The notes below the pieces were generated by a model. It worked only from the letters and a program-made list of their open reading frames with translations, was not told the origin of the DNA and ran no database searches. The position numbers and the translations under genes are program-made. A stretch of DNA of 64,000 nt from Lawsonibacter asaccharolyticus (GTDB lineage: Bacteria > Bacillota > Clostridia > Oscillospirales > Oscillospiraceae), in contig BFBT01000002.1 in assembly GCA_003112755.1 (NCBI GenBank), forward strand, positions 1-64,000, in the 5' to 3' direction. Shown in pieces: positions 1-64,000 of the stretch (its first letter is position 1; each line of letters opens with the position of its first letter).

Positions 1-480
1 GCCGCTCCCTGGTGAGAGGCAGCTTCAGCTCATGTACTCCCCTCCCGGCATCATAAAGGATGCAGTCTTGGTTGGTGAGCGTGGTCGTGCAACAGCCGCT
101 AGGCTTGTTATAGCCAGGAAACTTGGGCTCTCCCCTGAATTTGCCGGGGTCTCGTTTGTACTCCCGCTTGGCGGCATAGTAGGACTTCATCTCCTGGACG
201 CAGTCTTTGAGGACAGCCTGAGCTGCCTGGCGGGGCAGCTTGCCGCAAAGGAAGTCCGGGTTGTTGGATGCCCTAAGCAGCGCTTCCAGGAAGGGGTAGC
301 TGAGGAACGACTTTCCCTGTGCGGGCATCTTATAGCGGTCCCGGCTTCGGTAGGCTGCTTGCCAGCAGCGTTCATCACCGGCAGTGCTCTGGCGATCTCG
401 TCCAGGACCCGCGCTCGTTGTCGGTGAGAGCCGCCGGGTCTTTTTCCACATCTGTGATGACCTGCCGTTGCTGGAAATTT
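1..480 (-). pseudogene. Truncated, frameshifted TnpB-like (IS200/IS605 OrfB) fragment
   Basis: Read on the minus strand, the stretch from about 343 down to base 1 encodes a TnpB N-terminal region. It includes NPDFLCGKLPRQAAQAVLKD and a GEPKFPGY segment, the LPxQxAQQVLKD and KPKxPxY pattern of IS200/IS605 OrfB proteins. The upstream part (VITDVEKDPAALTDNE, then VLDEIARALPVMNAAGK) lies in two other frames, so at least two indels break the gene. It also runs off the left edge, so the catalytic RuvC half is not visible. Family assignment is from motif similarity. The start cannot be fixed, and the fragment is unlikely to make a full protein unless the indels are sequencing errors. Confidence 0.6.
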
Positions 481-490
481 GATAACAGAG

Positions 491-519
491 AAGCCGCCCA
501 AATTGGGCGGCTTCTTTTT
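491..519 (+). terminator. Rho-independent terminator
   Basis: A 10-bp stem (AAGCCGCCC with its complement) around an AATT loop is followed by CTTCTTTTTC on the plus strand. No intact plus-strand gene precedes it, so it may be a relic or belong to a lost gene. Confidence 0.6.
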
Positions 520-591
520 CTTGTCAAATATGGCAGCCGAGAGACTTGGGAAGAAGTCCTGCAACAATCATAGACTTCAAGTGGCGGTCAC

Positions 592-1440
592 TCAATCTCT
601 ATGACAGTCATACGGGGCTGTACTCATCCACCCATCAGTACGAATGGCATTGGGATACAGCACCTCGGTCTTCCCTGTTCTGACCGGAGTCGTCTCAACA
701 GGCGGCCGCAGTTTGTTGACTCGGCCGCAGGTCATTTTGACTCGCACACGAATGCCATCGAACTGAGGCAGCTCCTGCTCACAGCCAGCACAGAACGGAT
801 CTTCAGGAAGCCCAGGAAAGATGTTTCTGGCATCGACCCACAGGCCCTCACAGTTCTGGAGTTCGCTGAACCGCACTTCATCAGCGCCCAAAAAGTTCCG
901 GGCCATTTCAACCATTGCCGTCACACCAGCTTCATCCTCCAGCAGTCCCTTCACCAAATTTGCGTTGATTCGGACAGATACACCAGCCTTATGAAAAATC
1001 TGTATTGCGCGCCGCATCTCATCGAACGAAACATGGAACCCCTTTTTGTTGTAGACCTTATCATTTCTTTTCTCTGTGTAGTGATGAATCGAAATGTTGA
1101 TTCCGTCGAGGTAAGGGGCAATAGCCTCAGGGAGTCCATCCTTGAGCATGCTCCCATTTGTGGTCATATAGATATGTTTCTTCCAAGGACGAATCATCGC
1201 CAGATATTCCGCCAGATGAGTGTACAGCGTCGGCTCTCCCCCCAGAATGAGGACAGTCTCGGCATCCGAGTGGATCGTTTCCAAAGCCAGCTCCTTAACC
1301 GGCCGCTCTTTCGGACAATAGCCGCCTTTCTCAATACAAAATGCACAGTTGGCATTGCAGGCATTTGTAATCTTCACATCGAGACAATTCCCGTAGCCAC
1401 CGGCGCAGGAATTTGCAGGATGACAAGTTTTTGTGACCAT
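592..1440 (-). CDS. Radical SAM domain protein
   Basis: This 282-aa protein has the radical SAM cluster motif CNANCAFC (CxxxCxxC, near residue 28) and a GGEP motif for S-adenosylmethionine binding. It should bind a [4Fe-4S] cluster and generate a 5'-deoxyadenosyl radical; the substrate is unknown. A second cysteine group (CAGC, then C) lies in the C-terminal third and could hold an auxiliary cluster, but this is not a clear SPASM pattern. The ATG at 1440 was chosen because TTTGGAGG lies 8 bases upstream; the in-frame TTG 15 bases earlier overlaps that site. The gene stands alone behind a TGCATANNAT-type promoter. Confidence 0.8.
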   Translation of the reverse strand: MVTKTCHPANSCAGGYGNCLDVKITNACNANCAFCIEKGGYCPKERPVKELALETIHSDAETVLILGGEPTLYTHLAEYLAMIRPWKKHIYMTTNGSMLKDGLPEAIAPYLDGINISIHHYTEKRNDKVYNKKGFHVSFDEMRRAIQIFHKAGVSVRINANLVKGLLEDEAGVTAMVEMARNFLGADEVRFSELQNCEGLWVDARNIFPGLPEDPFCAGCEQELPQFDGIRVRVKMTCGRVNKLRPPVETTPVRTGKTEVLYPNAIRTDGWMSTAPYDCHRD

Positions 1441-1470
1441 ATCATATACCTCCAAAAAGTTATTTTTTCT

Positions 1471-1498
1471 CCAAATTGGTCAATGTTCTATCCTATGC
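1471..1498 (-). promoter_or_regulatory. TGCATANNAT-type promoter with CCAATTTGG leader
   Basis: The minus strand reads GCATAGGAT (1498-1490), then CCAATTTGGAG about 11 bases downstream, then the ribosome binding site of the radical SAM gene. There is no recognisable -35. This is one of the recurring promoter/leader pairs of the window. Confidence 0.5.
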
Positions 1499-1499
1499 C

Positions 1500-1850
1500 T
1501 ACAAAGCAAAAGCAATTCCGATCCCAGCAAAAATCAATCCACATTGGCATACATCGAGCGTTGCTGCAAACAAGCAATAACAAAATCAAGGGGAAAAATG
1601 TGCGGAGGATTCTTTTGTATCTGACTGCTCCCACCCCTTACAGAGAGGGCTTTCCCGCGGTCCATTTTGTAATTGTGGTACGGCATTAACAGCCAAAGCA
1701 AGCTATCCTCCTTGCAGCGGCGGGCAGCCTGCGTTTTGTTGCCTTGAACCGACTTCTCATTGAAGTCGATGGCGAGCCGATCCGGCCATGAAAGGCCCGC
1801 AAAAAAATCGGTTGCCGCAAGACAATCCTCCAAAATGACCTTGTCTGAAC
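1500..1850. other. Intergenic stretch without a supported gene
   Basis: Open frames exist on both strands but none has a ribosome binding site or a recognisable protein pattern. The longest, on the minus strand (1534-1860), would start inside the promoter of the next gene. I see no convincing coding content or RNA structure. Confidence 0.4.
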
Positions 1851-1851
1851 T

Positions 1852-1885
1852 TGCATACAATGATTACATACATCAATTTGGGGAT
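1852..1885 (+). promoter_or_regulatory. TGCATACAAT promoter with CAATTTGGGG leader
   Basis: TGCATACAAT at 1852-1861 is followed by ATCAATTTGGGG about 11 bases later. This is the same two-part pattern as at other genes, 75 bases upstream of the start at 1936. Confidence 0.5.
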
Positions 1886-1935
1886 GCACGAAATTGCAAA
1901 ATGGAGAAAAAATCAAGAAAGGAGGCATGGCATTT

Positions 1936-2268
1936 ATGATATATCGTGGGAAAATCTTCATCGAAGGGGACTTGGCCTGCTTTATTAACAAGAAAATGTC
2001 CATCTCCGAGGAAGATGCCGAACTGGAGGCTTACCATGAAGAATCTTTCGAGATCCCGTTCCTCAATGGGGTCGTGGCCGAGATCCGGTTCTGCTTCGAT
2101 GGCTCTGGATGGGCGGATGGCCGCCTATACGACCGGAATGGCGATGTAATCTACCAGGATGAACCGTTGTCCGAGTTCTTTGGAACCAGGATCTGGACCC
2201 TCGTGGATGGTGACCTGGGCGTGGAACTTGATACCTATGTCATCGAGGTTTGTTCAGGAGGGAGTTGA
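1936..2268 (+). CDS. Hypothetical protein, paralogue of the next gene
   Basis: This 110-aa acidic soluble protein begins MIYRGKIFIEGDL. I do not recognise the family. It aligns end to end with the following gene: both start MxYRxK, have a central FEIPFLNG / YEVPFPNG segment, an SGWADGRL / FSWAEGCL segment, a TxxxxDxxW / SWVFILDGA segment, and end in an acidic xDT/VIxV region. This points to tandem duplication. The ATG at 1936 is preferred over two earlier ATGs because GGAGG lies 10 bases upstream. It is likely the first gene of a three-gene operon running to 2851. Confidence 0.7.
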   Translation: MIYRGKIFIEGDLACFINKKMSISEEDAELEAYHEESFEIPFLNGVVAEIRFCFDGSGWADGRLYDRNGDVIYQDEPLSEFFGTRIWTLVDGDLGVELDTYVIEVCSGGS

Positions 2269-2274
2269 GGAGGC

Positions 2275-2646
2275 ATGACTTATCGGGCCAAGCTGGTTAT
2301 ACCAGCAGAGGAAGCAAGCCGAATCGATTATTTGCTTTCACAGATGGATGGCAAGATGCAGTCTGCTGTCTGCAAAGCAAGCTATGAGGTGCCGTTCCCA
2401 AATGGGTACAAAGCCAAGGTCGACCTGATGGTAGACTTTTTCTCCTGGGCAGAGGGCTGCCTCTGCAATGAGAAGGGAGAAACAGTCTGCAAAACCCAGT
2501 CTCAGAACTTCCTGTTCGACTCCTGGGTGTTCATCCTGGATGGTGCCTGCTATATGATCGATGTCACCCGTGAGGATGACTTGGGGACGGATTTGGACAA
2601 CATGGGGAGAACCATCTGTTCGGCTCTTCGCCGGTATGGATATTGA
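2275..2646 (+). CDS. Hypothetical protein, paralogue of the previous gene
   Basis: This 123-aa protein of unknown function is a diverged tandem copy of the gene ending at 2268, six bases upstream. It differs by an inserted segment after the first strand and several cysteines (at CKAS, GCLCNEKGETVC and GACY). The start has overlapping GGAGG-rich sequence (2253-2273). Its last codons overlap the start of the next small gene. Confidence 0.7.
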   Translation: MTYRAKLVIPAEEASRIDYLLSQMDGKMQSAVCKASYEVPFPNGYKAKVDLMVDFFSWAEGCLCNEKGETVCKTQSQNFLFDSWVFILDGACYMIDVTREDDLGTDLDNMGRTICSALRRYGY

Positions 2647-2851
2647 ATTCCATGTTCTCGGTGATTCAGACATCCAGAAGACTATTTTTGTTACTTCAGG
2701 GCTGTTCACGGACCATAATTTCTCAATCAGCGTGCCGAAGGAAGAGTGGAATAAGGATCCGTACACCAGTGTTTCCCAGAGGTTGGCGAAGATGCTCCAG
2801 AATGACAGCTTGAAGCTCTCGGAAGAGGGTTTTAAGACTCTGATTTTCTGA
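2636..2851 (+). CDS. Small hypothetical protein
   Basis: This 71-aa protein, MDIEFHVLGD at the N-terminus, has an ATG inside the last codons of the preceding gene (11-base overlap), suggesting translational coupling. No strong independent ribosome binding site is visible. Composition (alternating hydrophobics, KEEWNKDPYTSVSQRL) looks like a folded alpha/beta domain. Function unknown. Confidence 0.5.
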   Translation: MDIEFHVLGDSDIQKTIFVTSGLFTDHNFSISVPKEEWNKDPYTSVSQRLAKMLQNDSLKLSEEGFKTLIF

Positions 2852-2866
2852 GCAGAAATAGCTGTG

Positions 2867-2908
2867 GGACTGGACTGCATACAACAGTCCAGTCCCCAAT
2901 TTCGGAGA
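2867..2908 (+). promoter_or_regulatory. Promoter inside a perfect inverted repeat, plus leader motif
   Basis: A perfect 10-bp inverted repeat (GGACTGGACT at 2867-2876 and AGTCCAGTCC at 2886-2895) brackets the -10-like TGCATACAAC (2876-2885). The leader motif CCCCAATTTCGGAGA follows at 2894-2908. The repeat could be a repressor site or a transcript hairpin; which one cannot be told from sequence. Confidence 0.5.
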
Positions 2909-2982
2909 CTAAACAAAGGCAAGGAGAAAACGAAATCAGGCGAAAATTAGCTTGCCGGCAACAAAACCAAGGAGGAATCAGT

Positions 2983-3657
2983 ATGTTCCAGATTTTCGAG
3001 AATGGCAAGGCCGTTGCAAAGATGCAGACCCGCGAGGAGTTGTTTCGGTATTTCATCCGGCGCGATCTGAATATTTATATCTGTACCACGGATCGGATCA
3101 TGTCGTACACGCCCTCGGTGTTTCAGCTTCTGGCTATGACCCCAACGACCAGTATGCGCCCGGGGCCTGCTATGGCTTCCTGGGGGGCTGCCGGCCCACG
3201 CTCTATCCCAGGCCCATTATGATCCTGGAGGATGGCCGGCCGGTGGATATCCGTCCTAGGCTGCCGGAAATCAGGGGCTACCTGATCCGGTGGAAGGCTC
3301 AGGTCGAGAATCTCATCTGTGGTCCCAGTTTCAGCGCTGGGTACAAGCCCAGGTTCCGGCACATGTACCGCCGGCCCAAGGGCTACAAGCAGTCGCAGCT
3401 GGGCCTCTCCCCTGCCGATGCTGAGGGAGATTCTGGAAGTCATGGCTACCATCCCGGATAAGCTCCGGAAGGTGAACCCAATGGATGATAGCCGCTGCTG
3501 GAAGCAGCACAGCCGGTCCTGGAAAGAGAGCTCCAAGGCTCGCAAGTCCTGGCAGAAGCACAAGAAGCAGAAGGCTCCGGCCAGCCAGTGCCTGCGGATG
3601 ATGGGTACCATCTGGGATGAACCGAATCTGGAAGAAGACGGCGACACTGTCGCCTGA
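2983..3657 (+). pseudogene. Hypothetical protein gene with two compensating frame breaks
   Basis: A good ribosome binding site (AAGGAGG) precedes MFQIFENGKAVAK. The frame is lost after about residue 33, continues in another frame (HGSDHVVHALGV through YRRPKGYKQSQLG), then returns to the original frame (LREILEVMATIPDKLRK, then a Lys/Ser-rich tail ending GDTVA). The two shifts cancel, so the original protein was about 224 aa with a basic C-terminus. The family is not recognised. Either the gene is decayed or two single-base errors occur in the sequence. Confidence 0.55.
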
Positions 3658-3680
3658 AAATTTTTAAGGAGGAATAGATT

Positions 3681-4083
3681 ATGGAGAAGGCTCGGAAAAA
3701 GGAACTTTTGGAGAATTTCTGTTGCAAAGAGGTCATCTTTCGCGATTCTTTGCATCATCGCCTGCGTGGTTCTGTTCTTTGTGCGGGCGCGTTTCCCGGC
3801 TGGCACAGTGATTCGGGCAGCCCTGGGGGTGGTGGAGGCCAATGTTGGCCTTCTGGCCATCCTGGTGCTGTTTCTGAGCGCCCCGCCAACCCGGCGCTGG
3901 CGCTGGTTACTGTACGCGGCGATCGTGTTTGAGGCCGTTGCTCTGGCTGGCATCGGAATTGCGGTTGCCGCCGGTGCAGCACTTGATGTCGTCACTGCGC
4001 TGAATTTGATCAATATTGGGACGATGTGCTTTTATGTCGTCGCCTGTATTGGCGGTACGGTCGCAATGGTATGCTCCCAATAA
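3681..4083 (+). pseudogene. Small membrane protein gene, frameshifted and cut by IS3
   Basis: AAGGAGG precedes MEKARKKELL at 3681. The membrane protein itself (FAILCIIACVVLFFVRARF, then three further hydrophobic helices) lies in a different frame, so one indel separates start and body. The 3' end is interrupted at 4067 by the IS3 copy, which supplies four foreign codons and a stop. Joining the flanks through the CAA target duplication restores an in-frame tail (SRKPRQEPEK and stop at 5820). Four transmembrane segments are predicted by eye; function unknown. Confidence 0.6.
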
Positions 4084-4119
4084 AGCAGACAGGAAAATAA
4101 CATTGGGAGTGAATACAGG

Positions 4120-4797
4120 ATGGGCAAACGAAAAGAAGTTGCTTTTGAGGAAAAAGTCTCGCTGGTGGAGGAATATCTTGCAGGACGGCTGCGGATGCGA
4201 GAGGCGGCGCGGCGAGCTGGGGTGGGTCACTCCACCATGGAGAGTTGGATCAGCCGGTATCGCTCGGAGGGAATTTCGGCATTGGAGGAGAATGGGAATC
4301 GCTCCAAACGGAAGTACAGCGAGGACTTCAAGCGCCAAGTGGCGGAGGAGTACCTGTCCGGTCAGGGGCAGTTCTATGGCCATCGCGGAAAAGTATCATT
4401 TGCGCTCCGGGAATCTGGTATTGGACTGGGTAAAGGCGTATCATGAGAGAAACTCCAAGAGAGAAAGAGGAGGGACTATCATGAGGAACGACCACACCAT
4501 AGAGGAACGGCTGGAGGCGGTGCTGGCCTGTCTGGAGGGCGGCCGGACGCTCCAAGAGGTGGCGCAGGCACACCAAGTAGCCGTACAGACGCGCGGAGCT
4601 GGGTGAAAAAGTATCAGGAGTTGGGTCCCGCGGGATTGGAGGACCGGCGTGGCAAGCGCCTGGCGGACCAAACGCCCCGGAGCCGGGATGAGGCCCTGCG
4701 GATCGAGAACGCCCGGTTGAAGAAGGAGAATGAATTGCTGAAAATGGAACTGTATCTGCGAAAAAAAGTGCAAGAGCTGGAAAGGGGGGATCGCTGA
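4120..4797 (+). pseudogene. IS3 OrfA (helix-turn-helix), frame broken twice
   Basis: The N-terminus MGKRKEVAFEEKVSLVEEYL and the GVGHSTMESWISRY segment form the usual IS3 OrfA helix-turn-helix. The frame shifts near 4375, continues as AEKYHLRSGNLVLDWVKAYH and a second helix-turn-helix (GRTLQEVAQAHQV), then shifts back near 4595 to a leucine-zipper-like tail (NARLKKENELLKMELYLRKK). An A7 run at 4751-4757 near the end is the usual place for the programmed -1 shift into OrfB. The two other shifts are not programmed. Confidence 0.7.
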
Positions 4798-5692
4798 GGC
4801 AGTTTCGGCAGGAACAGCAGTATGAAGCGGTGCGCTATGGTACGGAAAACGAGGGATTTCCTGTGGGGCCAGCCTGCCGTGCACTGCATATCTCCCGGGC
4901 CAGCTATTACCAGTGGCGCTCCGGGAAAGCCGGGGCCGCGTCGCCGAGAATCAGCGCATCGCCCAGTTGGTGCAGGAGATCCACCGGGATAGCCCGGACA
5001 AGGGATACCGCCGCATTCGGGACGATTTGGACAAGTATTACCATACGCCAGTCAACGATAAGCGGACGCTGCGTATCTGCCGCTGCCTTGGGATTCAATC
5101 TGCGGTAAAACATGCCCCACATGGCTGCACTCGGGTGGCATCCTCTCCCCGGCAGCTGGCAGAGAATGTACTGAACCGCCAATTTTACGCCGACCGCCCC
5201 AACGAAAAGTGGCTCACCGATGTGACGGAGTTTCACTACTATACGGGAAATACCATGTGCAAGCTCTACCTGAGCGCCATCCTGGATCTGTGTGACCGAA
5301 GGATCGTCTCCTTTATCATCCGGGACACCAACGACGCTGCCTTGGTCCATCGCACTCTGGATCAGGCATTGGAGACCAATCCCGGCGCCCACCCTCTGCT
5401 CCACAGCGACCGGGGCAGCGCCTATACTACCCAGATCTTCCATGACAAGCTGGCTGCAGCTGGCATTACACAGAGTATGTCCCGGGTGGGAAAGTGCATT
5501 GACAACGGCCCCATGGAGGGCTTCTGGGGCATCCTCAAGCGGGAGCGCTACTATGGCAGGCGGTTCACCAGCCGGGAGCAGTTGGTCAAGATGATCCAGG
5601 AGTACATCACCTATTACAACTTCCACCGCCTCCAGCGCGGCCTGGGTGTGCGGACCCCTATGGAGGTCCATGACTGCCTGTCGGCCGCGTAG
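4798..5692 (+). pseudogene. IS3 OrfB DDE transposase, one frame break
   Basis: The frame entered by a -1 shift from OrfA reads GPACRALHISRASYYQWR, the standard OrfB N-terminus. Near 4935 the reading moves to another frame that holds the DDE integrase core: WLTDVTEF (first Asp), LLHSDRGSAYT (second Asp) and DNGPMEGFWGILKRE (Glu). All three catalytic residues are present, and the C-terminus YNFHRLQRGLGVRTPMEV is normal. One extra indel therefore separates the N-terminal segment from an otherwise complete catalytic domain. Confidence 0.75.
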
Positions 5693-5824
5693 TGACCAGG
5701 TCTGCTCCATATTACTGGACAGGCAGAAATTCGCTCGTAAAGTGTAAAGTATTTCATTGTCTACTTGACGGGGAGCACACCACAATGTCCAGAAAGCCCA
5801 GGCAGGAACCCGAAAAATGAGAAA

Positions 5825-5861
5825 TGCTCCCCTGTCCGAAAGGATGGGGGAGCTTGTTTTT
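5825..5861 (+). terminator. Rho-independent terminator of the interrupted membrane-protein gene
   Basis: GCTCCCCTGTCC pairs with GGATGGGGGAGC around a GAAA loop, followed by TTGTTTTTGG. It sits just after the rebuilt stop codon at 5818-5820, so it belonged to the transcription unit now split by IS3. Confidence 0.75.
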
Positions 5862-5973
5862 GGCAAAAGGAAGCCCCTCCTTTCCGCTTCCTGCACAGTT
5901 CCAGCCTTTTTATAATGCGTTTCAGGGCAACAAAAAATGCCCAGAGGATTTCTCCTCCGGGCACTCATTCCGC

Positions 5974-7096
5974 TCAGCCAACGATGCGCATGATCTGGCG
6001 GATGGCATGATCCAGGCTGCCGTTATTGGACACAGTCCAGTCACACAGCCGCTCATTCTCCATCTCCTGGTCCAGGGTCATCAGCCGGAGCGTCTTATCC
6101 GCATTGGAGATGTCCCGCTCCAGCAGTGCCAGAACGATATCCTCCTTGCTGCGGCGCACGAACACGCTTACACACTGCTCGCCATAGACAGCTTTGCAGG
6201 CCATGGCACCGTGGATATCCACAGGTTTGATGGCGATACGGCCCTCGGCCCAGATAGCCTCAATCTCCTGCTTGGCGATGGCATATCCATGGCCGGCGTA
6301 GGTGGTGTGCTCCACCAGGCTGCCATCGTCGATGGCCGCATTGAATTCTGCCTCGCTCACAAACCGGTACTCCTCGGCGTCAGAGCCGTCATCCCCGGGG
6401 CGGGCGGGTCGTCAGAGCCTTGACCTTGCGAAACAGTGGGTTCTTCACCAGCTCATCGCAGATAAAAGATTTGCCGGACGCCGAAGGCCCAACCAGGCAG
6501 ATCATACCTGGGTGGCCGGCCGAACCCAGTTTGATGGGCTCGACGGTAGGGGCCAGCGAAACAGCTTCCACCAGCTTGATGAACTCCGCATAGCTGCCGG
6601 CCCGCAGGAAGCCCTCCATGGACTTGTTCCAGGGACGGGTAAAGAGAACTGGGTACTTAGCCGGGCTGCTGGTGATGTTGTAGTCGGCATCATCCAGCAG
6701 GAAATCCACATGCAGCAGGTCTTTGCGGCTGCCCAGCATCACATTGGACTCCTTGATGCCCGGAAGCAGTGAGCAGATCTGCTTGCCGCGGATCCCCATT
6801 TGCTCAGGCGGCATTGCTGAAGCAATGACCACTTCATGGCCGGCTGCCAGCAGCTCCTCCACCATCTCAGCGGCGCCCGGGTACAGGACCTGGGAGTCGA
6901 AGAAGTCAGGCTCCTTGAAAATGGCCATGAGGCCATCAGCCAGCTCCTTGTGGAAGTTGGCAAACGAGTAGAGGGTCACATCCTCCACGCTGACCGGAGT
7001 TCCGCGCTGGGTCATCTTCTGACAGGCCAACTCCGTACAGGGAGCCAGCACATTGTCCCAGTCAAGGGCGATCGTCAGCTTTCGTCCGATGTTCAT
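5974..7096 (-). pseudogene. 5'-nucleotidase (HAD) fused to guanylate kinase, one frameshift
   Basis: The first ~190 residues are a HAD-type 5'(3')-nucleotidase: ALDWDNVLAPC carries the nucleophile DxD motif, and DDADYN the downstream acidic pair. A guanylate kinase follows: P-loop GPSASGKS, the LTTRPPR motif of GMP binding, then in another frame VSEAEFNAAI and GSLVEHTTYAGHGYA. The break is at a CCCCGGGG run near 6400; removing one base restores the standard TTRPPGDDGSD continuity. The fusion would interconvert nucleotide pools (dephosphorylation of NMPs, GMP to GDP). Ribosome binding site GAGGAGA precedes 7096. It is either a sequencing error at a homopolymer or a recent loss. Confidence 0.75.
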
Positions 7097-7113
7097 ATTT
7101 TATCTCCTCTCCC

Positions 7114-7321
7114 TCACATCCCGACCGAACAGCAGAAGTCGTCCGGCGAGAATACGGTCCCCTCATAGGCCGCAAAAACAGCCTCATCGGTGATCGTTTC
7201 ATCTGCGTTGGGCAAGCTCGCCGTAGGACGGCCAGTCGCCATTCTCGACCATGCGGTCGAACAGAAGACACTGCTTCAGTTCGAGGAGCTGACCTCGGGT
7301 CAATCCTCTTACTTCCAACAT
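7114..7321 (-). pseudogene. Small conserved-type protein, one frameshift
   Basis: AGGAGG lies 9 bases before the ATG at 7321. The protein starts MLEVRGLTRGQLLELKQ and runs to SYGELA. The frame then stops at a TGA unless one C is removed from a CCC run near 7212, after which it continues NADETITDEAVFAAYEG to FSPDDFCCSVGM and a stop at 7114. The whole would be ~68 aa, resembling short proteins common on Clostridia mobile elements (family recalled, not searched). Function unknown. Confidence 0.6.
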
Positions 7322-7370
7322 AATGAATACCTCCTAGTTTTTTTGTTTTCTCCGTTGGCTTATATGTATA

Positions 7371-7402
7371 CCTGAATTGGGGTACTGGACTATCCTATGC
7401 AA
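7371..7402 (-). promoter_or_regulatory. TGCATAGGAT promoter with CCCCAATT leader
   Basis: The minus strand reads TTGCATAGGATAG (7402-7390), AGTCCAGTA, then CCCCAATTCAGG (7382-7371). This is nearly identical to the promoter at 28389. It drives the genes at 7321 and 7096. Confidence 0.6.
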
Positions 7403-7403
7403 A

Positions 7404-7872
7404 TCGGCGGCGAGTGATTTTGGATGTTGTTGGGCTGTCGGTTCAGCGTTGTACGAAACGATTTGCAGGCTTCGTTGTTATGCAAAACGATGGGCACAGC
7501 GAAACGGTTTCGCCAGAATTGTTCAGCACGAGTCTGCATAGGATATTCTCAGTACCCCACTTTGGAAGCAATATATCTAGGAGACTTCAAAATATAGGGA
7601 AAACAAGCACTCAGGAAGCACCAAACCAATGCCTCTGCAGCACCCCAGAAGGCGTCTGCGGCCAGAGGAAGGACCTCGGGATGGCATTAAGGGGAAAGGC
7701 GAACCTATGTGCTGAGCGAAATGGCCAAACAGCTGCTGTCCCTCCTGACAAAGTCTGCAAATAAAAAGTCAATAGGGAAATAAAGCAAAATTGAGGAGAG
7801 AAAAAGGCCATGCCAAAAGCGGCCAGCAGGTAAAGGACGCTGGCCGGATGGTCAGGTATGTAACAGTGCACA
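7404..7872. other. Intergenic region with operator-like palindrome and an orphan promoter
   Basis: A CGAAACGGTTTCG palindrome (7500-7512) lies 29 bp (centre to start) before TGCATAGGAT (7535-7544), which is followed by CCCCACTTTGG (7555-7565). No intact gene follows. A short coding-like stretch (KQLLSLLTKSANKKSIGK, 7724-7789) suggests the 3' end of a decayed gene. Confidence 0.45.
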
Positions 7873-8286
7873 TTACTTCTGAGGCAGAATAATCGTTGCT
7901 TTAGAGAAGTTGTTCCAGTCAAGGCACTGCCCACAGCGGTCACAATAGGACTGGTATTCCCGTTCCATAGTCCTTCTACATTGCGGGCAAACAGGAAAAC
8001 CCGTCACGCCAGAGAGGTATCGAAAGCAGCGGATGTGTGTAACTGGCATCGGTTCGCGGAAGGCCATCTCTCTCCAGAACTCTGAGGGGATCAACAGGTC
8101 ATTTGGCGTCAGTTCAAAGCCAACGCAGAGTTTTTCCAGCGTCAGGATCGTGGGCGCAGTCTTGCCTCTGGCAATGTCGCCAAAGTACCTGGAACTGAGG
8201 TCACATCGTTCCGAGGCAGCTTCATAGCTGAGCTTTTGAGTATCACATAATTTGAGGACGGAGGTGGATAAATTGTCTAAAAACAT
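7873..8286 (-). CDS. XRE-family helix-turn-helix regulator with zinc ribbon
   Basis: This 137-aa protein has an N-terminal Cro/C1-type helix-turn-helix (SYEAASERCDLSSRYFGDIARGK, ending TLEKLCVGFELTPNDLL, residues ~19-65). A four-cysteine ribbon follows at the C-terminus (CPQC...CDRC, residues ~99-120). It is likely a DNA-binding repressor; the target is unknown. The start follows an AGAGAG-type binding site. Unlike its neighbours, this gene is intact. It lies next to IS110 but shares no obvious function with it. Confidence 0.75.
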   Translation of the reverse strand: MFLDNLSTSVLKLCDTQKLSYEAASERCDLSSRYFGDIARGKTAPTILTLEKLCVGFELTPNDLLIPSEFWREMAFREPMPVTHIRCFRYLSGVTGFPVCPQCRRTMEREYQSYCDRCGQCLDWNNFSKATIILPQK

Positions 8287-8363
8287 CTTAATCGCTCTCT
8301 TTCTGTCATAAGATGCTTTTAGCGTATGGGCAATATGGTTCTGCTACAAGGAAGGATACTTCC

Positions 8364-9574
8364 TTAATTTTCCTCCAGAGATGCCAGATATTCTTTTACT
8401 CTGCCATAATAGATGCGCAGGAACTTGTTGGCGCCGGCTGTCATGTAAACCAGATAGGGTTTGCCCTCGGCTCGTTTCTTGTCCATGAAACGGTATACCG
8501 GGTCATCCTGGGGCTGTGTTTTCAGTAGGCAGTCCATAACCAGGAATAAGGCGCGGCGCAGCTCCGGCGGCCCGCTTTTGGAAACCCTTGTGCTCTTAGC
8601 CTCGTGAGTGCCGGACTGGTCAGCGCCAGGGTCAACGCCCGCAAAAGCGGTAATGGCGTTTCGGTGGGTAAACCGGGCCACATCCCCAAGCTCCGCCATA
8701 AGCTGAGGCCGAGAGAATCGCCTACACCGTGCATGGCCATGACCACAGGGTATTCCGGGAGCTGGGCTGCCAGGGCCTGCATTTCAGCCTTGAGCCGTTC
8801 CAGAGAGGCAGAGACGGCGTTCAGCGCATCAATGGCCTGCCGGACCATGGTTTTGGTCAGAGCGTCCTTGGGGAGCATGGCAATCAGGTCCTGTGCTCCG
8901 GTGTGGACCTCAACGGCTTTGCTCTGGCTGAAGTTGTAGCCATGCCGTTTACACCACTTACGGTAACGCTCGGCAAAGGCAGTGAGGCTCATGTTTCGCA
9001 CACAGTCCACATGCCAAAAGGCCGTGGCAAAGTCCACCCACTTCTGGCTGCCGTCCTCACGGACAGGGCTGTCAAATAGGGCGTTGACGCCGGGATAGGT
9101 CTGGTCAAGAAGGGCGATGAGGTTGTTTTTCATCATCGTCTTAGTCTTAGCGTATAGACTCTGCTGCCGGTTCAGCGTTTTCAGTTGCATTCGAATCGTA
9201 TCCATGGGTGTATGTTGGCGCAATTCTGCCCAGTTGTCAAGCCCATAGCGGGCAATCTTCCGGGCATCTGCCTTGTCTGTTTTCACTTTTCGCAGGGTGT
9301 TGTTCCCGTAGTCTTTGATAAGCTTCGGATTGACTGCGCTGACAAAGACGCCCTCCTCATGAAGAAAACGGGCTACCGGCTCATAGTACCGTCCGGTATG
9401 CTCCATGACTACTCGTGTCTCACCGTCCAGGCTTTTCAAGTAGTCTGCCAGCTCCTTGAGTTCACTGCCGGTGTGACCAATAGAAAATGGTTTTGCTACC
9501 ACTTCTCCAAAAGGGCGGAGAACGGATACCATGCTCTTTCCTTTGGAAACATCGATCCCTGCCACATTGTTCAT
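8364..9574 (-). pseudogene. IS110-family transposase, one frameshift
   Basis: The N-terminal DEDD (RuvC-like) domain shows GIDVSKGKS, VVMEHTGRYYEPV and KTDKADARKIARYG. The C-terminal Tnp domain has the helix-hairpin-helix (HGVGDSLG), FAGVDPGADQSG and the serine segment RVSKSGPPELRRAL. The frame breaks at GGCCT near 8703; adding one base restores GPQLMAELGDVARF. Total ~403 aa, normal for the family. Such enzymes recombine DNA guided by a bridge RNA from a non-coding end. Without the missing base the Ser-containing domain is lost. Confidence 0.8.
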
Positions 9575-9577
9575 ATT

Positions 9578-9800
9578 GATCGCTCCTCATCATGGATTTG
9601 TTTTGGCGACCAGCCATTCCACCATTGCCGATCCAATCTATTTGATGACACGGGCGCACCAAGGAGGTGGCTCAACCTGCATAAATCGAACGCTGCGAAT
9701 GAGAGGCCGGCTGACGGACTTCGTCACGGACGCGCTGGTCCTTGGAGGTATACATCAGGCCAAGACTCTCTCATTCTAACAGCTTAGGCAACGATGCGGA
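9578..9800 (-). ncRNA. Non-coding upstream end of IS110, candidate bridge-RNA region
   Basis: There is no gene between the transposase start (9574) and the next ribosome binding site at 9850. In IS110-group elements this non-coding end encodes the bridge RNA. Short inverted repeats are present, but I could not establish the fold or the element boundary. The assignment rests on position only. Confidence 0.25.
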
Positions 9801-9860
9801 AAAAGACACGGCTGGCTGCCGTGCCTTCAACCGTAAATACATTGTAATAGGAGGTACTTT

Positions 9861-10214
9861 ATGTTTTCAAACATGCAAGCTATTTTGGCCAATCTGGTAG
9901 TCCCGGTTGTCCGCTTGCTTCTTTTCATCGCTGCGTACGCCGCCATCAAGTTTATACAGACCAAGGCGGCTATCTACAAGGCGAAAAAGGAAGCGAAAAT
10001 TCGGGACCAAGAACACGCTGCTCGTATCAGGCGCGCTAAGCGCGCAGTGAAAGAGCTGTCCCCCGACCTCAAAGAGGCAGCGGGAGACAGCCCTTACACA
10101 GATGCTATGGCAGATATTTTTTGCTCGGCCTCAGGTTCCCCAACCAGTTCGAGTAAAGATACTCTGCCTAGCGCGGAGTCGCGGGAAGCGATCTCTGTGA
10201 CCCTCAGTCGTTGA
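9861..10214 (+). CDS. Small single-pass membrane protein
   Basis: This 117-aa protein has one strong transmembrane helix (residues ~8-29, LANLVVPVVRLLLFIAAYAA). A highly basic helical stretch follows (KAKKEAKIRDQEHAARIRRAKR), then a Ser/Thr-rich tail. The positive-inside pattern suggests a cytoplasmic C-terminus. AGGAGG lies 7 bases upstream of the ATG. Family not recognised; monocistronic, ending before a terminator at 10359. Confidence 0.65.
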   Translation: MFSNMQAILANLVVPVVRLLLFIAAYAAIKFIQTKAAIYKAKKEAKIRDQEHAARIRRAKRAVKELSPDLKEAAGDSPYTDAMADIFCSASGSPTSSSKDTLPSAESREAISVTLSR

Positions 10215-10358
10215 GGGTTTAGTTCCCATCCGCAAATGGGATGGCAGCCTATACAGGCTATTTCATCTTATGCACGGAGAACAAAAACGATTTGCCGATT
10301 CATATAGGCGCGGCATAGACAAAAATTGCATATCGTTGGCATGTAGCCATGTTAGATG

Positions 10359-10391
10359 CAGCTTCCGATTTTCGGGAGCTGTTGCTTTTTG
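10359..10391 (+). terminator. Rho-independent terminator
   Basis: CAGCTTCCGA and TCGGGAGCTG form a stem around TTT, followed by TTGCTTTTTG on the plus strand. It would end transcription from the 9861 gene. Confidence 0.55.
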
Positions 10392-10398
10392 TCCAGAA

Positions 10399-10587
10399 TT
10401 AGAACCTCTTGCCGCCATGCAGCCCAAGAACAATGCCGATAACCTCGGAAATGTTGCTGACATTGGTGTCCACAACGCCGCCCGGGCCGGACAGCATGGA
10501 GCCGTAGAGATTGTAGCTGGTGCCATCAGAACAACTGATGAGAGGCCCGGACTGGGAAATGGTGGTGCCGTCTTTGGCGATGAACAT
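10399..10587 (-). CDS. Small glycine-rich hypothetical protein
   Basis: This 62-aa protein, MFIAKDGTTISQSGPLISC at the start, has AAAGGAGG 9 bases before its ATG and a TGCATAGGAT promoter 35 bases further up. It has a repeated Gly/Ser pattern and a hydrophobic C-terminal segment (EVIGIVLGLHGG). No family recognised. Real by signals rather than by homology. Confidence 0.6.
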   Translation of the reverse strand: MFIAKDGTTISQSGPLISCSDGTSYNLYGSMLSGPGGVVDTNVSNISEVIGIVLGLHGGKRF

Positions 10588-10620
10588 AGGAGTCGACCTC
10601 CTTTTTGTTGGATGTAGCCT

Positions 10621-10630
10621 ATCCTATGCA
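10621..10630 (-). promoter_or_regulatory. TGCATAGGAT promoter
   Basis: The minus strand reads CCTGCATAGGATAGG, 34 bases before the start at 10587. The CCCCAATT leader is absent here because the untranslated region is short. Confidence 0.5.
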
Positions 10631-10688
10631 GGTTGGGCTGGGATGATTTTTGTCTGCAGGAGCGCTTGGGCATGGAAAAGCATAAACA

Positions 10689-10989
10689 TCTTTTTTAACG
10701 AAGAAATGTGGCACAGGGACTTCTTCTTTCCAAAAAGCGGTGGCGCGGGCGGCTCCGTTCCGGAGCCTATGTCGGGTCCGTGAGACCTGCGACCTTCTTC
10801 GAAGGTTATGTGGCGCGTTTCCAACAACGGCGGAGTTGGTTGTAGGTTTTCGAAAAAAACCTATGTGGGTCGTAGTGCAAAACAAGGGAACCTCACGGAC
10901 CCGGCATAGAGTTCCCGCGAGGGAACCGGCTCGGGCGAGTGATGCCAGCAAATAGAACGGACTCAGCCTCTTTTCTTCGTTAAAAAAGA
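10689..10989. repeat. Interspersed inverted repeat, compact copy A (301 bp)
   Basis: The left outer end is TCTTTTTTAACGAAGAAA (10689-10706) and the right outer end its complement (10972-10989). Inner ends are GGGTCCGTGAG (10774-10784) and CTCACGGACCC (10892-10902). Each arm carries a GGCTCC...GGAGCC hairpin beside the inner end. The core has further small hairpins and no gene. No target duplication is evident. Confidence 0.8.
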
Positions 10990-11017
10990 CCCACTCTCCC
11001 CTATCAGAGCAGAAAGA

Positions 11018-11049
11018 AGCCCAGGACAGATGTTCCTCCATCCTGGGCT
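11018..11049 (-). terminator. Rho-independent terminator
   Basis: The stem AGCCCAGGA / TCCTGGGCT is followed by TCTTTC on the minus strand, directly after the HNH remnant. Confidence 0.6.
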
Positions 11050-11058
11050 CTCAACCAA

Positions 11059-11698
11059 TCAATGGTTCGACTTCTTAATATTGCAAGGCGTGCAGAGCAT
11101 CTGGCAATTCTCCCGCACCGTCTTTCCGCCCCTGCTCCACGGCTTAATATGGTCGGCGTGCATATCCTTGAAGTCCTTAGCCTGCCCGCAGATGGCGCAC
11201 TTGCCACCCTGGGCATGATAGGCGGACAGAGCGACATCGCTGTCGAACTGCCGGATGTTGAGATACTTTTCCTCGCCGGTGAGCAGGTATGGATAGATGC
11301 CCGCCTTCTTCTGCACCTCACTGTCAGCCAGCAGCCTCTTCACCTCCGCCTGGAGGAAGGCCGGGTCCAGGTTGTCGCCCTTGTGGGCGTTGTACAGGTG
11401 GCCCCAGGGCACACCTTTCATTGACTTGTCGGCGCTGGCGCCGAAGATCCGCTGCACCCAGTCGAAGACGGCCTCAAAATAGTTCCAGAGCTCATCCGCA
11501 TTCGGGTCGTTCCGGTGGGCCTGCATGAACTGGACGATGGCGTCCTTCCCGGTATAACCCTCTTCCTCTGCCTTCCAGGCAAAGGCCGTCTCCAGGTATT
11601 TCTGGCGGAATGAGTTCGGCTTCGATATCTTCGCGGCGGGTATAAAACTCGTCGTTCTTGGCTTTCTTGGCAGCACTGAGATTCTTGTTTTTGGCCAT
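11059..11698 (-). pseudogene. Chimeric remnant: methyltransferase N-terminus joined to DUF262/HNH C-terminus
   Basis: The first ~29 residues (KNLSAAKKAKNDEFYTRR) match the start of EcoRI-type adenine methyltransferases. The rest is the C-terminal ~200 residues of DUF262-type HNH nucleases: WNYFEAVFDWVQRIFG, MKGVPWGHLYN, EKYLNIRQFD, and an HNH core CAICG...HADHIKPWSRGG...CQMLCTPCN. A frame break near 11610 lies exactly at the join. This looks like a deletion that fused two neighbouring defence genes. The nuclease motif is complete but lacks its DUF262 half. The start is preceded by GAGGGA. Confidence 0.65.
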
Positions 11699-11732
11699 GG
11701 TGCAGTATCCCTCTTTTACTTCTTTTGGAGGA

Positions 11733-11742
11733 ATACTATGCA
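11733..11742 (-). promoter_or_regulatory. TGCATAGTAT promoter
   Basis: The minus strand reads TTGCATAGTATTCC, 35 bases before the ATG at 11698. Confidence 0.4.
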
Positions 11743-11954
11743 ATTTGGCCGAAAGCTATTTGCAGAAACAAAGTCCCAAGAAAGCCCTCCAGGAGCTCGC
11801 TGGACGGCCGCTTGTCATGGGGAATATCCCAGGACTCCCCTGCCCATCCCACGGCCGCCACGGATCGCCTGTGTCCTCAAGGCACCGGGAAAACAGTTTC
11901 CCTAAGGGTTCTAATTGCCAATAGGACTGCGGAACGGTTTCGTACAACATGAAA

Positions 11955-11995
11955 AAGCCCCGGGAATGCCATCTCAGCACCCCTGGGACTGTTTC
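11955..11995 (-). terminator. Terminator of the RecD2 gene
   Basis: CCCAGGGG and CCCGGGG segments can pair across ~16 bases, followed by CTTTTTC on the minus strand just after the RecD2 stop. Confidence 0.5.
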
Positions 11996-12014
11996 CTAAT
12001 CTAATTTCAGAATA

Positions 12015-14153
12015 TCACGCTTCGGCTAACAAGGACTCATCCCCCACTTCTCCCCGCAGCCGTTCCTTCAGCATCGTATTACGCTTGGTCGTCACTTCAT
12101 GCTGCACTGCGTACTGCAGGGCTGCCTCCGAGCCAACCACCACCAACAGTTTCTTGGCCCGGGAGAACCCTGTATAGACTAGATGCCGCTCCAGCATAAT
12201 GTGATTGGTATTATGGATGGGCATGACCACAATCGGGTATTCTGACCCTTGCGATTTATGGACAGTCGCCGCATACGCCAGCGAGATATCGCCCAAATCG
12301 GAGGTCGAGTAGGTGACTGGCATGCCATCAAAGACAATGATGATCTCATCGTCCTCCCGGTTGATAGATAGGATATTGCCAACATCCCCATTGAAGACAT
12401 TCTTATCGTAGTTGTTCTGCATCTGCATGACCTTGTCGCCGATCTTGAACATCGTATCGCCATACTGGACAAAAATCTTGGAGTCACTCAGCGCCGCCTG
12501 GAGCCGCTTGTTGAGGGCGACGGTGCCAATATCGGAGGTTTTCTGCGGGCACAGCACCTGGATGTCGAGCGGGTCCACCTCATAGGTATTGGGCAGCCGC
12601 TTACTTACCAGCTCCTCGATGAGCCGCGGAATATCATCCTTGTTCTCAGCCCGGATAAAGAAGAAATCAGAGTCCTTCTTCACCCGGATATCAGGCATCT
12701 GCCCCTCGTTAACGCGATGGCAGTTTTCAATGATTTTACTGGTAAGCGCCTGCCGAAAAATCTTGGTCAGCCGCACAGTTGGCACCATCTCTGAGTCGAT
12801 GATGTCCCGCAGTACATTACCGGCGCCCACAGAGGGCAGCTGGTCGATGTCGCCGATCAGGATGACCCGGGTGCCCGTTTTCAGGGCCCGGAGCAGGGCG
12901 TTCATAAGGAATGTATCGATCATGGACGACTCATCCACGATGACCGCCTGGGCGTCCAGGGGATTGGCCTGGTCGCAGAGAAACCCATCGTCAGGACGAT
13001 ACTCCAGGAGCCGGTGGATAGTCTTGGCCTCCATCCCCGTGGCCTCCTGCATCCGCTTGGCCGCCCGGCCGGTAGGAGCCGCCAGAGCCACCTTGAGCTT
13101 GTTCTGCAGGAACGCCTCGATGATGCCCCGGGTCACGGTCGTTTTGCCAGTGCCCGGTCCGCCCGTAAGCACCATCACCTGAGCGTTCATGGCGCTCATA
13201 ATGGCGTCAGCCTGGAGCGGATCATAGGAGATCTTCAGCTTGGCCTCGATCTTGGCAACCTCAGCCTTCAGCCCCTTGGGCTTGGTCATTAGCCGGTCAA
13301 GATTGCCGGCAATACCGATTTCGCAGTACCGAAGCTGGGGCAGATAGATGGCGGCCGTCCCCTCTTTGACGATCTCGCCCACCTTCAGCATCTCGTCGAT
13401 AGTCGCCTGGAGCTTCACCTCATCCACATCCAGCAGCTGGATAGCCTTGTGGACCAGCTGGTCCCTCCGGGCATAAACATGGCCGTCGTTGCTCACTTGG
13501 TTCAAGGTGAACAGGACGCCGCTGCGGATGCGGACATAGCTGTCCTTATCGATCCCAAGGCTGCTGGCCAGATGGTCAGCCATCTGGAAGCCAATACCGC
13601 GCACCTCATCGGCAAGCTGGTAGGGGTTCTTGGTGATGACGGCAATACTATCCTCGCCATAGTGGGAATAGATACGGGCCGCATAGCCAGGTGTGACGCC
13701 GTGGCCCTGGAGGAAGATCATCACATCCTGGATGGCCTTGTGTTTCTTCCAGCTCTCCTGGATCTTCTTCAGCCGGCCCTTGCCGATACCGCGGATGAGA
13801 GACAGTTTCTCGGGATGCTTGTCCAGAGTCTCGATCGTATTGGGGCCAAACGCCTGGACGATCTTATGGGCGTATTTCCGGCCGATACCTTTGCAGAAAT
13901 TGGTCAGGTAAAGCTCAATGCCATCAAGGTCCTGCGGCGTCTTGCAGGTCCAGTGGTCAGCCTCCATCTGGCGGCCATACTTGGGATGCGTCTTCCACTC
14001 TCCCTCAACAGTGAGAGTGACGCCCGGCTGCACATCAGCCATAGGACCAGTGATGGTGATATAATCGTGGTCGGTGATGCAACTGAGGATGGTAAAGCCA
14101 TTCTCAGCACTGCGAAAGACGACCTTGGCGACTCTGCATTCGATTGTTTCCAT
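12015..14153 (-). CDS. recD2: RecD2-type ATP-dependent DNA helicase
   Basis: This 712-aa protein is a 5'-3' SF1B helicase for repair and recombination. The N-terminal OB-like region (METIECRVAKVVFRSAENGF) and the helix-hairpin-helix part (IRGIGKGRLKKIQ, PYQLADEVRGIGFQMAD) are typical of RecD2. Walker A is GGPGTGKT (~residue 335), Walker B VIVDESSMID, then GDIDQLPSVGAGNVL, and the C-terminal 1B/2B motifs (LAYAATVHKSQGSEYP, YTGFSRAK). All motifs are intact. Start by AAGGAGGG 8 bases upstream. It is the last gene of the minus-strand maintenance block, separated from the others by repeat copy B. A second RecD-like helicase lies at 56967. Confidence 0.92.
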   Translation of the reverse strand: METIECRVAKVVFRSAENGFTILSCITDHDYITITGPMADVQPGVTLTVEGEWKTHPKYGRQMEADHWTCKTPQDLDGIELYLTNFCKGIGRKYAHKIVQAFGPNTIETLDKHPEKLSLIRGIGKGRLKKIQESWKKHKAIQDVMIFLQGHGVTPGYAARIYSHYGEDSIAVITKNPYQLADEVRGIGFQMADHLASSLGIDKDSYVRIRSGVLFTLNQVSNDGHVYARRDQLVHKAIQLLDVDEVKLQATIDEMLKVGEIVKEGTAAIYLPQLRYCEIGIAGNLDRLMTKPKGLKAEVAKIEAKLKISYDPLQADAIMSAMNAQVMVLTGGPGTGKTTVTRGIIEAFLQNKLKVALAAPTGRAAKRMQEATGMEAKTIHRLLEYRPDDGFLCDQANPLDAQAVIVDESSMIDTFLMNALLRALKTGTRVILIGDIDQLPSVGAGNVLRDIIDSEMVPTVRLTKIFRQALTSKIIENCHRVNEGQMPDIRVKKDSDFFFIRAENKDDIPRLIEELVSKRLPNTYEVDPLDIQVLCPQKTSDIGTVALNKRLQAALSDSKIFVQYGDTMFKIGDKVMQMQNNYDKNVFNGDVGNILSINREDDEIIIVFDGMPVTYSTSDLGDISLAYAATVHKSQGSEYPIVVMPIHNTNHIMLERHLVYTGFSRAKKLLVVVGSEAALQYAVQHEVTTKRNTMLKERLRGEVGDESLLAEA

Positions 14154-14194
14154 GTATTCTACCCTCCTTTTCGGGAGTTGTTATATCTAGTATA

Positions 14195-14204
14195 TTATAT
14201 GCGG
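14195..14204 (-). promoter_or_regulatory. CGCATATAAT promoter
   Basis: The minus strand reads CGCATATAATATAC about 45 bases before the RecD2 start; TATAAT is a perfect -10. No -35 is obvious. Confidence 0.5.
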
Positions 14205-14248
14205 ATGCCAGGTTTGATATTTTGGATGCTGGGTTTTGGAGAGCTGTG

Positions 14249-14561
14249 TCTTTTTTAACGAAGGAAGTAGCGGGGATTAGTTTGTTTGCCGGAAACTGCG
14301 GTGCGAGCCGGCTCCGTTCCGGAGCTTATGCTGGGTCCGTGAGACCGGCCCCGCACCCCTACTGGTATCTTTGGGAACTCCATTGTTGCACGAAAAAACG
14401 AGCTTGGCAAATCGTTTTCTAAAACAGCAAGCTGCGCGAAACCGTTTCGTCCGCGCCAAAGCAGCTGTCTCACGGCCCCCACATCAGCTTCCGAAGGAAG
14501 CGGCTCCGGCGAGAGTAAGCGGCAAAAGAAAACCTCCCATCACTTTTTTCGTTAAAAAAGA
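14249..14561. repeat. Interspersed inverted repeat, compact copy B (313 bp)
   Basis: Outer ends are TCTTTTTTAACGAAGGAA (14249-14266) and its near complement (14544-14561). The inner left end is GGGTCCGTGAG after GGCTCCGTTCCGGAGC; the inner right end is CTCACGGCCC followed by GGAAGCGGCTCC. The core contains a perfect CGAAACCGTTTCG palindrome at 14437-14449. Confidence 0.8.
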
Positions 14562-14612
14562 CTCGACTCTCCGTCACCAAGGACCTGCGAAACCATTTTG
14601 CACAGCAAAAGG

Positions 14613-14642
14613 CCCCAGGGGCGCTACGCAGCACCCCTGGGG
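14613..14642 (-). terminator. Rho-independent terminator
   Basis: The perfect stem CCCCAGGGG / CCCCTGGGG with a 12-base loop is followed by CCTTTTG on the minus strand, after the stop at 14668. Confidence 0.6.
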
Positions 14643-14667
14643 TATCTATCCAAAAGAAAAGAAGAAC

Positions 14668-16338
14668 TTAATGCCGCCGCCGGGGCTTTCCCTGTCCGCC
14701 TTTACTGCCGTCTGCACCTTCTGGTTTCTGCGGCTGGTTCTGAGGATCAGTCTCCCGGTATTTCAGCATCTGCAGGGTCTCATTGGGTTTTGTCCTGATA
14801 TCGGCCAAGATTGTAAACGCCTCAGTAGGCGTATAGCGCAGATTCTTCATCAGCCGCGCAGGTGTATAACCGCGCCGGCCAAAGTTGGAAGCAGCCTTGG
14901 AACCGCTGGTAGCAAACAAAGCGAACGCCGCCATGACCTCGGGGTCTTTGTCAAACTTCGCCATTTCATCTTTGGCTTCCTTGGAACTGATCTTCTTATG
15001 CTCGATGATCCAGCCCAGGACTGTTTGCCGGTCTGCTTCTGCTTTCTCCTCTGGAGTCATATCCTGGGGCTTGGTCGGTGCTGACTTCTGCCCACCCGGC
15101 TTCTTTGCCGCCTGAGCAGCATTGGCTTCAGCCTTGGCCAGCGCCGCCGCCATCTCCTCTGCAGAAGGTCCGCTGTCGGCACTGCCAGTAGCCGCGCCCT
15201 TGACGGACGCCAGGGTAGACAGAGGTTTGGCCGGCTCCAGGCCGGGCAGTACATACTTGTTGCCGATGTTCATATCCAGATTGGTGCTGCTCACCATCTG
15301 GAAGGGCTTATCGCGGTCCGGACTGGTGAAGGTCAGACGGAAGACATTGATACCCTCCCTGTTCTTGGTTTGCTCAATCTGAGTGAGGGTAAAGACCTCC
15401 TCCCCTGCTCGGTTGCCCTTTGCCTGAACTACATCATACTGGTCCAACTTCGGGTGCGCCTTCAGCATCTCCCGCATCTCCTTGCAGTCCTTGCGAAATA
15501 GGTACAGAAACTCATAGAGCCCAAAATAGCGGAGGTATTTCCCAGCAATATTTATGGGCACTGTATCCTTGGTCTTATCAGAGATGAACATCCTAGTATA
15601 GCCAGTATTCAACCCCAGCCGTTCATCCATCTCCACCGGATCAATGTGGTTGGAAAAGATCAGCTTCTCGACCAGCGAATGCAGGTTCAGGTAGGATTCA
15701 GCTGGATCCAGCTTCCGGCGGGCGGCTCTGGATGACTCAGACAGGACCCGCCGGACTTCCTCCACCAGCACCAGGTTCGTGTTTGTCTCAACCGCCGACT
15801 CCAGATCAGATTCATGGGAAGGCGGAGGAGGCGGGGGCGTGGCCCCGAGGGCCGGCTCCTCCACCACTTCCTTTTTGTCAGGGTCAGTGATAGTGGATGC
15901 CTTATCGCGTTTCACGCCGTCCACAAAACAGGTGACATTGGCGCTGGCTTTAATAGGCGTCTTGCCGCACAGCCACACGCGGGTGATAAATCCTTTGCGG
16001 GAATAGTTACTGATGATTGAATTCACCATCGCCTGAGTGGTTTTCATGACCATCAGAGTCCCATCCTTTTGCTGGGCGCGGATGGACATAGCATAGGAAT
16101 CGGCATCTGCCCTATCCAGGAACAGTCGGATGGACTGGTTCTGGACGGCAATGCCAAAGGTCTGCTGGGCCCACTCCTCGGCTGTCGTATCAGGGTCGGC
16201 AACCACATAGATGTCCCCATAGCCGAGAAACGAGTGGACCAGGGCCGATTCCTCCCCCTCGTCCGGGTTCGGCTCCAGGCGCAGACGGAGGATCTGACGG
16301 GTCAGGTAAGACAAATCTTTTGTCACAGGAATACACAC
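14668..16338 (-). CDS. Hypothetical protein with proline-rich hinge and basic tail
   Basis: This 556-aa protein has no recognised family. An N-terminal alpha/beta region (~1-160) precedes a Pro-run hinge (~ATPPPPPPSH), a central region (~200-390), an Ala/Lys-rich low-complexity linker (AEANAAQAAKKPGGQ), a helical C-terminal domain (EEKAEADRQTVLGWIIEH through AFTILADIRTKP) and a basic tail ending KPRRRH, suggesting nucleic-acid contact. The start is uncertain: GTG at 16338 sits against GGAG, while GTG at 16326 is 11 bases from it. It is last in the run of genes following the ParM-type actin, so a role in segregation or replication is possible but inferred from position only. Confidence 0.75.
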   Translation of the reverse strand: MCIPVTKDLSYLTRQILRLRLEPNPDEGEESALVHSFLGYGDIYVVADPDTTAEEWAQQTFGIAVQNQSIRLFLDRADADSYAMSIRAQQKDGTLMVMKTTQAMVNSIISNYSRKGFITRVWLCGKTPIKASANVTCFVDGVKRDKASTITDPDKKEVVEEPALGATPPPPPPSHESDLESAVETNTNLVLVEEVRRVLSESSRAARRKLDPAESYLNLHSLVEKLIFSNHIDPVEMDERLGLNTGYTRMFISDKTKDTVPINIAGKYLRYFGLYEFLYLFRKDCKEMREMLKAHPKLDQYDVVQAKGNRAGEEVFTLTQIEQTKNREGINVFRLTFTSPDRDKPFQMVSSTNLDMNIGNKYVLPGLEPAKPLSTLASVKGAATGSADSGPSAEEMAAALAKAEANAAQAAKKPGGQKSAPTKPQDMTPEEKAEADRQTVLGWIIEHKKISSKEAKDEMAKFDKDPEVMAAFALFATSGSKAASNFGRRGYTPARLMKNLRYTPTEAFTILADIRTKPNETLQMLKYRETDPQNQPQKPEGADGSKGGQGKPRRRH

Positions 16339-16383
16339 TCCTTTCAGAGAAGGGCCGGAGCAGCATGCCCCGGCCCAGGTATA

Positions 16384-17112
16384 TTAGATTTGGCTTAGCA
16401 GCGGGTTCCGGCCAAGGCTGGGCTTCTTAGGCGGTTCCTCTTTTTCCTTTGGCTCCGGCTGGAAGCAGATGGTCCGCTCCGGATCCACAGGCTGCGGCTC
16501 AGGCTTAATGGATGGCTTCGGCTCCAGCTTAGGCTTTGGTTTGGTCTGAGCAACTGGTTTAGGCTCGGCAGCCCAATCCTCTACCAGTTCCTTATCCTTT
16601 GCCGAGAGGCTCATCTTCTCCTTTTTTCCAGTCATCTTTCCGTTTACAGAAACGAGGAATTCAGACCAGACCTGCCGCATGACATCAACCTTTGGCGGGA
16701 TCTCCTTGTCGCCAAATTTCAGCGAACCGCGGATCAGCGACTTTACGAACGGAGCCAGCATATGGCCGTTGGTCCAGGCTTGATCCAGCAGGTCCCTGGC
16801 CTCATCGCCACGGATAGACAGGTTGACCACGCTGCCGATGACAAACTCACCATCAGGGCCGCGGATCTGCCAGCCATACTTGAACCCACCTTTGGGCTCC
16901 ACATAGTCGCCCTTTTTTGGTCCGTCGCGGATCAACGGAGCCCTGGCGTCCACAATGCCGATCTTCAAAGGTTTCCCCATAGCATTGGCGGCCATCAAAG
17001 CACGAACCCAGCGTGCCCGGCTCTGTCCGCTGCGCTGCAGCAGATTGAACCAAGCGGCAATGTCCTTGTCGCCTTCGCCGATATAGATACCAATATTCGT
17101 GCATGTGCTCAT
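16384..17112 (-). CDS. Hypothetical protein in the actin operon, candidate centromere adaptor
   Basis: This 242-aa protein has an N-terminal stretch GEGDKDIAAWFNLLQRSGQS followed by RARWVRALMAAN, which has the amphipathic spacing of small DNA-binding ParR-type modules. A folded middle (~60-160) precedes a long Lys/Pro-rich tail (KPKPKLEPKPSIKPEPQP). ParM-type actins need a DNA-binding adaptor encoded downstream, and this gene lies two genes downstream of the actin. The adaptor role is therefore a positional inference, not a family match. The start has AAGGAGG 13 bases upstream. Confidence 0.7.
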   Translation of the reverse strand: MSTCTNIGIYIGEGDKDIAAWFNLLQRSGQSRARWVRALMAANAMGKPLKIGIVDARAPLIRDGPKKGDYVEPKGGFKYGWQIRGPDGEFVIGSVVNLSIRGDEARDLLDQAWTNGHMLAPFVKSLIRGSLKFGDKEIPPKVDVMRQVWSEFLVSVNGKMTGKKEKMSLSAKDKELVEDWAAEPKPVAQTKPKPKLEPKPSIKPEPQPVDPERTICFQPEPKEKEEPPKKPSLGRNPLLSQI

Positions 17113-17152
17113 ATGGGTTGGTTCACCTCCTTAAAGGGAGACAGGGCTTGGC

Positions 17153-17539
17153 TTAATTGTCCATCCCGTCCTCCAAACCTTCTGGATCATCCAGCAGCTC
17201 AGTCGTCCGCATCCGACGGTTTGCCTTCGCCTGCTCGACTTTAGAGAAGATCAACTCCTTCACATCCTTAGATTTGGAAATATTAACCAAGTCAAGGGTG
17301 GGTGTCGTCTTATCCGAAGAGTGCAAACTCACAGTACCGACGCCAAAGATCCGCTGGAAGAAGCTGCGGGTGAGGGTGATGTCTCGTACCCGGTAGAGGA
17401 GGACTTCCTCCTCCTTCAGGTTAAACAAACCTGTCTCTCGGAAGATACGAGGCGCCTCGCCTCCACTCAAGCTATACTTGGTGAAGCTGATGGGTAGCCC
17501 CAGGTGACGCTTGCGGTCTTTCCACAGCATATCTTCCAT
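17153..17539 (-). CDS. Bacterial PH-domain protein (YdbS/YdbT-like fold, soluble)
   Basis: This 128-aa protein matches the bacterial PH (bPH2) pattern in its central part: GLFNLKEEEVLLYRVRDITL, FFQRIFGVGTVSLHSSD, then TPTLDLVNISKSKDVKELI. Unlike most YdbS/YdbT proteins it has no membrane helices, so it is a free PH-like domain with a charged C-terminal helix. The ribosome binding site GGAGGAG is embedded in the stop of the actin gene, three bases away, so it is translationally coupled. It may bind a partner of the segregation filament (inference). Confidence 0.75.
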   Translation of the reverse strand: MEDMLWKDRKRHLGLPISFTKYSLSGGEAPRIFRETGLFNLKEEEVLLYRVRDITLTRSFFQRIFGVGTVSLHSSDKTTPTLDLVNISKSKDVKELIFSKVEQAKANRRMRTTELLDDPEGLEDGMDN

Positions 17540-17542
17540 ATT

Positions 17543-18679
17543 TTACTCCTCCCCCAACTTTCCCCGCAGACCCTTGTAGGCGCCAACGACCACGGCAAAC
17601 TCGATGGGCAGCTCCTTGCCGGCGATCATGGGCCTGGTGAGCAGCATATGCTCATCGTCCATGAGCCCGGTGCCCTTATAATAGTCCAGCAGCTGATTGA
17701 AAAAGGCCGCGCCGGTGCCGCCGGTGACCAGGATATAGCGAAAGTCGATGAGGTTATCATACTGCTTATTCAGGTAGCGGATCAGGTTGTTGCAAACAGA
17801 CTGGATCTTCTTCTCCCGAATGGACGACAGATCAATATTGACCACCTTGCCCTGATCCTTATCCATGTAGCGCACAGCCGTCTCGCCCTGGCTGAGCAGA
17901 TACTCGACCGCATAGTGCTTGATGTCAGGCCGGGCGTCAGCAATCTCCTTGGCTACGCCCAGGTTGACATTCTTCATAGCATAGTTGGTGTTGCTCTCTG
18001 CCCGGTCGTCGTCTACGCTGCCGCCCCTGGAAACGGGCACCAGGCCCATCGTGTAGTAGCCACCATCAATGACCAGTGTGGGGCCGTTGGCCAGGTACTT
18101 GAACTTGGACTCGTCGATGAAGCCGTTGTCATCGGAAGTCTCGCCCAGAATGGCAGCGATCGTCTGGGAGACGGTCATCACATTCTGCTCGTGGATGGTA
18201 AACCGGAACTCCTTCTCGGCCTCATTGTCAAAGGTCATGAAGAAACGCTGGTCGCCTGCCAGCAGACCTGTGACCGTAGAGGCATACTTGTTGCGAACTG
18301 CGTGGGGCAGAGCCACAATGAGCCGGATGTCCAGGTCCTCCCCATAGAGGCCAGTCAGCTCAATGGCCTTGGCGATGGCTGAGAGGATGCCCACAGCTGC
18401 CTCAGGAGAAACGAACCGGGCTTCCGTGTAAAACCGAGCCATAGGATCATCCTGGCTGTCCTTGTTATCATACATGACCGTGCGGGCGTACTGGCCAACA
18501 CGCCAAGTAGCGCCGGAGCTGTCCTTATAAAGGATGAACCCATGCCGCCCGCCGTAGTCGCTCATCTTGCGCTCATCTGTCTCCACGGCACAGAAAGGGA
18601 ACTTGAAATGGACCCCATTGGCGATGACCTTCATAGAATCGAAGCCAGGGTCAATGGCGATCAAAAGCTGCTTAGACAT
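17543..18679 (-). CDS. ParM/Alp-type actin-like plasmid segregation ATPase
   Basis: This 378-aa actin fold has phosphate-1 loop AIDPGFDSMKV (residues ~7-17), phosphate-2 loop TLVIDGGYYTMG (~210) and adenosine motif LVTGGTGAAFF (~335). Such proteins polymerise into filaments that push plasmid copies apart. GAGGAGG precedes the ATG, and a TGCATATTAT promoter lies ~65 bases further up. It heads a gene run with the PH-domain protein and two unknowns, just downstream of ParB on the same strand. The element thus carries both ParA-type and actin-type partitioning. Confidence 0.88.
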   Translation of the reverse strand: MSKQLLIAIDPGFDSMKVIANGVHFKFPFCAVETDERKMSDYGGRHGFILYKDSSGATWRVGQYARTVMYDNKDSQDDPMARFYTEARFVSPEAAVGILSAIAKAIELTGLYGEDLDIRLIVALPHAVRNKYASTVTGLLAGDQRFFMTFDNEAEKEFRFTIHEQNVMTVSQTIAAILGETSDDNGFIDESKFKYLANGPTLVIDGGYYTMGLVPVSRGGSVDDDRAESNTNYAMKNVNLGVAKEIADARPDIKHYAVEYLLSQGETAVRYMDKDQGKVVNIDLSSIREKKIQSVCNNLIRYLNKQYDNLIDFRYILVTGGTGAAFFNQLLDYYKGTGLMDDEHMLLTRPMIAGKELPIEFAVVVGAYKGLRGKLGEE

Positions 18680-18744
18680 ATTTGTCTGCCTCCTCGAAAT
18701 TTTTAATATATGGCGGGATAGCCGCCCCTGTCCCGTTCGAGGCT

Positions 18745-18754
18745 ATAATATGCA
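18745..18754 (-). promoter_or_regulatory. TGCATATTAT promoter of the actin operon
   Basis: The minus strand reads ATGTGCATATTATAGCC, 66 bases before the start at 18679. Confidence 0.5.
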
Positions 18755-18795
18755 CATTATATTGAAGTTATTTCCGCAATTTTGGCGAAAGAAAA

Positions 18796-18819
18796 CCCAG
18801 GAGAATTGTTCCTCCTGGG
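18796..18819 (-). terminator. Terminator of the parAB operon
   Basis: The stem CCCAGGAG / CTCCTGGG is followed by TTTTCTTTC on the minus strand. A T-run (GTTTTTG) also follows on the plus strand, so it may act both ways. Confidence 0.65.
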
Positions 18820-18922
18820 CGTTTTTGCTAATATGGCAGTTCATCTTCTCTGCCTACTCCCCCGCATAGGGCGCTACGCTAAAATTAGCGCGGAGTCGAG
18901 GGAAGCCTACAGGGCGTGCAGC

Positions 18923-19948
18923 TTAGCCCTCCTGCTGGTAGTACAGCTCCAGTGCCCGGTTCAGCACCTCGTCTGCCCGCTCGTAGTCGTCTGGCCGGAG
19001 CTTCGTCTTCACAGCGTCAGCAATGCGGGGCAGGGCCTTCTTGAAACGGCGGTTCAACTCTCGCGTTTTCTTCTGCTGTGCCTTCTCCTCCTTGGTGAGT
19101 ACGACCGGAGTCGCCTCCTCTGGCTGCTCCTCCCCTACCTTCTCAAAGTTCTCCGAGATAATATTCTCATGCCATTTCTCTTTTTCAGTTCCCGCATAGA
19201 CCTTGTGGAGCCAGGATATCTTCGGCTCAGAGAGCTTGTATTCCAGGAGCTGTTCCTGAACATCCGGCGGTAAGAAGGCAATATGATAGGCGATACGGCC
19301 GGTGACAGCTCCGGCATCCAGTCTATCCAGCCAGGGATCGATGAGGTCATGCATACGGACATATCGCTGGATCATACGCAGAGTCACCGACTTGCCGCCC
19401 ACCATAGCCGCCACCTGAGCCTGCTCCTGAGCCACTGCCTTGGTGATCTCTACATTGATGGCTTCATCGGCGGAATTGCCACCCTTAATTTGGGTGTAGT
19501 AGTTGTACCAGCCATAGATGAGGTCTCTGGGCGACAGGTCCCGCCGCAGCAGGTTGGTGATGTGGAAGATATTGCGGGCTGCATCGTCATCCAAGTCCAT
19601 GATTCGGCATGGCACCGTCTTCAGTCCGGCAGCCTTTGCATTCGTCCATCGCTGTTCCCCGGCCAGGATTTCGTACTTAGACATCTCGATGGGCGACTTG
19701 CGGACAATGAGCGGCTCCAGTACCCCATGTTCCTTCATACTCTCCACGACCTGCTCCTGCAGGAGAGACCCGTATTTAGAGTAGTCTGAGGTTCCCTTTA
19801 GTGTGCAGGGATGCAGCATGTCAACAGGAATATCCTGGAAATTAGACAGAGCCCTCCCTGCTCCTGCTGAGTCGATGGGCAGCTTGCTGGTCGCATCAGT
19901 AGCTGACCGTTCCCTGCGTTCAAATCCAAAGTTCTTCTTCGTTGCCAT
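18923..19948 (-). CDS. parB: ParB partition protein (centromere binding, CTPase fold)
   Basis: This 341-aa protein has the ParB N-terminal domain: IPVDMLHPC, the degenerate arginine box ILAGEQRWTNAKAAG and the helical NLLRRDLSPRDLIYGWYNYY segment. A central helix-turn-helix region follows (KSVTLRMIQRYVRMHDLI, ~residue 190), then a Lys/Glu-rich linker and a C-terminal helix for dimerisation. It should load onto parS-like sites and spread. It starts one base after the parA stop, so the two are coupled. Many CGAAACNGTTTCG palindromes upstream of parA are candidate binding sites. Confidence 0.9.
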   Translation of the reverse strand: MATKKNFGFERRERSATDATSKLPIDSAGAGRALSNFQDIPVDMLHPCTLKGTSDYSKYGSLLQEQVVESMKEHGVLEPLIVRKSPIEMSKYEILAGEQRWTNAKAAGLKTVPCRIMDLDDDAARNIFHITNLLRRDLSPRDLIYGWYNYYTQIKGGNSADEAINVEITKAVAQEQAQVAAMVGGKSVTLRMIQRYVRMHDLIDPWLDRLDAGAVTGRIAYHIAFLPPDVQEQLLEYKLSEPKISWLHKVYAGTEKEKWHENIISENFEKVGEEQPEEATPVVLTKEEKAQQKKTRELNRRFKKALPRIADAVKTKLRPDDYERADEVLNRALELYYQQEG

Positions 19949-19949
19949 C

Positions 19950-20840
19950 TTAACCTCTCACCTTCATGTTCAACTTCTCTAACAGTTCGTCAGCAAAATC
20001 GATGTAGTCCTTTGCAACAGAGCTCTTGGGCGCATAGCGGATCAGGTCGATCTGCCGGTTTGTGTATTCAGCCGCAGCCAGCCCATCCCGGATCTTTGTT
20101 TGGAACAGTACAGTGCCCAGCTCAGCTGCCAGCTGCTCATATTCCTGCATATAGCTGCTGGCCAGTATTGTCCTTCGTTTGTACTTGGTGATAAGTAGCC
20201 CCAATATTTCGGCGTGCATGTCGGCATTTTCAGCCTTCATCTGCTCGATAGTATCTCGGAGGTCCAGCAGGGCTGTCCGGGAAGTATCCTCCGTGAATAC
20301 CGGGATGATGATATAGTCGGCAGTATAGAGGCTGTTCAGTGTGAGCAGGGTGAGTGACGGGTTGGTGTCCAAAAAGATGAAGTCGTAGCGACTGCGGACC
20401 TTCCGCAGAACCCAGTCCAAGGTCGTGTGCTCGGTGGCGCCCCAGCCCTCATTGAAGCGGGACTCTAGCAGCTCGTAGATTTGCTCAGGCGTGGCGCCAC
20501 GCTCTCTTAGGGCGAGAAAATCACTCCGGGGCATCAGACTGCGGCCAGTCCATTGGGTGAGGTTCGGCGAGGCCCGGACCAAATCGCCCAGGTTGGACTT
20601 GACAATGGCATCCTCAATGGAACACTCCTGTTTGAGTACTTCCAGGATGCTCAGGCTAGTGTTGTCACCTAGCTTGATGGGTCCAGGACCACCAGCTACG
20701 GCGCTGAAGTTGCCCTGCGGGTCCATATCAATGGACAGGACTTTGTAGCCTTTACCGGAGAGGATGGATGCCAGAGAGGTTGCAGTGAGAGTCTTCCCTA
20801 CCCCACCCTTTTGATTTGTGACTGATATGACAGTTCCCAT
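19950..20840 (-). CDS. parA: ParA partition ATPase
   Basis: This 296-aa deviant-Walker ATPase has VTNQKGGVGKT (Walker A with signature Lys), SIDMDPQGNFS (A') and FIFLDTNPSL (Walker B). There is no N-terminal helix-turn-helix, so this is the short ParA class that does not bind its promoter through an added domain. It works with ParB to position plasmid copies on the nucleoid. The promoter is canonical, unlike most others in the window. The ribosome binding site is an AGGGGGA stretch 11 bases upstream. Confidence 0.93.
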   Translation of the reverse strand: MGTVISVTNQKGGVGKTLTATSLASILSGKGYKVLSIDMDPQGNFSAVAGGPGPIKLGDNTSLSILEVLKQECSIEDAIVKSNLGDLVRASPNLTQWTGRSLMPRSDFLALRERGATPEQIYELLESRFNEGWGATEHTTLDWVLRKVRSRYDFIFLDTNPSLTLLTLNSLYTADYIIIPVFTEDTSRTALLDLRDTIEQMKAENADMHAEILGLLITKYKRRTILASSYMQEYEQLAAELGTVLFQTKIRDGLAAAEYTNRQIDLIRYAPKSSVAKDYIDFADELLEKLNMKVRG

Positions 20841-20885
20841 AGGTTTCGTTTCCCCCTATGCTCTAAAAGCAATTCGATGAGAACC

Positions 20886-20914
20886 AGTATAACAGAGGTT
20901 GAGGTCGCTTGCAA
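20886..20914 (-). promoter_or_regulatory. Canonical sigma-A promoter of parAB
   Basis: The minus strand reads TTGCAA (20914-20909), a 17-base spacer, then TATACT (20891-20886) preceded by TGT. It differs from the TGCATANNAT class used elsewhere. Confidence 0.7.
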
Positions 20915-21182
20915 TCGGATGGAGGTAAATTTCTTTTGTTTTTGTGAGCGAAACGGTGTCGTGGGGATGGGCTGGGATTGAACCTGGGCGGAAACCTTTT
21001 GCGGCATGGTGTTGCTGCGCAGGTTGGGACAGGTCTTTTCTAACGAAGAAAAGAGGCGGTGGAATTTTTCTTTGTCAGAGACTCTCGCCGGGGACGGTCC
21101 CCACAGGGACCTACTTGGGGTCCGTGAGGAATCGATTTGCCCCATATGAAACGGTTTCGCGTCCACCGTTGTACAAAACAGA

Positions 21183-21211
21183 GAGCTCTCCCGGCCGAAA
21201 CCGGGAGAGCT
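21183..21211 (-). terminator. Terminator of the secreted-protein gene
   Basis: The strong stem GAGCTCTCCCGG / CCGGGAGAGCTC with a CCGAAA loop is followed on the minus strand by TCTGTTTTG. Confidence 0.65.
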
Positions 21212-21226
21212 CTTTGGTACAGCAGA

Positions 21227-21850
21227 TTAGGGTTGGACAGAGTCCGGCGAAACGGTTTCGCTTGCCTCCTCCAGGGCATTGATGATGTACAGGATATCCT
21301 TGCCATCGGGAACGGCTGCATCGACGGCAGCGCCGCTGCTGCCGCCCGGCGCTTTGGGCGTGGAGCTGTGGATGGGAGGCTTGCTGTTGGATGGGATACT
21401 GCTGCCGGAGCCAACACTGCTGAGAATAGAGCTGGAGCTGCGGGCAATATCGATGCCGCCGTTGATCAGGTTCTTGTTGGCAGAGAGGATGTCTGAGGCA
21501 GAGAGGATGGAGACGGACGACTTGCCGCCCACCAGCTTCTGAGCTAAAACGCCGGAGTCTGTCTGCAGGGTTGCGACCTTGGCTGCCGACGGGCCGAAGA
21601 CGACCGATTTGGGCGTAGGCTGACTTGGAATATTGTTATGACCCCTGGACAGGTTCAGATAGTCCCGGCCATTGGTGATGACACCCGAGAAAACAGTGAT
21701 GTCCAGGTCGTCTTCATCCCGCTCCGTGACCTCGATGGAGGGCTGGGGCGATTCGGCATGAGCGGCGGCCGCAGCCATCATTGGGCCGACCCCGGCGGCA
21801 ATAGTGCTGAGCAGAAGAGCCGAAGCCAGCAAAGCTGGTGCTTTTCTCAT
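21227..21850 (-). CDS. Secreted hypothetical protein
   Basis: This 207-aa protein has a signal peptide: Arg/Lys start, hydrophobic ALLASALLLSTIAAGVGPMM and AHA-ES cleavage near residue 32. The mature part is Ser/Gly-rich (SSSSILSSVGSGSSIPSNSK) with no cysteines and no recognised domain, perhaps a surface-associated or low-complexity secreted protein. AGGAGG precedes the start (21850). The gene is fully enclosed by repeat arms C and D. One CGAAACNGTTTCG palindrome lies inside its last codons (ASETVSPDS). Confidence 0.7.
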   Translation of the reverse strand: MRKAPALLASALLLSTIAAGVGPMMAAAAAHAESPQPSIEVTERDEDDLDITVFSGVITNGRDYLNLSRGHNNIPSQPTPKSVVFGPSAAKVATLQTDSGVLAQKLVGGKSSVSILSASDILSANKNLINGGIDIARSSSSILSSVGSGSSIPSNSKPPIHSSTPKAPGGSSGAAVDAAVPDGKDILYIINALEEASETVSPDSVQP

Positions 21851-21881
21851 GGAGAATTTCCTCCTTTCTTTGTTTGAGTCT

Positions 21882-21891
21882 ATGATATGCG
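21882..21891 (-). promoter_or_regulatory. CGCATATCAT promoter
   Basis: The minus strand reads GCGCATATCATAGAC, about 32 bases before the start at 21850. A CGAAACCGTTTCG palindrome is centred 44 bases upstream. Confidence 0.5.
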
Positions 21892-22218
21892 CGTTGCCCC
21901 AAATTCATTGTCCGAACGAAAATGTACGCGAAACCGTTTCGCGGAAACAAATCGTTGGCACAAACAACGAAGCACTGTACGCCTGGGAACCTCACGGACC
22001 TCACATAGGCTCCGGAACGGAACCGGCCCGCAGCGAGAGGCTTCGGCAAGAAAGAAATTCCCTGCCGTTTTCTTCGTTAAAAAAGACTTGCCAAACCTAT
22101 CCATGGCAGAAAGGCCACCAAACAGAAACCTGCGAAACGGTGTCACCAGCACCTCCACGACACCGTTTCGTCTGACCCCGAAGGCCTCATCCACTCTGCC
22201 GATAGCTCTGACGGGACT

Positions 22219-22228
22219 TGCATAGCAT
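22219..22228 (+). promoter_or_regulatory. TGCATAGCAT promoter
   Basis: TTGCATAGCATAG lies 40 bases before the start at 22269, downstream of the palindrome pair at 22133-22170. Confidence 0.5.
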
Positions 22229-22268
22229 AGAAGCATAGCAAATTTTATACTTTGAGAGGAGGAACGCT

Positions 22269-23024
22269 ATGTTCTTTCTTTGGAAAAATAAGCCGGCTTC
22301 GGTGCTCAGCAGTTCCGGAGAGTGGATCCCCAAGCAGGAGATCCGCAACCGGCTGAATGAGATCCGTATCTTCGCCAGTGCAGGGGAGGCCAGACATGTT
22401 CAGCGATCCAAGTATAACAAGAAGGGCGTCTCAGTTCTGATCGACAAAACCTTCAAGGAAAAGGCCAAGCTCCAGAAGCTGCCTGTCTGCAAGGAGGCGG
22501 CCACCCAGAACCCTGACGACTGTTTCGACGGCAAGATGCCTACTTATGGTGAGTACCTGGATGTCCTCTGTGATGGCGTCGCCGGGCAGGACAGCCGGAT
22601 CATTTTCCCGTCTGCCAACCAGGAGTTAACGGCCCACACGCCACTCATCCAGGAGATTCATGAGACCCTTGGCAGGCTGGCTGATTTCATGTCTAAGCTG
22701 AACGGCCATGAGCAGCGGCTCTCCAATGAAATCCGGCAGATCGACCTGCTGGTCGCCGACCGCCTCCACCAGGCTGAGATTTTTGAGCTCACCGATGAGG
22801 AATCGCAGACTTTCGTGAGGGAGCTGCATGAGGCTCAAATCGAACGCCGGCGCCGGAAGAATGAGTTGTCGGCCCTGATGTCCTGCAAGGAGGTTCTCCG
22901 GCAGGTGAGCATCGACGATATCAAACGCGCCATCAATGATATCGAGATGCTGGGCAGCCAGAAGTACCGGTGCAAGGCGCTCAGCGAATCTGATCCGTTT
23001 GTACAGAAGCATGTAAAGCTCTAA
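22269..23024 (+). CDS. Hypothetical coiled-coil protein
   Basis: This 251-aa soluble protein has an N-terminal part (~1-110) of mixed structure. It is followed by long charged helices (LIQEIHETLGRLADFMSKLN, HQAEIFELTDEESQTFVREL, AQIERRRRKNELSALM) likely to form coiled coils. No family recognised. GAGAGGAGG precedes the ATG. It is the first gene of a two-gene operon with the Ig-like repeat protein 19 bases downstream. Confidence 0.7.
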   Translation: MFFLWKNKPASVLSSSGEWIPKQEIRNRLNEIRIFASAGEARHVQRSKYNKKGVSVLIDKTFKEKAKLQKLPVCKEAATQNPDDCFDGKMPTYGEYLDVLCDGVAGQDSRIIFPSANQELTAHTPLIQEIHETLGRLADFMSKLNGHEQRLSNEIRQIDLLVADRLHQAEIFELTDEESQTFVRELHEAQIERRRRKNELSALMSCKEVLRQVSIDDIKRAINDIEMLGSQKYRCKALSESDPFVQKHVKL

Positions 23025-23043
23025 GGAAGGAGGTCCCAAATTT

Positions 23044-24834
23044 ATGTCCGAAAAGAGTGTGTCCTCGTTGGTTATCATGACCCTACCCAAGAATCTGGAC
23101 TGCCTGATCGGAGGCAAAGGCGTTGATCCGGCTGGTGGCCGTATCTGCGCCATTTTTGATGACGGCGATTTTAAGGAGATCCCGATGACCAATGAGGAAG
23201 TAAGTATCGAATGTCCCACCGATAAGGAGGGCAACTCCTTGGCGACGGTCTTCTATGGAGGCCAGTCGCAAATGTTCCAGGTGTATGTTCGCAAGCCGGT
23301 CATCCGAAAGTTCACCATTGTAACGCCGCCTACGAAGAACAGCTACCTGGCCGGTGAAAAACTGGACCTGTCCGGCCTCAAGCTGAACGCCGAGTATGAG
23401 ACAGGGGAGAGGGTCTCGTATGAGAATATCCCGGATGTCGACTATACGGTGAAGTACGGCGACGCCGTCTACCCGCTGGTCATGGAGGGCCTCTCGGTAC
23501 CTATCTTCATCAAGGTCACAGAGGCGACCCTGACCGGCCTCCGGATGGGCAAGCTGCCCAACAAAACCGAATACCTGGAGCGCAAGGAGAAGTTTGACCC
23601 GGCTGGCGGAACCATCATTCAGATGTTTGACAGCGGCACCGAACAGGAGATTCCGCTGCCTTACTCGGCCGTCCGCGGCTTCAGCAATTTGACGCCCGGG
23701 CCCCTGGAGCTGAAGGTGCAGATGGGCCAATTCTCCACCAGCTTTGAGGTCTATATCGTGGAGAAGAAAGTTGTGCGGGTTAGCATCGACACACAGCCCT
23801 TCCGAACTACCTACACAGAGGGCGAGTCCCTCGTCATGGATGGTATCCGGGTAGGCGTTGAATACAACAACGGAGAATCCCGCATCTGCGACGAGTGGGA
23901 CTATGAACCCAAGAAGGCTGTGCTCGGCCAGGATCTAGTAGTGGTCACAGTGGGAGATGCCAGCGCAACCCTGGCTATCACTGTGGCGCCCCGGCAGCTT
24001 CTGTCCATCCGTGTTTGCAAAATGCCTGACAAGACCCAGTATAAGGAACGGCTGGAGACACTGGATGTCACTGGCGCCGAGCTGGAGTTGAATTTTGACT
24101 ACGGTGACCCGGAGATTATTCAGGTACACTCGGACATGGTCAAGGGGTTTGATAACCGTCGAGCCGGCGAGTGCAAGGTTGAGGTCCGGTATCAAGGTTT
24201 GGCCACCGAATTCTCGGTGGACATCCTGCCGCAGACGCTCCTTGGCATCATGATTACACAGATGCCCGAGAAGACCGACTATGCGCCTGGTGAGAGCTTC
24301 GATGCCAAGGGGATGATTGTCTCCGGATTCTATGACAGTGGTATGATCGAACCGATCCGCTCTTACGCCATCAGTCCGGACCGGCCCTTGCAGGAGGGCG
24401 ATGTGGCCATCCTCATCTCCAGCGTTGATAAGACGGCTGTGGTCCCCATCAAGGTGGGGGAGATGTTCCGGCCTAAGCCGGCAGAACCGCAGCCCTGGGA
24501 GACAGTCAGCCAGACCCCTAACCCGACTGTTCCTCCGGCAGAACCGCTCGCAGCAGATCCGCCCTCGGGGCTCTCTGAGACGCCGTCTGGGTTCAATGAC
24601 CTGTTCAGCTCTTCCAACAGCTTGTTTGGCGGTGCCCGGGATAAAAGTCCTGCATCCACGCCTGGTTTTGGGTTCATGCCGCCTGAAGAGGAAACGCCCC
24701 TGTTTGGTGTAACCAGTAGCAACATGAACAAAAAGCCGGAGGCGGAACATGAACCGGAAGAGAAAAAGAAGAGCGGTTTCTGGGGGCGGAAGCTGTTTGG
24801 CCCCAATACATCCAAGTTCCGCGGCAAGGAATAA
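23044..24834 (+). CDS. Ig-like (Big_3-type) repeat protein without signal peptide
   Basis: This 596-aa protein consists of about six ~80-residue repeats. Repeat starts include TLPKNLDCLIGGKGVDPAGG, LPNKTEYLERKEKFDPAGG, MPDKTQYKERLETLDVTGAE and MPEKTDYAPGESFDAKGM. Each has the KTxYxxGExxDxxG pattern of bacterial Ig-like domains found in surface proteins. The N-terminus (MSEKSVSSLVIM) has no signal peptide. The C-terminus is a Pro-rich linker (~475-540) and a charged tail ending FRGKE. The protein may therefore act inside the cell, or be exported by a route not visible here. Start by AAGGAGG. Confidence 0.75.
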   Translation: MSEKSVSSLVIMTLPKNLDCLIGGKGVDPAGGRICAIFDDGDFKEIPMTNEEVSIECPTDKEGNSLATVFYGGQSQMFQVYVRKPVIRKFTIVTPPTKNSYLAGEKLDLSGLKLNAEYETGERVSYENIPDVDYTVKYGDAVYPLVMEGLSVPIFIKVTEATLTGLRMGKLPNKTEYLERKEKFDPAGGTIIQMFDSGTEQEIPLPYSAVRGFSNLTPGPLELKVQMGQFSTSFEVYIVEKKVVRVSIDTQPFRTTYTEGESLVMDGIRVGVEYNNGESRICDEWDYEPKKAVLGQDLVVVTVGDASATLAITVAPRQLLSIRVCKMPDKTQYKERLETLDVTGAELELNFDYGDPEIIQVHSDMVKGFDNRRAGECKVEVRYQGLATEFSVDILPQTLLGIMITQMPEKTDYAPGESFDAKGMIVSGFYDSGMIEPIRSYAISPDRPLQEGDVAILISSVDKTAVVPIKVGEMFRPKPAEPQPWETVSQTPNPTVPPAEPLAADPPSGLSETPSGFNDLFSSSNSLFGGARDKSPASTPGFGFMPPEEETPLFGVTSSNMNKKPEAEHEPEEKKKSGFWGRKLFGPNTSKFRGKE

Positions 24835-24848
24835 TTTTAAGCCCAATG

Positions 24849-24875
24849 GCAGACCCGATTTTCGGGTCTGCTTTT
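24849..24875 (+). terminator. Rho-independent terminator
   Basis: The perfect stem GCAGACCCGA / TCGGGTCTGC is followed by TTTTCTTC on the plus strand. Confidence 0.8.
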
Positions 24876-24882
24876 CTTCATA

Positions 24883-24956
24883 CGAAACTGTTTCGCCTGT
24901 CCAAAATTGGATAGAGCGCATCTGCATATATTAACGGTAGAACTCCAATATGGGAA
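24883..24956 (+). promoter_or_regulatory. Palindrome, promoter and leader upstream of pcfJ
   Basis: CGAAACTGTTTCG (24883-24895) is followed by TGCATATATT (24923-24932; 34 bases from palindrome centre) and CTCCAATATGGGA (24944-24956). All three recurring signals are in order. Confidence 0.6.
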
Positions 24957-24998
24957 TGAAAATATCCAAGGCAAATATGAAAAAGAAGGAGAATACAT

Positions 24999-26465
24999 AT
25001 GTATTTATTTGTTCATGAAGCAAAATACCACGGCTATGAGCGGGTAGGCGTTGAAAAGTACGCCTACTGCACATGCGGAGCCAAATTCGCACCAACAAAA
25101 GTCGACGAACAGGGAAATCCAGACTCTGACTCTACAACCTGCTGCCCCAAATGTGGGGCAAAATTCGGCAACCGGCAGACCCTGTATCTGCGGAACAAGG
25201 ACGGCCAGATCACATTAACCACATCCAGCAAGGACAAGAACCCTATGCATGAAGTACTGGTAGAGGGTGACATGGTCAAACTAATGAAGGAAGCACCAAA
25301 GGAAGATCTGTCAGAGTATATCTTGAAAGGGAAACCAATCGAGGTCACCCGTTATGCCTTGACTTTCGACACAGCGCATGGTCTGCGGCCTGTTCAACTG
25401 GAGATCGATGGCCGGGAGGTCAACCTAACCGTCACAAACATTGGCAAGGCATGTTCTGGGCTGAGTGCCACCTCTATGAATTTTCCGAAAAATGCCGACC
25501 GATTCAAGGAGGAAATGACCTGGATCCAAATTGCAATGTCCCACACATCTTCACTGGCTGAGGCGGCCAAGGGCCTGCTGAGGTATCCAGTGTTGGACTC
25601 TCTCTACGAAGAGAAAACTCGAAAACTGTGGAATTTTGCTGCATCTGGGTTTTGGGCAGCCTTGGAGGACGGCTATCTGCAGGCAGGGGAGAGGAGTCTG
25701 AAAAAGGCGTTCCCACTGCCCAGGCAGGCCCTGGATCTGGTATTCCGAGGGAAGATCCGGTTTGGGCATGCCTATAAGGTCGTTGAAAAGCTCGGAGATA
25801 ACCTTGGCGTTGAGATGCTCAAATTGGCAGTCGAGATTCTGGGTGATTCGACCAATGATGTCCATGAACTGGCACTGTTTCTGGCCGAGCGCAATACGGT
25901 CGAACGGAAGCGTCTCAAGATCTACCTCACTGAGGAGGTTTGCATCTACCAGGGTATCGAAGAGCCGAAAGCGGCCTGGCACCTGCTGAGGGACTACATC
26001 AATATGTCTGAGGATATGGATGTCCCATACAACCTGTGCCCCAAGTCCCTGAAGCTGCGCCACGACCTGGCGGCCCGCAATCACAAGCTGGTTCTGGAAG
26101 AAATCGAGCGGAAAAAGTTTAAGGAGAAAGCGTCTGCGGAAAACTACGCCTGCCTGGAATGGACCTCCAAGGACGGCAAATGGGCCGTGCTGGTACCCAA
26201 GGACGCCGGCGACCTTGTTAAGGAAGGCGCTGAACTCAGCCATTGTGTGGGCAGCTACGCAAAATATGTCATTGATGGCAGCATGCGTATCTGCTTCCTG
26301 CGGAAAGCCGAAAGCCCTGATAAATCGTTGCTGACGCTCACCGTAAATCAGGATGATTGTTGCACAACTTACCTAGGCTTCGACAACCGCGATGCAGCCG
26401 CAGAAGAGGTCTTTGCTTTGCGCGAGTGGACCAAGGCCCGCGGTCTGACCCTCTGGGAAAATTGA
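24999..26465 (+). CDS. pcfJ: PcfJ-family protein
   Basis: This 488-aa protein has an N-terminal zinc ribbon (CTCGAKF...CCPKCGAKF, residues ~24-53) and a C-terminal PcfJ-like domain with the hallmark ELSHCVGSYAKYVIDG...ICFLRK...SLLTLTV. PcfJ proteins are named from the conjugative plasmid pCF10 and are frequent on Bacillota mobile elements; their biochemical role is not settled. A real start follows AGAAGGAG. Monocistronic: the next gene is the convergent TnpB. Confidence 0.82.
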   Translation: MYLFVHEAKYHGYERVGVEKYAYCTCGAKFAPTKVDEQGNPDSDSTTCCPKCGAKFGNRQTLYLRNKDGQITLTTSSKDKNPMHEVLVEGDMVKLMKEAPKEDLSEYILKGKPIEVTRYALTFDTAHGLRPVQLEIDGREVNLTVTNIGKACSGLSATSMNFPKNADRFKEEMTWIQIAMSHTSSLAEAAKGLLRYPVLDSLYEEKTRKLWNFAASGFWAALEDGYLQAGERSLKKAFPLPRQALDLVFRGKIRFGHAYKVVEKLGDNLGVEMLKLAVEILGDSTNDVHELALFLAERNTVERKRLKIYLTEEVCIYQGIEEPKAAWHLLRDYINMSEDMDVPYNLCPKSLKLRHDLAARNHKLVLEEIERKKFKEKASAENYACLEWTSKDGKWAVLVPKDAGDLVKEGAELSHCVGSYAKYVIDGSMRICFLRKAESPDKSLLTLTVNQDDCCTTYLGFDNRDAAAEEVFALREWTKARGLTLWEN

Positions 26466-26690
26466 ATGTGAACTACCACACGACTAAAGTCGCGGGCTTC
26501 GGGAGGCGGGAGGGACGAATGTCCCGACCGGCTCCCTCTATTTTCCTGTTTAACCGGTCTTATAGGACGATGCCGACCGTCCATGCCGTAGTAGTACAGG
26601 CTAACCCCGGTGTCCCTACCCGGTTTTGTGGATAGCTCTCTATTGTTTGATGGGGGCTACGCTATCGGCAGCGGCACCAGCAAGTCATAG
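26466..26690 (-). ncRNA. Candidate TnpB omega RNA (right end of the element)
   Basis: In IS605-type elements the guide RNA scaffold overlaps the 3' end of tnpB and extends to the right end. The 190 bases after the tnpB stop are rich in GC hairpins (CCGGGTAGGGACACCGGGG, GGGACATTCGTCCC) and end at the GACTTTAGTC hairpin. Position and structure fit; the fold was not computed. Confidence 0.4.
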
Positions 26691-27832
26691 AGCATGCCGA
26701 GCCCCTTCTCCAGGATATTTTCGGCTGCGTTGGGATCCCGCAGGATCACCTCTCCGCAGTGCGGACAAACCCACACACGGTCGCTCAGCTGCAGCTCGCG
26801 GTTTATATATCCGCAGTGGTTGCATGTCTTGCTGGAGGGGAACCACCTGTCGACCACGACAAAGTATTTGCCCTGCCTCTCCAGTTTGTACTGGAGGAAC
26901 ACCCTGAACATGCCGAAGCCATTGTCCATGGTGGACTTCCCCAGGTTGAGCGACCGGGACATCGCCCTCAGATCAATATCTTCCACGCACACTGCGTCGT
27001 AGGAATTGGCTATCTTCCTACTCAGCTTGTGGCAAAAGTCCTTGCGCTGATTGGCGATCTTCCGGTGGAGTTTGTCGACCTTAATTTTTTGCTTGGCGTA
27101 GTTGTTGGAGCCCTTTGTCATTTTGGACAGCCGGCGTTGCTCGCGGGCCAGCTTTGCCTCCATAGTCCGGTAGAAATGCGGGACCCCGGCGTCGTTGCCA
27201 TCGCTGTCCACATAGAAATCAGGGCTGCTGTAGTCCAACCCGATGGCCCGGCCCTTGTTGGGCATCGGTATATAGGGTGTCGGCTCCTGCTCATAGGCAA
27301 AGAGCACGGAGACAAAATACTGCCCGGAGTTGTTCATGGAGACGGTGGCGCTCTTGATCACCCAGTCCTCGGGCGGCACCCGGTGGATGACGGCATCCAC
27401 CAGGCCCAGCTTGGGCAACTTGACCTTGCCGCGGACTGTGCCCTTCTTCTCAGGAGGGATGACCTTGATATTGCCATTGGTCCAGTTTGTGGTATAGGAC
27501 TGCTTGCTATCCTTGCGGGACTTGAATCGCGGATGCTTGGCCCGGCCCTCAAAGAAATTCTTGTATCCGGCAGCAACATGGTAGACTGCGTTTGTCAGAG
27601 CGAACTTGTCCACTTCCTTGAGATATGGGGCGTCCTCTTTCATCACACGATTAACATGGTTGTTGAGATCCATCTTGGACATAGAGCCCATCTTGGCTGC
27701 ATACAGGCCCTCTTGAAGTTCGATGGCCGCGTTGAATACCTTCCGGACACAGCCAAAGGTCTGGAGGAGCTGAGTCATCTGCTCCTCGGAGGGGTGGATA
27801 CGGTACTTTATAGCTCTGTTCACGGTGGGCAT
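26657..27832 (-). CDS. tnpB: TnpB RNA-guided nuclease (IS200/IS605 OrfB)
   Basis: This 391-aa protein has the split RuvC catalytic residues: Asp in AIGLDYSSPDFY, Glu in AVCVEDIDLRAM and Asp in ILRDPNAAENIL. A zinc ribbon lies between the last two (CNHCG...CPHCG). The N-terminal helix-turn-helix/wedge region (FGCVRKVFNAAIELQ) is intact. It should cut DNA guided by an omega RNA from its own right end and help the element persist. The ATG at 27832 has AAGGAGGGG 5 bases upstream. This is a different lineage from the broken TnpB at the left edge. Confidence 0.9.
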   Translation of the reverse strand: MPTVNRAIKYRIHPSEEQMTQLLQTFGCVRKVFNAAIELQEGLYAAKMGSMSKMDLNNHVNRVMKEDAPYLKEVDKFALTNAVYHVAAGYKNFFEGRAKHPRFKSRKDSKQSYTTNWTNGNIKVIPPEKKGTVRGKVKLPKLGLVDAVIHRVPPEDWVIKSATVSMNNSGQYFVSVLFAYEQEPTPYIPMPNKGRAIGLDYSSPDFYVDSDGNDAGVPHFYRTMEAKLAREQRRLSKMTKGSNNYAKQKIKVDKLHRKIANQRKDFCHKLSRKIANSYDAVCVEDIDLRAMSRSLNLGKSTMDNGFGMFRVFLQYKLERQGKYFVVVDRWFPSSKTCNHCGYINRELQLSDRVWVCPHCGEVILRDPNAAENILEKGLGMLYDLLVPLPIA

Positions 27833-27859
27833 GATCACCCCTCCTTTCGCTCTACATAT

Positions 27860-27872
27860 ATATTATATGCGT
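27860..27872 (-). promoter_or_regulatory. CGCATATAAT promoter of tnpB
   Basis: The minus strand reads ACGCATATAATATATATG about 30 bases before the tnpB start, with a perfect TATAAT. Confidence 0.5.
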
Positions 27873-28388
27873 ATGTCACTTACAATATTTGGGCTTGTGA
27901 CTTTCTCCGGAGAAAGTCATGTGGTAGGAGAGGCGTCCCATCAAGCCTTTTGGTTGCTGAGGCAAACAATCCACCTGCAGATGGACATGGTCGGGTATGC
28001 CCTCCATTGTAAAAGTCAAGTAGGAGTGCGCCTAACTCACGACTGAAGTCACGAGAATGCGGCGCGCCCAACTTTCAATGCCAGGCAAAAATGCCCCTGT
28101 CTTCTTTGGGAGATGGGGGCATCGCTTTCTCTGTCCCACATGACGGTGCGTCTTTGTTAAGAAAGAAATGTGGCTGAACTGGGTTTTGTTTGCCGGAACT
28201 GGGGCCTGTGCCGGCTCCCGATGCAGCTTCCCCTCGGGAAGCTGGGTGGGGAGCCTATGTGTGGTTCGTGAGGGTCCTCTTTTGTCGGGCCGGCAAGCTG
28301 GCTGTTGATGACAACAATTTGCTTCCATCGTGCTGACCGTCGCACCGTTTGAACAAGCGGGCTGCGCCAGAATGGGATTCGCAAAATC

Positions 28389-28419
28389 TGCATAGGATAG
28401 TCCAGATACCCAATTCTGG
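28389..28419 (+). promoter_or_regulatory. TGCATAGGAT promoter with ACCCAATT leader
   Basis: TGCATAGGAT (28389-28398), AGTCCAGAT, then ACCCAATTCTGG (28408-28419). It matches the promoter at 7402-7371 almost base for base, though the downstream genes are unrelated. Confidence 0.65.
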
Positions 28420-28467
28420 CGCAATCTAAACTTTGAGGAGGCAAAATTCAAGGAAGGAGCGTGAGCG

Positions 28468-28707
28468 ATGAGCAAACGCAATCCGAAGTCCGGAAAGCAG
28501 AACTCTGGGAAACAGTCTTCCCGCGGCAGTCCGAAAATGAAGTATGGTGACCGCAAGAAAAAGCTGAACAAGGGCGATTGCCGCTATTTCAATATGGGGC
28601 AGTGTTCTCATTTTCATGGAAAGTGCTTTGACTGCAAGGAGTACTTGCACCAAGCCAGCTACCGTCGCAAGTCTAAGCGCGGCGAGAACTGGCGGCATAT
28701 CATGTGA
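28468..28707 (+). CDS. Small basic protein with CCCH-like zinc-binding motif
   Basis: This 79-aa protein has a very basic N-terminus (SKRNPKSGKQNSGKQSS) and a Cys/His cluster CRYFNMGQCSHFHGKCFDC, spaced C-x7-C-x5-C-x2-C with nearby histidines, plausible for zinc. It probably binds nucleic acid. AAGGAGC/GGAG precedes the ATG. It is first in a four-gene operon of small unknown proteins. Confidence 0.7.
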   Translation: MSKRNPKSGKQNSGKQSSRGSPKMKYGDRKKKLNKGDCRYFNMGQCSHFHGKCFDCKEYLHQASYRRKSKRGENWRHIM

Positions 28708-28748
28708 CACAAACAAGAGAGGATAACAAAATTTCAGGAGGTAGTATT

Positions 28749-29162
28749 ATGTCGATGAACATCTATCCCTTTCAGGAACCCGCGGCCTTTGCACTTTGTG
28801 GTGAGGCTGCCAAGCTCATCTGGGAACAGGTTTCGGACGAAGCCGACGAGTTCACCACTGATGGTCTCAGTGATTTGTGGTGCAATCTGTTCGACGCCTG
28901 CTGGTCCAACAGCTTCTCTGGCGAGATCGAGTCTCTGTTTCCGGAACTGACAAGGAATCCCATGGAGCAGAGTTTCGATGACGAGAAACTCGCTATCATC
29001 CCCTGCGACAGGGAACCCGAACTCTTTGAGGCGGCTTATGCCAACAAAGAGGAGCTTCTGGAGGAATTCAAGGAGAAACTGGCGAATGCCGGTATTGAGA
29101 TGCCGGAAAACTTCGACTGGTGGCGCTATATCGTCAAGGTTTCTGGCACCGATTTTAGTTGA
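28749..29162 (+). CDS. Hypothetical acidic protein
   Basis: This 137-aa acidic soluble protein (ELFEAAYANKEELLEEFKEK at the C-terminal helix) has no recognised family. CAGGAGG lies 8 bases before the ATG at 28749; the longer upstream reading overlaps the preceding gene and is less likely. Second gene of the operon. Confidence 0.7.
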   Translation: MSMNIYPFQEPAAFALCGEAAKLIWEQVSDEADEFTTDGLSDLWCNLFDACWSNSFSGEIESLFPELTRNPMEQSFDDEKLAIIPCDREPELFEAAYANKEELLEEFKEKLANAGIEMPENFDWWRYIVKVSGTDFS

Positions 29163-29178
29163 TAGGAGGGAAAATAAA

Positions 29179-29460
29179 ATGTTGAAGAATAACTATCCGT
29201 ACGCCGTCATTGTCCGCTACGACTTCGATGATGATATGGGCGTTTATCCCTGCAAGGACGAAAGTCAGGCGAAGGACCTACTGAAGCGCTTCTTCGAAGC
29301 TGAGGTCGCCGAAGACAAGGCGAACGGACACGACTTCGAGGCTGAGATCTCTGACGACGGCTGGTCCGCCACCATTACTAACTACCGGCGTGATGGCTCC
29401 ATCGACCACACCTGGTGGACAATCGGCAATGTCTATGGAGAGGGGGACGACTTCGCATGA
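29179..29460 (+). CDS. Hypothetical acidic protein
   Basis: This 93-aa protein (MLKNNYPYAVIVRYDFDDDM) has predicted alternating strands and one helix (SQAKDLLKRFFEAEVAED), compact and acidic. AGGAGGG lies 7 bases upstream. Its stop overlaps the start of the next gene (ATGA). Family not recognised. Confidence 0.7.
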   Translation: MLKNNYPYAVIVRYDFDDDMGVYPCKDESQAKDLLKRFFEAEVAEDKANGHDFEAEISDDGWSATITNYRRDGSIDHTWWTIGNVYGEGDDFA

Positions 29461-29693
29461 GCAGGAAGAATAAGGCGATTGACACCTTTAAGAAGGCCGC
29501 TCCCGGCTACTTCGCCGAGGTCATCCCTGACGGCGGTGGCAACTGGCACATCTGCGCCGCCCGGGTGGATGAGCAGACTGGTCAAACCCTGTACGGCAAG
29601 GTCATCGCCTCCTACGCCCGACGGATGCTGGCTGAGAGCATCTGTGCGAACCTGAACATGGCTCGCCACACTACCGGTCTGTCGCCCATCTGA
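29457..29693 (+). CDS. Small hypothetical protein
   Basis: This 78-aa protein with a basic N-terminus (MSRKNKAIDTFKKA), four-base ATGA overlap with the upstream gene and a GAGAGGGGG binding site is the last gene before a strong terminator. Contains LYGKVIASYARRMLAESI, a likely helix. Function unknown. Confidence 0.65.
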   Translation: MSRKNKAIDTFKKAAPGYFAEVIPDGGGNWHICAARVDEQTGQTLYGKVIASYARRMLAESICANLNMARHTTGLSPI

Positions 29694-29708
29694 GACGGCA
29701 TTACAAAG

Positions 29709-29744
29709 CCCCTGTTCCCTTCATGGGATCAGGGGTTGTTTTTT
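29709..29744 (+). terminator. Rho-independent terminator
   Basis: CCCCTG-TT-CCC pairs with GGG-AT-CAGGGG, followed by TTGTTTTTT. Confidence 0.8.
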
Positions 29745-29830
29745 GCAGGGCTCACGGACCATGTAAGAGGCAGTAGGGCAGAGCTGCAGGAAGAAAATCT
29801 ATGTCAGTTCCTTCGCTAAAAAAGACTGGA

Positions 29831-29899
29831 CGAAACCGTTTCGCGCAAATCATTTCCTTCGAATCTGCATAGCATATCATGTTCGAACCAATTAGGAGA
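29831..29899 (+). promoter_or_regulatory. Palindrome, promoter and leader upstream of the 29933 operon
   Basis: CGAAACCGTTTCG (29831-29843), TGCATAGCAT (29866-29875; 29 bases from palindrome centre) and ACCAATTAGGAGA (29887-29899) occur in the same order as upstream of pcfJ. Confidence 0.6.
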
Positions 29900-29932
29900 A
29901 GAACAATTCCCAAACTCAAGGAGGTATATAAG

Positions 29933-30010
29933 ATGGCGGATATTGATCATCTGCTCGATGTCGATGACCTGGTTTTCGACAACACCGAGACCATCCACAG
30001 TGACCGTTGA
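29933..30010 (+). CDS. Very small acidic peptide gene
   Basis: AAGGAGG lies 8 bases before an ATG that encodes a 25-residue acidic peptide (MADIDHLLDVDDLVFDNTET...). Deleting one C near 30000 would extend it by nine residues, so it may also be clipped by an indel. The region to 30142 is otherwise non-coding with GC hairpins. It may be a leader peptide of the operon. Confidence 0.4.
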   Translation: MADIDHLLDVDDLVFDNTETIHSDR

Positions 30011-30142
30011 TCGCTTTGAAACCCGCTGCGGCACATAGGCAACAGGAGCCAGGGGCATAGCCCCAGCCCTTTGCCGGGCCGAGCGTCGGAAAAAACAAAA
30101 TATGCCTCGCATAGCGAGACAGAACAAGGAGGAGAAATACAT

Positions 30143-30355
30143 ATGGAAACCAAGAAAGAATTTGAAGACGAGACTCAGGAACTTCGCAAGACGATCCCGG
30201 TTGAGGTGAGCGTTGAGCTGTCGGTAAACGACATCTTCAACTGGCTCACCGACTGCCAAAATCCTGCGGCCCTGCGCTATCTGGGCAAGTACGCCCTGCG
30301 CTGTGCCGAGGGCCTGGAAAATCCGGACGATGACGACTTCCGATCCAGAGCCTGA
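30143..30355 (+). CDS. Small hypothetical protein
   Basis: This 70-aa acidic protein (METKKEFEDETQELRKTI) has a helical C-terminal half (NPAALRYLGKYALRCAEGL). AAGGAGGAG precedes the ATG. Seventeen bases separate it from the next gene. Not recognised. Confidence 0.65.
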   Translation: METKKEFEDETQELRKTIPVEVSVELSVNDIFNWLTDCQNPAALRYLGKYALRCAEGLENPDDDDFRSRA

Positions 30356-30371
30356 TAGGGGAGGGGTACAT

Positions 30372-31031
30372 ATGAGCTATCATATCGATCTTTCCTTTAA
30401 GGCGGTGGAGAGCCGCGAGGAGGCCATGGACCTCGGGGTTCGGTTCTCCCGAATGGTTGCTGAGTCGCCCTACGCGGACAAGCTGATCCACGACAATATC
30501 TGCTACGCCATTCGCCAATGTTCCGGCGACGAAAGCGGAAACACCATGAGAGGCTGGCTGTACAGCCTTTTCAATGTGCAGTTGTGGTATTGGCCCCAGC
30601 ACAAGCTGGTTGCTATTATCGGAAGAGACTGGCCGGATGCCTGTATGGAGGCGTTTGGACTCCAGCCCCATGAGTTCCAGAACAGCTGCGACCAGGACTA
30701 TGAGTTTGAATCGTGGCCGGATATGGAGTTTTTCCAGAAGGAGATTTCTAGGGCAAAAACAATGGATTTGGATCTGGAGGAATATGGCGAGTGCGACGAG
30801 GGCTATGCCCGCCGCTCAGCCCTGTACGGAAACATCTATGACGCCCTTGGGCTCCATGACTGGGAGCTGGATAACCAGACGGAAAAATACGAGCAGATGG
30901 CTTTCAGTGGCATATATCGGCCGATCCAAATGCTTATGCTTTCCGCGAAAGCGCGTGCTTATATGAAAAAATGGGACGCTGGCATGTCACGGCTATTGGA
31001 CGATATGAAAAATGGAGGAAGAAAGCCGTAG
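30372..31031 (+). CDS. Hypothetical protein
   Basis: This 219-aa soluble protein has helical structure throughout, rich in Trp, Tyr and acidic residues (LWYWPQHKLVAIIGRDWPDA; DYEFESWPDMEFFQKEI). No motif identified. AGGGGAGGGG precedes the start at 30372. Last gene before a strong terminator. Confidence 0.7.
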   Translation: MSYHIDLSFKAVESREEAMDLGVRFSRMVAESPYADKLIHDNICYAIRQCSGDESGNTMRGWLYSLFNVQLWYWPQHKLVAIIGRDWPDACMEAFGLQPHEFQNSCDQDYEFESWPDMEFFQKEISRAKTMDLDLEEYGECDEGYARRSALYGNIYDALGLHDWELDNQTEKYEQMAFSGIYRPIQMLMLSAKARAYMKKWDAGMSRLLDDMKNGGRKP

Positions 31032-31035
31032 AGAA

Positions 31036-31064
31036 ACGCCCCGGGATATCCCGGGGCGTTTTTG
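31036..31064. terminator. Bidirectional terminator
   Basis: The palindromic stem CGCCCCGGGATATCCCGGGGCG is followed by TTTTTG on the plus strand. It separates convergent genes. A similar stem with the shared tail AGTTTTAATGG occurs at 31887-31930. Confidence 0.8.
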
Positions 31065-31069
31065 TAGTT

Positions 31070-31633
31070 TTAATGGGGCCTTTTCTCAGCATCCAGTAGA
31101 GTTTGGACACGCTGGATTTCGGATTTTTTATGAGGCGTCCCACCAGCATTCATTTCAATATACCAGGCCAGAACCTCTTCATAGGTCTGCAGGTCGTTGA
31201 TATGAATACGGATAGTATCTTGTGTCATGCGCATAGAATCGGTGAACTCTTTGTATTTGCTGCCGAAGACCGGGAGTTCATTGTGAATAAACCGGCTGAT
31301 TGCCGTAATACGCTGCAGGCCGTCTACGCAGACATAATCGTTGTATAAACCAGGAGCAACAGACCTGTGCCAGCTTGGATTGTTGAAATACAAATCCCGA
31401 CCAGTTCGGCCGCCTCGCAACAGGAATTCGACATAGGCAATCTGCTGTTTGCGCGTCCAGACATGGCCCCGCTGAAACTCGGGATTAAGCTGCAGGCCAT
31501 AATCTCGGATTTCATCCTCCAAAAAGGAGATCAGTCGATCAATAGGATAATCGACAGCATAGTGTCCAATGTCTGTAAATTGTGGGATGTCTCGAAATTG
31601 GGTGATTTTGACTCCTTTGCTGATAGGATTCAT
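31070..31633 (-). CDS. DUF262-domain protein (GmrSD N-terminal-like)
   Basis: This 187-aa protein has the DUF262 motif set: LNPEFQRGHVWTRKQQIAYVE (ParB-like fold) and CVDGLQRITAISRFI (DGLQR). DUF262 proteins such as GmrS bind and hydrolyse nucleotides and pair with an HNH domain in restriction of modified DNA. Here the HNH half is missing; a separate HNH half lies at 11059. The ATG at 31633 has GGAGGAGGGG 8 bases upstream. It follows a small helical protein in a three-gene minus-strand group. Confidence 0.75.
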   Translation of the reverse strand: MNPISKGVKITQFRDIPQFTDIGHYAVDYPIDRLISFLEDEIRDYGLQLNPEFQRGHVWTRKQQIAYVEFLLRGGRTGRDLYFNNPSWHRSVAPGLYNDYVCVDGLQRITAISRFIHNELPVFGSKYKEFTDSMRMTQDTIRIHINDLQTYEEVLAWYIEMNAGGTPHKKSEIQRVQTLLDAEKRPH

Positions 31634-31651
31634 TTTATTCCCCTCCTCCAT

Positions 31652-31846
31652 TTATCTGCCCCATACGGAAAGAAAAATATTCTGAGCCCCAAATCTTTCG
31701 ATTGCATCGGCCGCCCGATCAATATCGTCGGCCGAATATTTGCTGGCTCTTTTAATCATTGCATTTACATGACTATTGTCAAATTCTTGTTCCAGAGATT
31801 TCCTCAGCCGACGAAGTGCGTTCCCTTTTGTTATGTAGCTTAACAT
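31652..31846 (-). CDS. Small helical hypothetical protein
   Basis: This 64-aa protein, all helix (NALRRLRKSLEQEFDNSHV; DDIDRAADAIERFGAQN), has CGGAGG 8 bases before the ATG. Just upstream of the DUF262 gene (18 bases). It may be a partner or antitoxin-like regulator, unproven. Confidence 0.65.
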   Translation of the reverse strand: MLSYITKGNALRRLRKSLEQEFDNSHVNAMIKRASKYSADDIDRAADAIERFGAQNIFLSVWGR

Positions 31847-31886
31847 ATTTAACCTCCGAGCATATCCAAGAAATACTGTTCCGTCA

Positions 31887-31920
31887 GCCCCGGAGTTAGG
31901 CTCCGGGGCGCTTTTATAGT
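31887..31920 (+). terminator. Terminator-like hairpin
   Basis: The stem GCCCCGGAG / CTCCGGGGC with a TTAGG loop is followed by GCTTTTATAG on the plus strand. It lies between two minus-strand genes, so its direction is puzzling; the sequence resembles the 31036 terminator. Confidence 0.45.
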
Positions 31921-31987
31921 TTTAATGGATCAACATGTGATACGAACTGAACCTCGAACACGCCACTCTCATTTCCTCACTTGAGGC

Positions 31988-32221
31988 TCAGGCTTCATCA
32001 GATTCTTGATCTTCTTGTTCCACACAGGAAGAAACAAACTGCTGTGCTAACGCCTCTTGTGCAGCATAGGCATCTCTCTGAAGCATTTCGTAGCAGGCTG
32101 AATCACGAAAAAGTCCGGACTTGCCCTGTCGCACATACAACATCTGATAATAGGCAATGCTCTTCAACTCGGAAGTGGAGGCAACATGCGAGGTATTGTG
32201 CAAGGCTTCCAATAATTCCAT
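31988..32221 (-). CDS. Small hypothetical protein
   Basis: This 77-aa acidic helical protein (MELLEALHNTSHVASTSELK) has GGAGGAG 8 bases before the ATG. The probable omega RNA element begins ~30 bases upstream, inserted between this gene and whatever promoter it had. Function unknown. Confidence 0.6.
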   Translation of the reverse strand: MELLEALHNTSHVASTSELKSIAYYQMLYVRQGKSGLFRDSACYEMLQRDAYAAQEALAQQFVSSCVEQEDQESDEA

Positions 32222-32252
32222 GGCATTGACTCCTCCATAGTAAAATCACAGT

Positions 32253-32652
32253 TTGACACTCTCCCCGCAGGGGGTAGGCCAATATTTGATCGGGTATTCG
32301 CACGCAGGCACGGATGCCGCCTTATATCCCTACAGCTAAAGCAGAGGGTTTTATGGCGGCATAGATAAGTCTAGTCAACTGTCCCAACCTATAAAGGGTA
32401 CGAGGCTTGCTAAGGGTCCTAACCCTATACAAATCCTGGGGCTTGTAGCTCATCGCATTTGGTACTAGGGTCACTCCCGAGGGAGTAACCCCGAGCGCCA
32501 CTTTTGCGCGCGGCATCTGCGGTACAATCGACCTATGGCTACATCACCGAGTGGTTGACGACACACGCTTTTCGGTCCCGCCAGGATGTACCCGGCGGGA
32601 ATATTTAGTTAGCGTGATACGGTCGGTAGCTGCAGAGCGATGAATCCGATGC
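32253..32652 (+). ncRNA. Probable solo HEARO / IscB-IsrB omega RNA
   Basis: There are 400 bases without a gene and with many stable stems. GCCGCCTTATATCCCT pairs with AGGGTTTTATGGCGGC around a CTAAAGC loop (32301-32360). TATAAAGGGT pairs with ACCCTATA. GGGTCACTCCC pairs with GGGAGTAACCC. CCCGCC pairs with GGCGGG. The series TTTGACACTCTCCCCGC at the 5' side and GAGCGATGA at the 3' side fits the HEARO RNA class of IscB/IsrB elements as I remember it. No IscB/IsrB gene follows; the next gene is LigA on the other strand. Confidence 0.55.
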
Positions 32653-32705
32653 CGACTAAGATACAGGCAAAGATATCAAGCTAATACAGCAGTTTGCGCA
32701 TGAGC

Positions 32706-34688
<1,983 letters not shown>

Positions 34689-34696
34689 CTAATTAG

Positions 34697-34706
34697 AATA
34701 TATGCA
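34697..34706 (-). promoter_or_regulatory. TGCATATATT promoter of ligA
   Basis: The minus strand reads CTTGCATATATTC, 54 bases before the start at 34643. Confidence 0.45.
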
Positions 34707-34750
34707 AGGAAGCAGAAGGCCATTCTGGGATGGGGGAACGGATGGTCAAG

Positions 34751-34910
34751 TCTTTTTTAACGAAGAAAATCGGCAGAGGGATACTTTGTACTGCCTAAAC
34801 TTTAGCATCACGAGCTTCCAGGGGAGCTCGTGTATGGTGTTCAGAGCACTCACGGACCACAGGCAAAGTGACTCCGCCTGTTGGAAAAACATGAAATTCT
34901 TAGTGAAAGA
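34751..34910. repeat. Interspersed inverted repeat, compact copy G (160 bp)
   Basis: Outer ends are TCTTTTTTAACGAAGAAA (34751-34768) and a degenerate ATTCTTAGTGAAAGA (34896-34910). The inner end is CTCACGGACC (34849-34858). The central hairpin is CACGAGCTTCC-AGG-GGAGCTCGTG. Shortest full copy. Confidence 0.7.
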
Positions 34911-34933
34911 CACAAACCTAAAACATACATGGA

Positions 34934-34963
34934 AACCGCCGCCCCAATATCGGGACGGCGGTT
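34934..34963. terminator. Terminator (usable in both directions)
   Basis: The stem AACCGCCGCCC / GGACGGCGGTT has CTTTTGTG on the plus side and TTTCC on the minus side. It follows the 34972 gene stop on the minus strand. Confidence 0.6.
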
Positions 34964-34971
34964 CTTTTGTG

Positions 34972-35520
34972 TTACCCGCAATTTGATGCGGGCAGCGCAA
35001 CCAGCTGTGGCGGAAGGGACCTGGCCACATCCTCAAAAGTTGGGTACTCTGTGAGTGGAACTATCTTTGCAACCGGTGTTTTTTGCGTGACTGGCACAGC
35101 TTGGCAAAGGTCAAACAAGAGCAGCCGGTGAGAGGAATAGAATACGCCTTTCACCTTCATCGCTGGAAGGCCTTCCCAGCCCATCGTCATCCGTACTGAG
35201 TCGGCAAGAGCTTTGTTCCCCAAGGAAATGCGCTTCTGGGGCCAGCTGCTGTCCCGCTCATAGAAGGGGAGGGACAACTCCTGTACGGTCCGAAGTTCCG
35301 CCTCGGAGAAAGCCTTGAGGACGATTTGCTGCCCATCGTAGGTAGAGCATAGACAGACATGGGTTGGGTAGTTGAGTTCGATGATTGCGGCCTGGTTAAA
35401 GGACAATCTCCTGGAGAAGATACGCAACTCAGAGGTAGAGTAGGAGATCAGCTTCGGGTTCAAGACCCTGAACTGGCTCGGATCAAAGTCAGGAAGGAAC
35501 GATGGATTTCGATGCAGCAT
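34972..35520 (-). CDS. Hypothetical protein overlapping the recombinase gene
   Basis: This 182-aa protein starts MLHRNPSFLPDFDPSQF. The ATG at 35520 was chosen because TTGGAGG lies upstream; it overlaps the 3' end of the recombinase by 32 bases, so the two are coupled. Mixed alpha/beta composition with no known motif. Likely co-expressed with the recombinase and methylase-like protein under the 37440 promoter. Confidence 0.65.
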   Translation of the reverse strand: MLHRNPSFLPDFDPSQFRVLNPKLISYSTSELRIFSRRLSFNQAAIIELNYPTHVCLCSTYDGQQIVLKAFSEAELRTVQELSLPFYERDSSWPQKRISLGNKALADSVRMTMGWEGLPAMKVKGVFYSSHRLLLFDLCQAVPVTQKTPVAKIVPLTEYPTFEDVARSLPPQLVALPASNCG

Positions 35521-36568
35521 ATCTATGTTTTCCTCCAATCTCGACTGGATACACCCGCAAATTTGGCTCGATTGTGATGCTGTAGTCGGTCCGCAGGAAG
35601 CCTGTCCATACGGTAGAAAACAGGATGCGCTGGACTTCAATCCAGTCGGTTTCTGACACGAGTTTTGGATGATAGTCTATGATTTCGTATTTGGGGAGCT
35701 GCCCCCTGTTTTTAACCGATTTGTGGGAAAACAGATCCTGGACGAAAGTCTTTTGCATGGTCACATTCCCTGCATACCGCTCGTTGGATAGGATATAGAG
35801 GATTGTTGCATGAGACCAGAATTCCTTCCCCTGTGGAGAGGGGATATGGTATATATGGAGCAAATCTCGAATCTCAGAAATCGAATAGCGCATCAGTACC
35901 CATCCATATATCATCCGCACAACATGGCTGGTGACCGGGTCTTCGGCCAAATCCCGCCCTTCCCGCAAGTATCCGTATAAATCCACGATGCGAGGAATGC
36001 CGCGGGCAAACCGTTTCCGGATTCCCCATTTTACTGCCAGCGATTTGGTCTCAGACTCAGACTGGGCCAGCGTGGACAGCAGGTTGAGCTGCAGCTCGCT
36101 GTTCGATGCCAGCGTATGCAGGCCATCCGCTTCGAACAGTACTCCCACAGGTGGGTTCAGGTTTTTCAGCATCCGACAGGTGGAAACGCAGTCTACCGTG
36201 TTGCGGGCGAAGCGGGTAACCGACTTGGTGAGTACTAATGAGACCCTCCCGGTCTTACAGTCCCCAATTAGCCGGTTGAAGTCTTTGCGTTTCTTCATGG
36301 AAGTAGCCGAGATCCCCTCATCAGCATAGACATCCACCAGTGTCCAGTGCTTGTTCTGCGCAATCTTGTCCTCATATTCCTGCCGCTGCAGGTCGTAGCT
36401 CTCGACTTGATCGTCGGACATCGTGGAGACCCGGCAGTAGGCACCAACCAGCTCGTCCTTCTCACGAATATCAATGCAGTACTCTTCCTTCGCCGGAATC
36501 ACCCGCACCTCATGAGCGTCCAGATCCTCATGGAACCGCCTGCGCCGTTCTTCCCTGGAACTGCCCAA
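35489..36568 (-). CDS. Large serine recombinase
   Basis: This 359-aa protein has a resolvase catalytic domain: AYCRVSTMSDDQ holds the nucleophilic Ser (~residue 49). Next come YADEGISATSMKKRKDFNRL and LVLTKSVTRFARNTVD, then the recombinase domain (GIPRIVDLYGYLREG, SISEIRDLLH, YILSNERYAGNV). The C-terminal zinc ribbon/coiled coil of integrases is short, so it is smaller than most large serine integrases (~500 aa). A TTG start at 36568 has GGAGG 9 bases upstream, inside the end of the methylase-like gene. It could integrate or resolve the element. Confidence 0.85.
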   Translation of the reverse strand: MGSSREERRRRFHEDLDAHEVRVIPAKEEYCIDIREKDELVGAYCRVSTMSDDQVESYDLQRQEYEDKIAQNKHWTLVDVYADEGISATSMKKRKDFNRLIGDCKTGRVSLVLTKSVTRFARNTVDCVSTCRMLKNLNPPVGVLFEADGLHTLASNSELQLNLLSTLAQSESETKSLAVKWGIRKRFARGIPRIVDLYGYLREGRDLAEDPVTSHVVRMIYGWVLMRYSISEIRDLLHIYHIPSPQGKEFWSHATILYILSNERYAGNVTMQKTFVQDLFSHKSVKNRGQLPKYEIIDYHPKLVSETDWIEVQRILFSTVWTGFLRTDYSITIEPNLRVYPVEIGGKHRYAASKSIVPS

Positions 36569-36569
36569 C

Positions 36570-37373
36570 CTAAATCACCTCCAGGCCACCGTCTGCCGGA
36601 GGAATATCTACACGGCCCATTTCCAGCCTAAGTTGTTCGATCGCCCGCCGTTCCTGCCATCGAGGGAAGAAAAAGGCTGGTGTGAACCAGACATTCGAAC
36701 CTTGCTTTTGCAGTAGAGGAGACACGCTGGAGAGCGGCTGTGTCAAACTGTTGTCCACAACAATGTAGCCTGGACAGCCGAGAAGGCTAAGTTGGATATA
36801 GCACATGCAGGCCGCCAGCCGGTCTACATCCTGGGCGGCAAACAAAACGCTGGTTTGGAAGTTGATACTCGGCTTCTGTGTCCGGCAGGCATTGGCAAAG
36901 GCGACCAGCAAGGCGCCAGCACCGCAGGCTGGATCATATACAGAAATCCAGCCGTTTGCCTCGATTTTTTCCTTCAACCTATCCGAAAGAGTCATTTCAG
37001 CCATCATCTTCGCAATGTCGTAGGGCGTGAAGAACTGTCCCTTCCAATGGTTGTTCAGTCCCAGACTCATGAACACTGTCCCCAAAAGATCCTGCTGCGG
37101 ATCTGTCTCCAGCCCAAGTACTACCTGCGAAAAAGCCTCCACAAACAACCCAAATTCATCCGCTGTGTATTTCGCTGAGATGGAAGTGTACAGTTGCTCT
37201 CGCTCTGCTTGGGCAGATCCAAAATCTACGCTGTTGGCAATCGAGATTGCCGACATCAGGATGAAATCCTCCCAGATCTCCCATATGGAGAGCTTCCCGG
37301 CTCCGAGCTGTTCCAGTAGCCGCACAATCTGTTCCTGGTGACGGTTTTTCAGCCACATTCTGCTTCTGCTCAT
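36570..37373 (-). CDS. N-6 DNA methylase-like protein lacking the NPPY motif
   Basis: This 267-aa protein has the HsdM-type N-6 adenine methylase signature GQFFTPYDIAKMMAEM and the SAM-binding motif YDPACGAGALLVAFANA. The catalytic motif IV (NPPY/F) expected after ~60-70 residues is not present; the corresponding segment reads IVVDNSLTQPLSS. No target-recognition domain is present. It may bind SAM without methylating, or be a regulator. Start by GGGGAGGAATT. First gene of the operon with the recombinase, directly behind a promoter with two operators. Confidence 0.75.
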   Translation of the reverse strand: MSRSRMWLKNRHQEQIVRLLEQLGAGKLSIWEIWEDFILMSAISIANSVDFGSAQAEREQLYTSISAKYTADEFGLFVEAFSQVVLGLETDPQQDLLGTVFMSLGLNNHWKGQFFTPYDIAKMMAEMTLSDRLKEKIEANGWISVYDPACGAGALLVAFANACRTQKPSINFQTSVLFAAQDVDRLAACMCYIQLSLLGCPGYIVVDNSLTQPLSSVSPLLQKQGSNVWFTPAFFFPRWQERRAIEQLRLEMGRVDIPPADGGLEVI

Positions 37374-37406
37374 AATTCCTCCCCTGGCGCATTTCGTCCC
37401 CTATCA

Positions 37407-37463
37407 GCATGGCACCATGCCGTTTTTGGCCCCATGATAGCATGGCACCATGCCAAATGTCAA
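37407..37463 (-). promoter_or_regulatory. Canonical promoter with two identical palindromic operators
   Basis: The minus strand has TTGACA (37463-37458), an 18-base spacer and TATCAT (37439-37434). The palindrome GCATGGCACCATGCC fills the spacer (37440-37454) and recurs downstream (37407-37421), 33 bp centre to centre, about three helical turns. A ribbon-helix-helix protein is encoded divergently. This fits repression by that protein. Confidence 0.75.
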
Positions 37464-37482
37464 CCTTTTTCGTTTTGTGATA

Positions 37483-37512
37483 TTGCCGAAAATTGTTTCC
37501 CCGTGGTATAAT
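37483..37512 (+). promoter_or_regulatory. Canonical promoter of the ribbon-helix-helix gene
   Basis: TTGCCG (37483-37488), an 18-base spacer and TATAAT (37507-37512), preceded by TGG. Confidence 0.65.
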
Positions 37513-37550
37513 TAGACCCAAATTTTGTGTGTAGAAAGGGGATGGTTGGC

Positions 37551-37772
37551 ATGGCTGCGAGCGAGAAAAAAAGAAAAAGCAATAGGAGATATCTTGAGAA
37601 ATGCGATTTAATCACACTAAAACCACGAATAGAACGCGGGCGACTGATCAGATTGGCCGCATCAGAATCTGGACAAAGTCTGCAGGGGTACATATTAGAG
37701 GCGACTGAGCAGCGGATGGAGCGGGAGGGAAAACCGGTCTGGTCAGCAGGAGATGAGCCTGGCGAGCGGTAA
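37551..37772 (+). CDS. Ribbon-helix-helix (Arc/MetJ-type) DNA-binding protein
   Basis: This 73-aa protein has the basic start AASEKKRKSNRRYLEK, then ITLKPRIERGRLIRLAASES (beta strand and first helix) and SLQGYILEATEQRMERE (second helix), the usual Arc-type layout. GAAAGGGG precedes the start; the ATG at 37551 gives 9-base spacing. It is divergent from the methylase/recombinase operon and most likely binds the twin palindromes at 37407-37454 (inference). Confidence 0.75.
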   Translation: MAASEKKRKSNRRYLEKCDLITLKPRIERGRLIRLAASESGQSLQGYILEATEQRMEREGKPVWSAGDEPGER

Positions 37773-37795
37773 CCTATCGGACGAAATATATTAAC

Positions 37796-37822
37796 AGGGC
37801 GGCTGGGAAGGCCGCCCTTTCT
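37796..37822 (+). terminator. Rho-independent terminator
   Basis: The stem AGGGCGGC / GCCGCCCT with a TGGGAAG loop is followed by TTCTTTG. Confidence 0.75.
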
Positions 37823-37844
37823 TTGTTAGGGAGGTTTGATTAAG

Positions 37845-38079
37845 TCTTTTTTAACGAAGAAAACTGCTGTGGGCCGCTTCGTTCTGATAGAGCTCTCGCG
37901 GCACGAGCTTCTTCTGGAAGCCCGTGTATGGCATGCAGGGCAGCCCGGCGAAACGGTTTCAGTTGTGACAACGGCCAACTCACGGATCCGATGCGAAGCG
38001 GATTGCCATCGCAGCACTCCCAGATGGAGGCTGCGGAAGGCAAATGACAATTTCCTGCTGCATTTTTTCTTAAAAAAGA
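37845..38079. repeat. Interspersed inverted repeat, compact copy H (235 bp)
   Basis: Outer ends are TCTTTTTTAACGAAGAAA (37845-37862) and TTTTTTCTTAAAAAAGA (38063-38079). The inner end is CTCACGGATCC (37979-37989). It contains CGAAACGGTTTCA (37949-37961) and the CACGAGCTTC...GAAGCCCGTG hairpin, whose left half resembles copy G. Lies between convergent genes. Confidence 0.75.
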
Positions 38080-38094
38080 TTCATTCACACGAAA

Positions 38095-38121
38095 AGACGG
38101 GCCGCCAAAATGGCGACCCGT
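38095..38121 (-). terminator. Terminator of the giant SLH gene
   Basis: The stem GACGGGCCGCC / GGCGACCCGTC (one mismatch) is followed by TTTTCG on the minus strand. Confidence 0.7.
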
Positions 38122-38141
38122 CCTTGTATTTTGTTAAGCTA

Positions 38142-41100
38142 TCAGCCCAACTTCGTCCACTTTTCAATCCCATCCTGGGCATCATGGCGGTGCGTATTGG
38201 CAGCCTCGATGATATCCCAATAGAACCAATCAGTTTCCTTGATGTCGGAGAAGGTTTTATAGCCAGGAATGACAGACTTGGCAGAAGCATTGCGGCCCAG
38301 GATCCGGTTGATCATCACGACCGTCTCGGCGCGGGTGATCTTGTTGTCAGGTCTGAATGTGCCATTACCGTAGCCCTGCACCAGCCCGGCCGCAGCGGCC
38401 GTGTTGATGTTCTGGCGGGCCCAGTGTGTGGCAATATCGGTGAAGTGGTCGCCGCCAGTGGAGTCCTTGGCATCGCAGAAGCGGGCCAGGATGGTCGCCA
38501 GTTGAGCACGGGTGATATGGTCGTTGGGGCCAAACTTGCTGTTGTCATAGCCAGCCAGGATACCGGCATTGGACAGCGTGGCAATGGCCGTGCGGTTCCA
38601 GGCATCGGGCGCCACATCCTTGAAGGTGCAGACGCTGGTCTCGAACTGGAGTTTGGCCTCATCGGACAACAGCCGATAGATGATCATGGCAACCTCACCG
38701 CGGGTAATGTTGGCCATGGGAGCCGCCTTATCGGCAGTCCGGCCAGCAATATATGCGATGTGGTCTTCCTTATTCAGCATCCAGGACTTGTCGTTCTGGG
38801 CAGGAGGAACAGGCTTCACGGGTTGCTCAACGGCTTCCTTCTCCCACTTGGCGTAGAGAGTGAAACTCTTCTTCACGGGCTCGGAGAAATCATACTCATT
38901 CTTCAGAGCCTTATCAGTGTACCAGCCCTTGAAGACATAGCCCTTTCTGGCGGGTTCCTTCGGCTCGCGGACCGTTTCGTTGCGCTCAACAGTCTTGGAA
39001 GCCACAGAAGATCCGCCATTGCTGTCGAACCGGACCGTGTAGTCGTAGGAGGAACTGCTACTGCCGCCGCCGCCACCACCGCTGCTGGGCACACGGCCCT
39101 GAACAATGGTCACAGTCTGAACCAGGCTGGCCATATTGTCAGCAGTGTGGCTGTACCGGATCTCATAGGTGCCGGAAGCCAGGCCGGTGACGGAGGTTCC
39201 ATCAATCTTGGTCCACTCGCCGCCAGAGAGGCGATATTCCATATTGACGGTGGTGTTGGTCAGGGAACCGTCGTTCCGCCCGCGCACGCTCTCGTCCGTG
39301 TGGCCTACAGTGGGAGCCGCAGGACGGGAGGGAATGTGGATGGTTTGATGGTCGCTGCCTAGGTGGTCCTCATCGCCGGGGACGCGGATGATGATGTCCT
39401 GCCCAGTCATGCCGGAAACATCCATGGGCTCCGTTGCTGGCTTCCAGGTTTTGCCGCCATCGGTGGAATACTCCATGTTGCCGGTGGTGTTGATGGTTTC
39501 CTTATCTGTATCCAGGATCACGCTGGGAGTCGGGTGCTTTTCGGGGATGTGGATAGTCGTCTCCTCGCCGGGCAGCTCAGTACCGGTGGCCGGCTCACGA
39601 ATGATGATGTCCTTACCGCCCATGTCAGAGACATCGAAAGGATCAGGGCAGGGCTTCCAGGTCTCACCGCCGTCATCACTGTACTCCAAATCTTTGGAGG
39701 GAGAGATGATGCCGGTATTGGGATCCAGAGTCACCTCAGGAGCAGGCTTTTTCTCGGGAATGGTCACAGTCACTTCGCTGCTGGCCGGTTTGTCGTCCTC
39801 AGCGGGATAGCGGACGATGATATTCTTGCCGTCCAGGTCAGACACATCCAGGGGTTCAGTCGCAGGGTTCCAGGTCTCACCGCCGTCGGTGGAATACTCC
39901 ATATCCTCGGTGGTGTTGATGGTCTGGTTCTCGGTGTCCAGCTCCACGATCGGGCCATCGGGCCGTGCAGGAACGATGATGGTTGTCTCGGCGCTGGCAA
40001 ACTCATCCTCGGTAGAGGGCAGCCGAATCAGGATCGTCTCGCCGGTGTGGTCGGAGACCTTCAGGGGCTCAGTGGCCTGCGTCCAAGTCTCGCCGCCGTC
40101 TGTGGAGTACTCCATGTCAGTGGTTGTGTTGATGGTCTCATCGTGGTTGTTGATCTCGACCTCAGGCTTGGGCCGGCGACCAGGGATTACGATGGCGACC
40201 GGCTCGCTGGGAAACTCATCATCATCGCCGTGGTTGCGAATGTAGATAGTAGTCCCAGCCTGGTTGGACACATCCAGGGGCTCGGTGGCTTGAGCCCAGG
40301 TTTTGCCATCAGAGGAGACATCCATGCTGGTGGTGGTATTGATGGTCTCATCGTCCATATCCAGCTTGACATCAGGCTGCTTGGCATAGCTGAAAATCTC
40401 GATGCTCACAGGGTTGCTGGCGAAGGTAGTCTCCGTATGGGCGGTGCGGACGATGATCGTCTGTCCGGCCATATTGGAAACATCCAGGGCGCCGCCCTCG
40501 ATTTTGGTCCAGCTCCCGCCGCCATTGATCGAATACTCAGCGTTGGTCAACCCAGTGACCTGGATCTTTTCCTTGTCAATAGACCAGGTGGGAGCCGCCT
40601 CGCGCAGAGGCGCAGTAACCATCTCAGGCAGGCTGGCAAAGTGTTCAGTGTCGTGTTTGGCGCGGACTGTCAGGCCCTGGCCGCACTTATCAGAGACATC
40701 ATAGCCGTCGCCAACATCTGTCCAGGCTTTGCCGTCCAGGACTTGACCCAGGGCCGAATCGGCCTCCAGGGTTTCGGCATCCATGTCAAAGCAGAAGTTG
40801 GGCAGAATGTTACGGGTAGGAATGATGACATCAGAGGTGTTGCTGGCCGGATCAGTGCCGTTGCAGCTGTACCGAACCTGGATGTTTTCACCAACCAGGT
40901 TGGAGACAGACATGTTGTCCAGGCAGGGGCTCCAGCTCTCGCCATCAAAATACTCCATGGCGGTAGTGCTGTTCATGGTCTCGGCCTCATTGTTGACCGC
41001 GATCACAGGAGCAACGCCGCGAGTGGGAACATGGACTGTGCAGGGGTCGCTGTGGAAGGACGAGTCCTCGATGGCCTCGATGCGAACCAGGATATCCTGG

Positions 41101-44100
41101 CCCTGGAGGTTTTCCACATCCATGTCATCGGTGCAGGAGTTCCATGTGCCGCCATTGTCCGTGGAATACTCCATGGCATCGGTGGTGTTCATGGTGTAGT
41201 CGTAGGGGTTGACGGTCACATTGGGGGCAGCAGGCCGCTCGGGTAGAGTCTCGATGGTAACAGCGCCAGGCTTGCCGGTGCCATCGTCAATGAGCCCCAC
41301 ATAAATGGTGCTGCCAGGCTTCACGGAGGAGCCATCGTCCAGCTTATCGGTCATCGAATAGTCGTTGCCGGCCTGGACAACTTCACCGTTGAAGTGGATG
41401 GTCTCATCCTTGTAGTTGATCTCATATTCGAGGCCAGTATCCGCAATGGTGCGGGTCTTAGTCGAGGTCTCATTGGACGCCTTGTGGTTGTCAGTCTCAG
41501 CCAAGCGCATGGTCACTGTATAGTCGGTGTCCGGGATCAAACCAGAGAACTTGGGGGTCGACTGCCAATTCAGGCCGCTGTCAATGCTGTATTCAGCACC
41601 TGGGACTGGGTTGACAGCGATGGTAGTCGTGGTACGGTTGGCAATGCTAGGATCAGCATCGAGGGTCTGCGCCGCACGCTCGATGGTCATGTTCGCTTCG
41701 ACCGTATCAGATTCCAGCTCATAGTTGGTTTCTGGGGCCAGGTAGAAGCGAACCGTGTAGGTGCCGGCATTCACAGGCGCTTCAGCGCTGGAGTAGGGAG
41801 AATTGTTGGTGAGAGTACCAAAGTACATCACGCTCACAGATTTCACGCCATCTAGTTCAGCCAGGGTGCTGGTGTACGGATAGGGCTGTCCAATGCCAGT
41901 ATAGGTTGTGGCGTAGTCCTTCATCTCGGGGATATCCACCTGATGCTTGCTGGTAGAGCCGACGACAGGCCTGGAAGCAGACTGCTCATGGTTGTCGTCT
42001 CCCTTCATGCGCACCAGGATCGTATAGCTGGTGCAGGGGTTCAGGTCCTCAAAGACATTGCTATCCTGCCAGTCGATGCCGCCATTGATGCTGTACTCGG
42101 CACCAGGGATGGCGGAGGCAGTCAGGGAGGTGGCTCCGGCTTTCTCCAGGGAGGCCACAGGGGCTTCCTGAGGGGCCTTCTTGATGATCAGCTTGGCCGT
42201 GTAGGGGCCGGGAGCGACTGTGTAGCCATCCTCGGCGGTAAACTCGGCCGTCACCTGATACTCGCCCGCATTGGTGGGCGGGGTCGTGGAGGGCTCATAG
42301 TCCTTGCCCACATAGGTGATGGTCACAGAGGTGATGCCAGGGATACCGTCAGCGCCATGGTAGGCCTGCATCTGCCCATTGTAGGTGGTCGACTCATCCT
42401 TCAGGACAGGCGCCAGAGGCTTGCTGTTCTGGATGATGTGCATGGTGGGAGAGGGCAGCTCCTCGGGAAGCTGATAACCGTCGGCGGGGGTGAACTCGAT
42501 AGTTACCTTGTAGTCTCCGGGAGCGGAGGGAGCTGAGCTGAGGCTGCCGTATCTGGTGATTTGCATGTCAGAGATGCCGGTGATAGACTTGGGCAGCATA
42601 AAGGTCTTGGCCGTACCATCGAACTCATAGGTCTGGTCTGCGATGTCAGGGAACCGGACAGTGGTTTTTTCAGTCCGCTGCTCGGTGGCAGAACCAGTAT
42701 GTTCCTTGTAGAACTTGGTCTCCACAGCCTTGGGGATGATGCTGTACACTGTATCGCGGTTCAGGCCGGTGAAAACACCGGTGGTCTGCCAGCTGCGGCC
42801 ACCGTCGATGCTGTAGCTTACGCCCTCAGTCGTCTCGATGGTGATGCTGGAGTCGGTCACGGAAGTGACCACAGGTGCCAGAGGCGCGGCCTGCTCAGCC
42901 TTGTTGATGGTGAGATTGGCGTATTGAGGCTGGATTTGGTCGTAGCCGACATCCATCTTGTAGGTGACAGCCACCTTGTAGGTGCCAGGATCGGTGGGAG
43001 CCTCAGTGCTGGGACCATACACGGTATCGTTGATGCCGGTGAAGGTCTGAACCACTTCCGTGCAGCCGGTCGGCTGATTGGCAACCAGGCGCTTGCCAGT
43101 CCCGTCGTAGGTATAAACCGCGGACTGGACTGTATCGGCAGTGGCAGTCTGATTGGCCGTCCGGATGGTGGCGGAGGACTCAGGGCTTTCATCGTGGTTT
43201 TCGTCAGCTGGGTATTTCACCTTGACTGTGTATTCGGTGTTGGGGGTCAGCCCCTCAAACAGGGTGCTGAGTTGATACTTGCTGTCATTGATACCATCAA
43301 TAGCATAGACGGCGCCCGGGATGGTCGTGATCGAGATACTGTTGGTACCAACATTGCTGGCCGTGGGGACGGGCGGAGCCTGCCGCTTGGCCTTGTTAAT
43401 GGTCAGGGTCGTTTCGACCGGATCGATGGGAGCATAGCCGGAATTCATCTCGAAGGTGACTTTCACCTGATAGATGCCGGCATTGGTGGGGGCAGCGGCC
43501 GTCCACTGGTCGTCCACATAGTACTGAACGGTGCTCTTTACAACGCCAGAGATGGGAGCTACGCGGTAGGAGATGGGGCTGCCCGTGTAATCAGCCGACT
43601 GAGGTTGCAGGTCAGTGGACCCGGCCTGCTGCTGTTCGGTGGAAAACTTGGCGGAGGAAGGTTTAGATTCCGCATAGTTCTTGTCCTCGGACTCCAGCAA
43701 CTTCTGGTAGAAGGTGTACTCGGTGCCAGGGTCCAGGTGCTCGAACACAGGGCTCTCCTGCCAGATGATACCGTCCCGGCTGTATTCGGCGCTCTCGATT
43801 GTATTCAGAGTGACGCTGGTCGTCGTGCAGGACAGCATGGTAGGAGCGGGGCAGGTGCGGGACGCCTGGTTGATAGTATAGCTGACCCGGGCAGGCGCGA
43901 GCTGCTCAAAGCCGGGCACCATGGTAAACTCGACAATAGCTGTGTAGGTGCCGGCATTCACCGGAGGTGAGTTGGACTGATACTTATTGTTGTTCAAATC
44001 ATCGCCTGTATAGCGCACAGACATGGACTGGATACCCTCTGTGGTGCCAGGCAAAGGGAAGGGGGTGGCGTTGCCATCATAGACCTTACTGAACGCGGTG

Positions 44101-46022
44101 AAGCTGGGAGCAGTGGCGGAGCCCTTGGAAAGGTTGATCTGCGCCTGCGCCACAACATTACCGCTGTTATTCAGCTCCGGGTGATGACTCAAATCTAGGG
44201 TGCCGGTGAGAGTCTGAGTGACAGATTGGTCATTGTAGCTGTTGCTGTTCCAGGTCACCGGCACGGTGGCCTCATAGCCGCCGTCGCCCTCAGCGTCGAT
44301 GGTGACAGTAGCTGGCAGACCCAGCTCGTCAAATGGGGTGCCGACCGGCTTATTGATGACAGGATTATTCTTGATAGTGAGGACCTGGCGGCTCTTAACC
44401 TCGACATCGAGGCCGGAGACAGACAAGCTAATGCCGTTCCAACTACCATCCTTACGGCTGATCAGGACTGTAGTCTTGGTATTGCCGGCCTTGCTGGAAT
44501 CGAAACTGGCCTGACCAGGATACACATTGAAGGTGTACAGGTCAGACTCTGCGTTGAGCAGCTTAATGTCCGACTCTTTGTCGCCGACAAAAACCGCCTC
44601 AGTCTTAGGGAGGATGTAGCAGATGAGCGTGTACCTGGAATAAATATTGCCAGTATCGTCATCCACATCCCAACAGTAGTTCTTGTCCTCAATAGTAAAG
44701 GTTACAGCGTAGGCGCCGGCTGCGGCAGGATCAGACAATGGAATCGATTCGTCTGCCTCCGGGCTAGTGCCCTTCAAAGCTACGGCATGAACGGTCATGG
44801 GAACCGTGATCTGCTGGCCTTTCACATTCTGATAGCTGAACAACTTACCATCCAGCAAGCTCGTGCCATCATAAATCTTATTCTGGAAAAAGTCAGTACC
44901 GGGAGGGGTCACAGGCTTTGGACGAACTGTAAGCTCGTCTGTGCCGTGCAGCTCGACATTATCATAGCAGGCATTGTCAATGGTAATAATTACACTATAT
45001 CGGCCAGTCTCGGTGATCCTGACATTGTTGGTCAGATTGGCGCCGACAAACCGGCGGAAATTTGGGGCAACCTCATAGACGATAGTATGTTCATCACCGT
45101 TGTAGACAATGCCATTCTGGATGTCGTTTTTGGACTCTTCGGTCAGGGTGAAAGCATCCAGTGTCAGTTTGGGAATCGTCAGTTCGGCCGTCGACCCGCA
45201 CTTGTCGCAGCGGTACTTGATGTAGCCAGCCTCGGTATCGGTAGCCTGTTTAGACTCGTTGACAAGGGAAGCCCCCTGCTCGCATCTGTGGGCCGCCTTG
45301 ATGGTAGCCCCCCGATCATCAGGGTGCTCAAAGTCGACAAAAAGATGAACTTTTTCTTTGCCTTGAGTTGTGTTGTATACAACGCCCTGGGTGGCTACCG
45401 ACGGCCACAGGTTGGGGTCATCATCGACCTCGCTGCCGGCGGCCAGTACAGTCGCGCCATCGGCGTTATTGGCCAGCATGGCGACATTGGAGGGTTCAAC
45501 AACGCCCATTTCGATATCGGCGTTGAATAGCCGGTTCTGGATTTGGACGATATTGCTGCCGTCCAAGACGGTGGAGGGGAATGGATCAGAGCCAAGCCAG
45601 CGCTCCCATTCGGAACCATTGGCCTGGAGCCCGGTGCTGTCGTCAGGAACAAGGGCATCATCGCCCAACTGGGGAATCTCCACCTCAGCTGAGGCGTTGC
45701 AGTGGCTGCAGACATAGGAGATCAGACCATTATTTTCCTGGGTGGCAGGAGTGATGTAGGGGTCGCTCACATGCGGGTCAGAGCAAGTATGCACAGAGTA
45801 AATCTGTTCATTGCCTCCGGACATATCGATGCTGACATAGATGTTCAAATCTTCGTCCGGCCCCATCAGCTCGTCCTGGCCAGGTACCTGGTTCTTGTAG
45901 ACGGTCGCCTGGTAGTTGTGGGTATCAGGTGCATCGGCAAGGGCTGCGGCCGGGAGCATCCCAGCCATCATGGCCCCCGCCAGCAGCACGCTGACCCCAC
46001 GCTTGATAGGATCATTCGCCAA
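38142..46022 (-). CDS. Giant secreted repeat protein with C-terminal SLH domains
   Basis: 2626 aa from a TTG at 46022, chosen because AGAAAGGAAG lies 8 bases upstream. Signal peptide ~1-29 (GVSVLLAGAMMAGMLPAAALA). Architecture: N-terminal region with CSHC and CDKC cysteine pairs (~90-300), alternating MBG-like and Ig/FnIII-like repeats (~620-1520), and ten ~70-residue repeats with the xINTTxxMEYSTDGGxTW pattern (~1597-2304). A Listeria-Bacteroides repeat follows (SNGG...GYVFKGWYTD, ~2320-2380), then three SLH domains (~2410-2620, e.g. ITRAQLATILARFCDA). SLH domains anchor proteins to secondary cell-wall polymer, so this is a long surface fibre or adhesin. It lies 114 bases downstream of a second giant SLH protein. 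Confidence 0.88.
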   Translation of the reverse strand: MANDPIKRGVSVLLAGAMMAGMLPAAALADAPDTHNYQATVYKNQVPGQDELMGPDEDLNIYVSIDMSGGNEQIYSVHTCSDPHVSDPYITPATQENNGLISYVCSHCNASAEVEIPQLGDDALVPDDSTGLQANGSEWERWLGSDPFPSTVLDGSNIVQIQNRLFNADIEMGVVEPSNVAMLANNADGATVLAAGSEVDDDPNLWPSVATQGVVYNTTQGKEKVHLFVDFEHPDDRGATIKAAHRCEQGASLVNESKQATDTEAGYIKYRCDKCGSTAELTIPKLTLDAFTLTEESKNDIQNGIVYNGDEHTIVYEVAPNFRRFVGANLTNNVRITETGRYSVIITIDNACYDNVELHGTDELTVRPKPVTPPGTDFFQNKIYDGTSLLDGKLFSYQNVKGQQITVPMTVHAVALKGTSPEADESIPLSDPAAAGAYAVTFTIEDKNYCWDVDDDTGNIYSRYTLICYILPKTEAVFVGDKESDIKLLNAESDLYTFNVYPGQASFDSSKAGNTKTTVLISRKDGSWNGISLSVSGLDVEVKSRQVLTIKNNPVINKPVGTPFDELGLPATVTIDAEGDGGYEATVPVTWNSNSYNDQSVTQTLTGTLDLSHHPELNNSGNVVAQAQINLSKGSATAPSFTAFSKVYDGNATPFPLPGTTEGIQSMSVRYTGDDLNNNKYQSNSPPVNAGTYTAIVEFTMVPGFEQLAPARVSYTINQASRTCPAPTMLSCTTTSVTLNTIESAEYSRDGIIWQESPVFEHLDPGTEYTFYQKLLESEDKNYAESKPSSAKFSTEQQQAGSTDLQPQSADYTGSPISYRVAPISGVVKSTVQYYVDDQWTAAAPTNAGIYQVKVTFEMNSGYAPIDPVETTLTINKAKRQAPPVPTASNVGTNSISITTIPGAVYAIDGINDSKYQLSTLFEGLTPNTEYTVKVKYPADENHDESPESSATIRTANQTATADTVQSAVYTYDGTGKRLVANQPTGCTEVVQTFTGINDTVYGPSTEAPTDPGTYKVAVTYKMDVGYDQIQPQYANLTINKAEQAAPLAPVVTSVTDSSITIETTEGVSYSIDGGRSWQTTGVFTGLNRDTVYSIIPKAVETKFYKEHTGSATEQRTEKTTVRFPDIADQTYEFDGTAKTFMLPKSITGISDMQITRYGSLSSAPSAPGDYKVTIEFTPADGYQLPEELPSPTMHIIQNSKPLAPVLKDESTTYNGQMQAYHGADGIPGITSVTITYVGKDYEPSTTPPTNAGEYQVTAEFTAEDGYTVAPGPYTAKLIIKKAPQEAPVASLEKAGATSLTASAIPGAEYSINGGIDWQDSNVFEDLNPCTSYTILVRMKGDDNHEQSASRPVVGSTSKHQVDIPEMKDYATTYTGIGQPYPYTSTLAELDGVKSVSVMYFGTLTNNSPYSSAEAPVNAGTYTVRFYLAPETNYELESDTVEANMTIERAAQTLDADPSIANRTTTTIAVNPVPGAEYSIDSGLNWQSTPKFSGLIPDTDYTVTMRLAETDNHKASNETSTKTRTIADTGLEYEINYKDETIHFNGEVVQAGNDYSMTDKLDDGSSVKPGSTIYVGLIDDGTGKPGAVTIETLPERPAAPNVTVNPYDYTMNTTDAMEYSTDNGGTWNSCTDDMDVENLQGQDILVRIEAIEDSSFHSDPCTVHVPTRGVAPVIAVNNEAETMNSTTAMEYFDGESWSPCLDNMSVSNLVGENIQVRYSCNGTDPASNTSDVIIPTRNILPNFCFDMDAETLEADSALGQVLDGKAWTDVGDGYDVSDKCGQGLTVRAKHDTEHFASLPEMVTAPLREAAPTWSIDKEKIQVTGLTNAEYSINGGGSWTKIEGGALDVSNMAGQTIIVRTAHTETTFASNPVSIEIFSYAKQPDVKLDMDDETINTTTSMDVSSDGKTWAQATEPLDVSNQAGTTIYIRNHGDDDEFPSEPVAIVIPGRRPKPEVEINNHDETINTTTDMEYSTDGGETWTQATEPLKVSDHTGETILIRLPSTEDEFASAETTIIVPARPDGPIVELDTENQTINTTEDMEYSTDGGETWNPATEPLDVSDLDGKNIIVRYPAEDDKPASSEVTVTIPEKKPAPEVTLDPNTGIISPSKDLEYSDDGGETWKPCPDPFDVSDMGGKDIIIREPATGTELPGEETTIHIPEKHPTPSVILDTDKETINTTGNMEYSTDGGKTWKPATEPMDVSGMTGQDIIIRVPGDEDHLGSDHQTIHIPSRPAAPTVGHTDESVRGRNDGSLTNTTVNMEYRLSGGEWTKIDGTSVTGLASGTYEIRYSHTADNMASLVQTVTIVQGRVPSSGGGGGGSSSSSYDYTVRFDSNGGSSVASKTVERNETVREPKEPARKGYVFKGWYTDKALKNEYDFSEPVKKSFTLYAKWEKEAVEQPVKPVPPAQNDKSWMLNKEDHIAYIAGRTADKAAPMANITRGEVAMIIYRLLSDEAKLQFETSVCTFKDVAPDAWNRTAIATLSNAGILAGYDNSKFGPNDHITRAQLATILARFCDAKDSTGGDHFTDIATHWARQNINTAAAAGLVQGYGNGTFRPDNKITRAETVVMINRILGRNASAKSVIPGYKTFSDIKETDWFYWDIIEAANTHRHDAQDGIEKWTKLG

Positions 46023-46136
46023 TGTAAACACTTCCTTTCTAAAACAGCCGGCGGCGCCGGCAGAGGAGAGGAGGAAGCTCCGCTCCCGCTGCCAGCTGTT
46101 GCCAGCCTGGGTCGTTGTCAAGTTTTGGGTTCTGAA

Positions 46137-49100
46137 TCAGAACTCATACTCAACCGTATAGGTGATATTGCTCTTGCCATACATACAATCGTGGTTGGTG
46201 TAATAATAGAACCTCATCTCCGTGTAGGTGCCGCTGGGAAGCGTGCCGGAGAGGGTCACGCCATTGCTGACCTCTTTATACGCAACCTGCTCCCACTGCT
46301 TAGTGAGGATATTGTAGGCCTCAACTTTGCCCCAGTCGTTGCCGCCATGGCCACTCACCGCGGGAACATTGAAGGAATACTTGGTGATGTAGCCATAGAT
46401 AGTCTCACCGTTGTCGGTGAAGCTGATGCCAGGTTCCTCAAGATAGGAGTTTGCGCCAGTCAGTTCCATGCCGCCGCCAGTATTGTCGGCAACAAAGAAG
46501 ACGATAGCCGACCACTTGGAGGTTGCGCCGAACTCGTCGACGGCCCGGCACTTGATCAGATGTTTGCCGTACTCATAGGTGGAGGACTCAGATTTCCGGC
46601 CTTCCCACTCATAGGTGATATTGTCTCCATCAGGGTCGGTAGCGGAGGCGGTGATGGTCACCGTCTGGCTGGGCCGGACGACGCCGTCAGAGGGCGTCTT
46701 ATTGATCACAGGAGCGGAGGGAGCCTGGTTGATAAACTCCATGGTCTTTTCACTCCACTCGGAGGCTGCGCCATACTCATCGACAGCTCGGACACGGATC
46801 CTGTGGACTTTGCCGCGCTCGTAGAGGCCGTCGCTGCGGTAGTCGCCGTCCCACTCCAGAGTCACGCTGTCGCCGTCCGGGTCAGTGGCCTTGGCGGAAA
46901 CATTGCCGACAAACTTGCCGTTCTGGAGCTGCCGGGTCGGTTCGACTGTAAAGGAAGTGATGACGGGCGGGTCATTGATAAACTCAATTTCACGGGAGAC
47001 CCACTCGGAGGCAGCGCCCCACTCGTCCACAGCCCGCACACGGATTGTGTGAGTGCCGATTGAGTAGTAGCCGTCTTCCTGGTACTCGTCATCCCACTCC
47101 AGATGGACTTCATCGCCATCCGGGTCAGAGCAGGTGGCGTTCAGGTCTGCATAATAGAGGCCGCCCACAACATTACGGGTGGCTTCGGCGGTAAAGGAGT
47201 CGATCCGGGGCGCCATGTTGGTCACATCCACGGTGGCAAACGCCGTGTGCGGGTTGCCGGCATCATCGACCGTAGTGGCCGTGATCGTGTAGGTGCCAAC
47301 ATTGAACAGGGTCAGTTGTCCAGCGGTGCCGGTCAGAGATCCAGTATTGCCGTCCAGTTCGACGGGCACATTGCCCATCTTCACGCCCCACTTGACATTT
47401 AGAGCGCCGCTGCCGGAGAGGCTCACATCGAAGGGTTGTCCAACATGGATCTGGGAGGGAGCATTCACGGACAGGTCAGCCTTGTAGATGACCTGGATGT
47501 TCCGCTTTGCCACAGAGGGCGTTCCGCTCCCGTCGTCCAGGGTGGCGATCAGGGTATAGCTGCCAACCTCGGGGAATACGACCTTGCCACCGTCATTGTC
47601 CAATCCGGACAGGTCCATGGCGTAGGTGGCGCCGTCCTTTTCCACAGACCACTGGATATTGGCGCCGGTGGGATTGACCAGAGAGTCCATGATGACAGGG
47701 ACCTCATTGCCCACATACTCCATACCAGAGATGCTGAAGGACAAGCCGCCCACAGGCAGTACCCGGATCGTATCGGAGGCGCTGAACTGGCGGCCAAGGC
47801 CGTCCGTCATTGTCCCGATCAGCTCGTAGGTACCGGCTTCCGTGAACTGGATGCATCCGCCGTAGTTGTTCAAATCGCCGGAGACATACCGGTTAATGTC
47901 CACGCTCTGTCCATCCTTCTTCAGGGACCAGTTAATGGGGAGCGTATTGTTGTTGCCCAGCGTCAGGACTTCAGCCTCGTGGCCCACATAGACTTCCGTC
48001 TCGGTGATGGACACACTGAGCTCCTGCTCAGCCAGAACTTCAATGCTGGGTCCATCGAAGGAGAACACCCGGCCGGTGGCATCTGTGACCTCGCAGCCGA
48101 TCGTATAGGTACCAGCATGCTTGATGCGGATGTCGCCAGGCTCGGCGGTCAGACCGCCAGCCACATAAGTGCTCCAGGCCTGCCGCACGCCGTAGGTGTC
48201 GGCGATGAACCAGCTGATGGAGGTACCTTCAATGCCAGAAACATTGGAGGACTTCACAGGCACCAAAAACTCAGTGTCCGTATGGGCGTAGCTGGGAAGC
48301 GTCCAGTTGACTTGCGGGATCGGGTAGACGGTGAATTCCTGCTCATAGGAGTAGGCTCGGCCGCCGCCGTCCGTGAAGACAGCCTTCAGCTTGTAGTCGC
48401 CCGTCTGCCGGAACTGGAGCTTGCTGCCCTCGGCGCTCAGGTCGCCGGACATCACCGTGGAGGGCTGGATGACCTCGCCGTTGCGAGTCAGCGTCCAGTA
48501 CAGCGCGTTGCTACCCAGTTCCCTGAAATCAGTGGTCAGGTCGACCTCAGTGTCCGTGTGGAACGAAGCAGGCAGATAGAAACCAGCCTGGCCCACCGGG
48601 TAGACCTGGATACTGCTGGAGGCGGTCGTCTCACGGCCCAGTTCGTCAGTGGTCTTTGCGATAAAGGTATAGAGGCCAGGTTCAGTAACGAACCCATGGC
48701 CGCCGTCGGCTCCCAGCTCAAACTTGGGTGCCACTTCCTTGCCATCCTTTAGGACAGCCCAATAAATGTTCTGCCCATCCCAGTTTGCCTTGTCCAAAGT
48801 GACATCCAGAGCCTCGTCCGTGTGGCCGGTGGCTTCGGTGGTGACCGTCAGCCCGATCACCGGGTAGATCTGCACCATCTGAGAGCAGCTGTACTCGCGG
48901 CCCAGCTCATCTTCAGCCGTGGCAATCAGCGTGTAGGCGCCCACATCCGTAAACCGGATATTGCCGCCCTTGTTGTTCAGGGAACCAAACACATAGTCCT
49001 TCATCTCAGCGGGGACGCCATCCTTGGACAAGGTCCAGGTGACATTCTGATCCGCCAGATCGGAGGACAGCAGGTCTACAGGGATGCCGGAGTCAGTCCA

Positions 49101-52100
49101 GGCAGTCGCCGGGAGCGTGAAGCTCAGTCCGGCGATCGGATAGACCTTGACAGACCTGGTCGCCGAGGTAAACACGCGGCCGGTGGCGTCCATCACGGAA
49201 GCCGTGATGTCATAGACACCGGCCTGGTCGATCTGGATGGAGCCTCCACTGCCGGTCAGGCTGCCAGTATAGCTGGTGGCCGTATCCGGGTCGTTGGAGG
49301 GCGTGACCTTCCAGGTGACAGGTAGGTCAGTGTTCGTGTTCAGGGTAACTTCGGCGTATTCGTCCATATGGACAGCCGCCGTGGTATTCAGGTCCAGAGT
49401 CAGGACCGGGAACACCTGAATGGCCTGGTCGTAGGTGAAGGTGCGACCAAGCTCGTCGGTCACGGTAGCCGTGAGGACATTGGCGCCAGGCTTGGTGAAC
49501 TTCACGCTGCCGCCGTCATTGGTCAGGGCTCCATCCACGCCAGAAGCCAGCGGGGTAGGTTCCCCATCCACAGTCAGGGACCAGACGATCTGGTTCTCAC
49601 GCAGATTTTCGGATGTCATCTTGACCACGACCGTCTCATCCGGGTGAGAGAACTCAGGCAGCTTGAAGGACAACTGGACTGTATTCCAAACCAGTATGTT
49701 GGTCCTGGCAAAGAATTCGCGTCCAAGCTCATCCGTCACAGAAGCGGAAATAAAATGGGTGCCAGGTTCGGTGAAGTTTAAGGTGCCGCCGTCATTTCCG
49801 AGCATATTGGGAACCTCCGCGCCCGTCTCCGATATCACGGACCACTTCACCGTCAGGCCGCCCAGGTCCGGTGCGTCCAGACCAATTGTCGCAGCCTGGT
49901 CGAAGTGGATGTTCTGAGGGGCATCGATGCTCAATGTGATGACCGGGTAGACCTTGAGTGAAACACTCTCTGTGTACTCACGGCCCAGTTCATCGGTCAC
50001 GGTGGCGGTCAGCGTATAGTCGCCGTCGCCCATCTCGTCGAAATCAAGCTCGCCACCGTCATCGTTGAGCACTACTGGAACCTCGACTCCATCGCGCTCC
50101 AGTTTCCAGGAGACGCTTGCAGGGGCACCATTCCCAACTGTCAGGGTGATTTTGGCATCCTCATCCTCGTGGAGTCTGGTCACTTCGATAAGAGCATCTG
50201 CCGCATCTGGCTCATCAATCCGGTCTGCTGAGAGGGATAGATCCAGGTCTTCGATGACGCGGACCAAGACTTCCTCGGACTCATACTCGCGGCCAGCCTT
50301 GTCGCTGGTCTTGGCAATGAAGGAGTACTCGCCATTTTCAATGAAGCTGATCTCCGAGATGTTCGACAGGTCGAGCCCTTCATACACGGCCTCATCCTTC
50401 TTGACTTCCCAGGTGATGGCCTGGTCTTTGGTGGCATTCTTGGTATCCAGGCTCAGGTTCAGCTTTTCGTCCAGGTGGAGACCAGCCTTGTCAGCCGAAG
50501 CAGTGAGCTCGATGACGGGCAGAACCTCGACGGAAGCCTGTTCGGTGAACTCCCGGCCCAGCCGGTCGGTCACCGTTGCCTGAATATTGTAGACTCCAGG
50601 GATGTCGATCTGGATATTGCCACCGTCATCGTTCAGGTTCCCCCGATAGGTAACAACACCCTGCTCATTGGTCACTTCCCAGGAGACAGGGTAGGAATCA
50701 TAACCAGCCATCTCTACAAGGAACGCCTGGTCGGTCCAGCCGTACTGAGCAACGATCAGGCTGGGATCCAGCAGGCCTTCGATGGTGATTGACTCCACAT
50801 TAGAGATGAAGACGCGGCCAGAAGCGTCGGTAACCGACGCTTGTAGCTGGTACTGTCCAACAGTAGGGATCAGCAGCTCGCCGCCAGTAGCGCCAAGCTG
50901 ACTGTTTGTCACAGAGCCCCAAACCAGCTCGCTGCCGTCCTGGGACAGTGTCCACTGGACGGGCAGGCCTGCATCGTTGGCGGTGACAGTGGCGGCCACA
51001 TCAATGTGTGTCTCGCCGGGGTCAATGCTAATGTCCAGAGAGATGACCGGCAGGATGGTAATTGTCTGGGTCTCCTTATAGATCTTCCCGGCTGCATCCG
51101 TATAGGAGGCAGTCAGGGTATAGGTCCCAGTTTCGGGGAGGGCCAGAGAGCCGCCCTCATTGTTGAAGCCGTCCGGCATCTCATAGGGCTGATCGTCCTT
51201 CGTCATGCTCCAGCTGACATTCCCTCCCTCACCATTCTCGAACAGCAGTTTCACTGGAGTCGTCGAATCAGTGTGGGCATATTGGGGGAGGGAGAAACCA
51301 AGGTCGGCCACAGGGATGACCTTGACGGTCTGTTCGCAGGTATCCGTGTTGCTCCCGTTCTTGGCCACCCCCTTGAGAATATAGGTGCCAGACTCCAAGA
51401 ATGACAGCTCGCCGCCATCCTTGGTGAAGCCAGGCAGCTCCTTGGCAGTCCCATTCAGGGTCAGAGACCATTCCACCGAGTCTGTGTTGGTCAGGGTCGT
51501 CTTTACAGTGGTGGTATCCCCGACATAGAGGATGCTGGGGAGGGTGAATTCAATGTCGGGTTGCTTCACAACGATGGGCCGGCTGCCGCCGCCTCCTCCG
51601 CCTCCTCCGGTAGGCCTGTTGGGGGTTGTGGGCTTCTTGTTCGTCCATATGACCTCATTGTTGGGGTTCATCGAACCAGGGTAGGTGACCTGGCAGTCCT
51701 TTTTGGAGATCTCAGTCGCCTTCTCATCGAAGATGACCTGTACATCTCCATCGTTTCGGGGCGTGACAACGCCCGCAATATCGGACTTGCCTTCCACATG
51801 GATCTTAGACCCACCCCAGACGACCAGGTTGCCCTTGACCGTCACATCCTCCAAGGTCAGCTCCTGCTCAGCAAGGCTGTTGGCGATGATGAGGTCGCCA
51901 TTGAACACGGCATCGCGGATATCCACATCGCCGCGGACCAGTACAATGTCGTCGTACTCGCCCGTCAGAGTGCCCCGCTCATGGATATGACCGAAGATCC
52001 TGGCAAGGATCTGCGCCATCTGAGCACGGGTGATGTTGTCCTTGGGACCGAGCGCGCCGTTCGGATAACCGGCGACAAACTCCCTCTCTACCATACGGCA

Positions 52101-52619
52101 GATATCGGCGTAGGCCCAGGAACCGACGAGGCCGGCGTCCGAGAATTTGGACAAGTCCTCATCGTACTCCATCATCAGACAGAGTGCGCGGGCGATCACG
52201 ACGATCGCCTGCTCGCGGGTAATGTGGTCGTTCGGCCGCATGATGTTGCCATCATAGCCAGCCAGGGTGCCCATCTGAACTGCTTGCGCAATGTAGTCGT
52301 AGTACCAGCTGCCCATCGCCACATCCGTGAATGCAGAGATGTCGGCGCCCTTGTAGGCGCCGTAAAGCCGGTCAATCATAGTTGCCATCTGTGCCCGGGT
52401 GAGAAAACCGTCTGGAGACATCGTGTCTTCACTGGTTCCCGTCATGACTCCATTTTCGACAGCCCAATCCAGGGCGTTATACGCCCAGTGGCCATCGACA
52501 TCCTTAAAGTCTCTGATGTTGGCGGCGAGGGCGCCGATGGGAAGCGAGTTGACCATCAGCACCCCTGCAAGAAGCAAGGGCCCGCACCGTCTCAGTTTGG
52601 AATGGATCTCAAGGCTCAT
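46137..52619 (-). CDS. Giant secreted repeat protein with N-terminal SLH domains
   Basis: This 2160-aa protein has a signal peptide ~1-33 (RRCGPLLLAGVLMVNSLPIGALA). Three SLH domains follow immediately (~35-215: DFKDVDGHWAYNALDWAVENG; ITREQAIVVIARAL; ITRAQMAQILARIF). Then come a small beta-rich region, a polyglycine linker (~340-350) and about 15-16 ~90-residue Ig-like repeats with the xVxPVxxLxFxLPxxAxTD pattern. Three PKD-like repeats (SDPDGDEVHLEWD; ~1800-2060) and a C-terminal beta domain complete it. It mirrors the neighbouring giant protein, with anchoring at the opposite end. AAGGAGG precedes the start. Confidence 0.88.
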   Translation of the reverse strand: MSLEIHSKLRRCGPLLLAGVLMVNSLPIGALAANIRDFKDVDGHWAYNALDWAVENGVMTGTSEDTMSPDGFLTRAQMATMIDRLYGAYKGADISAFTDVAMGSWYYDYIAQAVQMGTLAGYDGNIMRPNDHITREQAIVVIARALCLMMEYDEDLSKFSDAGLVGSWAYADICRMVEREFVAGYPNGALGPKDNITRAQMAQILARIFGHIHERGTLTGEYDDIVLVRGDVDIRDAVFNGDLIIANSLAEQELTLEDVTVKGNLVVWGGSKIHVEGKSDIAGVVTPRNDGDVQVIFDEKATEISKKDCQVTYPGSMNPNNEVIWTNKKPTTPNRPTGGGGGGGGSRPIVVKQPDIEFTLPSILYVGDTTTVKTTLTNTDSVEWSLTLNGTAKELPGFTKDGGELSFLESGTYILKGVAKNGSNTDTCEQTVKVIPVADLGFSLPQYAHTDSTTPVKLLFENGEGGNVSWSMTKDDQPYEMPDGFNNEGGSLALPETGTYTLTASYTDAAGKIYKETQTITILPVISLDISIDPGETHIDVAATVTANDAGLPVQWTLSQDGSELVWGSVTNSQLGATGGELLIPTVGQYQLQASVTDASGRVFISNVESITIEGLLDPSLIVAQYGWTDQAFLVEMAGYDSYPVSWEVTNEQGVVTYRGNLNDDGGNIQIDIPGVYNIQATVTDRLGREFTEQASVEVLPVIELTASADKAGLHLDEKLNLSLDTKNATKDQAITWEVKKDEAVYEGLDLSNISEISFIENGEYSFIAKTSDKAGREYESEEVLVRVIEDLDLSLSADRIDEPDAADALIEVTRLHEDEDAKITLTVGNGAPASVSWKLERDGVEVPVVLNDDGGELDFDEMGDGDYTLTATVTDELGREYTESVSLKVYPVITLSIDAPQNIHFDQAATIGLDAPDLGGLTVKWSVISETGAEVPNMLGNDGGTLNFTEPGTHFISASVTDELGREFFARTNILVWNTVQLSFKLPEFSHPDETVVVKMTSENLRENQIVWSLTVDGEPTPLASGVDGALTNDGGSVKFTKPGANVLTATVTDELGRTFTYDQAIQVFPVLTLDLNTTAAVHMDEYAEVTLNTNTDLPVTWKVTPSNDPDTATSYTGSLTGSGGSIQIDQAGVYDITASVMDATGRVFTSATRSVKVYPIAGLSFTLPATAWTDSGIPVDLLSSDLADQNVTWTLSKDGVPAEMKDYVFGSLNNKGGNIRFTDVGAYTLIATAEDELGREYSCSQMVQIYPVIGLTVTTEATGHTDEALDVTLDKANWDGQNIYWAVLKDGKEVAPKFELGADGGHGFVTEPGLYTFIAKTTDELGRETTASSSIQVYPVGQAGFYLPASFHTDTEVDLTTDFRELGSNALYWTLTRNGEVIQPSTVMSGDLSAEGSKLQFRQTGDYKLKAVFTDGGGRAYSYEQEFTVYPIPQVNWTLPSYAHTDTEFLVPVKSSNVSGIEGTSISWFIADTYGVRQAWSTYVAGGLTAEPGDIRIKHAGTYTIGCEVTDATGRVFSFDGPSIEVLAEQELSVSITETEVYVGHEAEVLTLGNNNTLPINWSLKKDGQSVDINRYVSGDLNNYGGCIQFTEAGTYELIGTMTDGLGRQFSASDTIRVLPVGGLSFSISGMEYVGNEVPVIMDSLVNPTGANIQWSVEKDGATYAMDLSGLDNDGGKVVFPEVGSYTLIATLDDGSGTPSVAKRNIQVIYKADLSVNAPSQIHVGQPFDVSLSGSGALNVKWGVKMGNVPVELDGNTGSLTGTAGQLTLFNVGTYTITATTVDDAGNPHTAFATVDVTNMAPRIDSFTAEATRNVVGGLYYADLNATCSDPDGDEVHLEWDDEYQEDGYYSIGTHTIRVRAVDEWGAASEWVSREIEFINDPPVITSFTVEPTRQLQNGKFVGNVSAKATDPDGDSVTLEWDGDYRSDGLYERGKVHRIRVRAVDEYGAASEWSEKTMEFINQAPSAPVINKTPSDGVVRPSQTVTITASATDPDGDNITYEWEGRKSESSTYEYGKHLIKCRAVDEFGATSKWSAIVFFVADNTGGGMELTGANSYLEEPGISFTDNGETIYGYITKYSFNVPAVSGHGGNDWGKVEAYNILTKQWEQVAYKEVSNGVTLSGTLPSGTYTEMRFYYYTNHDCMYGKSNITYTVEYEF

Positions 52620-52712
52620 ATATCAGTCCTCCTTAATCCTCCTTGTTTTGTATTTTTGCCTTTGATTTATACATTGCGGCTGGCATTCCTTTGGGCATGT
52701 TTAGATATTATG

Positions 52713-52722
52713 TACTATGCAA
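52713..52722 (-). promoter_or_regulatory. TGCATAGTAC promoter of the giant SLH gene
   Basis: The minus strand reads ATTGCATAGTACATAATATC about 95 bases before the start at 52619. Confidence 0.4.
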
Positions 52723-52724
52723 TT

Positions 52725-53169
52725 TATCCATTGACACTACAAAATCCGGACAGTTTCATGCTAAGAGTATTCAAAATCCGTTACAAAGGGGCTCGCATGG
52801 AAACCCACTCTGTGAGAGGTGGGAGCAGGCAGCGACTTGTTTCGTTATCTAGGAGCTATGAGGTCTGTCCGCTTATGCTAGCTATAGAATAGGACGCGAA
52901 ACAGTTTCGCCTAAAGTGAGACTGCTAGAGATAGCTGGCAGACGGGCCATATACGAAGAAACAGCATATTAGCAGTAAAGAAAACAACTATTCCAACATT
53001 TCCCTTTAGAAAAGACGAAAAATCCCAAGCCTAGAGTGGTTTGGGTAAGAGAGAGTTTTTGAAGTTGCCAGACAAGCCTCCTTCCAAGAATTTAATCGGC
53101 ATCACGAAAAATGCAGCTTCTGGACTCTTGGAAGCTGATTCCTTTTGCCTGCACGGCAAAGTTCTATCA
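52725..53169. other. Intergenic region with an operator-like palindrome
   Basis: It contains a perfect CGAAACAGTTTCG at 52897-52909 and a hairpin CCCAAGCC / GGTTTGGG near 53025-53045 that reads as a terminator on the minus strand. No supported gene. Confidence 0.4.
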
Positions 53170-53285
53170 TCTTTTTTAACGAAGAAATCTGGTGGGGCTG
53201 TTTGCTTTTCCAGATGGCATCGTTGTAGGCCGGCTCCTTTCGGAGCCTATCTATGGTTCGTGAGACCTGACGACAACAAAACGAA

Positions 53286-53310
53286 ACGCCTTCCCCCGGA
53301 GGGAAGGCGT
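53286..53310. terminator. Bidirectional terminator
   Basis: The stem ACGCCTTCCC / GGGAAGGCGT has TTTTTG on the plus side and TTTCGTTTTG on the minus side, after the 53323 stop. Confidence 0.7.
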
Positions 53311-53322
53311 TTTTGATGGGGC

Positions 53323-53745
53323 TTAGTCCCTGAATTCTTCCTCGGGCAGATCCCCGTCGTCGGCGTCTGCGCCAACGGCGGCGAACTCATCGCCGAGGGT
53401 TCTCGACTCTTCCTCAAGAGTAGTTTTGACCGGTTCTTCTTTCTGGGGAACAGCCTGGCCTTCAGCCTGCTCCGCAGAGGCCTTCGAACCCTTACCACCC
53501 TTGGCGTTGGCAACCAGCCGATCGATGTCGTCCTTGTAGACGACAAGCTGGCTGGCGGCCAGGCCGAGGCCGATGAGGAAACCACCGTGAGAAGCCCCCC
53601 AGTAGTAGAGGGTTTCGAACACGATAGCTCCGCCCAGTACGGCCGCAAAGCCCAGAGTGCAGGAAATCAGAGTCCGCTTGATGAACTTCATCTTACGAAT
53701 ACTCTGCCCCATTCTTCGGACGATCTTTTTAATACCCTTGAACAT
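53323..53745 (-). CDS. Small membrane protein with acidic tail
   Basis: This 140-aa protein has a basic N-terminus (MFKGIKKIVRRMGQSIRKMK) and two hydrophobic helices (~26-45 LISCTLGFAAVLGGAIVFET; ~50-68 GFLIGLGLAASQLVVYK). An acidic cytoplasmic tail follows (EEESRTLGDEFAAVGADADD). The ATG at 53745 has GGAGG 8 bases upstream. Second gene of a two-gene minus-strand operon. No family assigned. Confidence 0.7.
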   Translation of the reverse strand: MFKGIKKIVRRMGQSIRKMKFIKRTLISCTLGFAAVLGGAIVFETLYYWGASHGGFLIGLGLAASQLVVYKDDIDRLVANAKGGKGSKASAEQAEGQAVPQKEEPVKTTLEEESRTLGDEFAAVGADADDGDLPEEEFRD

Positions 53746-53766
53746 TTGCAATTCCTCCTTCTGAAT

Positions 53767-54225
53767 TTAGGCCCGCTCTCTCTCGGGCACCGGCTCGCTT
53801 TTCTCCTTATCAGATCCAGCGAGTCTCACGATATCTCCGTAATGCACGGCGGTCGAGACGACAGCCATGGAAATTACGAAGATGGGGACCCTCATCCCCA
53901 CGAACCCCATCATGGCTTTCATGATTCCGGAAATAGCCCAGAGAACCACGAATGCGCCGATGACGGACGCGATTCCAGAGACAGACCGCTGAAGTCCGCC
54001 TCCGTTCTTGCCTCCCTTTCCTGTACAGATACCTATCAAAATAGCTGTAGGAATAACGCACCACAAAGTGTAGTTCGTCACTAGGGCGTACACAAATCCA
54101 AAGATTCCTGTTAACACCCCAACCAGGACATAGGTCAAGGCCGTGGAGATCGCTCCAATCACAAGGATTCGGAGCAGAATTGGCAGCTTGCGGATACTGC
54201 CATTGATGAGGGTAAGGCACGACAT
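53767..54225 (-). CDS. Multi-pass membrane protein
   Basis: This 152-aa protein has four predicted transmembrane helices (ILLRILVIGAISTALTYVLV; FVYALVTNYTLWCVIPTAIL; GIASVIGAFVVLWAISGIM; VPIFVISMAVVSTAVHYG) and a charged C-terminus (KEKSEPVPERERA). AAGGAGG lies 7 bases before the ATG. Twenty-one bases upstream of the next gene. Family unknown. Confidence 0.7.
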   Translation of the reverse strand: MSCLTLINGSIRKLPILLRILVIGAISTALTYVLVGVLTGIFGFVYALVTNYTLWCVIPTAILIGICTGKGGKNGGGLQRSVSGIASVIGAFVVLWAISGIMKAMMGFVGMRVPIFVISMAVVSTAVHYGDIVRLAGSDKEKSEPVPERERA

Positions 54226-54315
54226 ACAATTGCCTCCTTATGTATTTTTTTTGTCCCCATTGTGCATTTTGGCAAGCACGGCCTATATAATCACCCAAAG
54301 CGGATGGAATACACA

Positions 54316-54325
54316 ATTCTATGCA
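54316..54325 (-). promoter_or_regulatory. TGCATAGAAT promoter
   Basis: The minus strand reads TATGCATAGAATTG, 91 bases before the start at 54225. Confidence 0.4.
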
Positions 54326-54576
54326 TACGCGCTGAAAACAATTCTAGCCAAAAACTGTCCCAAGAAGGAAAGATCGAGCAAATTGCTGTACCAAACAGTG
54401 AAGTACATCAGGCGGCTAACATAGAACGCAAGATAGCTCACGAGGCACGGAAAGGCTCCGTGAAGAGCCGAATGCAACAAGAACCCAGTGGCAAAAGGAG
54501 AAACCTTTTGCCACATTCTTTGGCTTAAAATACTTGTCCATGCACTTGCCTCAGATTTTATTTTTTTTGCACAAAA

Positions 54577-54604
54577 AGCCCCGAGAGCTTTCGCTCTCAG
54601 GGCT
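54577..54604 (-). terminator. Rho-independent terminator
   Basis: The stem AGCCCCGAGAGC / GCTCTCAGGGCT with a TTTC loop is followed by TTTTTG on the minus strand, after the 54708 gene. Confidence 0.75.
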
Positions 54605-54654
54605 AATACAGGAATTCTGGCATACAGGTGAGGAATAGCTCACCCTAAACAGAT

Positions 54655-54722
54655 TGTCCGCCGCTCACCCGTAGCTAAAGCAAGGGGCTTGTGGCTTTCG
54701 GAGAAAGTCATGTGGCGCGGCG
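54655..54722 (+). repeat. Solo IS200/IS605-type end sequence
   Basis: GTAGCTAAAGCAAGGGGCTT followed by the GGCTTTC-GGA-GAAAGTC hairpin and ATGTGG matches the sequence at 27893-27925 near the left end of the tnpB element. No transposase gene is attached. It overlaps and truncates the 3' end of the 54708 gene. Confidence 0.55.
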
Positions 54723-54968
54723 ACCTTGGTCACGATGAAGAGCCATGAGCAGCTGATTCTGCGCTTCCTCACAGGATTCGGCTGGCGGCAAATGGAACAG
54801 GTAGTCCAGTGCGTCGTTCCATCCACTCAGCGATTCGGTATCCGGCTTCATCCACATCACCGAATGCGAAATCCAGATCGGATCTTCCTTTGCCACAGTA
54901 GGGAGTTCCCCGACTTGGCAGCCAGTTTTGTACGCCAGGAAATCCAACAGAGACATTTCGATAACCAT
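54708..54968 (-). CDS. Small hypothetical protein, 3' end altered by an IS605 end
   Basis: The confident part reads MSLLDFLAYKTGCQVGEL... SLSGWNDALDYLFHLPPAES, the DFLAxKxGC and EWNDALxYLxxRPP pattern of short accessory proteins in Clostridia (family recalled, unnamed). The open frame extends to 55100, but no ribosome binding site supports a longer start; ATG at 54968 or 54956 is most likely. The last codons (GRRAT) come from the solo IS605-type end, so the C-terminus is probably not native. Confidence 0.5.
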   Translation of the reverse strand: MVIEMSLLDFLAYKTGCQVGELPTVAKEDPIWISHSVMWMKPDTESLSGWNDALDYLFHLPPAESCEEAQNQLLMALHRDQGRRAT

Positions 54969-54975
54969 CGTATTC

Positions 54976-55312
54976 CAAGAGGAGAACAACATCTCCTCCA
55001 GACACCTCCCAAAAACATACTTGTTGCTGCGAACGACGGAGCAAAATATTTTTTGAACACCAACGCTTGTAGCAATGACACCCAGATGTCCCATCAGCAC
55101 TATATCTTGGGCTTAACTGCTATCATATCACAAACCAGAATCATACAACACCGAAGATGCACAAACCTAGTTTGTGCCAAATTCCAGTTCCTGCCGCAAG
55201 CCAGGACCACACAGCAGGAAAGGAGAGGCTATATCCGGACACCCAGCTTATGCCATTTCCTAATCCGACTATGACCTGGTTATTCACAACAACAGACTTC
55301 TTAAAAGTTGGC
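54976..55312. other. Intergenic, no supported gene
   Basis: Sequence between the signal peptidase stop and the 54708 gene. A possible -10 (GATATGATAG on the minus strand, ~55128) may serve the 54708 gene. Open frames lack ribosome binding sites. Confidence 0.3.
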
Positions 55313-55975
55313 TCAATACAGAAAATTCTGATCGTTGCTGGTGCCAGAGAAAAATCCTGCAAAAGAAGGGATGGAAAACATGAGTCGGCTCAAGATACTC
55401 TCCCGCGTAATAGTGCCGAAACCGCGGGAGTCGTAGGAGTTATCCCGGTTGTCGCCCATAACAAAATACTCACCCTCTGGAACAATAATCTCAGGCATAT
55501 CCCGGTACATAGTATTGGCAGGGTCAGTGTTGAACACAACATAGGGCTCATCCAAAGCCTCATCGTTGACATAAACAACTCCATCGGCCAAAGATACGGT
55601 ATCGCCGGGCAGACCAATGACTCGCTTCTCATAGTAGACTTTGCCGCCCGTCAAAATAGACGCCTGCTCGGTTGGATTCTCAGGGTTAAACAGCACAATG
55701 TCGCCTCGCTCAATGTCGGACACGACAGGACCGTAGAGGGCTAAGTCTCCGACAGACAGAGTGGGAACCATTGACGAAGACGCCGTATAGGCAAACTTGA
55801 AGTTGGGCCGCAAAATACCGAAGATGACAACAAGCAGCAGGGCAGTCGCTGCCATCATGGCATACCATAGCTTGGTCTGTGCTTTGTCCAGATCAGCCCA
55901 GGTGTACTTGTTTTCAATAACATCATTGCCTTGTTTGACAACGACAAACTCATTTATATCAACATTCTTTTTCAT
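55313..55975 (-). CDS. lepB: Type I signal peptidase
   Basis: 220 aa from the ATG at 55975 (AGGAGGG 12 bases upstream; a TTG six bases earlier is possible). One transmembrane helix (~38-58 AMMAATALLLVVIFGILRPN) is followed by the catalytic Ser in ASSSMVPTLSVGD, the Lys in YEKRVIGLPGD and box E GDNRDNSYDSRGFG. All catalytic residues are present. It cleaves signal peptides outside the membrane; the three SLH proteins and the 21227 protein encoded here are obvious substrates. Confidence 0.92.
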   Translation of the reverse strand: MKKNVDINEFVVVKQGNDVIENKYTWADLDKAQTKLWYAMMAATALLLVVIFGILRPNFKFAYTASSSMVPTLSVGDLALYGPVVSDIERGDIVLFNPENPTEQASILTGGKVYYEKRVIGLPGDTVSLADGVVYVNDEALDEPYVVFNTDPANTMYRDMPEIIVPEGEYFVMGDNRDNSYDSRGFGTITRESILSRLMFSIPSFAGFFSGTSNDQNFLY

Positions 55976-56082
55976 AGCCAATCTTTTCCCTCCTGTAGGT
56001 TTCGTCCTTTGGACTCTTTTTCCTTTCATGAAAATTTGGCCGTTTTGTACGACCGTCCTCCTTCCAATGTTGTCAAGAACAA

Positions 56083-56358
56083 TCAGCGAAGCTGTAAAAG
56101 AAGAGAACGCATTGCGCGGGACGCAATAATAAACTGCAGGCTCATTGCAGCAAAAACAATCAGCATCGCATGGATGCCGAAGAAGATATGGGTCAGGAAA
56201 ATGGCTGCAAGAAACCAGGCCTCCGCCCGGGGACGCAGGTCGGCGCCAAAAGCCTCGAAGATGATCGCCAAAAAGGGCACGCCATCTGCCTTGACGATAG
56301 AACGCTCAACATAGAAAATGAAGAGCCAAACAGCCAACATGCCAAAAGTAAGCTCCAT
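56083..56358 (-). CDS. Small membrane protein, paralogue of the next
   Basis: This 91-aa protein has three hydrophobic helices (GMLAVWLFIFYV; WFLAAIFLTHIFFGIHAM; LIVFAAMSLQFIIAS). AGGAGG lies 9 bases upstream of the ATG. Same length and layout as the gene at 56375-56650, so probably a tandem duplicate. It lies between that gene and signal peptidase in one minus-strand operon. Function unknown. Confidence 0.65.
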   Translation of the reverse strand: MELTFGMLAVWLFIFYVERSIVKADGVPFLAIIFEAFGADLRPRAEAWFLAAIFLTHIFFGIHAMLIVFAAMSLQFIIASRAMRSLLLQLR

Positions 56359-56374
56359 GGTTTTATACCTCCTG

Positions 56375-56650
56375 TTAAGATGGGCCCTTTGCCTTGGGCC
56401 GCAAAGCAACTACAGTGAAGCTCATCTGCATAAATAGCCAAAAGGCCATGATAAGCATAGGAACAAAGCCATACATACAATGCATGGCAAACAAGATGGC
56501 CATCACGATGCCATCGAAAAGAATGGAAAGGTGCATGTGTTCTGACTGGAACAACAGGGAGATGAGCATCTTCCCATCTTCCATTGCTCCGAAGACATTG
56601 CAGCCGGCAAAGAATACCCAGCAAATGAAACCCAATACGCCGATCTCCAT
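56375..56650 (-). CDS. Small membrane protein, paralogue of the previous
   Basis: This 91-aa protein has three hydrophobic helices (GVLGFICWVFFAGCNVF; ILFDGIVMAILFAMHCMYG; VPMLIMAFWLFMQMSFTVV) and ends RPKAKGPS. AGGAGG lies 8 bases before the ATG at 56650. First gene of the operon that leads to the signal peptidase. Confidence 0.65.
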   Translation of the reverse strand: MEIGVLGFICWVFFAGCNVFGAMEDGKMLISLLFQSEHMHLSILFDGIVMAILFAMHCMYGFVPMLIMAFWLFMQMSFTVVALRPKAKGPS

Positions 56651-56716
56651 GGTTAAGCCTCCTTTACGAACGAACCGTATCTTGACGGCACAGATAATTT
56701 CTTGTCTTTCACTATT

Positions 56717-56726
56717 ATTATATGCA
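56717..56726 (-). promoter_or_regulatory. TGCATATAAT promoter
   Basis: The minus strand reads GTGCATATAATAATAG, 67 bases before the start at 56650; perfect TATAAT. Confidence 0.55.
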
Positions 56727-56753
56727 CTTCTCCGTTTTAATATTTCCGGAGGA

Positions 56754-56848
56754 CTCACGGACCAAACATCGGCTCCGATAGGAGCCAGCCCGCGGAAGAG
56801 GCCACCTGTAAAAGCAACTCTTCATGCATTTTTCTCCGGTAAGAAAGA
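56754..56848. repeat. Interspersed inverted repeat, single arm J
   Basis: Inner CTCACGGACC (56754-56763) is followed by the hairpin GGCTCC-GATA-GGAGCC and a degenerate outer end TTCTCCGGTAAGAAAGAT (56831-56848). No clear partner arm was found. Confidence 0.55.
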
Positions 56849-56909
56849 TGCCATCATGGAACCGAACAAATCGGCCCAAAACAACAGCACAATCCGTAGG
56901 AATCGGCCA

Positions 56910-56941
56910 TGCATATAATATGCAGACGATTTGCATAGAAT
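56910..56941 (+). promoter_or_regulatory. Palindromic TGCATATAATATGCA and TGCATAGAAT promoter
   Basis: TGCATAT-A-ATATGCA (56910-56924) is a perfect 15-base palindrome that presents the promoter motif on both strands. TGCATAGAAT (56932-56941) follows and lies 26 bases before the TTG start at 56967. Confidence 0.5.
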
Positions 56942-56966
56942 AGAGATAAGAAAGGAGGCGTTTGGA

Positions 56967-59444
56967 TTGAGTGACCTCAAATTCAGCTTGGATGCAGAAG
57001 ATACATCCTTACTTGCCCAATATGCCATTGGGGCTTCCTTGAGCTCGGAAGTCCGTGTTGTCCGCAACATTTACCGGAACAACGAGAATGGTTACAGTAT
57101 CTACGATGCAGAGGATACTAGCTACCGGCTGCTGAAGCTCAGCGGCTATTTCCCAACGCCCCTGCGCCTAGATGGGTACTACAGGGTCCGTGGGATCATC
57201 AAGAAAGGCAAATATGGCCGCACCCTGCAGGTGGATGACTACAAGAGTGCGTTGCCGGAGGATCAAGATTCGGTCATCACGGTCCTGCGCACTCTCCCTG
57301 GCCTGGATACCCGGGCGCCGGATATCTACCGAGCATTGGGACCTCAAGCTCTTGGACTAATCATGGACTCGCCCGAGATAGTCGCCAAGAAGATCCCGGG
57401 AGTCGGTGTAAGTACGGCCATCCGCTGGCAGCAGGCGCTGAAAGGTTTCCGGGAGGACGATGTGGTGCTGAAGACGCTTCAGGAATACCAGATCCCTGCC
57501 TCCGACGCCAGCCGGTTGTTGGAGAAATACCCGGATATCATCCAGCGGCTGAAGACGAGCCCCTACTTCTTGGCTGATGAGATCAATGGATTTGGCTTCC
57601 TCAAGTGTGATAAGATTGCCCTGGAGAATGGTTACCCGCCCGATGGCCTGGAGCGGTTGGAGCAGGCGATGCTCTATGTCTTGCAGCAAGACTGCTGGAG
57701 ATATGGCAACTGCTATATGCAAAGCAAGCTGTTCTCTGAGCAGGTGAGCCGGTTGGTCGATATTGAACTGGACTATAAATCGGCTATGGCAATTGTCCGA
57801 GGTGAAGCAGAGCCACCGCCTGGCGTTGACAAGCAGGCGCTCGCCAATGCCTTGGCTTCCAGGCGAGTCCACGCGGGACACGGGTTCCGGTTTCCAGTGT
57901 CCAAAATCCCCAGCAGCGCCCTGAAGATGGCCCTAGGCGCCCTGCGTAGTTCCAGCCGTATCATTGTGGATGAGGATCGGGTCTACTTGGGGTATCTCCA
58001 CCAGGCCGAGTCAATGACAGCCCGTTGCCTGCGAACGATGGCCGCATCTGAATATGGGAATTTCCCGGATGCGGAGGAGGTTCTGAATCAGGTTTGCGTA
58101 GCGGACGGCATCATTCTGGAGGAAAAACAGCGGGAAGCTGTTCTCCGGGCCTGCGCCCACCGGGGTGGAGTTCTGGTGCTGAATGGCCGCGCCGGCTGTG
58201 GTAAAACATTTGCCTTGAATATCATTATAAAAGTCCTGCGTGAGCTTTACAAGCGGCAAGGACTGTCTTTTGAGGCTCAGGTCATGGCTCCTACCGGACA
58301 GGCTGCACAGGTGGCCCACAAGGCCACAGGGTTGCCTACCAGTACCATCCACCGAGCCCTGCATATCGTTGTTGACAAAAACATGGAGACTGACACGCTG
58401 ATCACCTGTGACTGTGTGGTTATCGACGAGTTCTCCATGGTCGGTATCAATTTGGCATCCATTTTACTCTCTTCTATTGCCGGCGGCACCAAGACGATTA
58501 TTATGGGCGACTTCCACCAGCTGCCCAGTATTGACCCTGGCAATGTACTCAAGGACATCATTGAGTCGGGGACCATCCCAGTGGTCACCCTGAATGTGGT
58601 CAAGCGTCAAGGAGCTGGCTCCGGCGTCCTTTATAACGCCAACGCAATCCTGGATGGCAACCCCATCAAATCTATGAAGGTCAATGATAAGGGCGTCAAG
58701 GATAATGCTTATATTTTCAAGAGCGATGATCCGACGGCCGCCCGGAATGCCGTCGTCTCGATGGTAGCTGCCATGGGTAAACGCGGGTACCGCCTGCAGG
58801 ACATCCAGGTTCTATGCCCACAGAAGCAGACTGATGTAGGTGTATATGCTCTGAACTATGCCCTGCAGGCCGCGTTCAACCCGCCAGCTGAAAGCAAGGT
58901 TGAAGTCTTCAGCCAACGGGTGACCATTCACGATGAGAATGGCGAGCTGAAGACAGTGAGCCTGATGCTCCGGGAGGGTGACAAGGTTGTCAACACCGCC
59001 AACAACTATGAGATGAAGTTCTTTACCTGGCAGAAGGGAGTTGGCTTTTCCGAAGACTTCAGCCGCAAGGGCATCGTGAACGGGGAGATGGGCCGGGTGG
59101 CTAAGATCATGAAGGTAAAGGACGGAAAGACAGTAAGGCAGCGAGTCTATGTGCAGGTATCCAGCGGCCAGTTTGTGATGTATGAGGATAACTGGGACGA
59201 TCTGACGCTGGCCTATGCTATGACCATCCACAGGGCGCAGGGCAGCCAGTGGCCCATCGTCATTGCGCCTATCATGTCCTGCAACCGCACGATGCTCAAC
59301 CGGCAGATCCTGTACACACTCTACACCCGTGCGCAGGACTCGACCGTGTTGTATGGAACACAGGGCTCTATCCAATATGCTATCGACAATACTCATTCGG
59401 CCAAGCGGAACACCTGGCTTCAGGAGCGGCTCCGCAGGGCTTGA
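56967..59444 (+). CDS. RecD-type SF1B helicase, diverged from the 12015 protein
   Basis: 825 aa from a TTG at 56967 with AGGAGG 8 bases upstream. The N-terminal OB-like region (NIYRNNENGYSIYD; LKLSGYFPTPLRLDGYY) and helix-hairpin-helix segments (KKIPGVGVSTAIRWQQ; FLADEINGFGFLKCDKI) precede Walker A NGRAGCGKT (~415), Walker B CVVIDEFSMVGIN, GDFHQLPSIDPGNVL, and LAYAMTIHRAQGSQWP near the C-terminus. The domain order is that of RecD2, but the sequence is well diverged from the other copy (NGRAGCGK versus GGPGTGK) and longer. It may be the replicative or repair helicase partner of the element's DnaE (inference). Confidence 0.85.
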   Translation: MSDLKFSLDAEDTSLLAQYAIGASLSSEVRVVRNIYRNNENGYSIYDAEDTSYRLLKLSGYFPTPLRLDGYYRVRGIIKKGKYGRTLQVDDYKSALPEDQDSVITVLRTLPGLDTRAPDIYRALGPQALGLIMDSPEIVAKKIPGVGVSTAIRWQQALKGFREDDVVLKTLQEYQIPASDASRLLEKYPDIIQRLKTSPYFLADEINGFGFLKCDKIALENGYPPDGLERLEQAMLYVLQQDCWRYGNCYMQSKLFSEQVSRLVDIELDYKSAMAIVRGEAEPPPGVDKQALANALASRRVHAGHGFRFPVSKIPSSALKMALGALRSSSRIIVDEDRVYLGYLHQAESMTARCLRTMAASEYGNFPDAEEVLNQVCVADGIILEEKQREAVLRACAHRGGVLVLNGRAGCGKTFALNIIIKVLRELYKRQGLSFEAQVMAPTGQAAQVAHKATGLPTSTIHRALHIVVDKNMETDTLITCDCVVIDEFSMVGINLASILLSSIAGGTKTIIMGDFHQLPSIDPGNVLKDIIESGTIPVVTLNVVKRQGAGSGVLYNANAILDGNPIKSMKVNDKGVKDNAYIFKSDDPTAARNAVVSMVAAMGKRGYRLQDIQVLCPQKQTDVGVYALNYALQAAFNPPAESKVEVFSQRVTIHDENGELKTVSLMLREGDKVVNTANNYEMKFFTWQKGVGFSEDFSRKGIVNGEMGRVAKIMKVKDGKTVRQRVYVQVSSGQFVMYEDNWDDLTLAYAMTIHRAQGSQWPIVIAPIMSCNRTMLNRQILYTLYTRAQDSTVLYGTQGSIQYAIDNTHSAKRNTWLQERLRRA

Positions 59445-59456
59445 ACGAAAAATTGA

Positions 59457-59501
59457 CCCCACCTCCGATGGATATACTCCGGGAGGTGGGGTTCTTCTTT
59501 T
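59457..59501 (+). terminator. Rho-independent terminator
   Basis: The stem CCCCACCTCC / GGAGGTGGGG is followed by TTCTTCTTTT. Confidence 0.8.
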
Positions 59502-59526
59502 GCCGTTTTGGGACTGGTAGTCCGAG

Positions 59527-59621
59527 TCTTTTCTAACGGAAAAGAGGCGGAGATCCTTTCTCCTGCCAGAGGATGTAACACGGGCCGGCCTCCGTTCTGG
59601 GGCCTATGTCGGGTCCGTGAG
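59527..59621. repeat. Interspersed inverted repeat, single arm K
   Basis: Outer TCTTTTCTAACGGAAAAG (59527-59544), hairpin GGCCTCCGTTCTGGGGCC and inner GGGTCCGTGAG (59611-59621). The inner end overlaps the 3' end of the SLH gene that stops at 59604. Confidence 0.65.
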
Positions 59622-60404
59622 ACCTGCTTCGCCGGTGGCTACGATGGCGCCATCGTCCGGCGTCAGGGTCTCAGCGGGCGGAGTAACGATCTGCGGCAGG
59701 GGAGGGAGCGGCTCGATCGTATCCACGGGGGCACCCAGTTCCGGGAATCCCTTCTGGACGAGGTCGTTGAGCCGGACCATGATGGTGGCGGCCTGAGCGC
59801 GGTTCATCAGCATGTCGCCGGCAAAGGTGCCTAGCTCATCAGTGCCGACGAGCAGCCCGGCAACCTTAGCGGCCGCAACGGCGCCCTGGTACCGCCGAGG
59901 GATTGACTCCCAGTCAGCCGTACTGCTGGCGGCGGCGCTCAGGTTGGGGGAGATGTTGGCACCGGTTGCCCTCATGGCATTGGCCAAGATCTGTGCCATC
60001 TCATAGCGGGATACCGGCTGACTCACAACCTCCTGGCTGTTATGCTGCGTGCGGATGTCGACGCCCACATACAGGCCCAGATCATTAGCGACCGTGCAGG
60101 CAGCCTTGAACCAGGGGTCGCCTTCAGCAGTCTCCACCGCCTCCAGCTTCTCAGCAAAGAAGGCCCGGGTGAGCATCTGGGACAGGGCAGCGTAGGTGAC
60201 ATTGTCGGCAGGGCCAAACAGACCGCCGCCATAGCCGGCGATCCAGCCATTGGACGCAGCCTGAGAGATGTAGCTGTGTGCCCAGTGGGTCTCTGGGACA
60301 TCGTCAAATACGGGGGTGGTGGCCGCCAAGGCCGGAGTCGAGCAGCTCAGGAGAGTCACAATGGATATGAGACCGGCAGCCAGGGTTCTGGTTAGAGCTT
60401 TCAC
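59604..60404 (-). CDS. SLH-domain surface protein
   Basis: 266 aa from a GTG at 60404 (AGGAGG 7 bases upstream). Signal peptide ~1-28 (TRTLAAGLISIVTLLSCSTPALA). It is followed by SLH-like domains (FDDVPETHWAHSYISQAASNG; RYEMAQILANAMRATG; MNRAQAATIMVRLNDLVQ) and a Pro-rich tail. The last residues (GLTDPT) and the stop codon are encoded by the inner end of repeat arm K, so the gene and repeat are fused. It probably anchors to the cell wall like the two giant proteins. Confidence 0.8.
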   Translation of the reverse strand: MKALTRTLAAGLISIVTLLSCSTPALAATTPVFDDVPETHWAHSYISQAASNGWIAGYGGGLFGPADNVTYAALSQMLTRAFFAEKLEAVETAEGDPWFKAACTVANDLGLYVGVDIRTQHNSQEVVSQPVSRYEMAQILANAMRATGANISPNLSAAASSTADWESIPRRYQGAVAAAKVAGLLVGTDELGTFAGDMLMNRAQAATIMVRLNDLVQKGFPELGAPVDTIEPLPPLPQIVTPPAETLTPDDGAIVATGEAGLTDPT

Positions 60405-60446
60405 TAGAATTCCTCCTTGTCGAAGATGGATTACTGAACTATTTAT

Positions 60447-60456
60447 ATTATATGCA
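60447..60456 (-). promoter_or_regulatory. TGCATATAAT promoter
   Basis: The minus strand reads TCTGCATATAATATAAATAG, 43 bases before the GTG at 60404. Confidence 0.55.
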
Positions 60457-60494
60457 GATTGAAACGAACATATTTGTAAGAAAAATAAAACACA

Positions 60495-60517
60495 AGCCCT
60501 GGGGCGAACCCAGGGCT
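60495..60517 (-). terminator. Rho-independent terminator
   Basis: The stem AGCCCTGGG / CCCAGGGCT is followed by TGTGTTTTATTTTT on the minus strand. Confidence 0.75.
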
Positions 60518-60531
60518 TTCCCAACTGGCTG

Positions 60532-60714
60532 TTAAGCCTCGACCTTTTCGAATGTGGCCACCGTGGCCAGGAAATCAGCCGTACTGAGACGGCTCTTGGA
60601 TGCCGCGATGAGAAGGGGGAGGCTCCCCTCCAGGTACAGTTCAACGCAGGTATCGATCCGCGCCTTTTGCTCTGCTGCCCTGTGGACATCCTTTAGCAAA
60701 TTTTCGAGTGTCAT
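60532..60714 (-). CDS. Small helical hypothetical protein
   Basis: This 60-aa protein (MTLENLLKDVHRAAEQKARI; SRLSTADFLATVATFEKVEA) has AGGAGG 7 bases before the ATG, a TATAAT promoter at 60749-60754 (minus) and a terminator after the stop. All signals indicate a real monocistronic gene; function unknown. Confidence 0.65.
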   Translation of the reverse strand: MTLENLLKDVHRAAEQKARIDTCVELYLEGSLPLLIAASKSRLSTADFLATVATFEKVEA

Positions 60715-60748
60715 GACAACGCCTCCTGTTTGGAATTCTTCTATTTAT

Positions 60749-60754
60749 ATTATA
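60749..60754 (-). promoter_or_regulatory. TATAAT promoter
   Basis: The minus strand reads TTTGGTATAATATAAATAG, 35 bases before the start at 60714. Confidence 0.5.
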
Positions 60755-60877
60755 CCAAAGCCTGGGACTGGCGGCAACTGGAGCTGGCAATTTTCGGCAA
60801 ACCTTTCCGATGGTTGGCGAAGTCTGGTTTCGGTGATTGGTGGCGGCGTACCCGCATAGAATGGGTTACTTCTGATT

Positions 60878-60911
60878 TGCATACTATGTTCTTAGACCCC
60901 AATTGCGGAGA
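60878..60911 (+). promoter_or_regulatory. TGCATACTAT promoter with CCCCAATT leader
   Basis: TGCATACTAT (60878-60887) is followed by CCCCAATTGCGGAGA (60897-60911), one of the best matches to the two-part motif, 69-78 bases before dnaE. Confidence 0.6.
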
Positions 60912-60955
60912 TAAACAAATCAGAAGTACATGCAATTTAGAAAAGGAGGAAACAT

Positions 60956-63900
60956 ATGCGAGTCAAATTCAAGACTCAGCAGGAACCGGGGACCCACCTG
61001 CACATCTGCAGGAACGGCACCAACTGGACCCTGCAGAGTGCGGGCGGAACCATCGAACAGGTTGTATTCAACGACCGTGGCCTTGGCCTCGATAAGTACC
61101 GTGTCATCGTCCAGGAGGATGGGCGTTCAGCCATGGTGATCCGCTTTGCGGACCTCCACCGGCACAGCGACTACTCTCTGATGGACGGCATGACCACTGT
61201 ACCTGAGATGGTCAAGCATACTGAGTATGCTGGCGCTCTGACCGACCATGGCAATATGTACGGGTTCCTGGAGCACTACAAGGCCATGAAGAAGGCCGGT
61301 AAAAAGCCGATCCTCGGCTTTGAGGCCTATCAGGAGAGCCTGACCGGCGATCTGGATGGGGCACACCTAATCCTGCTGGCCAAGAACTTCAGGGGGTATC
61401 AAAATCTGCTGAAGTTGACTTCCGAGGCGTTCGACCACTTCTACCGTAAGCCCCATGTGACATGGGCAATGCTGGAGAAGTACCATGAGGGCGTCATCGC
61501 AACCTCTGCGTGTCTGGGCGGCATCATCCCCCATGCACTGGAGGAGGGGCAGGACGACACTGCTGAGTATGCGCTCAAGCAGCTGCTCAAGATTTTCGGG
61601 GAGGATTTCTACCTGGAGATTCAGCGTCACGGCATCAGGGGCGAGTCTCTGGTTAACCAGAAACTCATTGCCCTGGGCGCGAAGTATGGCATCCCAGTGA
61701 TTGCCACCACCGACGCCCACTATCCCACTAAAGAGGACAAGGCTGCCCACGAGATCGAACTGTGTGCCCAGACCAAGAAGACGATGGCCGAGCCACATTT
61801 CGCCTTTGAGGGAACCGGCTATCATCTGCACACCTCTGAGGAGATGGAAGAACTGTTCTCTGACATTCCAGAGGTACTGGATAATACCCTGAAATTGGCT
61901 GACAAATGTGATGTGGAGCTCAAGTTGGGGGATGTGAATCTGCCATACTACGAGATCCCTGCAGGGTTCTCCACGCCAATGGACTACTTCCGGCACCTGT
62001 GTGAGGAAGGCTTTCAGAATCGTTTCGCAGGAAAACCTCAACTGACCGACCCTGTGTACAAGGAGAGATTCGACTATGAAATGGCGATGATTGAGCAGAT
62101 GGGCTTTGCCTCCTACTTCATCATTGTTTGGGACTTCATCAACTTCGCACGCAAAAACAATATCTATGTCGGGCCCGGCCGTGGCTCTGCCGCCGGCAGC
62201 TTGCTGGCGTACTGCATCGGCATCACCGACATGGATCCAATCCGGTTCAACCTGCTCTTCGAGCGGTTTCTGAACCCTGAGCGAGTTTCCTGGCCAGATA
62301 TTGACACAGATATAGAGCATTCTGGCCGTGCCAAGGTTATCGACTACATCACGAAGAAGTATGGCGCCGAGAGTGTCTGCCGTATCGTGACTTTCGGGAC
62401 TATGGCTGCAAAGATGGTGCTCAAGGATGTGGCCCGTGTTCTGGGCTACCCGACCGGTTGGGCTAACTCTTTGGCCAAGCTGGTACCGGATGACCCCAAA
62501 ATGACGCTGGTCAAGGCTCTGGACAAGAACCCGGAATTGGCCGCGAGGGCCAAAAATGACCCAGATGTGGCAAGGGTAATGGAAGTTGCAATCAAGCTGG
62601 AAGGAAACAAGAGGCATGCATCTCAGCATGCTTGCGGTTTGGTCATCAGCCCAGGTAAGATCACAGACTACCTCCCAACCTCTCTGGAAAAGGATAAGGA
62701 AACCGGCGAGCGGAGTCTAACCGCCCAGGTCACCATGACTGAGGTGGAAGACCTGTCGCTTATCAAGATGGACCTGCTGGGACTGAAAAACCTGACAGCC
62801 ATTCATGAGGTCATCGATACTGTTAAGAGGACTCGCAGCATCGACACTACTTATGAGGACTTGCCGCTGGATGACCGAGAAACCTACAAGATGCTTTCCA
62901 AGGGAATCACTGGTGGCGTGTTCCAGTTGGAAGGCGGCGGCATGACCAACAATGTTATCATCCCTATGTTTGATGATATCGACAGCCTGCCTGAGTCTCG
63001 GCTGCACGAGTGTTTCGAGCGACTTATCGCTGCTGTGGCACTCTACCGGCCCGGGCCCATGGACTATATCCCGAACTACCTGGAGGGGATGCGGGATACG
63101 ACTTCTATCCACTATCTTGTGCCAGAATTGGAAGCCATTTTGCGACCCACCTATGGAGTCATTGTATATCAGGAACAGGTTATGCAGATTGTGCAGAAGC
63201 TGGCTGGTTACTCGCTCGGAAGAGCCGATGTGGTCCGCAAGGGCATGGCAAAGAAAAAGCGTAATATTCTGGATGCTGAAAAGCTCGTGTTTATCCATGG
63301 TAACAAAGAAGCCTATGAATCCGGCAAAGACAAAAACTATGCGCCTGGCTGTGTTGCCAACGGTATCCCTGAAGCGATTGCTGAGGAGATCTGGGCGCAA
63401 ATGGATAAATTCGCCAGTTATGCTTTCAACAGATCCCATGCAGCTTGCTATGCCTGGCTGGCCAGCATCACGGCCTACATGTCCTGCCACTGGACAGCTG
63501 AGTTCTATTGTGCGATGATGAACGCCTTCGAGGATGTGGGCGACAAGGTAAAAGGCTACATGGCCCTGGCAGTCCGCCGCGGTATCAAGATTCTACCCCC
63601 GGACATCAACAAGTCTTCTGACCGCTGCATGGTTGAGGATGGCTGCATCCGGCTGGGGTTCCATAACCTGGCCTATCTGGATAAGTTCAGCCATCTGATT
63701 GCCAAGGAGAAGACCGACAAGGGCCAGTTCGAGGATTTCCAGGATTTCTATGAGCGGATGACCGACCTCGGTAAGAAACCCAGCAAGAATGTTCTGGAGT
63801 CCCTGATATTCTCCGGGGCCATGTCCAGCTTTGGGCTGAACCACCACCAGCTGGTGGAGATGATCCCGATGCTGGAGAAGGACTACAAGCAGAGCATTCC

Positions 63901-64000
63901 TGTCCGCCAGCTGGGCCAGATCACCCTCTTCTCTCCGGAGGAGATGAAGGTTAAGCCCCCTGAGGCGGCGGAGTACAGTGATCAGTTCCTCATGGAGAAA
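60956..64000 (+). CDS. dnaE: DNA polymerase III alpha subunit (partial at the right edge)
   Basis: The frame is open for 1015 codons from the ATG at 60956 (AAGGAGG 6 bases upstream) to the window end. After a ~65-residue N-terminal extension comes the PHP domain (ADLHRHSDYSLMDG; ALTDHGNMYG; ATSACLGG; TTDAHYP). The PolIII palm follows (YVGPGRGSAAGSLLAYC; PDIDTDIEHSGRAKVIDY with catalytic Asp residues), then thumb and fingers (HASQHACGLVISP; ALYRPGPMDYI; VYQEQVMQIVQ; FNRSHAACYA) and the start of the tail. Metal-binding PHP histidines look intact. This is a replicative polymerase, clearly DnaE-type rather than PolC. Its presence argues for element-specific replication. Confidence 0.92.
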   Translation, partial: MRVKFKTQQEPGTHLHICRNGTNWTLQSAGGTIEQVVFNDRGLGLDKYRVIVQEDGRSAMVIRFADLHRHSDYSLMDGMTTVPEMVKHTEYAGALTDHGNMYGFLEHYKAMKKAGKKPILGFEAYQESLTGDLDGAHLILLAKNFRGYQNLLKLTSEAFDHFYRKPHVTWAMLEKYHEGVIATSACLGGIIPHALEEGQDDTAEYALKQLLKIFGEDFYLEIQRHGIRGESLVNQKLIALGAKYGIPVIATTDAHYPTKEDKAAHEIELCAQTKKTMAEPHFAFEGTGYHLHTSEEMEELFSDIPEVLDNTLKLADKCDVELKLGDVNLPYYEIPAGFSTPMDYFRHLCEEGFQNRFAGKPQLTDPVYKERFDYEMAMIEQMGFASYFIIVWDFINFARKNNIYVGPGRGSAAGSLLAYCIGITDMDPIRFNLLFERFLNPERVSWPDIDTDIEHSGRAKVIDYITKKYGAESVCRIVTFGTMAAKMVLKDVARVLGYPTGWANSLAKLVPDDPKMTLVKALDKNPELAARAKNDPDVARVMEVAIKLEGNKRHASQHACGLVISPGKITDYLPTSLEKDKETGERSLTAQVTMTEVEDLSLIKMDLLGLKNLTAIHEVIDTVKRTRSIDTTYEDLPLDDRETYKMLSKGITGGVFQLEGGGMTNNVIIPMFDDIDSLPESRLHECFERLIAAVALYRPGPMDYIPNYLEGMRDTTSIHYLVPELEAILRPTYGVIVYQEQVMQIVQKLAGYSLGRADVVRKGMAKKKRNILDAEKLVFIHGNKEAYESGKDKNYAPGCVANGIPEAIAEEIWAQMDKFASYAFNRSHAACYAWLASITAYMSCHWTAEFYCAMMNAFEDVGDKVKGYMALAVRRGIKILPPDINKSSDRCMVEDGCIRLGFHNLAYLDKFSHLIAKEKTDKGQFEDFQDFYERMTDLGKKPSKNVLESLIFSGAMSSFGLNHHQLVEMIPMLEKDYKQSIPVRQLGQITLFSPEEMKVKPPEAAEYSDQFLMEK

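Follow-up and report, generated by a model that had tools for sequence, protein, structure and literature searches.

The DNA analysed here, a 64,000-nucleotide stretch of a Lawsonibacter asaccharolyticus contig (the window), carries inverted repeats with conserved ends scattered between its genes, raising the question of what these repeats are and how they came to be there. A sequence-only reading had proposed a single family and suggested non-autonomous transposons, structured RNAs or nucleoid/segregation sites. The family is real: both end motifs lie where they had been placed, and the 18-mer of the outer end, allowing up to two mismatches, occurs 10 times in the window and not once in any of 100 first-order Markov samples.

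Anatomy of the arms

Each element is laid out as an arm, a core and an inverted arm. Within an arm of about 96 nt, the outer box (TCTTTTTTAACGAAGAAA) is followed by a variable linker, in many but not all arms by a hairpin, and finally by the inner box (GGTCCGTGAG). The copies within the window, with their scores against the arm covariance model R1, are listed here together with two members of a second hairpin family.

10689..10784 (+): left arm of compact element 10689-10989; 96.6 bits, outer and inner boxes exact
10892..10989 (-): right arm of the same element; 96.6 bits
14249..14343 (+): left arm of compact element 14249-14561; 90.6 bits
14469..14561 (-): right arm of the same element; 79.2 bits
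21034..21128 (+): left arm of the 1,053-bp unit 21034-22086, which encloses a 183-aa ORF at 21227-21778(-); 94.6 bits
21991..22086 (-): right arm of that unit; 100.9 bits
28151..28272 (+): left arm of the 1,675-bp unit 28151-29825, carrying an additional hairpin; 64.5 bits
29751..29825 (-): right arm of that unit, short and lacking the main hairpin; 31 bits
34751..34839 (+): diverged arm; 34.2 bits
34849..34910 (-): degenerate second arm in which the inner box CTCACGGACCA persists; no model match at E<=1
37845..37939 (+): left arm, diverged, of compact element 37845-38079; 41.3 bits
37979..38079 (-): right arm of the same element, also diverged; 37.1 bits
53170..53264 (+): left arm of the 1,364-bp unit 53170-54533, with two small ORFs; 85.2 bits
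54437..54533 (-): right arm of that unit, diverged; 34.9 bits
56754..56848 (-): single arm; 75.7 bits
59527..59621 (+): single arm that shares 18 nt with the 3' end of gene 59604-60404(-); 80.9 bits
27896..27924 (+): micro-hairpin of the 24-27-nt family
54690..54715 (+): micro-hairpin of the 24-27-nt family

The common design claimed for four compact copies holds in general, save that the second arm of 34751-34910 is too degenerate for the model, and the proposed density of one arm or pair per 5-6 kb is corrected to one arm per 4.3 kb of window. The hairpin said to follow the outer end is found in many arms but is optional. Among 106 arms collected by motif, the inner box lies 82-91 nt from the outer end in 67, at 65-69 nt in 18 (where the GGCTCC-type hairpin is missing by eye) and at 110-114 nt in 5 (which by eye have an additional hairpin), and was not found by the rule used in 16. 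Majority identity is 93% in the outer and inner boxes versus 64% in the linker, and all pairwise comparisons among 66 aligned arms give an identity of 86.5% for the outer box and 47.5% for the linker. No near-identical copies were found, the best linker identity being 86% and the median nearest neighbour 67%, and partners in a compact pair resemble each other no more than random arms do (linker 48.2% versus 47.5%; 11 pairs).

Covariation, suggested earlier as a check on the hairpin, is present in the main stem: 32 cells are changed on both sides versus 11.6 in shuffles, and the covariation score is 0.270 versus 0.162, values that none of 500 shuffles reaches. A first hairpin in the linker (GGC..GCC) was set aside, since it contributes no convincing Watson-Crick pair to the 30 strongest column pairs. 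The covarying stem would be expected if transcribed arms served as terminators, processing sites or small RNAs. However, G.T (13) and A.C (16) mismatches are equally common in the stem, with no strand bias, which disfavours an RNA role despite the covariation. The consensus fold amounts to four pairs (-3.4 kcal/mol), a conserved T run after the hairpin was not found, the main hairpin is missing from the 18 arms noted above, and no Rfam family matched at gathering score in the 64-kb window, the part of C2 that was searched.

A family confined to one replicon

The window is part of a 431,489-bp contig (C2), which we take to be a circular plasmid of ~402 kb because its ends overlap by 29 kb. The arm model identified 123 arms on C2 at E<=1e-3, 15 of them in the window (8 weaker matches, with E from 0.0019 to 1, are left out of all counts), and none in the 400 kb of host chromosome scanned; when it was run on the whole genome, all 128 matches fell on C2. 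Likewise, the 18-mer with up to two mismatches occurs 91 times in the 4.28-Mb genome, always on C2 (6 in the overlapping contig ends), while its reversed pattern does not occur. Exact GGGTCCGTGAG was found at 36 places, 35 on C2 and one on contig C1, against 4 for its reversed-pattern control.

It had been argued that ends occurring at the same density in unrelated genomes would speak against a family. The exact 18-mer is absent from 399 other genomes of the taxonomic family, and the arm model matched none of 63 other genomes of the genus, run with stricter filters and at most 60 candidates scored per genome. The arms are also absent from the viral, plasmid and phage collections searched, where single matches to one box are read as chance: the exact 18-mer falls in at least 120 stretches of viral contigs, with one match each among the 80 matches listed, and stricter joint patterns gave none. 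Six single matches in a collection of genome contigs were taken as chance from titles and counts. A literature search of titles and abstract openings returned no paper describing these repeats, a result of that scope which does not deny their description elsewhere, and, as the sequence-only reading had supposed, our searches brought up no named family that has such ends.

C2 does not stand in isolation, since sequences that are 99.7-100% identical are present on both C1 and C2, and other insertion sequences move between plasmid and chromosome. Miniature repeats are best known from chromosomes, and a dense family on one giant plasmid, absent from a chromosome with which it shares sequence, makes replicon-limited spread testable. 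A phage origin of the replicon, raised by 21 tRNAs and by PHROG hits to a DNA polymerase and a 'terminase', was dropped because the 'terminase' matches the TraG and HerA families and because ParA, ParB, PcfJ and a DnaE that has plasmid relatives indicate a plasmid.

Using gene positions from a crude purpose-made gene caller, we found that only 2 of the 123 arms overlap a gene, each at one end (the 59604 gene by 18 nt and the 362848 gene by 10 nt), whereas the chance that a random 96-mer falls entirely between genes is 21%; the first of these overlaps had been pointed out earlier. Occupied gaps are spread more evenly than random (CV 0.60 versus 0.845 +/- 0.082; 0 of 3,000 draws without replacement), and gaps in general contain between 0 and 3 arms. 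Neighbouring arms less than 400 bp apart face inward in 27 cases versus outward in 4, and neighbours share an orientation in 27 of 123 cases versus 61 expected.

These features could reflect replicon-maintenance sites, at which a plasmid-encoded DNA-binding protein would organise, insulate or segregate the replicon and each site would be kept by selection. Confinement to C2 and even spacing keep a site-type function in play, as the suggestion of nucleoid or segregation sites had it, and the strong conservation of the boxes relative to the linker, the inward pairing and the plasmid's ParA, ParB and weakly ParM-like genes are in keeping with it. The binding protein is nevertheless hypothetical, none having been found, and the variable number of arms per gap fits such sites poorly. 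We regard this explanation as doubtful, also in view of the positional duplicates and core matches described below.

Position relative to genes bears on the RNA reading as well. Outer ends often lie shortly 3' of stop codons, at a distance of 48-88 nt in 22 of 54 cases. Upstream of diverging starts (69 arms) they keep a distance of 92 nt or more, apart from a single arm at 64 nt, and single arms in co-directional gaps lean 20 one way versus 10 the other. Yet co-directional, convergent and divergent gaps all hold arms, and these show no clear orientation to genes; the suggestion of structured RNAs is accordingly disfavoured, and we consider it very unlikely. Leaders or promoters were rejected on the same spread over all gap types and because, among promoter motifs no farther than 300 nt from an outer end, the 26 that fire outward on the outer side lie 34-285 nt outside the arm.

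Evidence on mobility

With the arms trimmed off, cores match between compact elements in different surroundings. Element-to-element alignments of at least 130 nt number 11, and five that cross the core or inner flank end no more than 3 nt away from an outer end:

88618-88896 with 95996-96270 (whole element, 75%)
170772-171178 with 377610-378064
10689-10989 with 131841-132169
81025-81360 with 83131-83226
251560-251995 with 68674-68769

Another five of the 11 extend 28-60 nt beyond an outer end, which counts against mobile units; one is a positional duplicate, in three a plasmid promoter motif sits in the shared outside stretch, and for the fifth, 377610 with 400072, we offer no explanation. Flank homology between 208612 and 309612 stops exactly at the outer end, as a one-sided junction. 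Two further homologies stop at an inner end or close to it and decide nothing: 259359 with 144114, and 127624 with 282352, the latter having a diverged arm (model match 282216) 45 bp farther along.

In three positional duplicates, two of which share one copy, the outer box (43 of 54 identical) has changed at the same rate as the linker (106 of 132); the stem is better kept (57 of 64), a point against mobile elements. Were the family-wide ratio of outer box to linker maintained in place, at least 11 outer-box differences would arise with p=8e-5. Decay of the outer ends as fast as the linker argues against in-place function, and hence against maintenance sites, as does the matching of cores along with arms.

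The 1,354-bp unit 68674-70027 holds a frame-shifted gene for an Rpn-type nuclease and is collinear, in four blocks (two overlapping within the unit), with the inverted 436-bp compact element 251560-251995, which is without the stretch holding that gene. Such a pair would also be expected if the arms were ends of cargo transposons or recombination cassettes, each inward pair being a mobile gene-carrying unit of 0.2-3.5 kb, compact copies deletion derivatives, and the recombinase an Rpn-type nuclease or an enzyme since lost. Consistent with this, there are 45 inward pairs no more than 4 kb apart, of which 18 have cores measuring 0.6-3.5 kb, and single arms still alternate once pairs closer than 400 bp are removed (same orientation in 21 versus 34 expected of 69; p=0.0013). 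However, alternation is not significant after removal of pairs within 2 kb (p=0.17), the gene-less relation is seen in one unit only, cargo genes differ and by eye share no recombinase, and of three other Rpn-like genes two (132287-133144 and 274600-275457) lie in no inward unit and one (349093-349911) in a 7.1-kb one. We think cargo units quite unlikely.

We favour, at a probability of about one half, non-autonomous miniature elements of REPIN/MITE-like design, an old family that once spread through the plasmid and has since fallen dormant. Among the three identities first suggested, non-autonomous transposons fit best with the shared cores, the gene-less collinear relative and the in-place decay of outer ends. 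The inward pairing, the intergenic placement and the sequences shared with C1 also speak for this reading, whereas the want of near-identical copies, the unmatched arms of compact pairs and the even spacing of occupied gaps speak against it. A sequence-specific enzyme would recognise the boxes and copy the unit without target duplication; units would be placed into spacers outside transcription units, and insertions breaking genes or promoters would be lost. The family would not have moved recently, which would explain its absence from the chromosome despite the passage of insertion sequences between replicons; the reading needs this dormancy as an extra assumption.

Target-site duplication was not found at 27 compact pairs, some with partial arms (one two-base match versus 0.84 expected; loose test p=0.72), nor were two-sided empty sites for 83 elements compared with C2 and 400 kb of C1, nor a related plasmid. 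No mobilising enzyme was found and no transposase could be assigned to the arms. Reverse transcriptase was rejected for this role, with three matches on C1 and C3 and none on C2. The Rpn nuclease is a weak candidate because it occurs in one unit only and its gene is frame-shifted; if the link is true, it would provide terminal repeats for a nuclease family annotated as putative transposase. That the arms belong to a previously undescribed replicon-specific miniature-element system organising the plasmid, with gene cassettes, 24-nt micro-hairpin modules and an enzyme from a class so far not linked with terminal repeats, such as the Rpn nuclease, seems unlikely.

Relation to known elements and micro-hairpins

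MITEs derive from DNA transposons and combine terminal inverted repeats, intergenic dispersal and gene-less relatives of gene-bearing units. The plasmid family shares the first two features and includes one compact copy that is a gene-less relative of a unit with a frame-shifted Rpn gene, but differs in having no target-site duplication, no intact transposon found with these ends, long hairpin-bearing arms and elements whose two arms are not matched. REPINs or BIMEs are described in one paper (PMC3116915) as REP doublets that RAYT tyrosine transposases are proposed to mobilise. Like the plasmid elements, of which the 27 inward pairs with cores below 400 bp are of this type, they have two inverted conserved ends and a short variable core and are dispersed between genes. 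In contrast, the arms are confined to the plasmid and are ~96 nt long, versus 20-40 nt for REPs according to a second paper (PMC3733652), and, unlike REPs, show by eye no conserved GTAG or CGTC tag beside the palindrome in a consensus of 67 arms. No RAYT gene lies beside arms on C2, whose sole Y1 transposase gene (118106-118540) types as IS200/IS605 (134 bits, cut-off 55; RAYT 39 bits, cut-off 80) and is more than 3 kb from the nearest arms, yet within an 8.6-kb inward-facing interval. Y1 transposase matches also occur on C1 and C5. IS200/IS605-type elements with TnpB on the same plasmid also have short terminal hairpins; their ends are by eye unlike the arms, which instead serve as their insertion site: in two cases a group A element sits in an arm's outer box.

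The second, separate hairpin family on the plasmid (24-27 nt) resembles by description the SDR of a different host, cyanobacteria, reportedly characterised by Elhai et al. in 2008 as mobile 21-27-nt hairpins that lie nested within other elements and show compensatory changes in their stems; the arms have about four times the length of SDR. Two micro-hairpin insertions were seen in the tnpB-bearing copy 92105 relative to two empty copies, one with changed border bases, and one in copy 106579 relative to one empty copy. To our knowledge, few insertions supported by empty sites would be as small as these 24-nt micro-hairpins.

Confinement of the arm repeat to one replicon

The outer and inner boxes of the repeated arm (about 96 nt: outer box, variable linker, optional hairpin and inner box) lie where the sequence-only reading had placed them, and exceed chance expectation. 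On C2, the contig whose bases 1-64000 form the window, 106 arms were gathered by motif. A covariance model built on 66 middle-class arms (67 minus one crossing a fetch boundary) was run on the first 404 kb of C2 and gave 131 matches with E<=1, among which 123 had E<=1e-3; in 400 kb of C1, the 3,503,692-bp contig taken as the chromosome, nothing reached E<=1. A run over the whole genome, in which 150 of 1,913 candidates were scored, placed every one of its 128 matches with E<=0.001 on C2, a total that includes those in the overlapping ends. The arm family is real, strong and confined to one replicon.

The possibility that such ends are equally dense in other genomes was not borne out, since the exact outer box was found in the source genome alone among 400 genomes of the family. 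With stricter filters and 60 candidates scored per genome, the arm model likewise matched the source genome alone among 64 of the genus. One compact element (arm, short core, inverted arm) had no match in plasmid and phage collections. Joint patterns of the arm were absent from viral contigs, where the outer box by itself gave scattered single matches; an inner-end pattern gave six single matches in genome contigs. Near relatives of the window were possibly excluded from the collections searched.

The genome comprises 4.28 Mb in 7 contigs, with C2 accounting for 431,489 bp. The first 29,220 bases of C2 are repeated at its end (99.78% identity, no mismatches, 54 gap openings), which suggests a circular molecule of about 402.3 kb, and we take it as such. 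C2 looks like a giant plasmid; it encodes a TraG-type ATPase, a PcfJ-like protein and 21 tRNA genes (at 88.1-96.4 kb, 110.8 kb and 241 kb, 18 of the 21 within about 8 kb), together with the following.

Partition and replication genes on C2
17543-18679, partition-type gene, weakly ParM-like (33 bits against a cut-off of 417)
18923-19948, ParB (TIGR00180 match above its cut-off)
19950-20840, ParA
60956-64588, DnaE (plasmid relatives, 37-47% among the 15 matches listed, the query being the 1,015 residues falling in the window)

The ParM-like protein was found in the source genome alone among 61 of the genus and in no viral contig, and ParB had no confirmed match in viral contigs. Stretches of 99.7-100% identity common to C2 (7751-9871, bearing an IS110-type transposase gene, and 285007-286735) and the examined 400 kb of C1 indicate that the two replicons recently exchanged DNA.

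Window positions 38142-52556, a region with many internal repeats, hold a pair of giant reading frames next to each other (2,626 and 2,139 aa by our own gene caller). Separately, 25 C2 proteins of about 130-390 aa form one group by all-against-all comparison (for example at 81636-85598, 96805-104040 and 167229-170711); the single member scanned had no Pfam match.

Anatomy and placement of the arms

Mean majority identity per column was 93% in both boxes, 64% in the linker and 86-90% in the stem. The stem of the hairpin covaries. The six-pair stem was paired in 93.2% of 395 cells; 32 cells were changed on both sides (11.6 +/- 2.8 in shuffles), and the covariation score of 0.270 (0.162 +/- 0.012 in shuffles) was reached in none of 500 shuffles. 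Two of the five measures were less clear, with both-sides-changed pairs reached in 31 of 500 shuffles and further pair types in 188 of 500. The best stem pair was C-G in 37 of 66 arms and T-A in 23. Mismatches were G.T in 13 cases and A.C in 16, a balance that does not point to selection of either strand as RNA. Just outside the outer end, 106 of the 123 arms had a purine (G or A).

The claim that the arms lie between genes holds for all but two of the 123, which overlap a called gene at one end each. By the motif list, arms occupy 44 co-directional, 16 convergent and 19 divergent gaps. Where starts diverge, the outer ends lie at least 92 nt upstream of them, apart from a single arm at 64, and in 22 of 54 cases an outer end lies 48-88 nt past a stop codon; the arms therefore lie mostly outside transcription units. 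Arms occupy 78 of the 180 gaps that measure 150 bp or more, with a spacing more even than in 3,000 random choices (CV 0.60 against 0.845 +/- 0.082). Orientation alternates along the plasmid (neighbours: 48 +-, 48 -+, 15 ++, 11 --), and neighbours less than 400 bp apart face inward in 27 cases and outward in 4.

Proposed movement or function in place

Judged by their mode of operation, the arms fit best as a mobile family of miniature inverted pairs. Arm-trimmed cores match between several compact elements. Eleven element-to-element alignments, made with 60-nt flanks, span 130 nt or more. Five of them extend into core or inner flank and end no more than 3 nt from an outer end, one is contained entirely within the element, and the other five continue for 28-60 nt past an outer end (one a positional duplicate, three with a common promoter motif outside the arm, one without explanation), so that a unit boundary at the outer end is supported but not clean. 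The unit at 68674-70027, an inward arm pair, bears a nuclease gene of the Rpn family (PDDEXK_2, 46.7 bits; TIGR01784, 75.1 bits) split into two frames. Four blocks of this unit, of which the first and second overlap by 28 nt, are collinear with the inverted compact element 251560-251995, which lacks the gene; either the compact element lost it or the unit gained it.

The arms may also have a site-type function. Selection at each site would be expected to hold the ends of arms duplicated with their flanks, and three such comparisons were made. Identity was 12/18, 17/18 and 14/18 in the outer box, 33/48, 41/42 and 32/42 in the linker, and 81/120, 98/120 and 95/120 in the outside flank; the inner box (12/12, 11/13, 9/13) and stem (19/24, 20/20, 18/20) were somewhat better kept. 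The outer end thus decays along with the rest, which argues against in-place selection as support rather than proof, because two of the three comparisons have one copy in common, the borders drawn between regions are approximate, and constraint on duplicates may be relaxed. We infer that the mobile family is dormant, because there are no close arm copies (best linker identity 86%). Among known families, the arms fall outside REPINs for lack of a cognate RAYT gene and of the tag, and outside MITEs for lack of a TSD; a passage of the REPIN paper (PMC3116915) mentions small dispersed repeats.

Micro-hairpins, tnpB-bearing elements and a promoter-like motif

A separate family of 24-27-nt micro-hairpins, TGTG(A/G)C(C/T)TT(C/T)-loop-(A/G)AA(A/G)G(T/C)CATGTGG, occurs 18 times on C2 but is absent from 400 kb of C1. 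Examples of this family and of a promoter-like motif are as follows.

Window 27896-27924, micro-hairpin
Window 54690-54715, micro-hairpin
Window 56700-56750, promoter-like motif
C2 88550-88602, promoter-like motif
C2 95930-95985, promoter-like motif

Compared with two empty copies, the tnpB-bearing element C2 92105-93640 carries two 24-nt insertions, both inside the called tnpB gene and one with altered bases at its border; a further micro-hairpin insertion, against one empty copy, lies at the end of element C2 106579-108244. One micro-hairpin lies within arm 133997 and is missing from the positional duplicate of that arm, 131841. Counting those in arms, C2 has 70 hairpins with ATGT(G/A) directly after them, and C1 has 17. 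A similar tail follows the hairpin of the arm itself, which may, as a guess, be such a module.

Two tnpB-bearing elements, C2 112178-113711 and 317674-319207, are 99.7% identical and lie at the same outer-box base of two different arms; arm 283481 starts with the same end as these elements. The promoter-like motif, approximately AAAATATAAA and then, about 9 nt further on, CTGCATATAATA (spacing by eye), is plasmid-specific, its exact TGCATATAATA occurring 50 times on C2 and not at all in 400 kb of C1.
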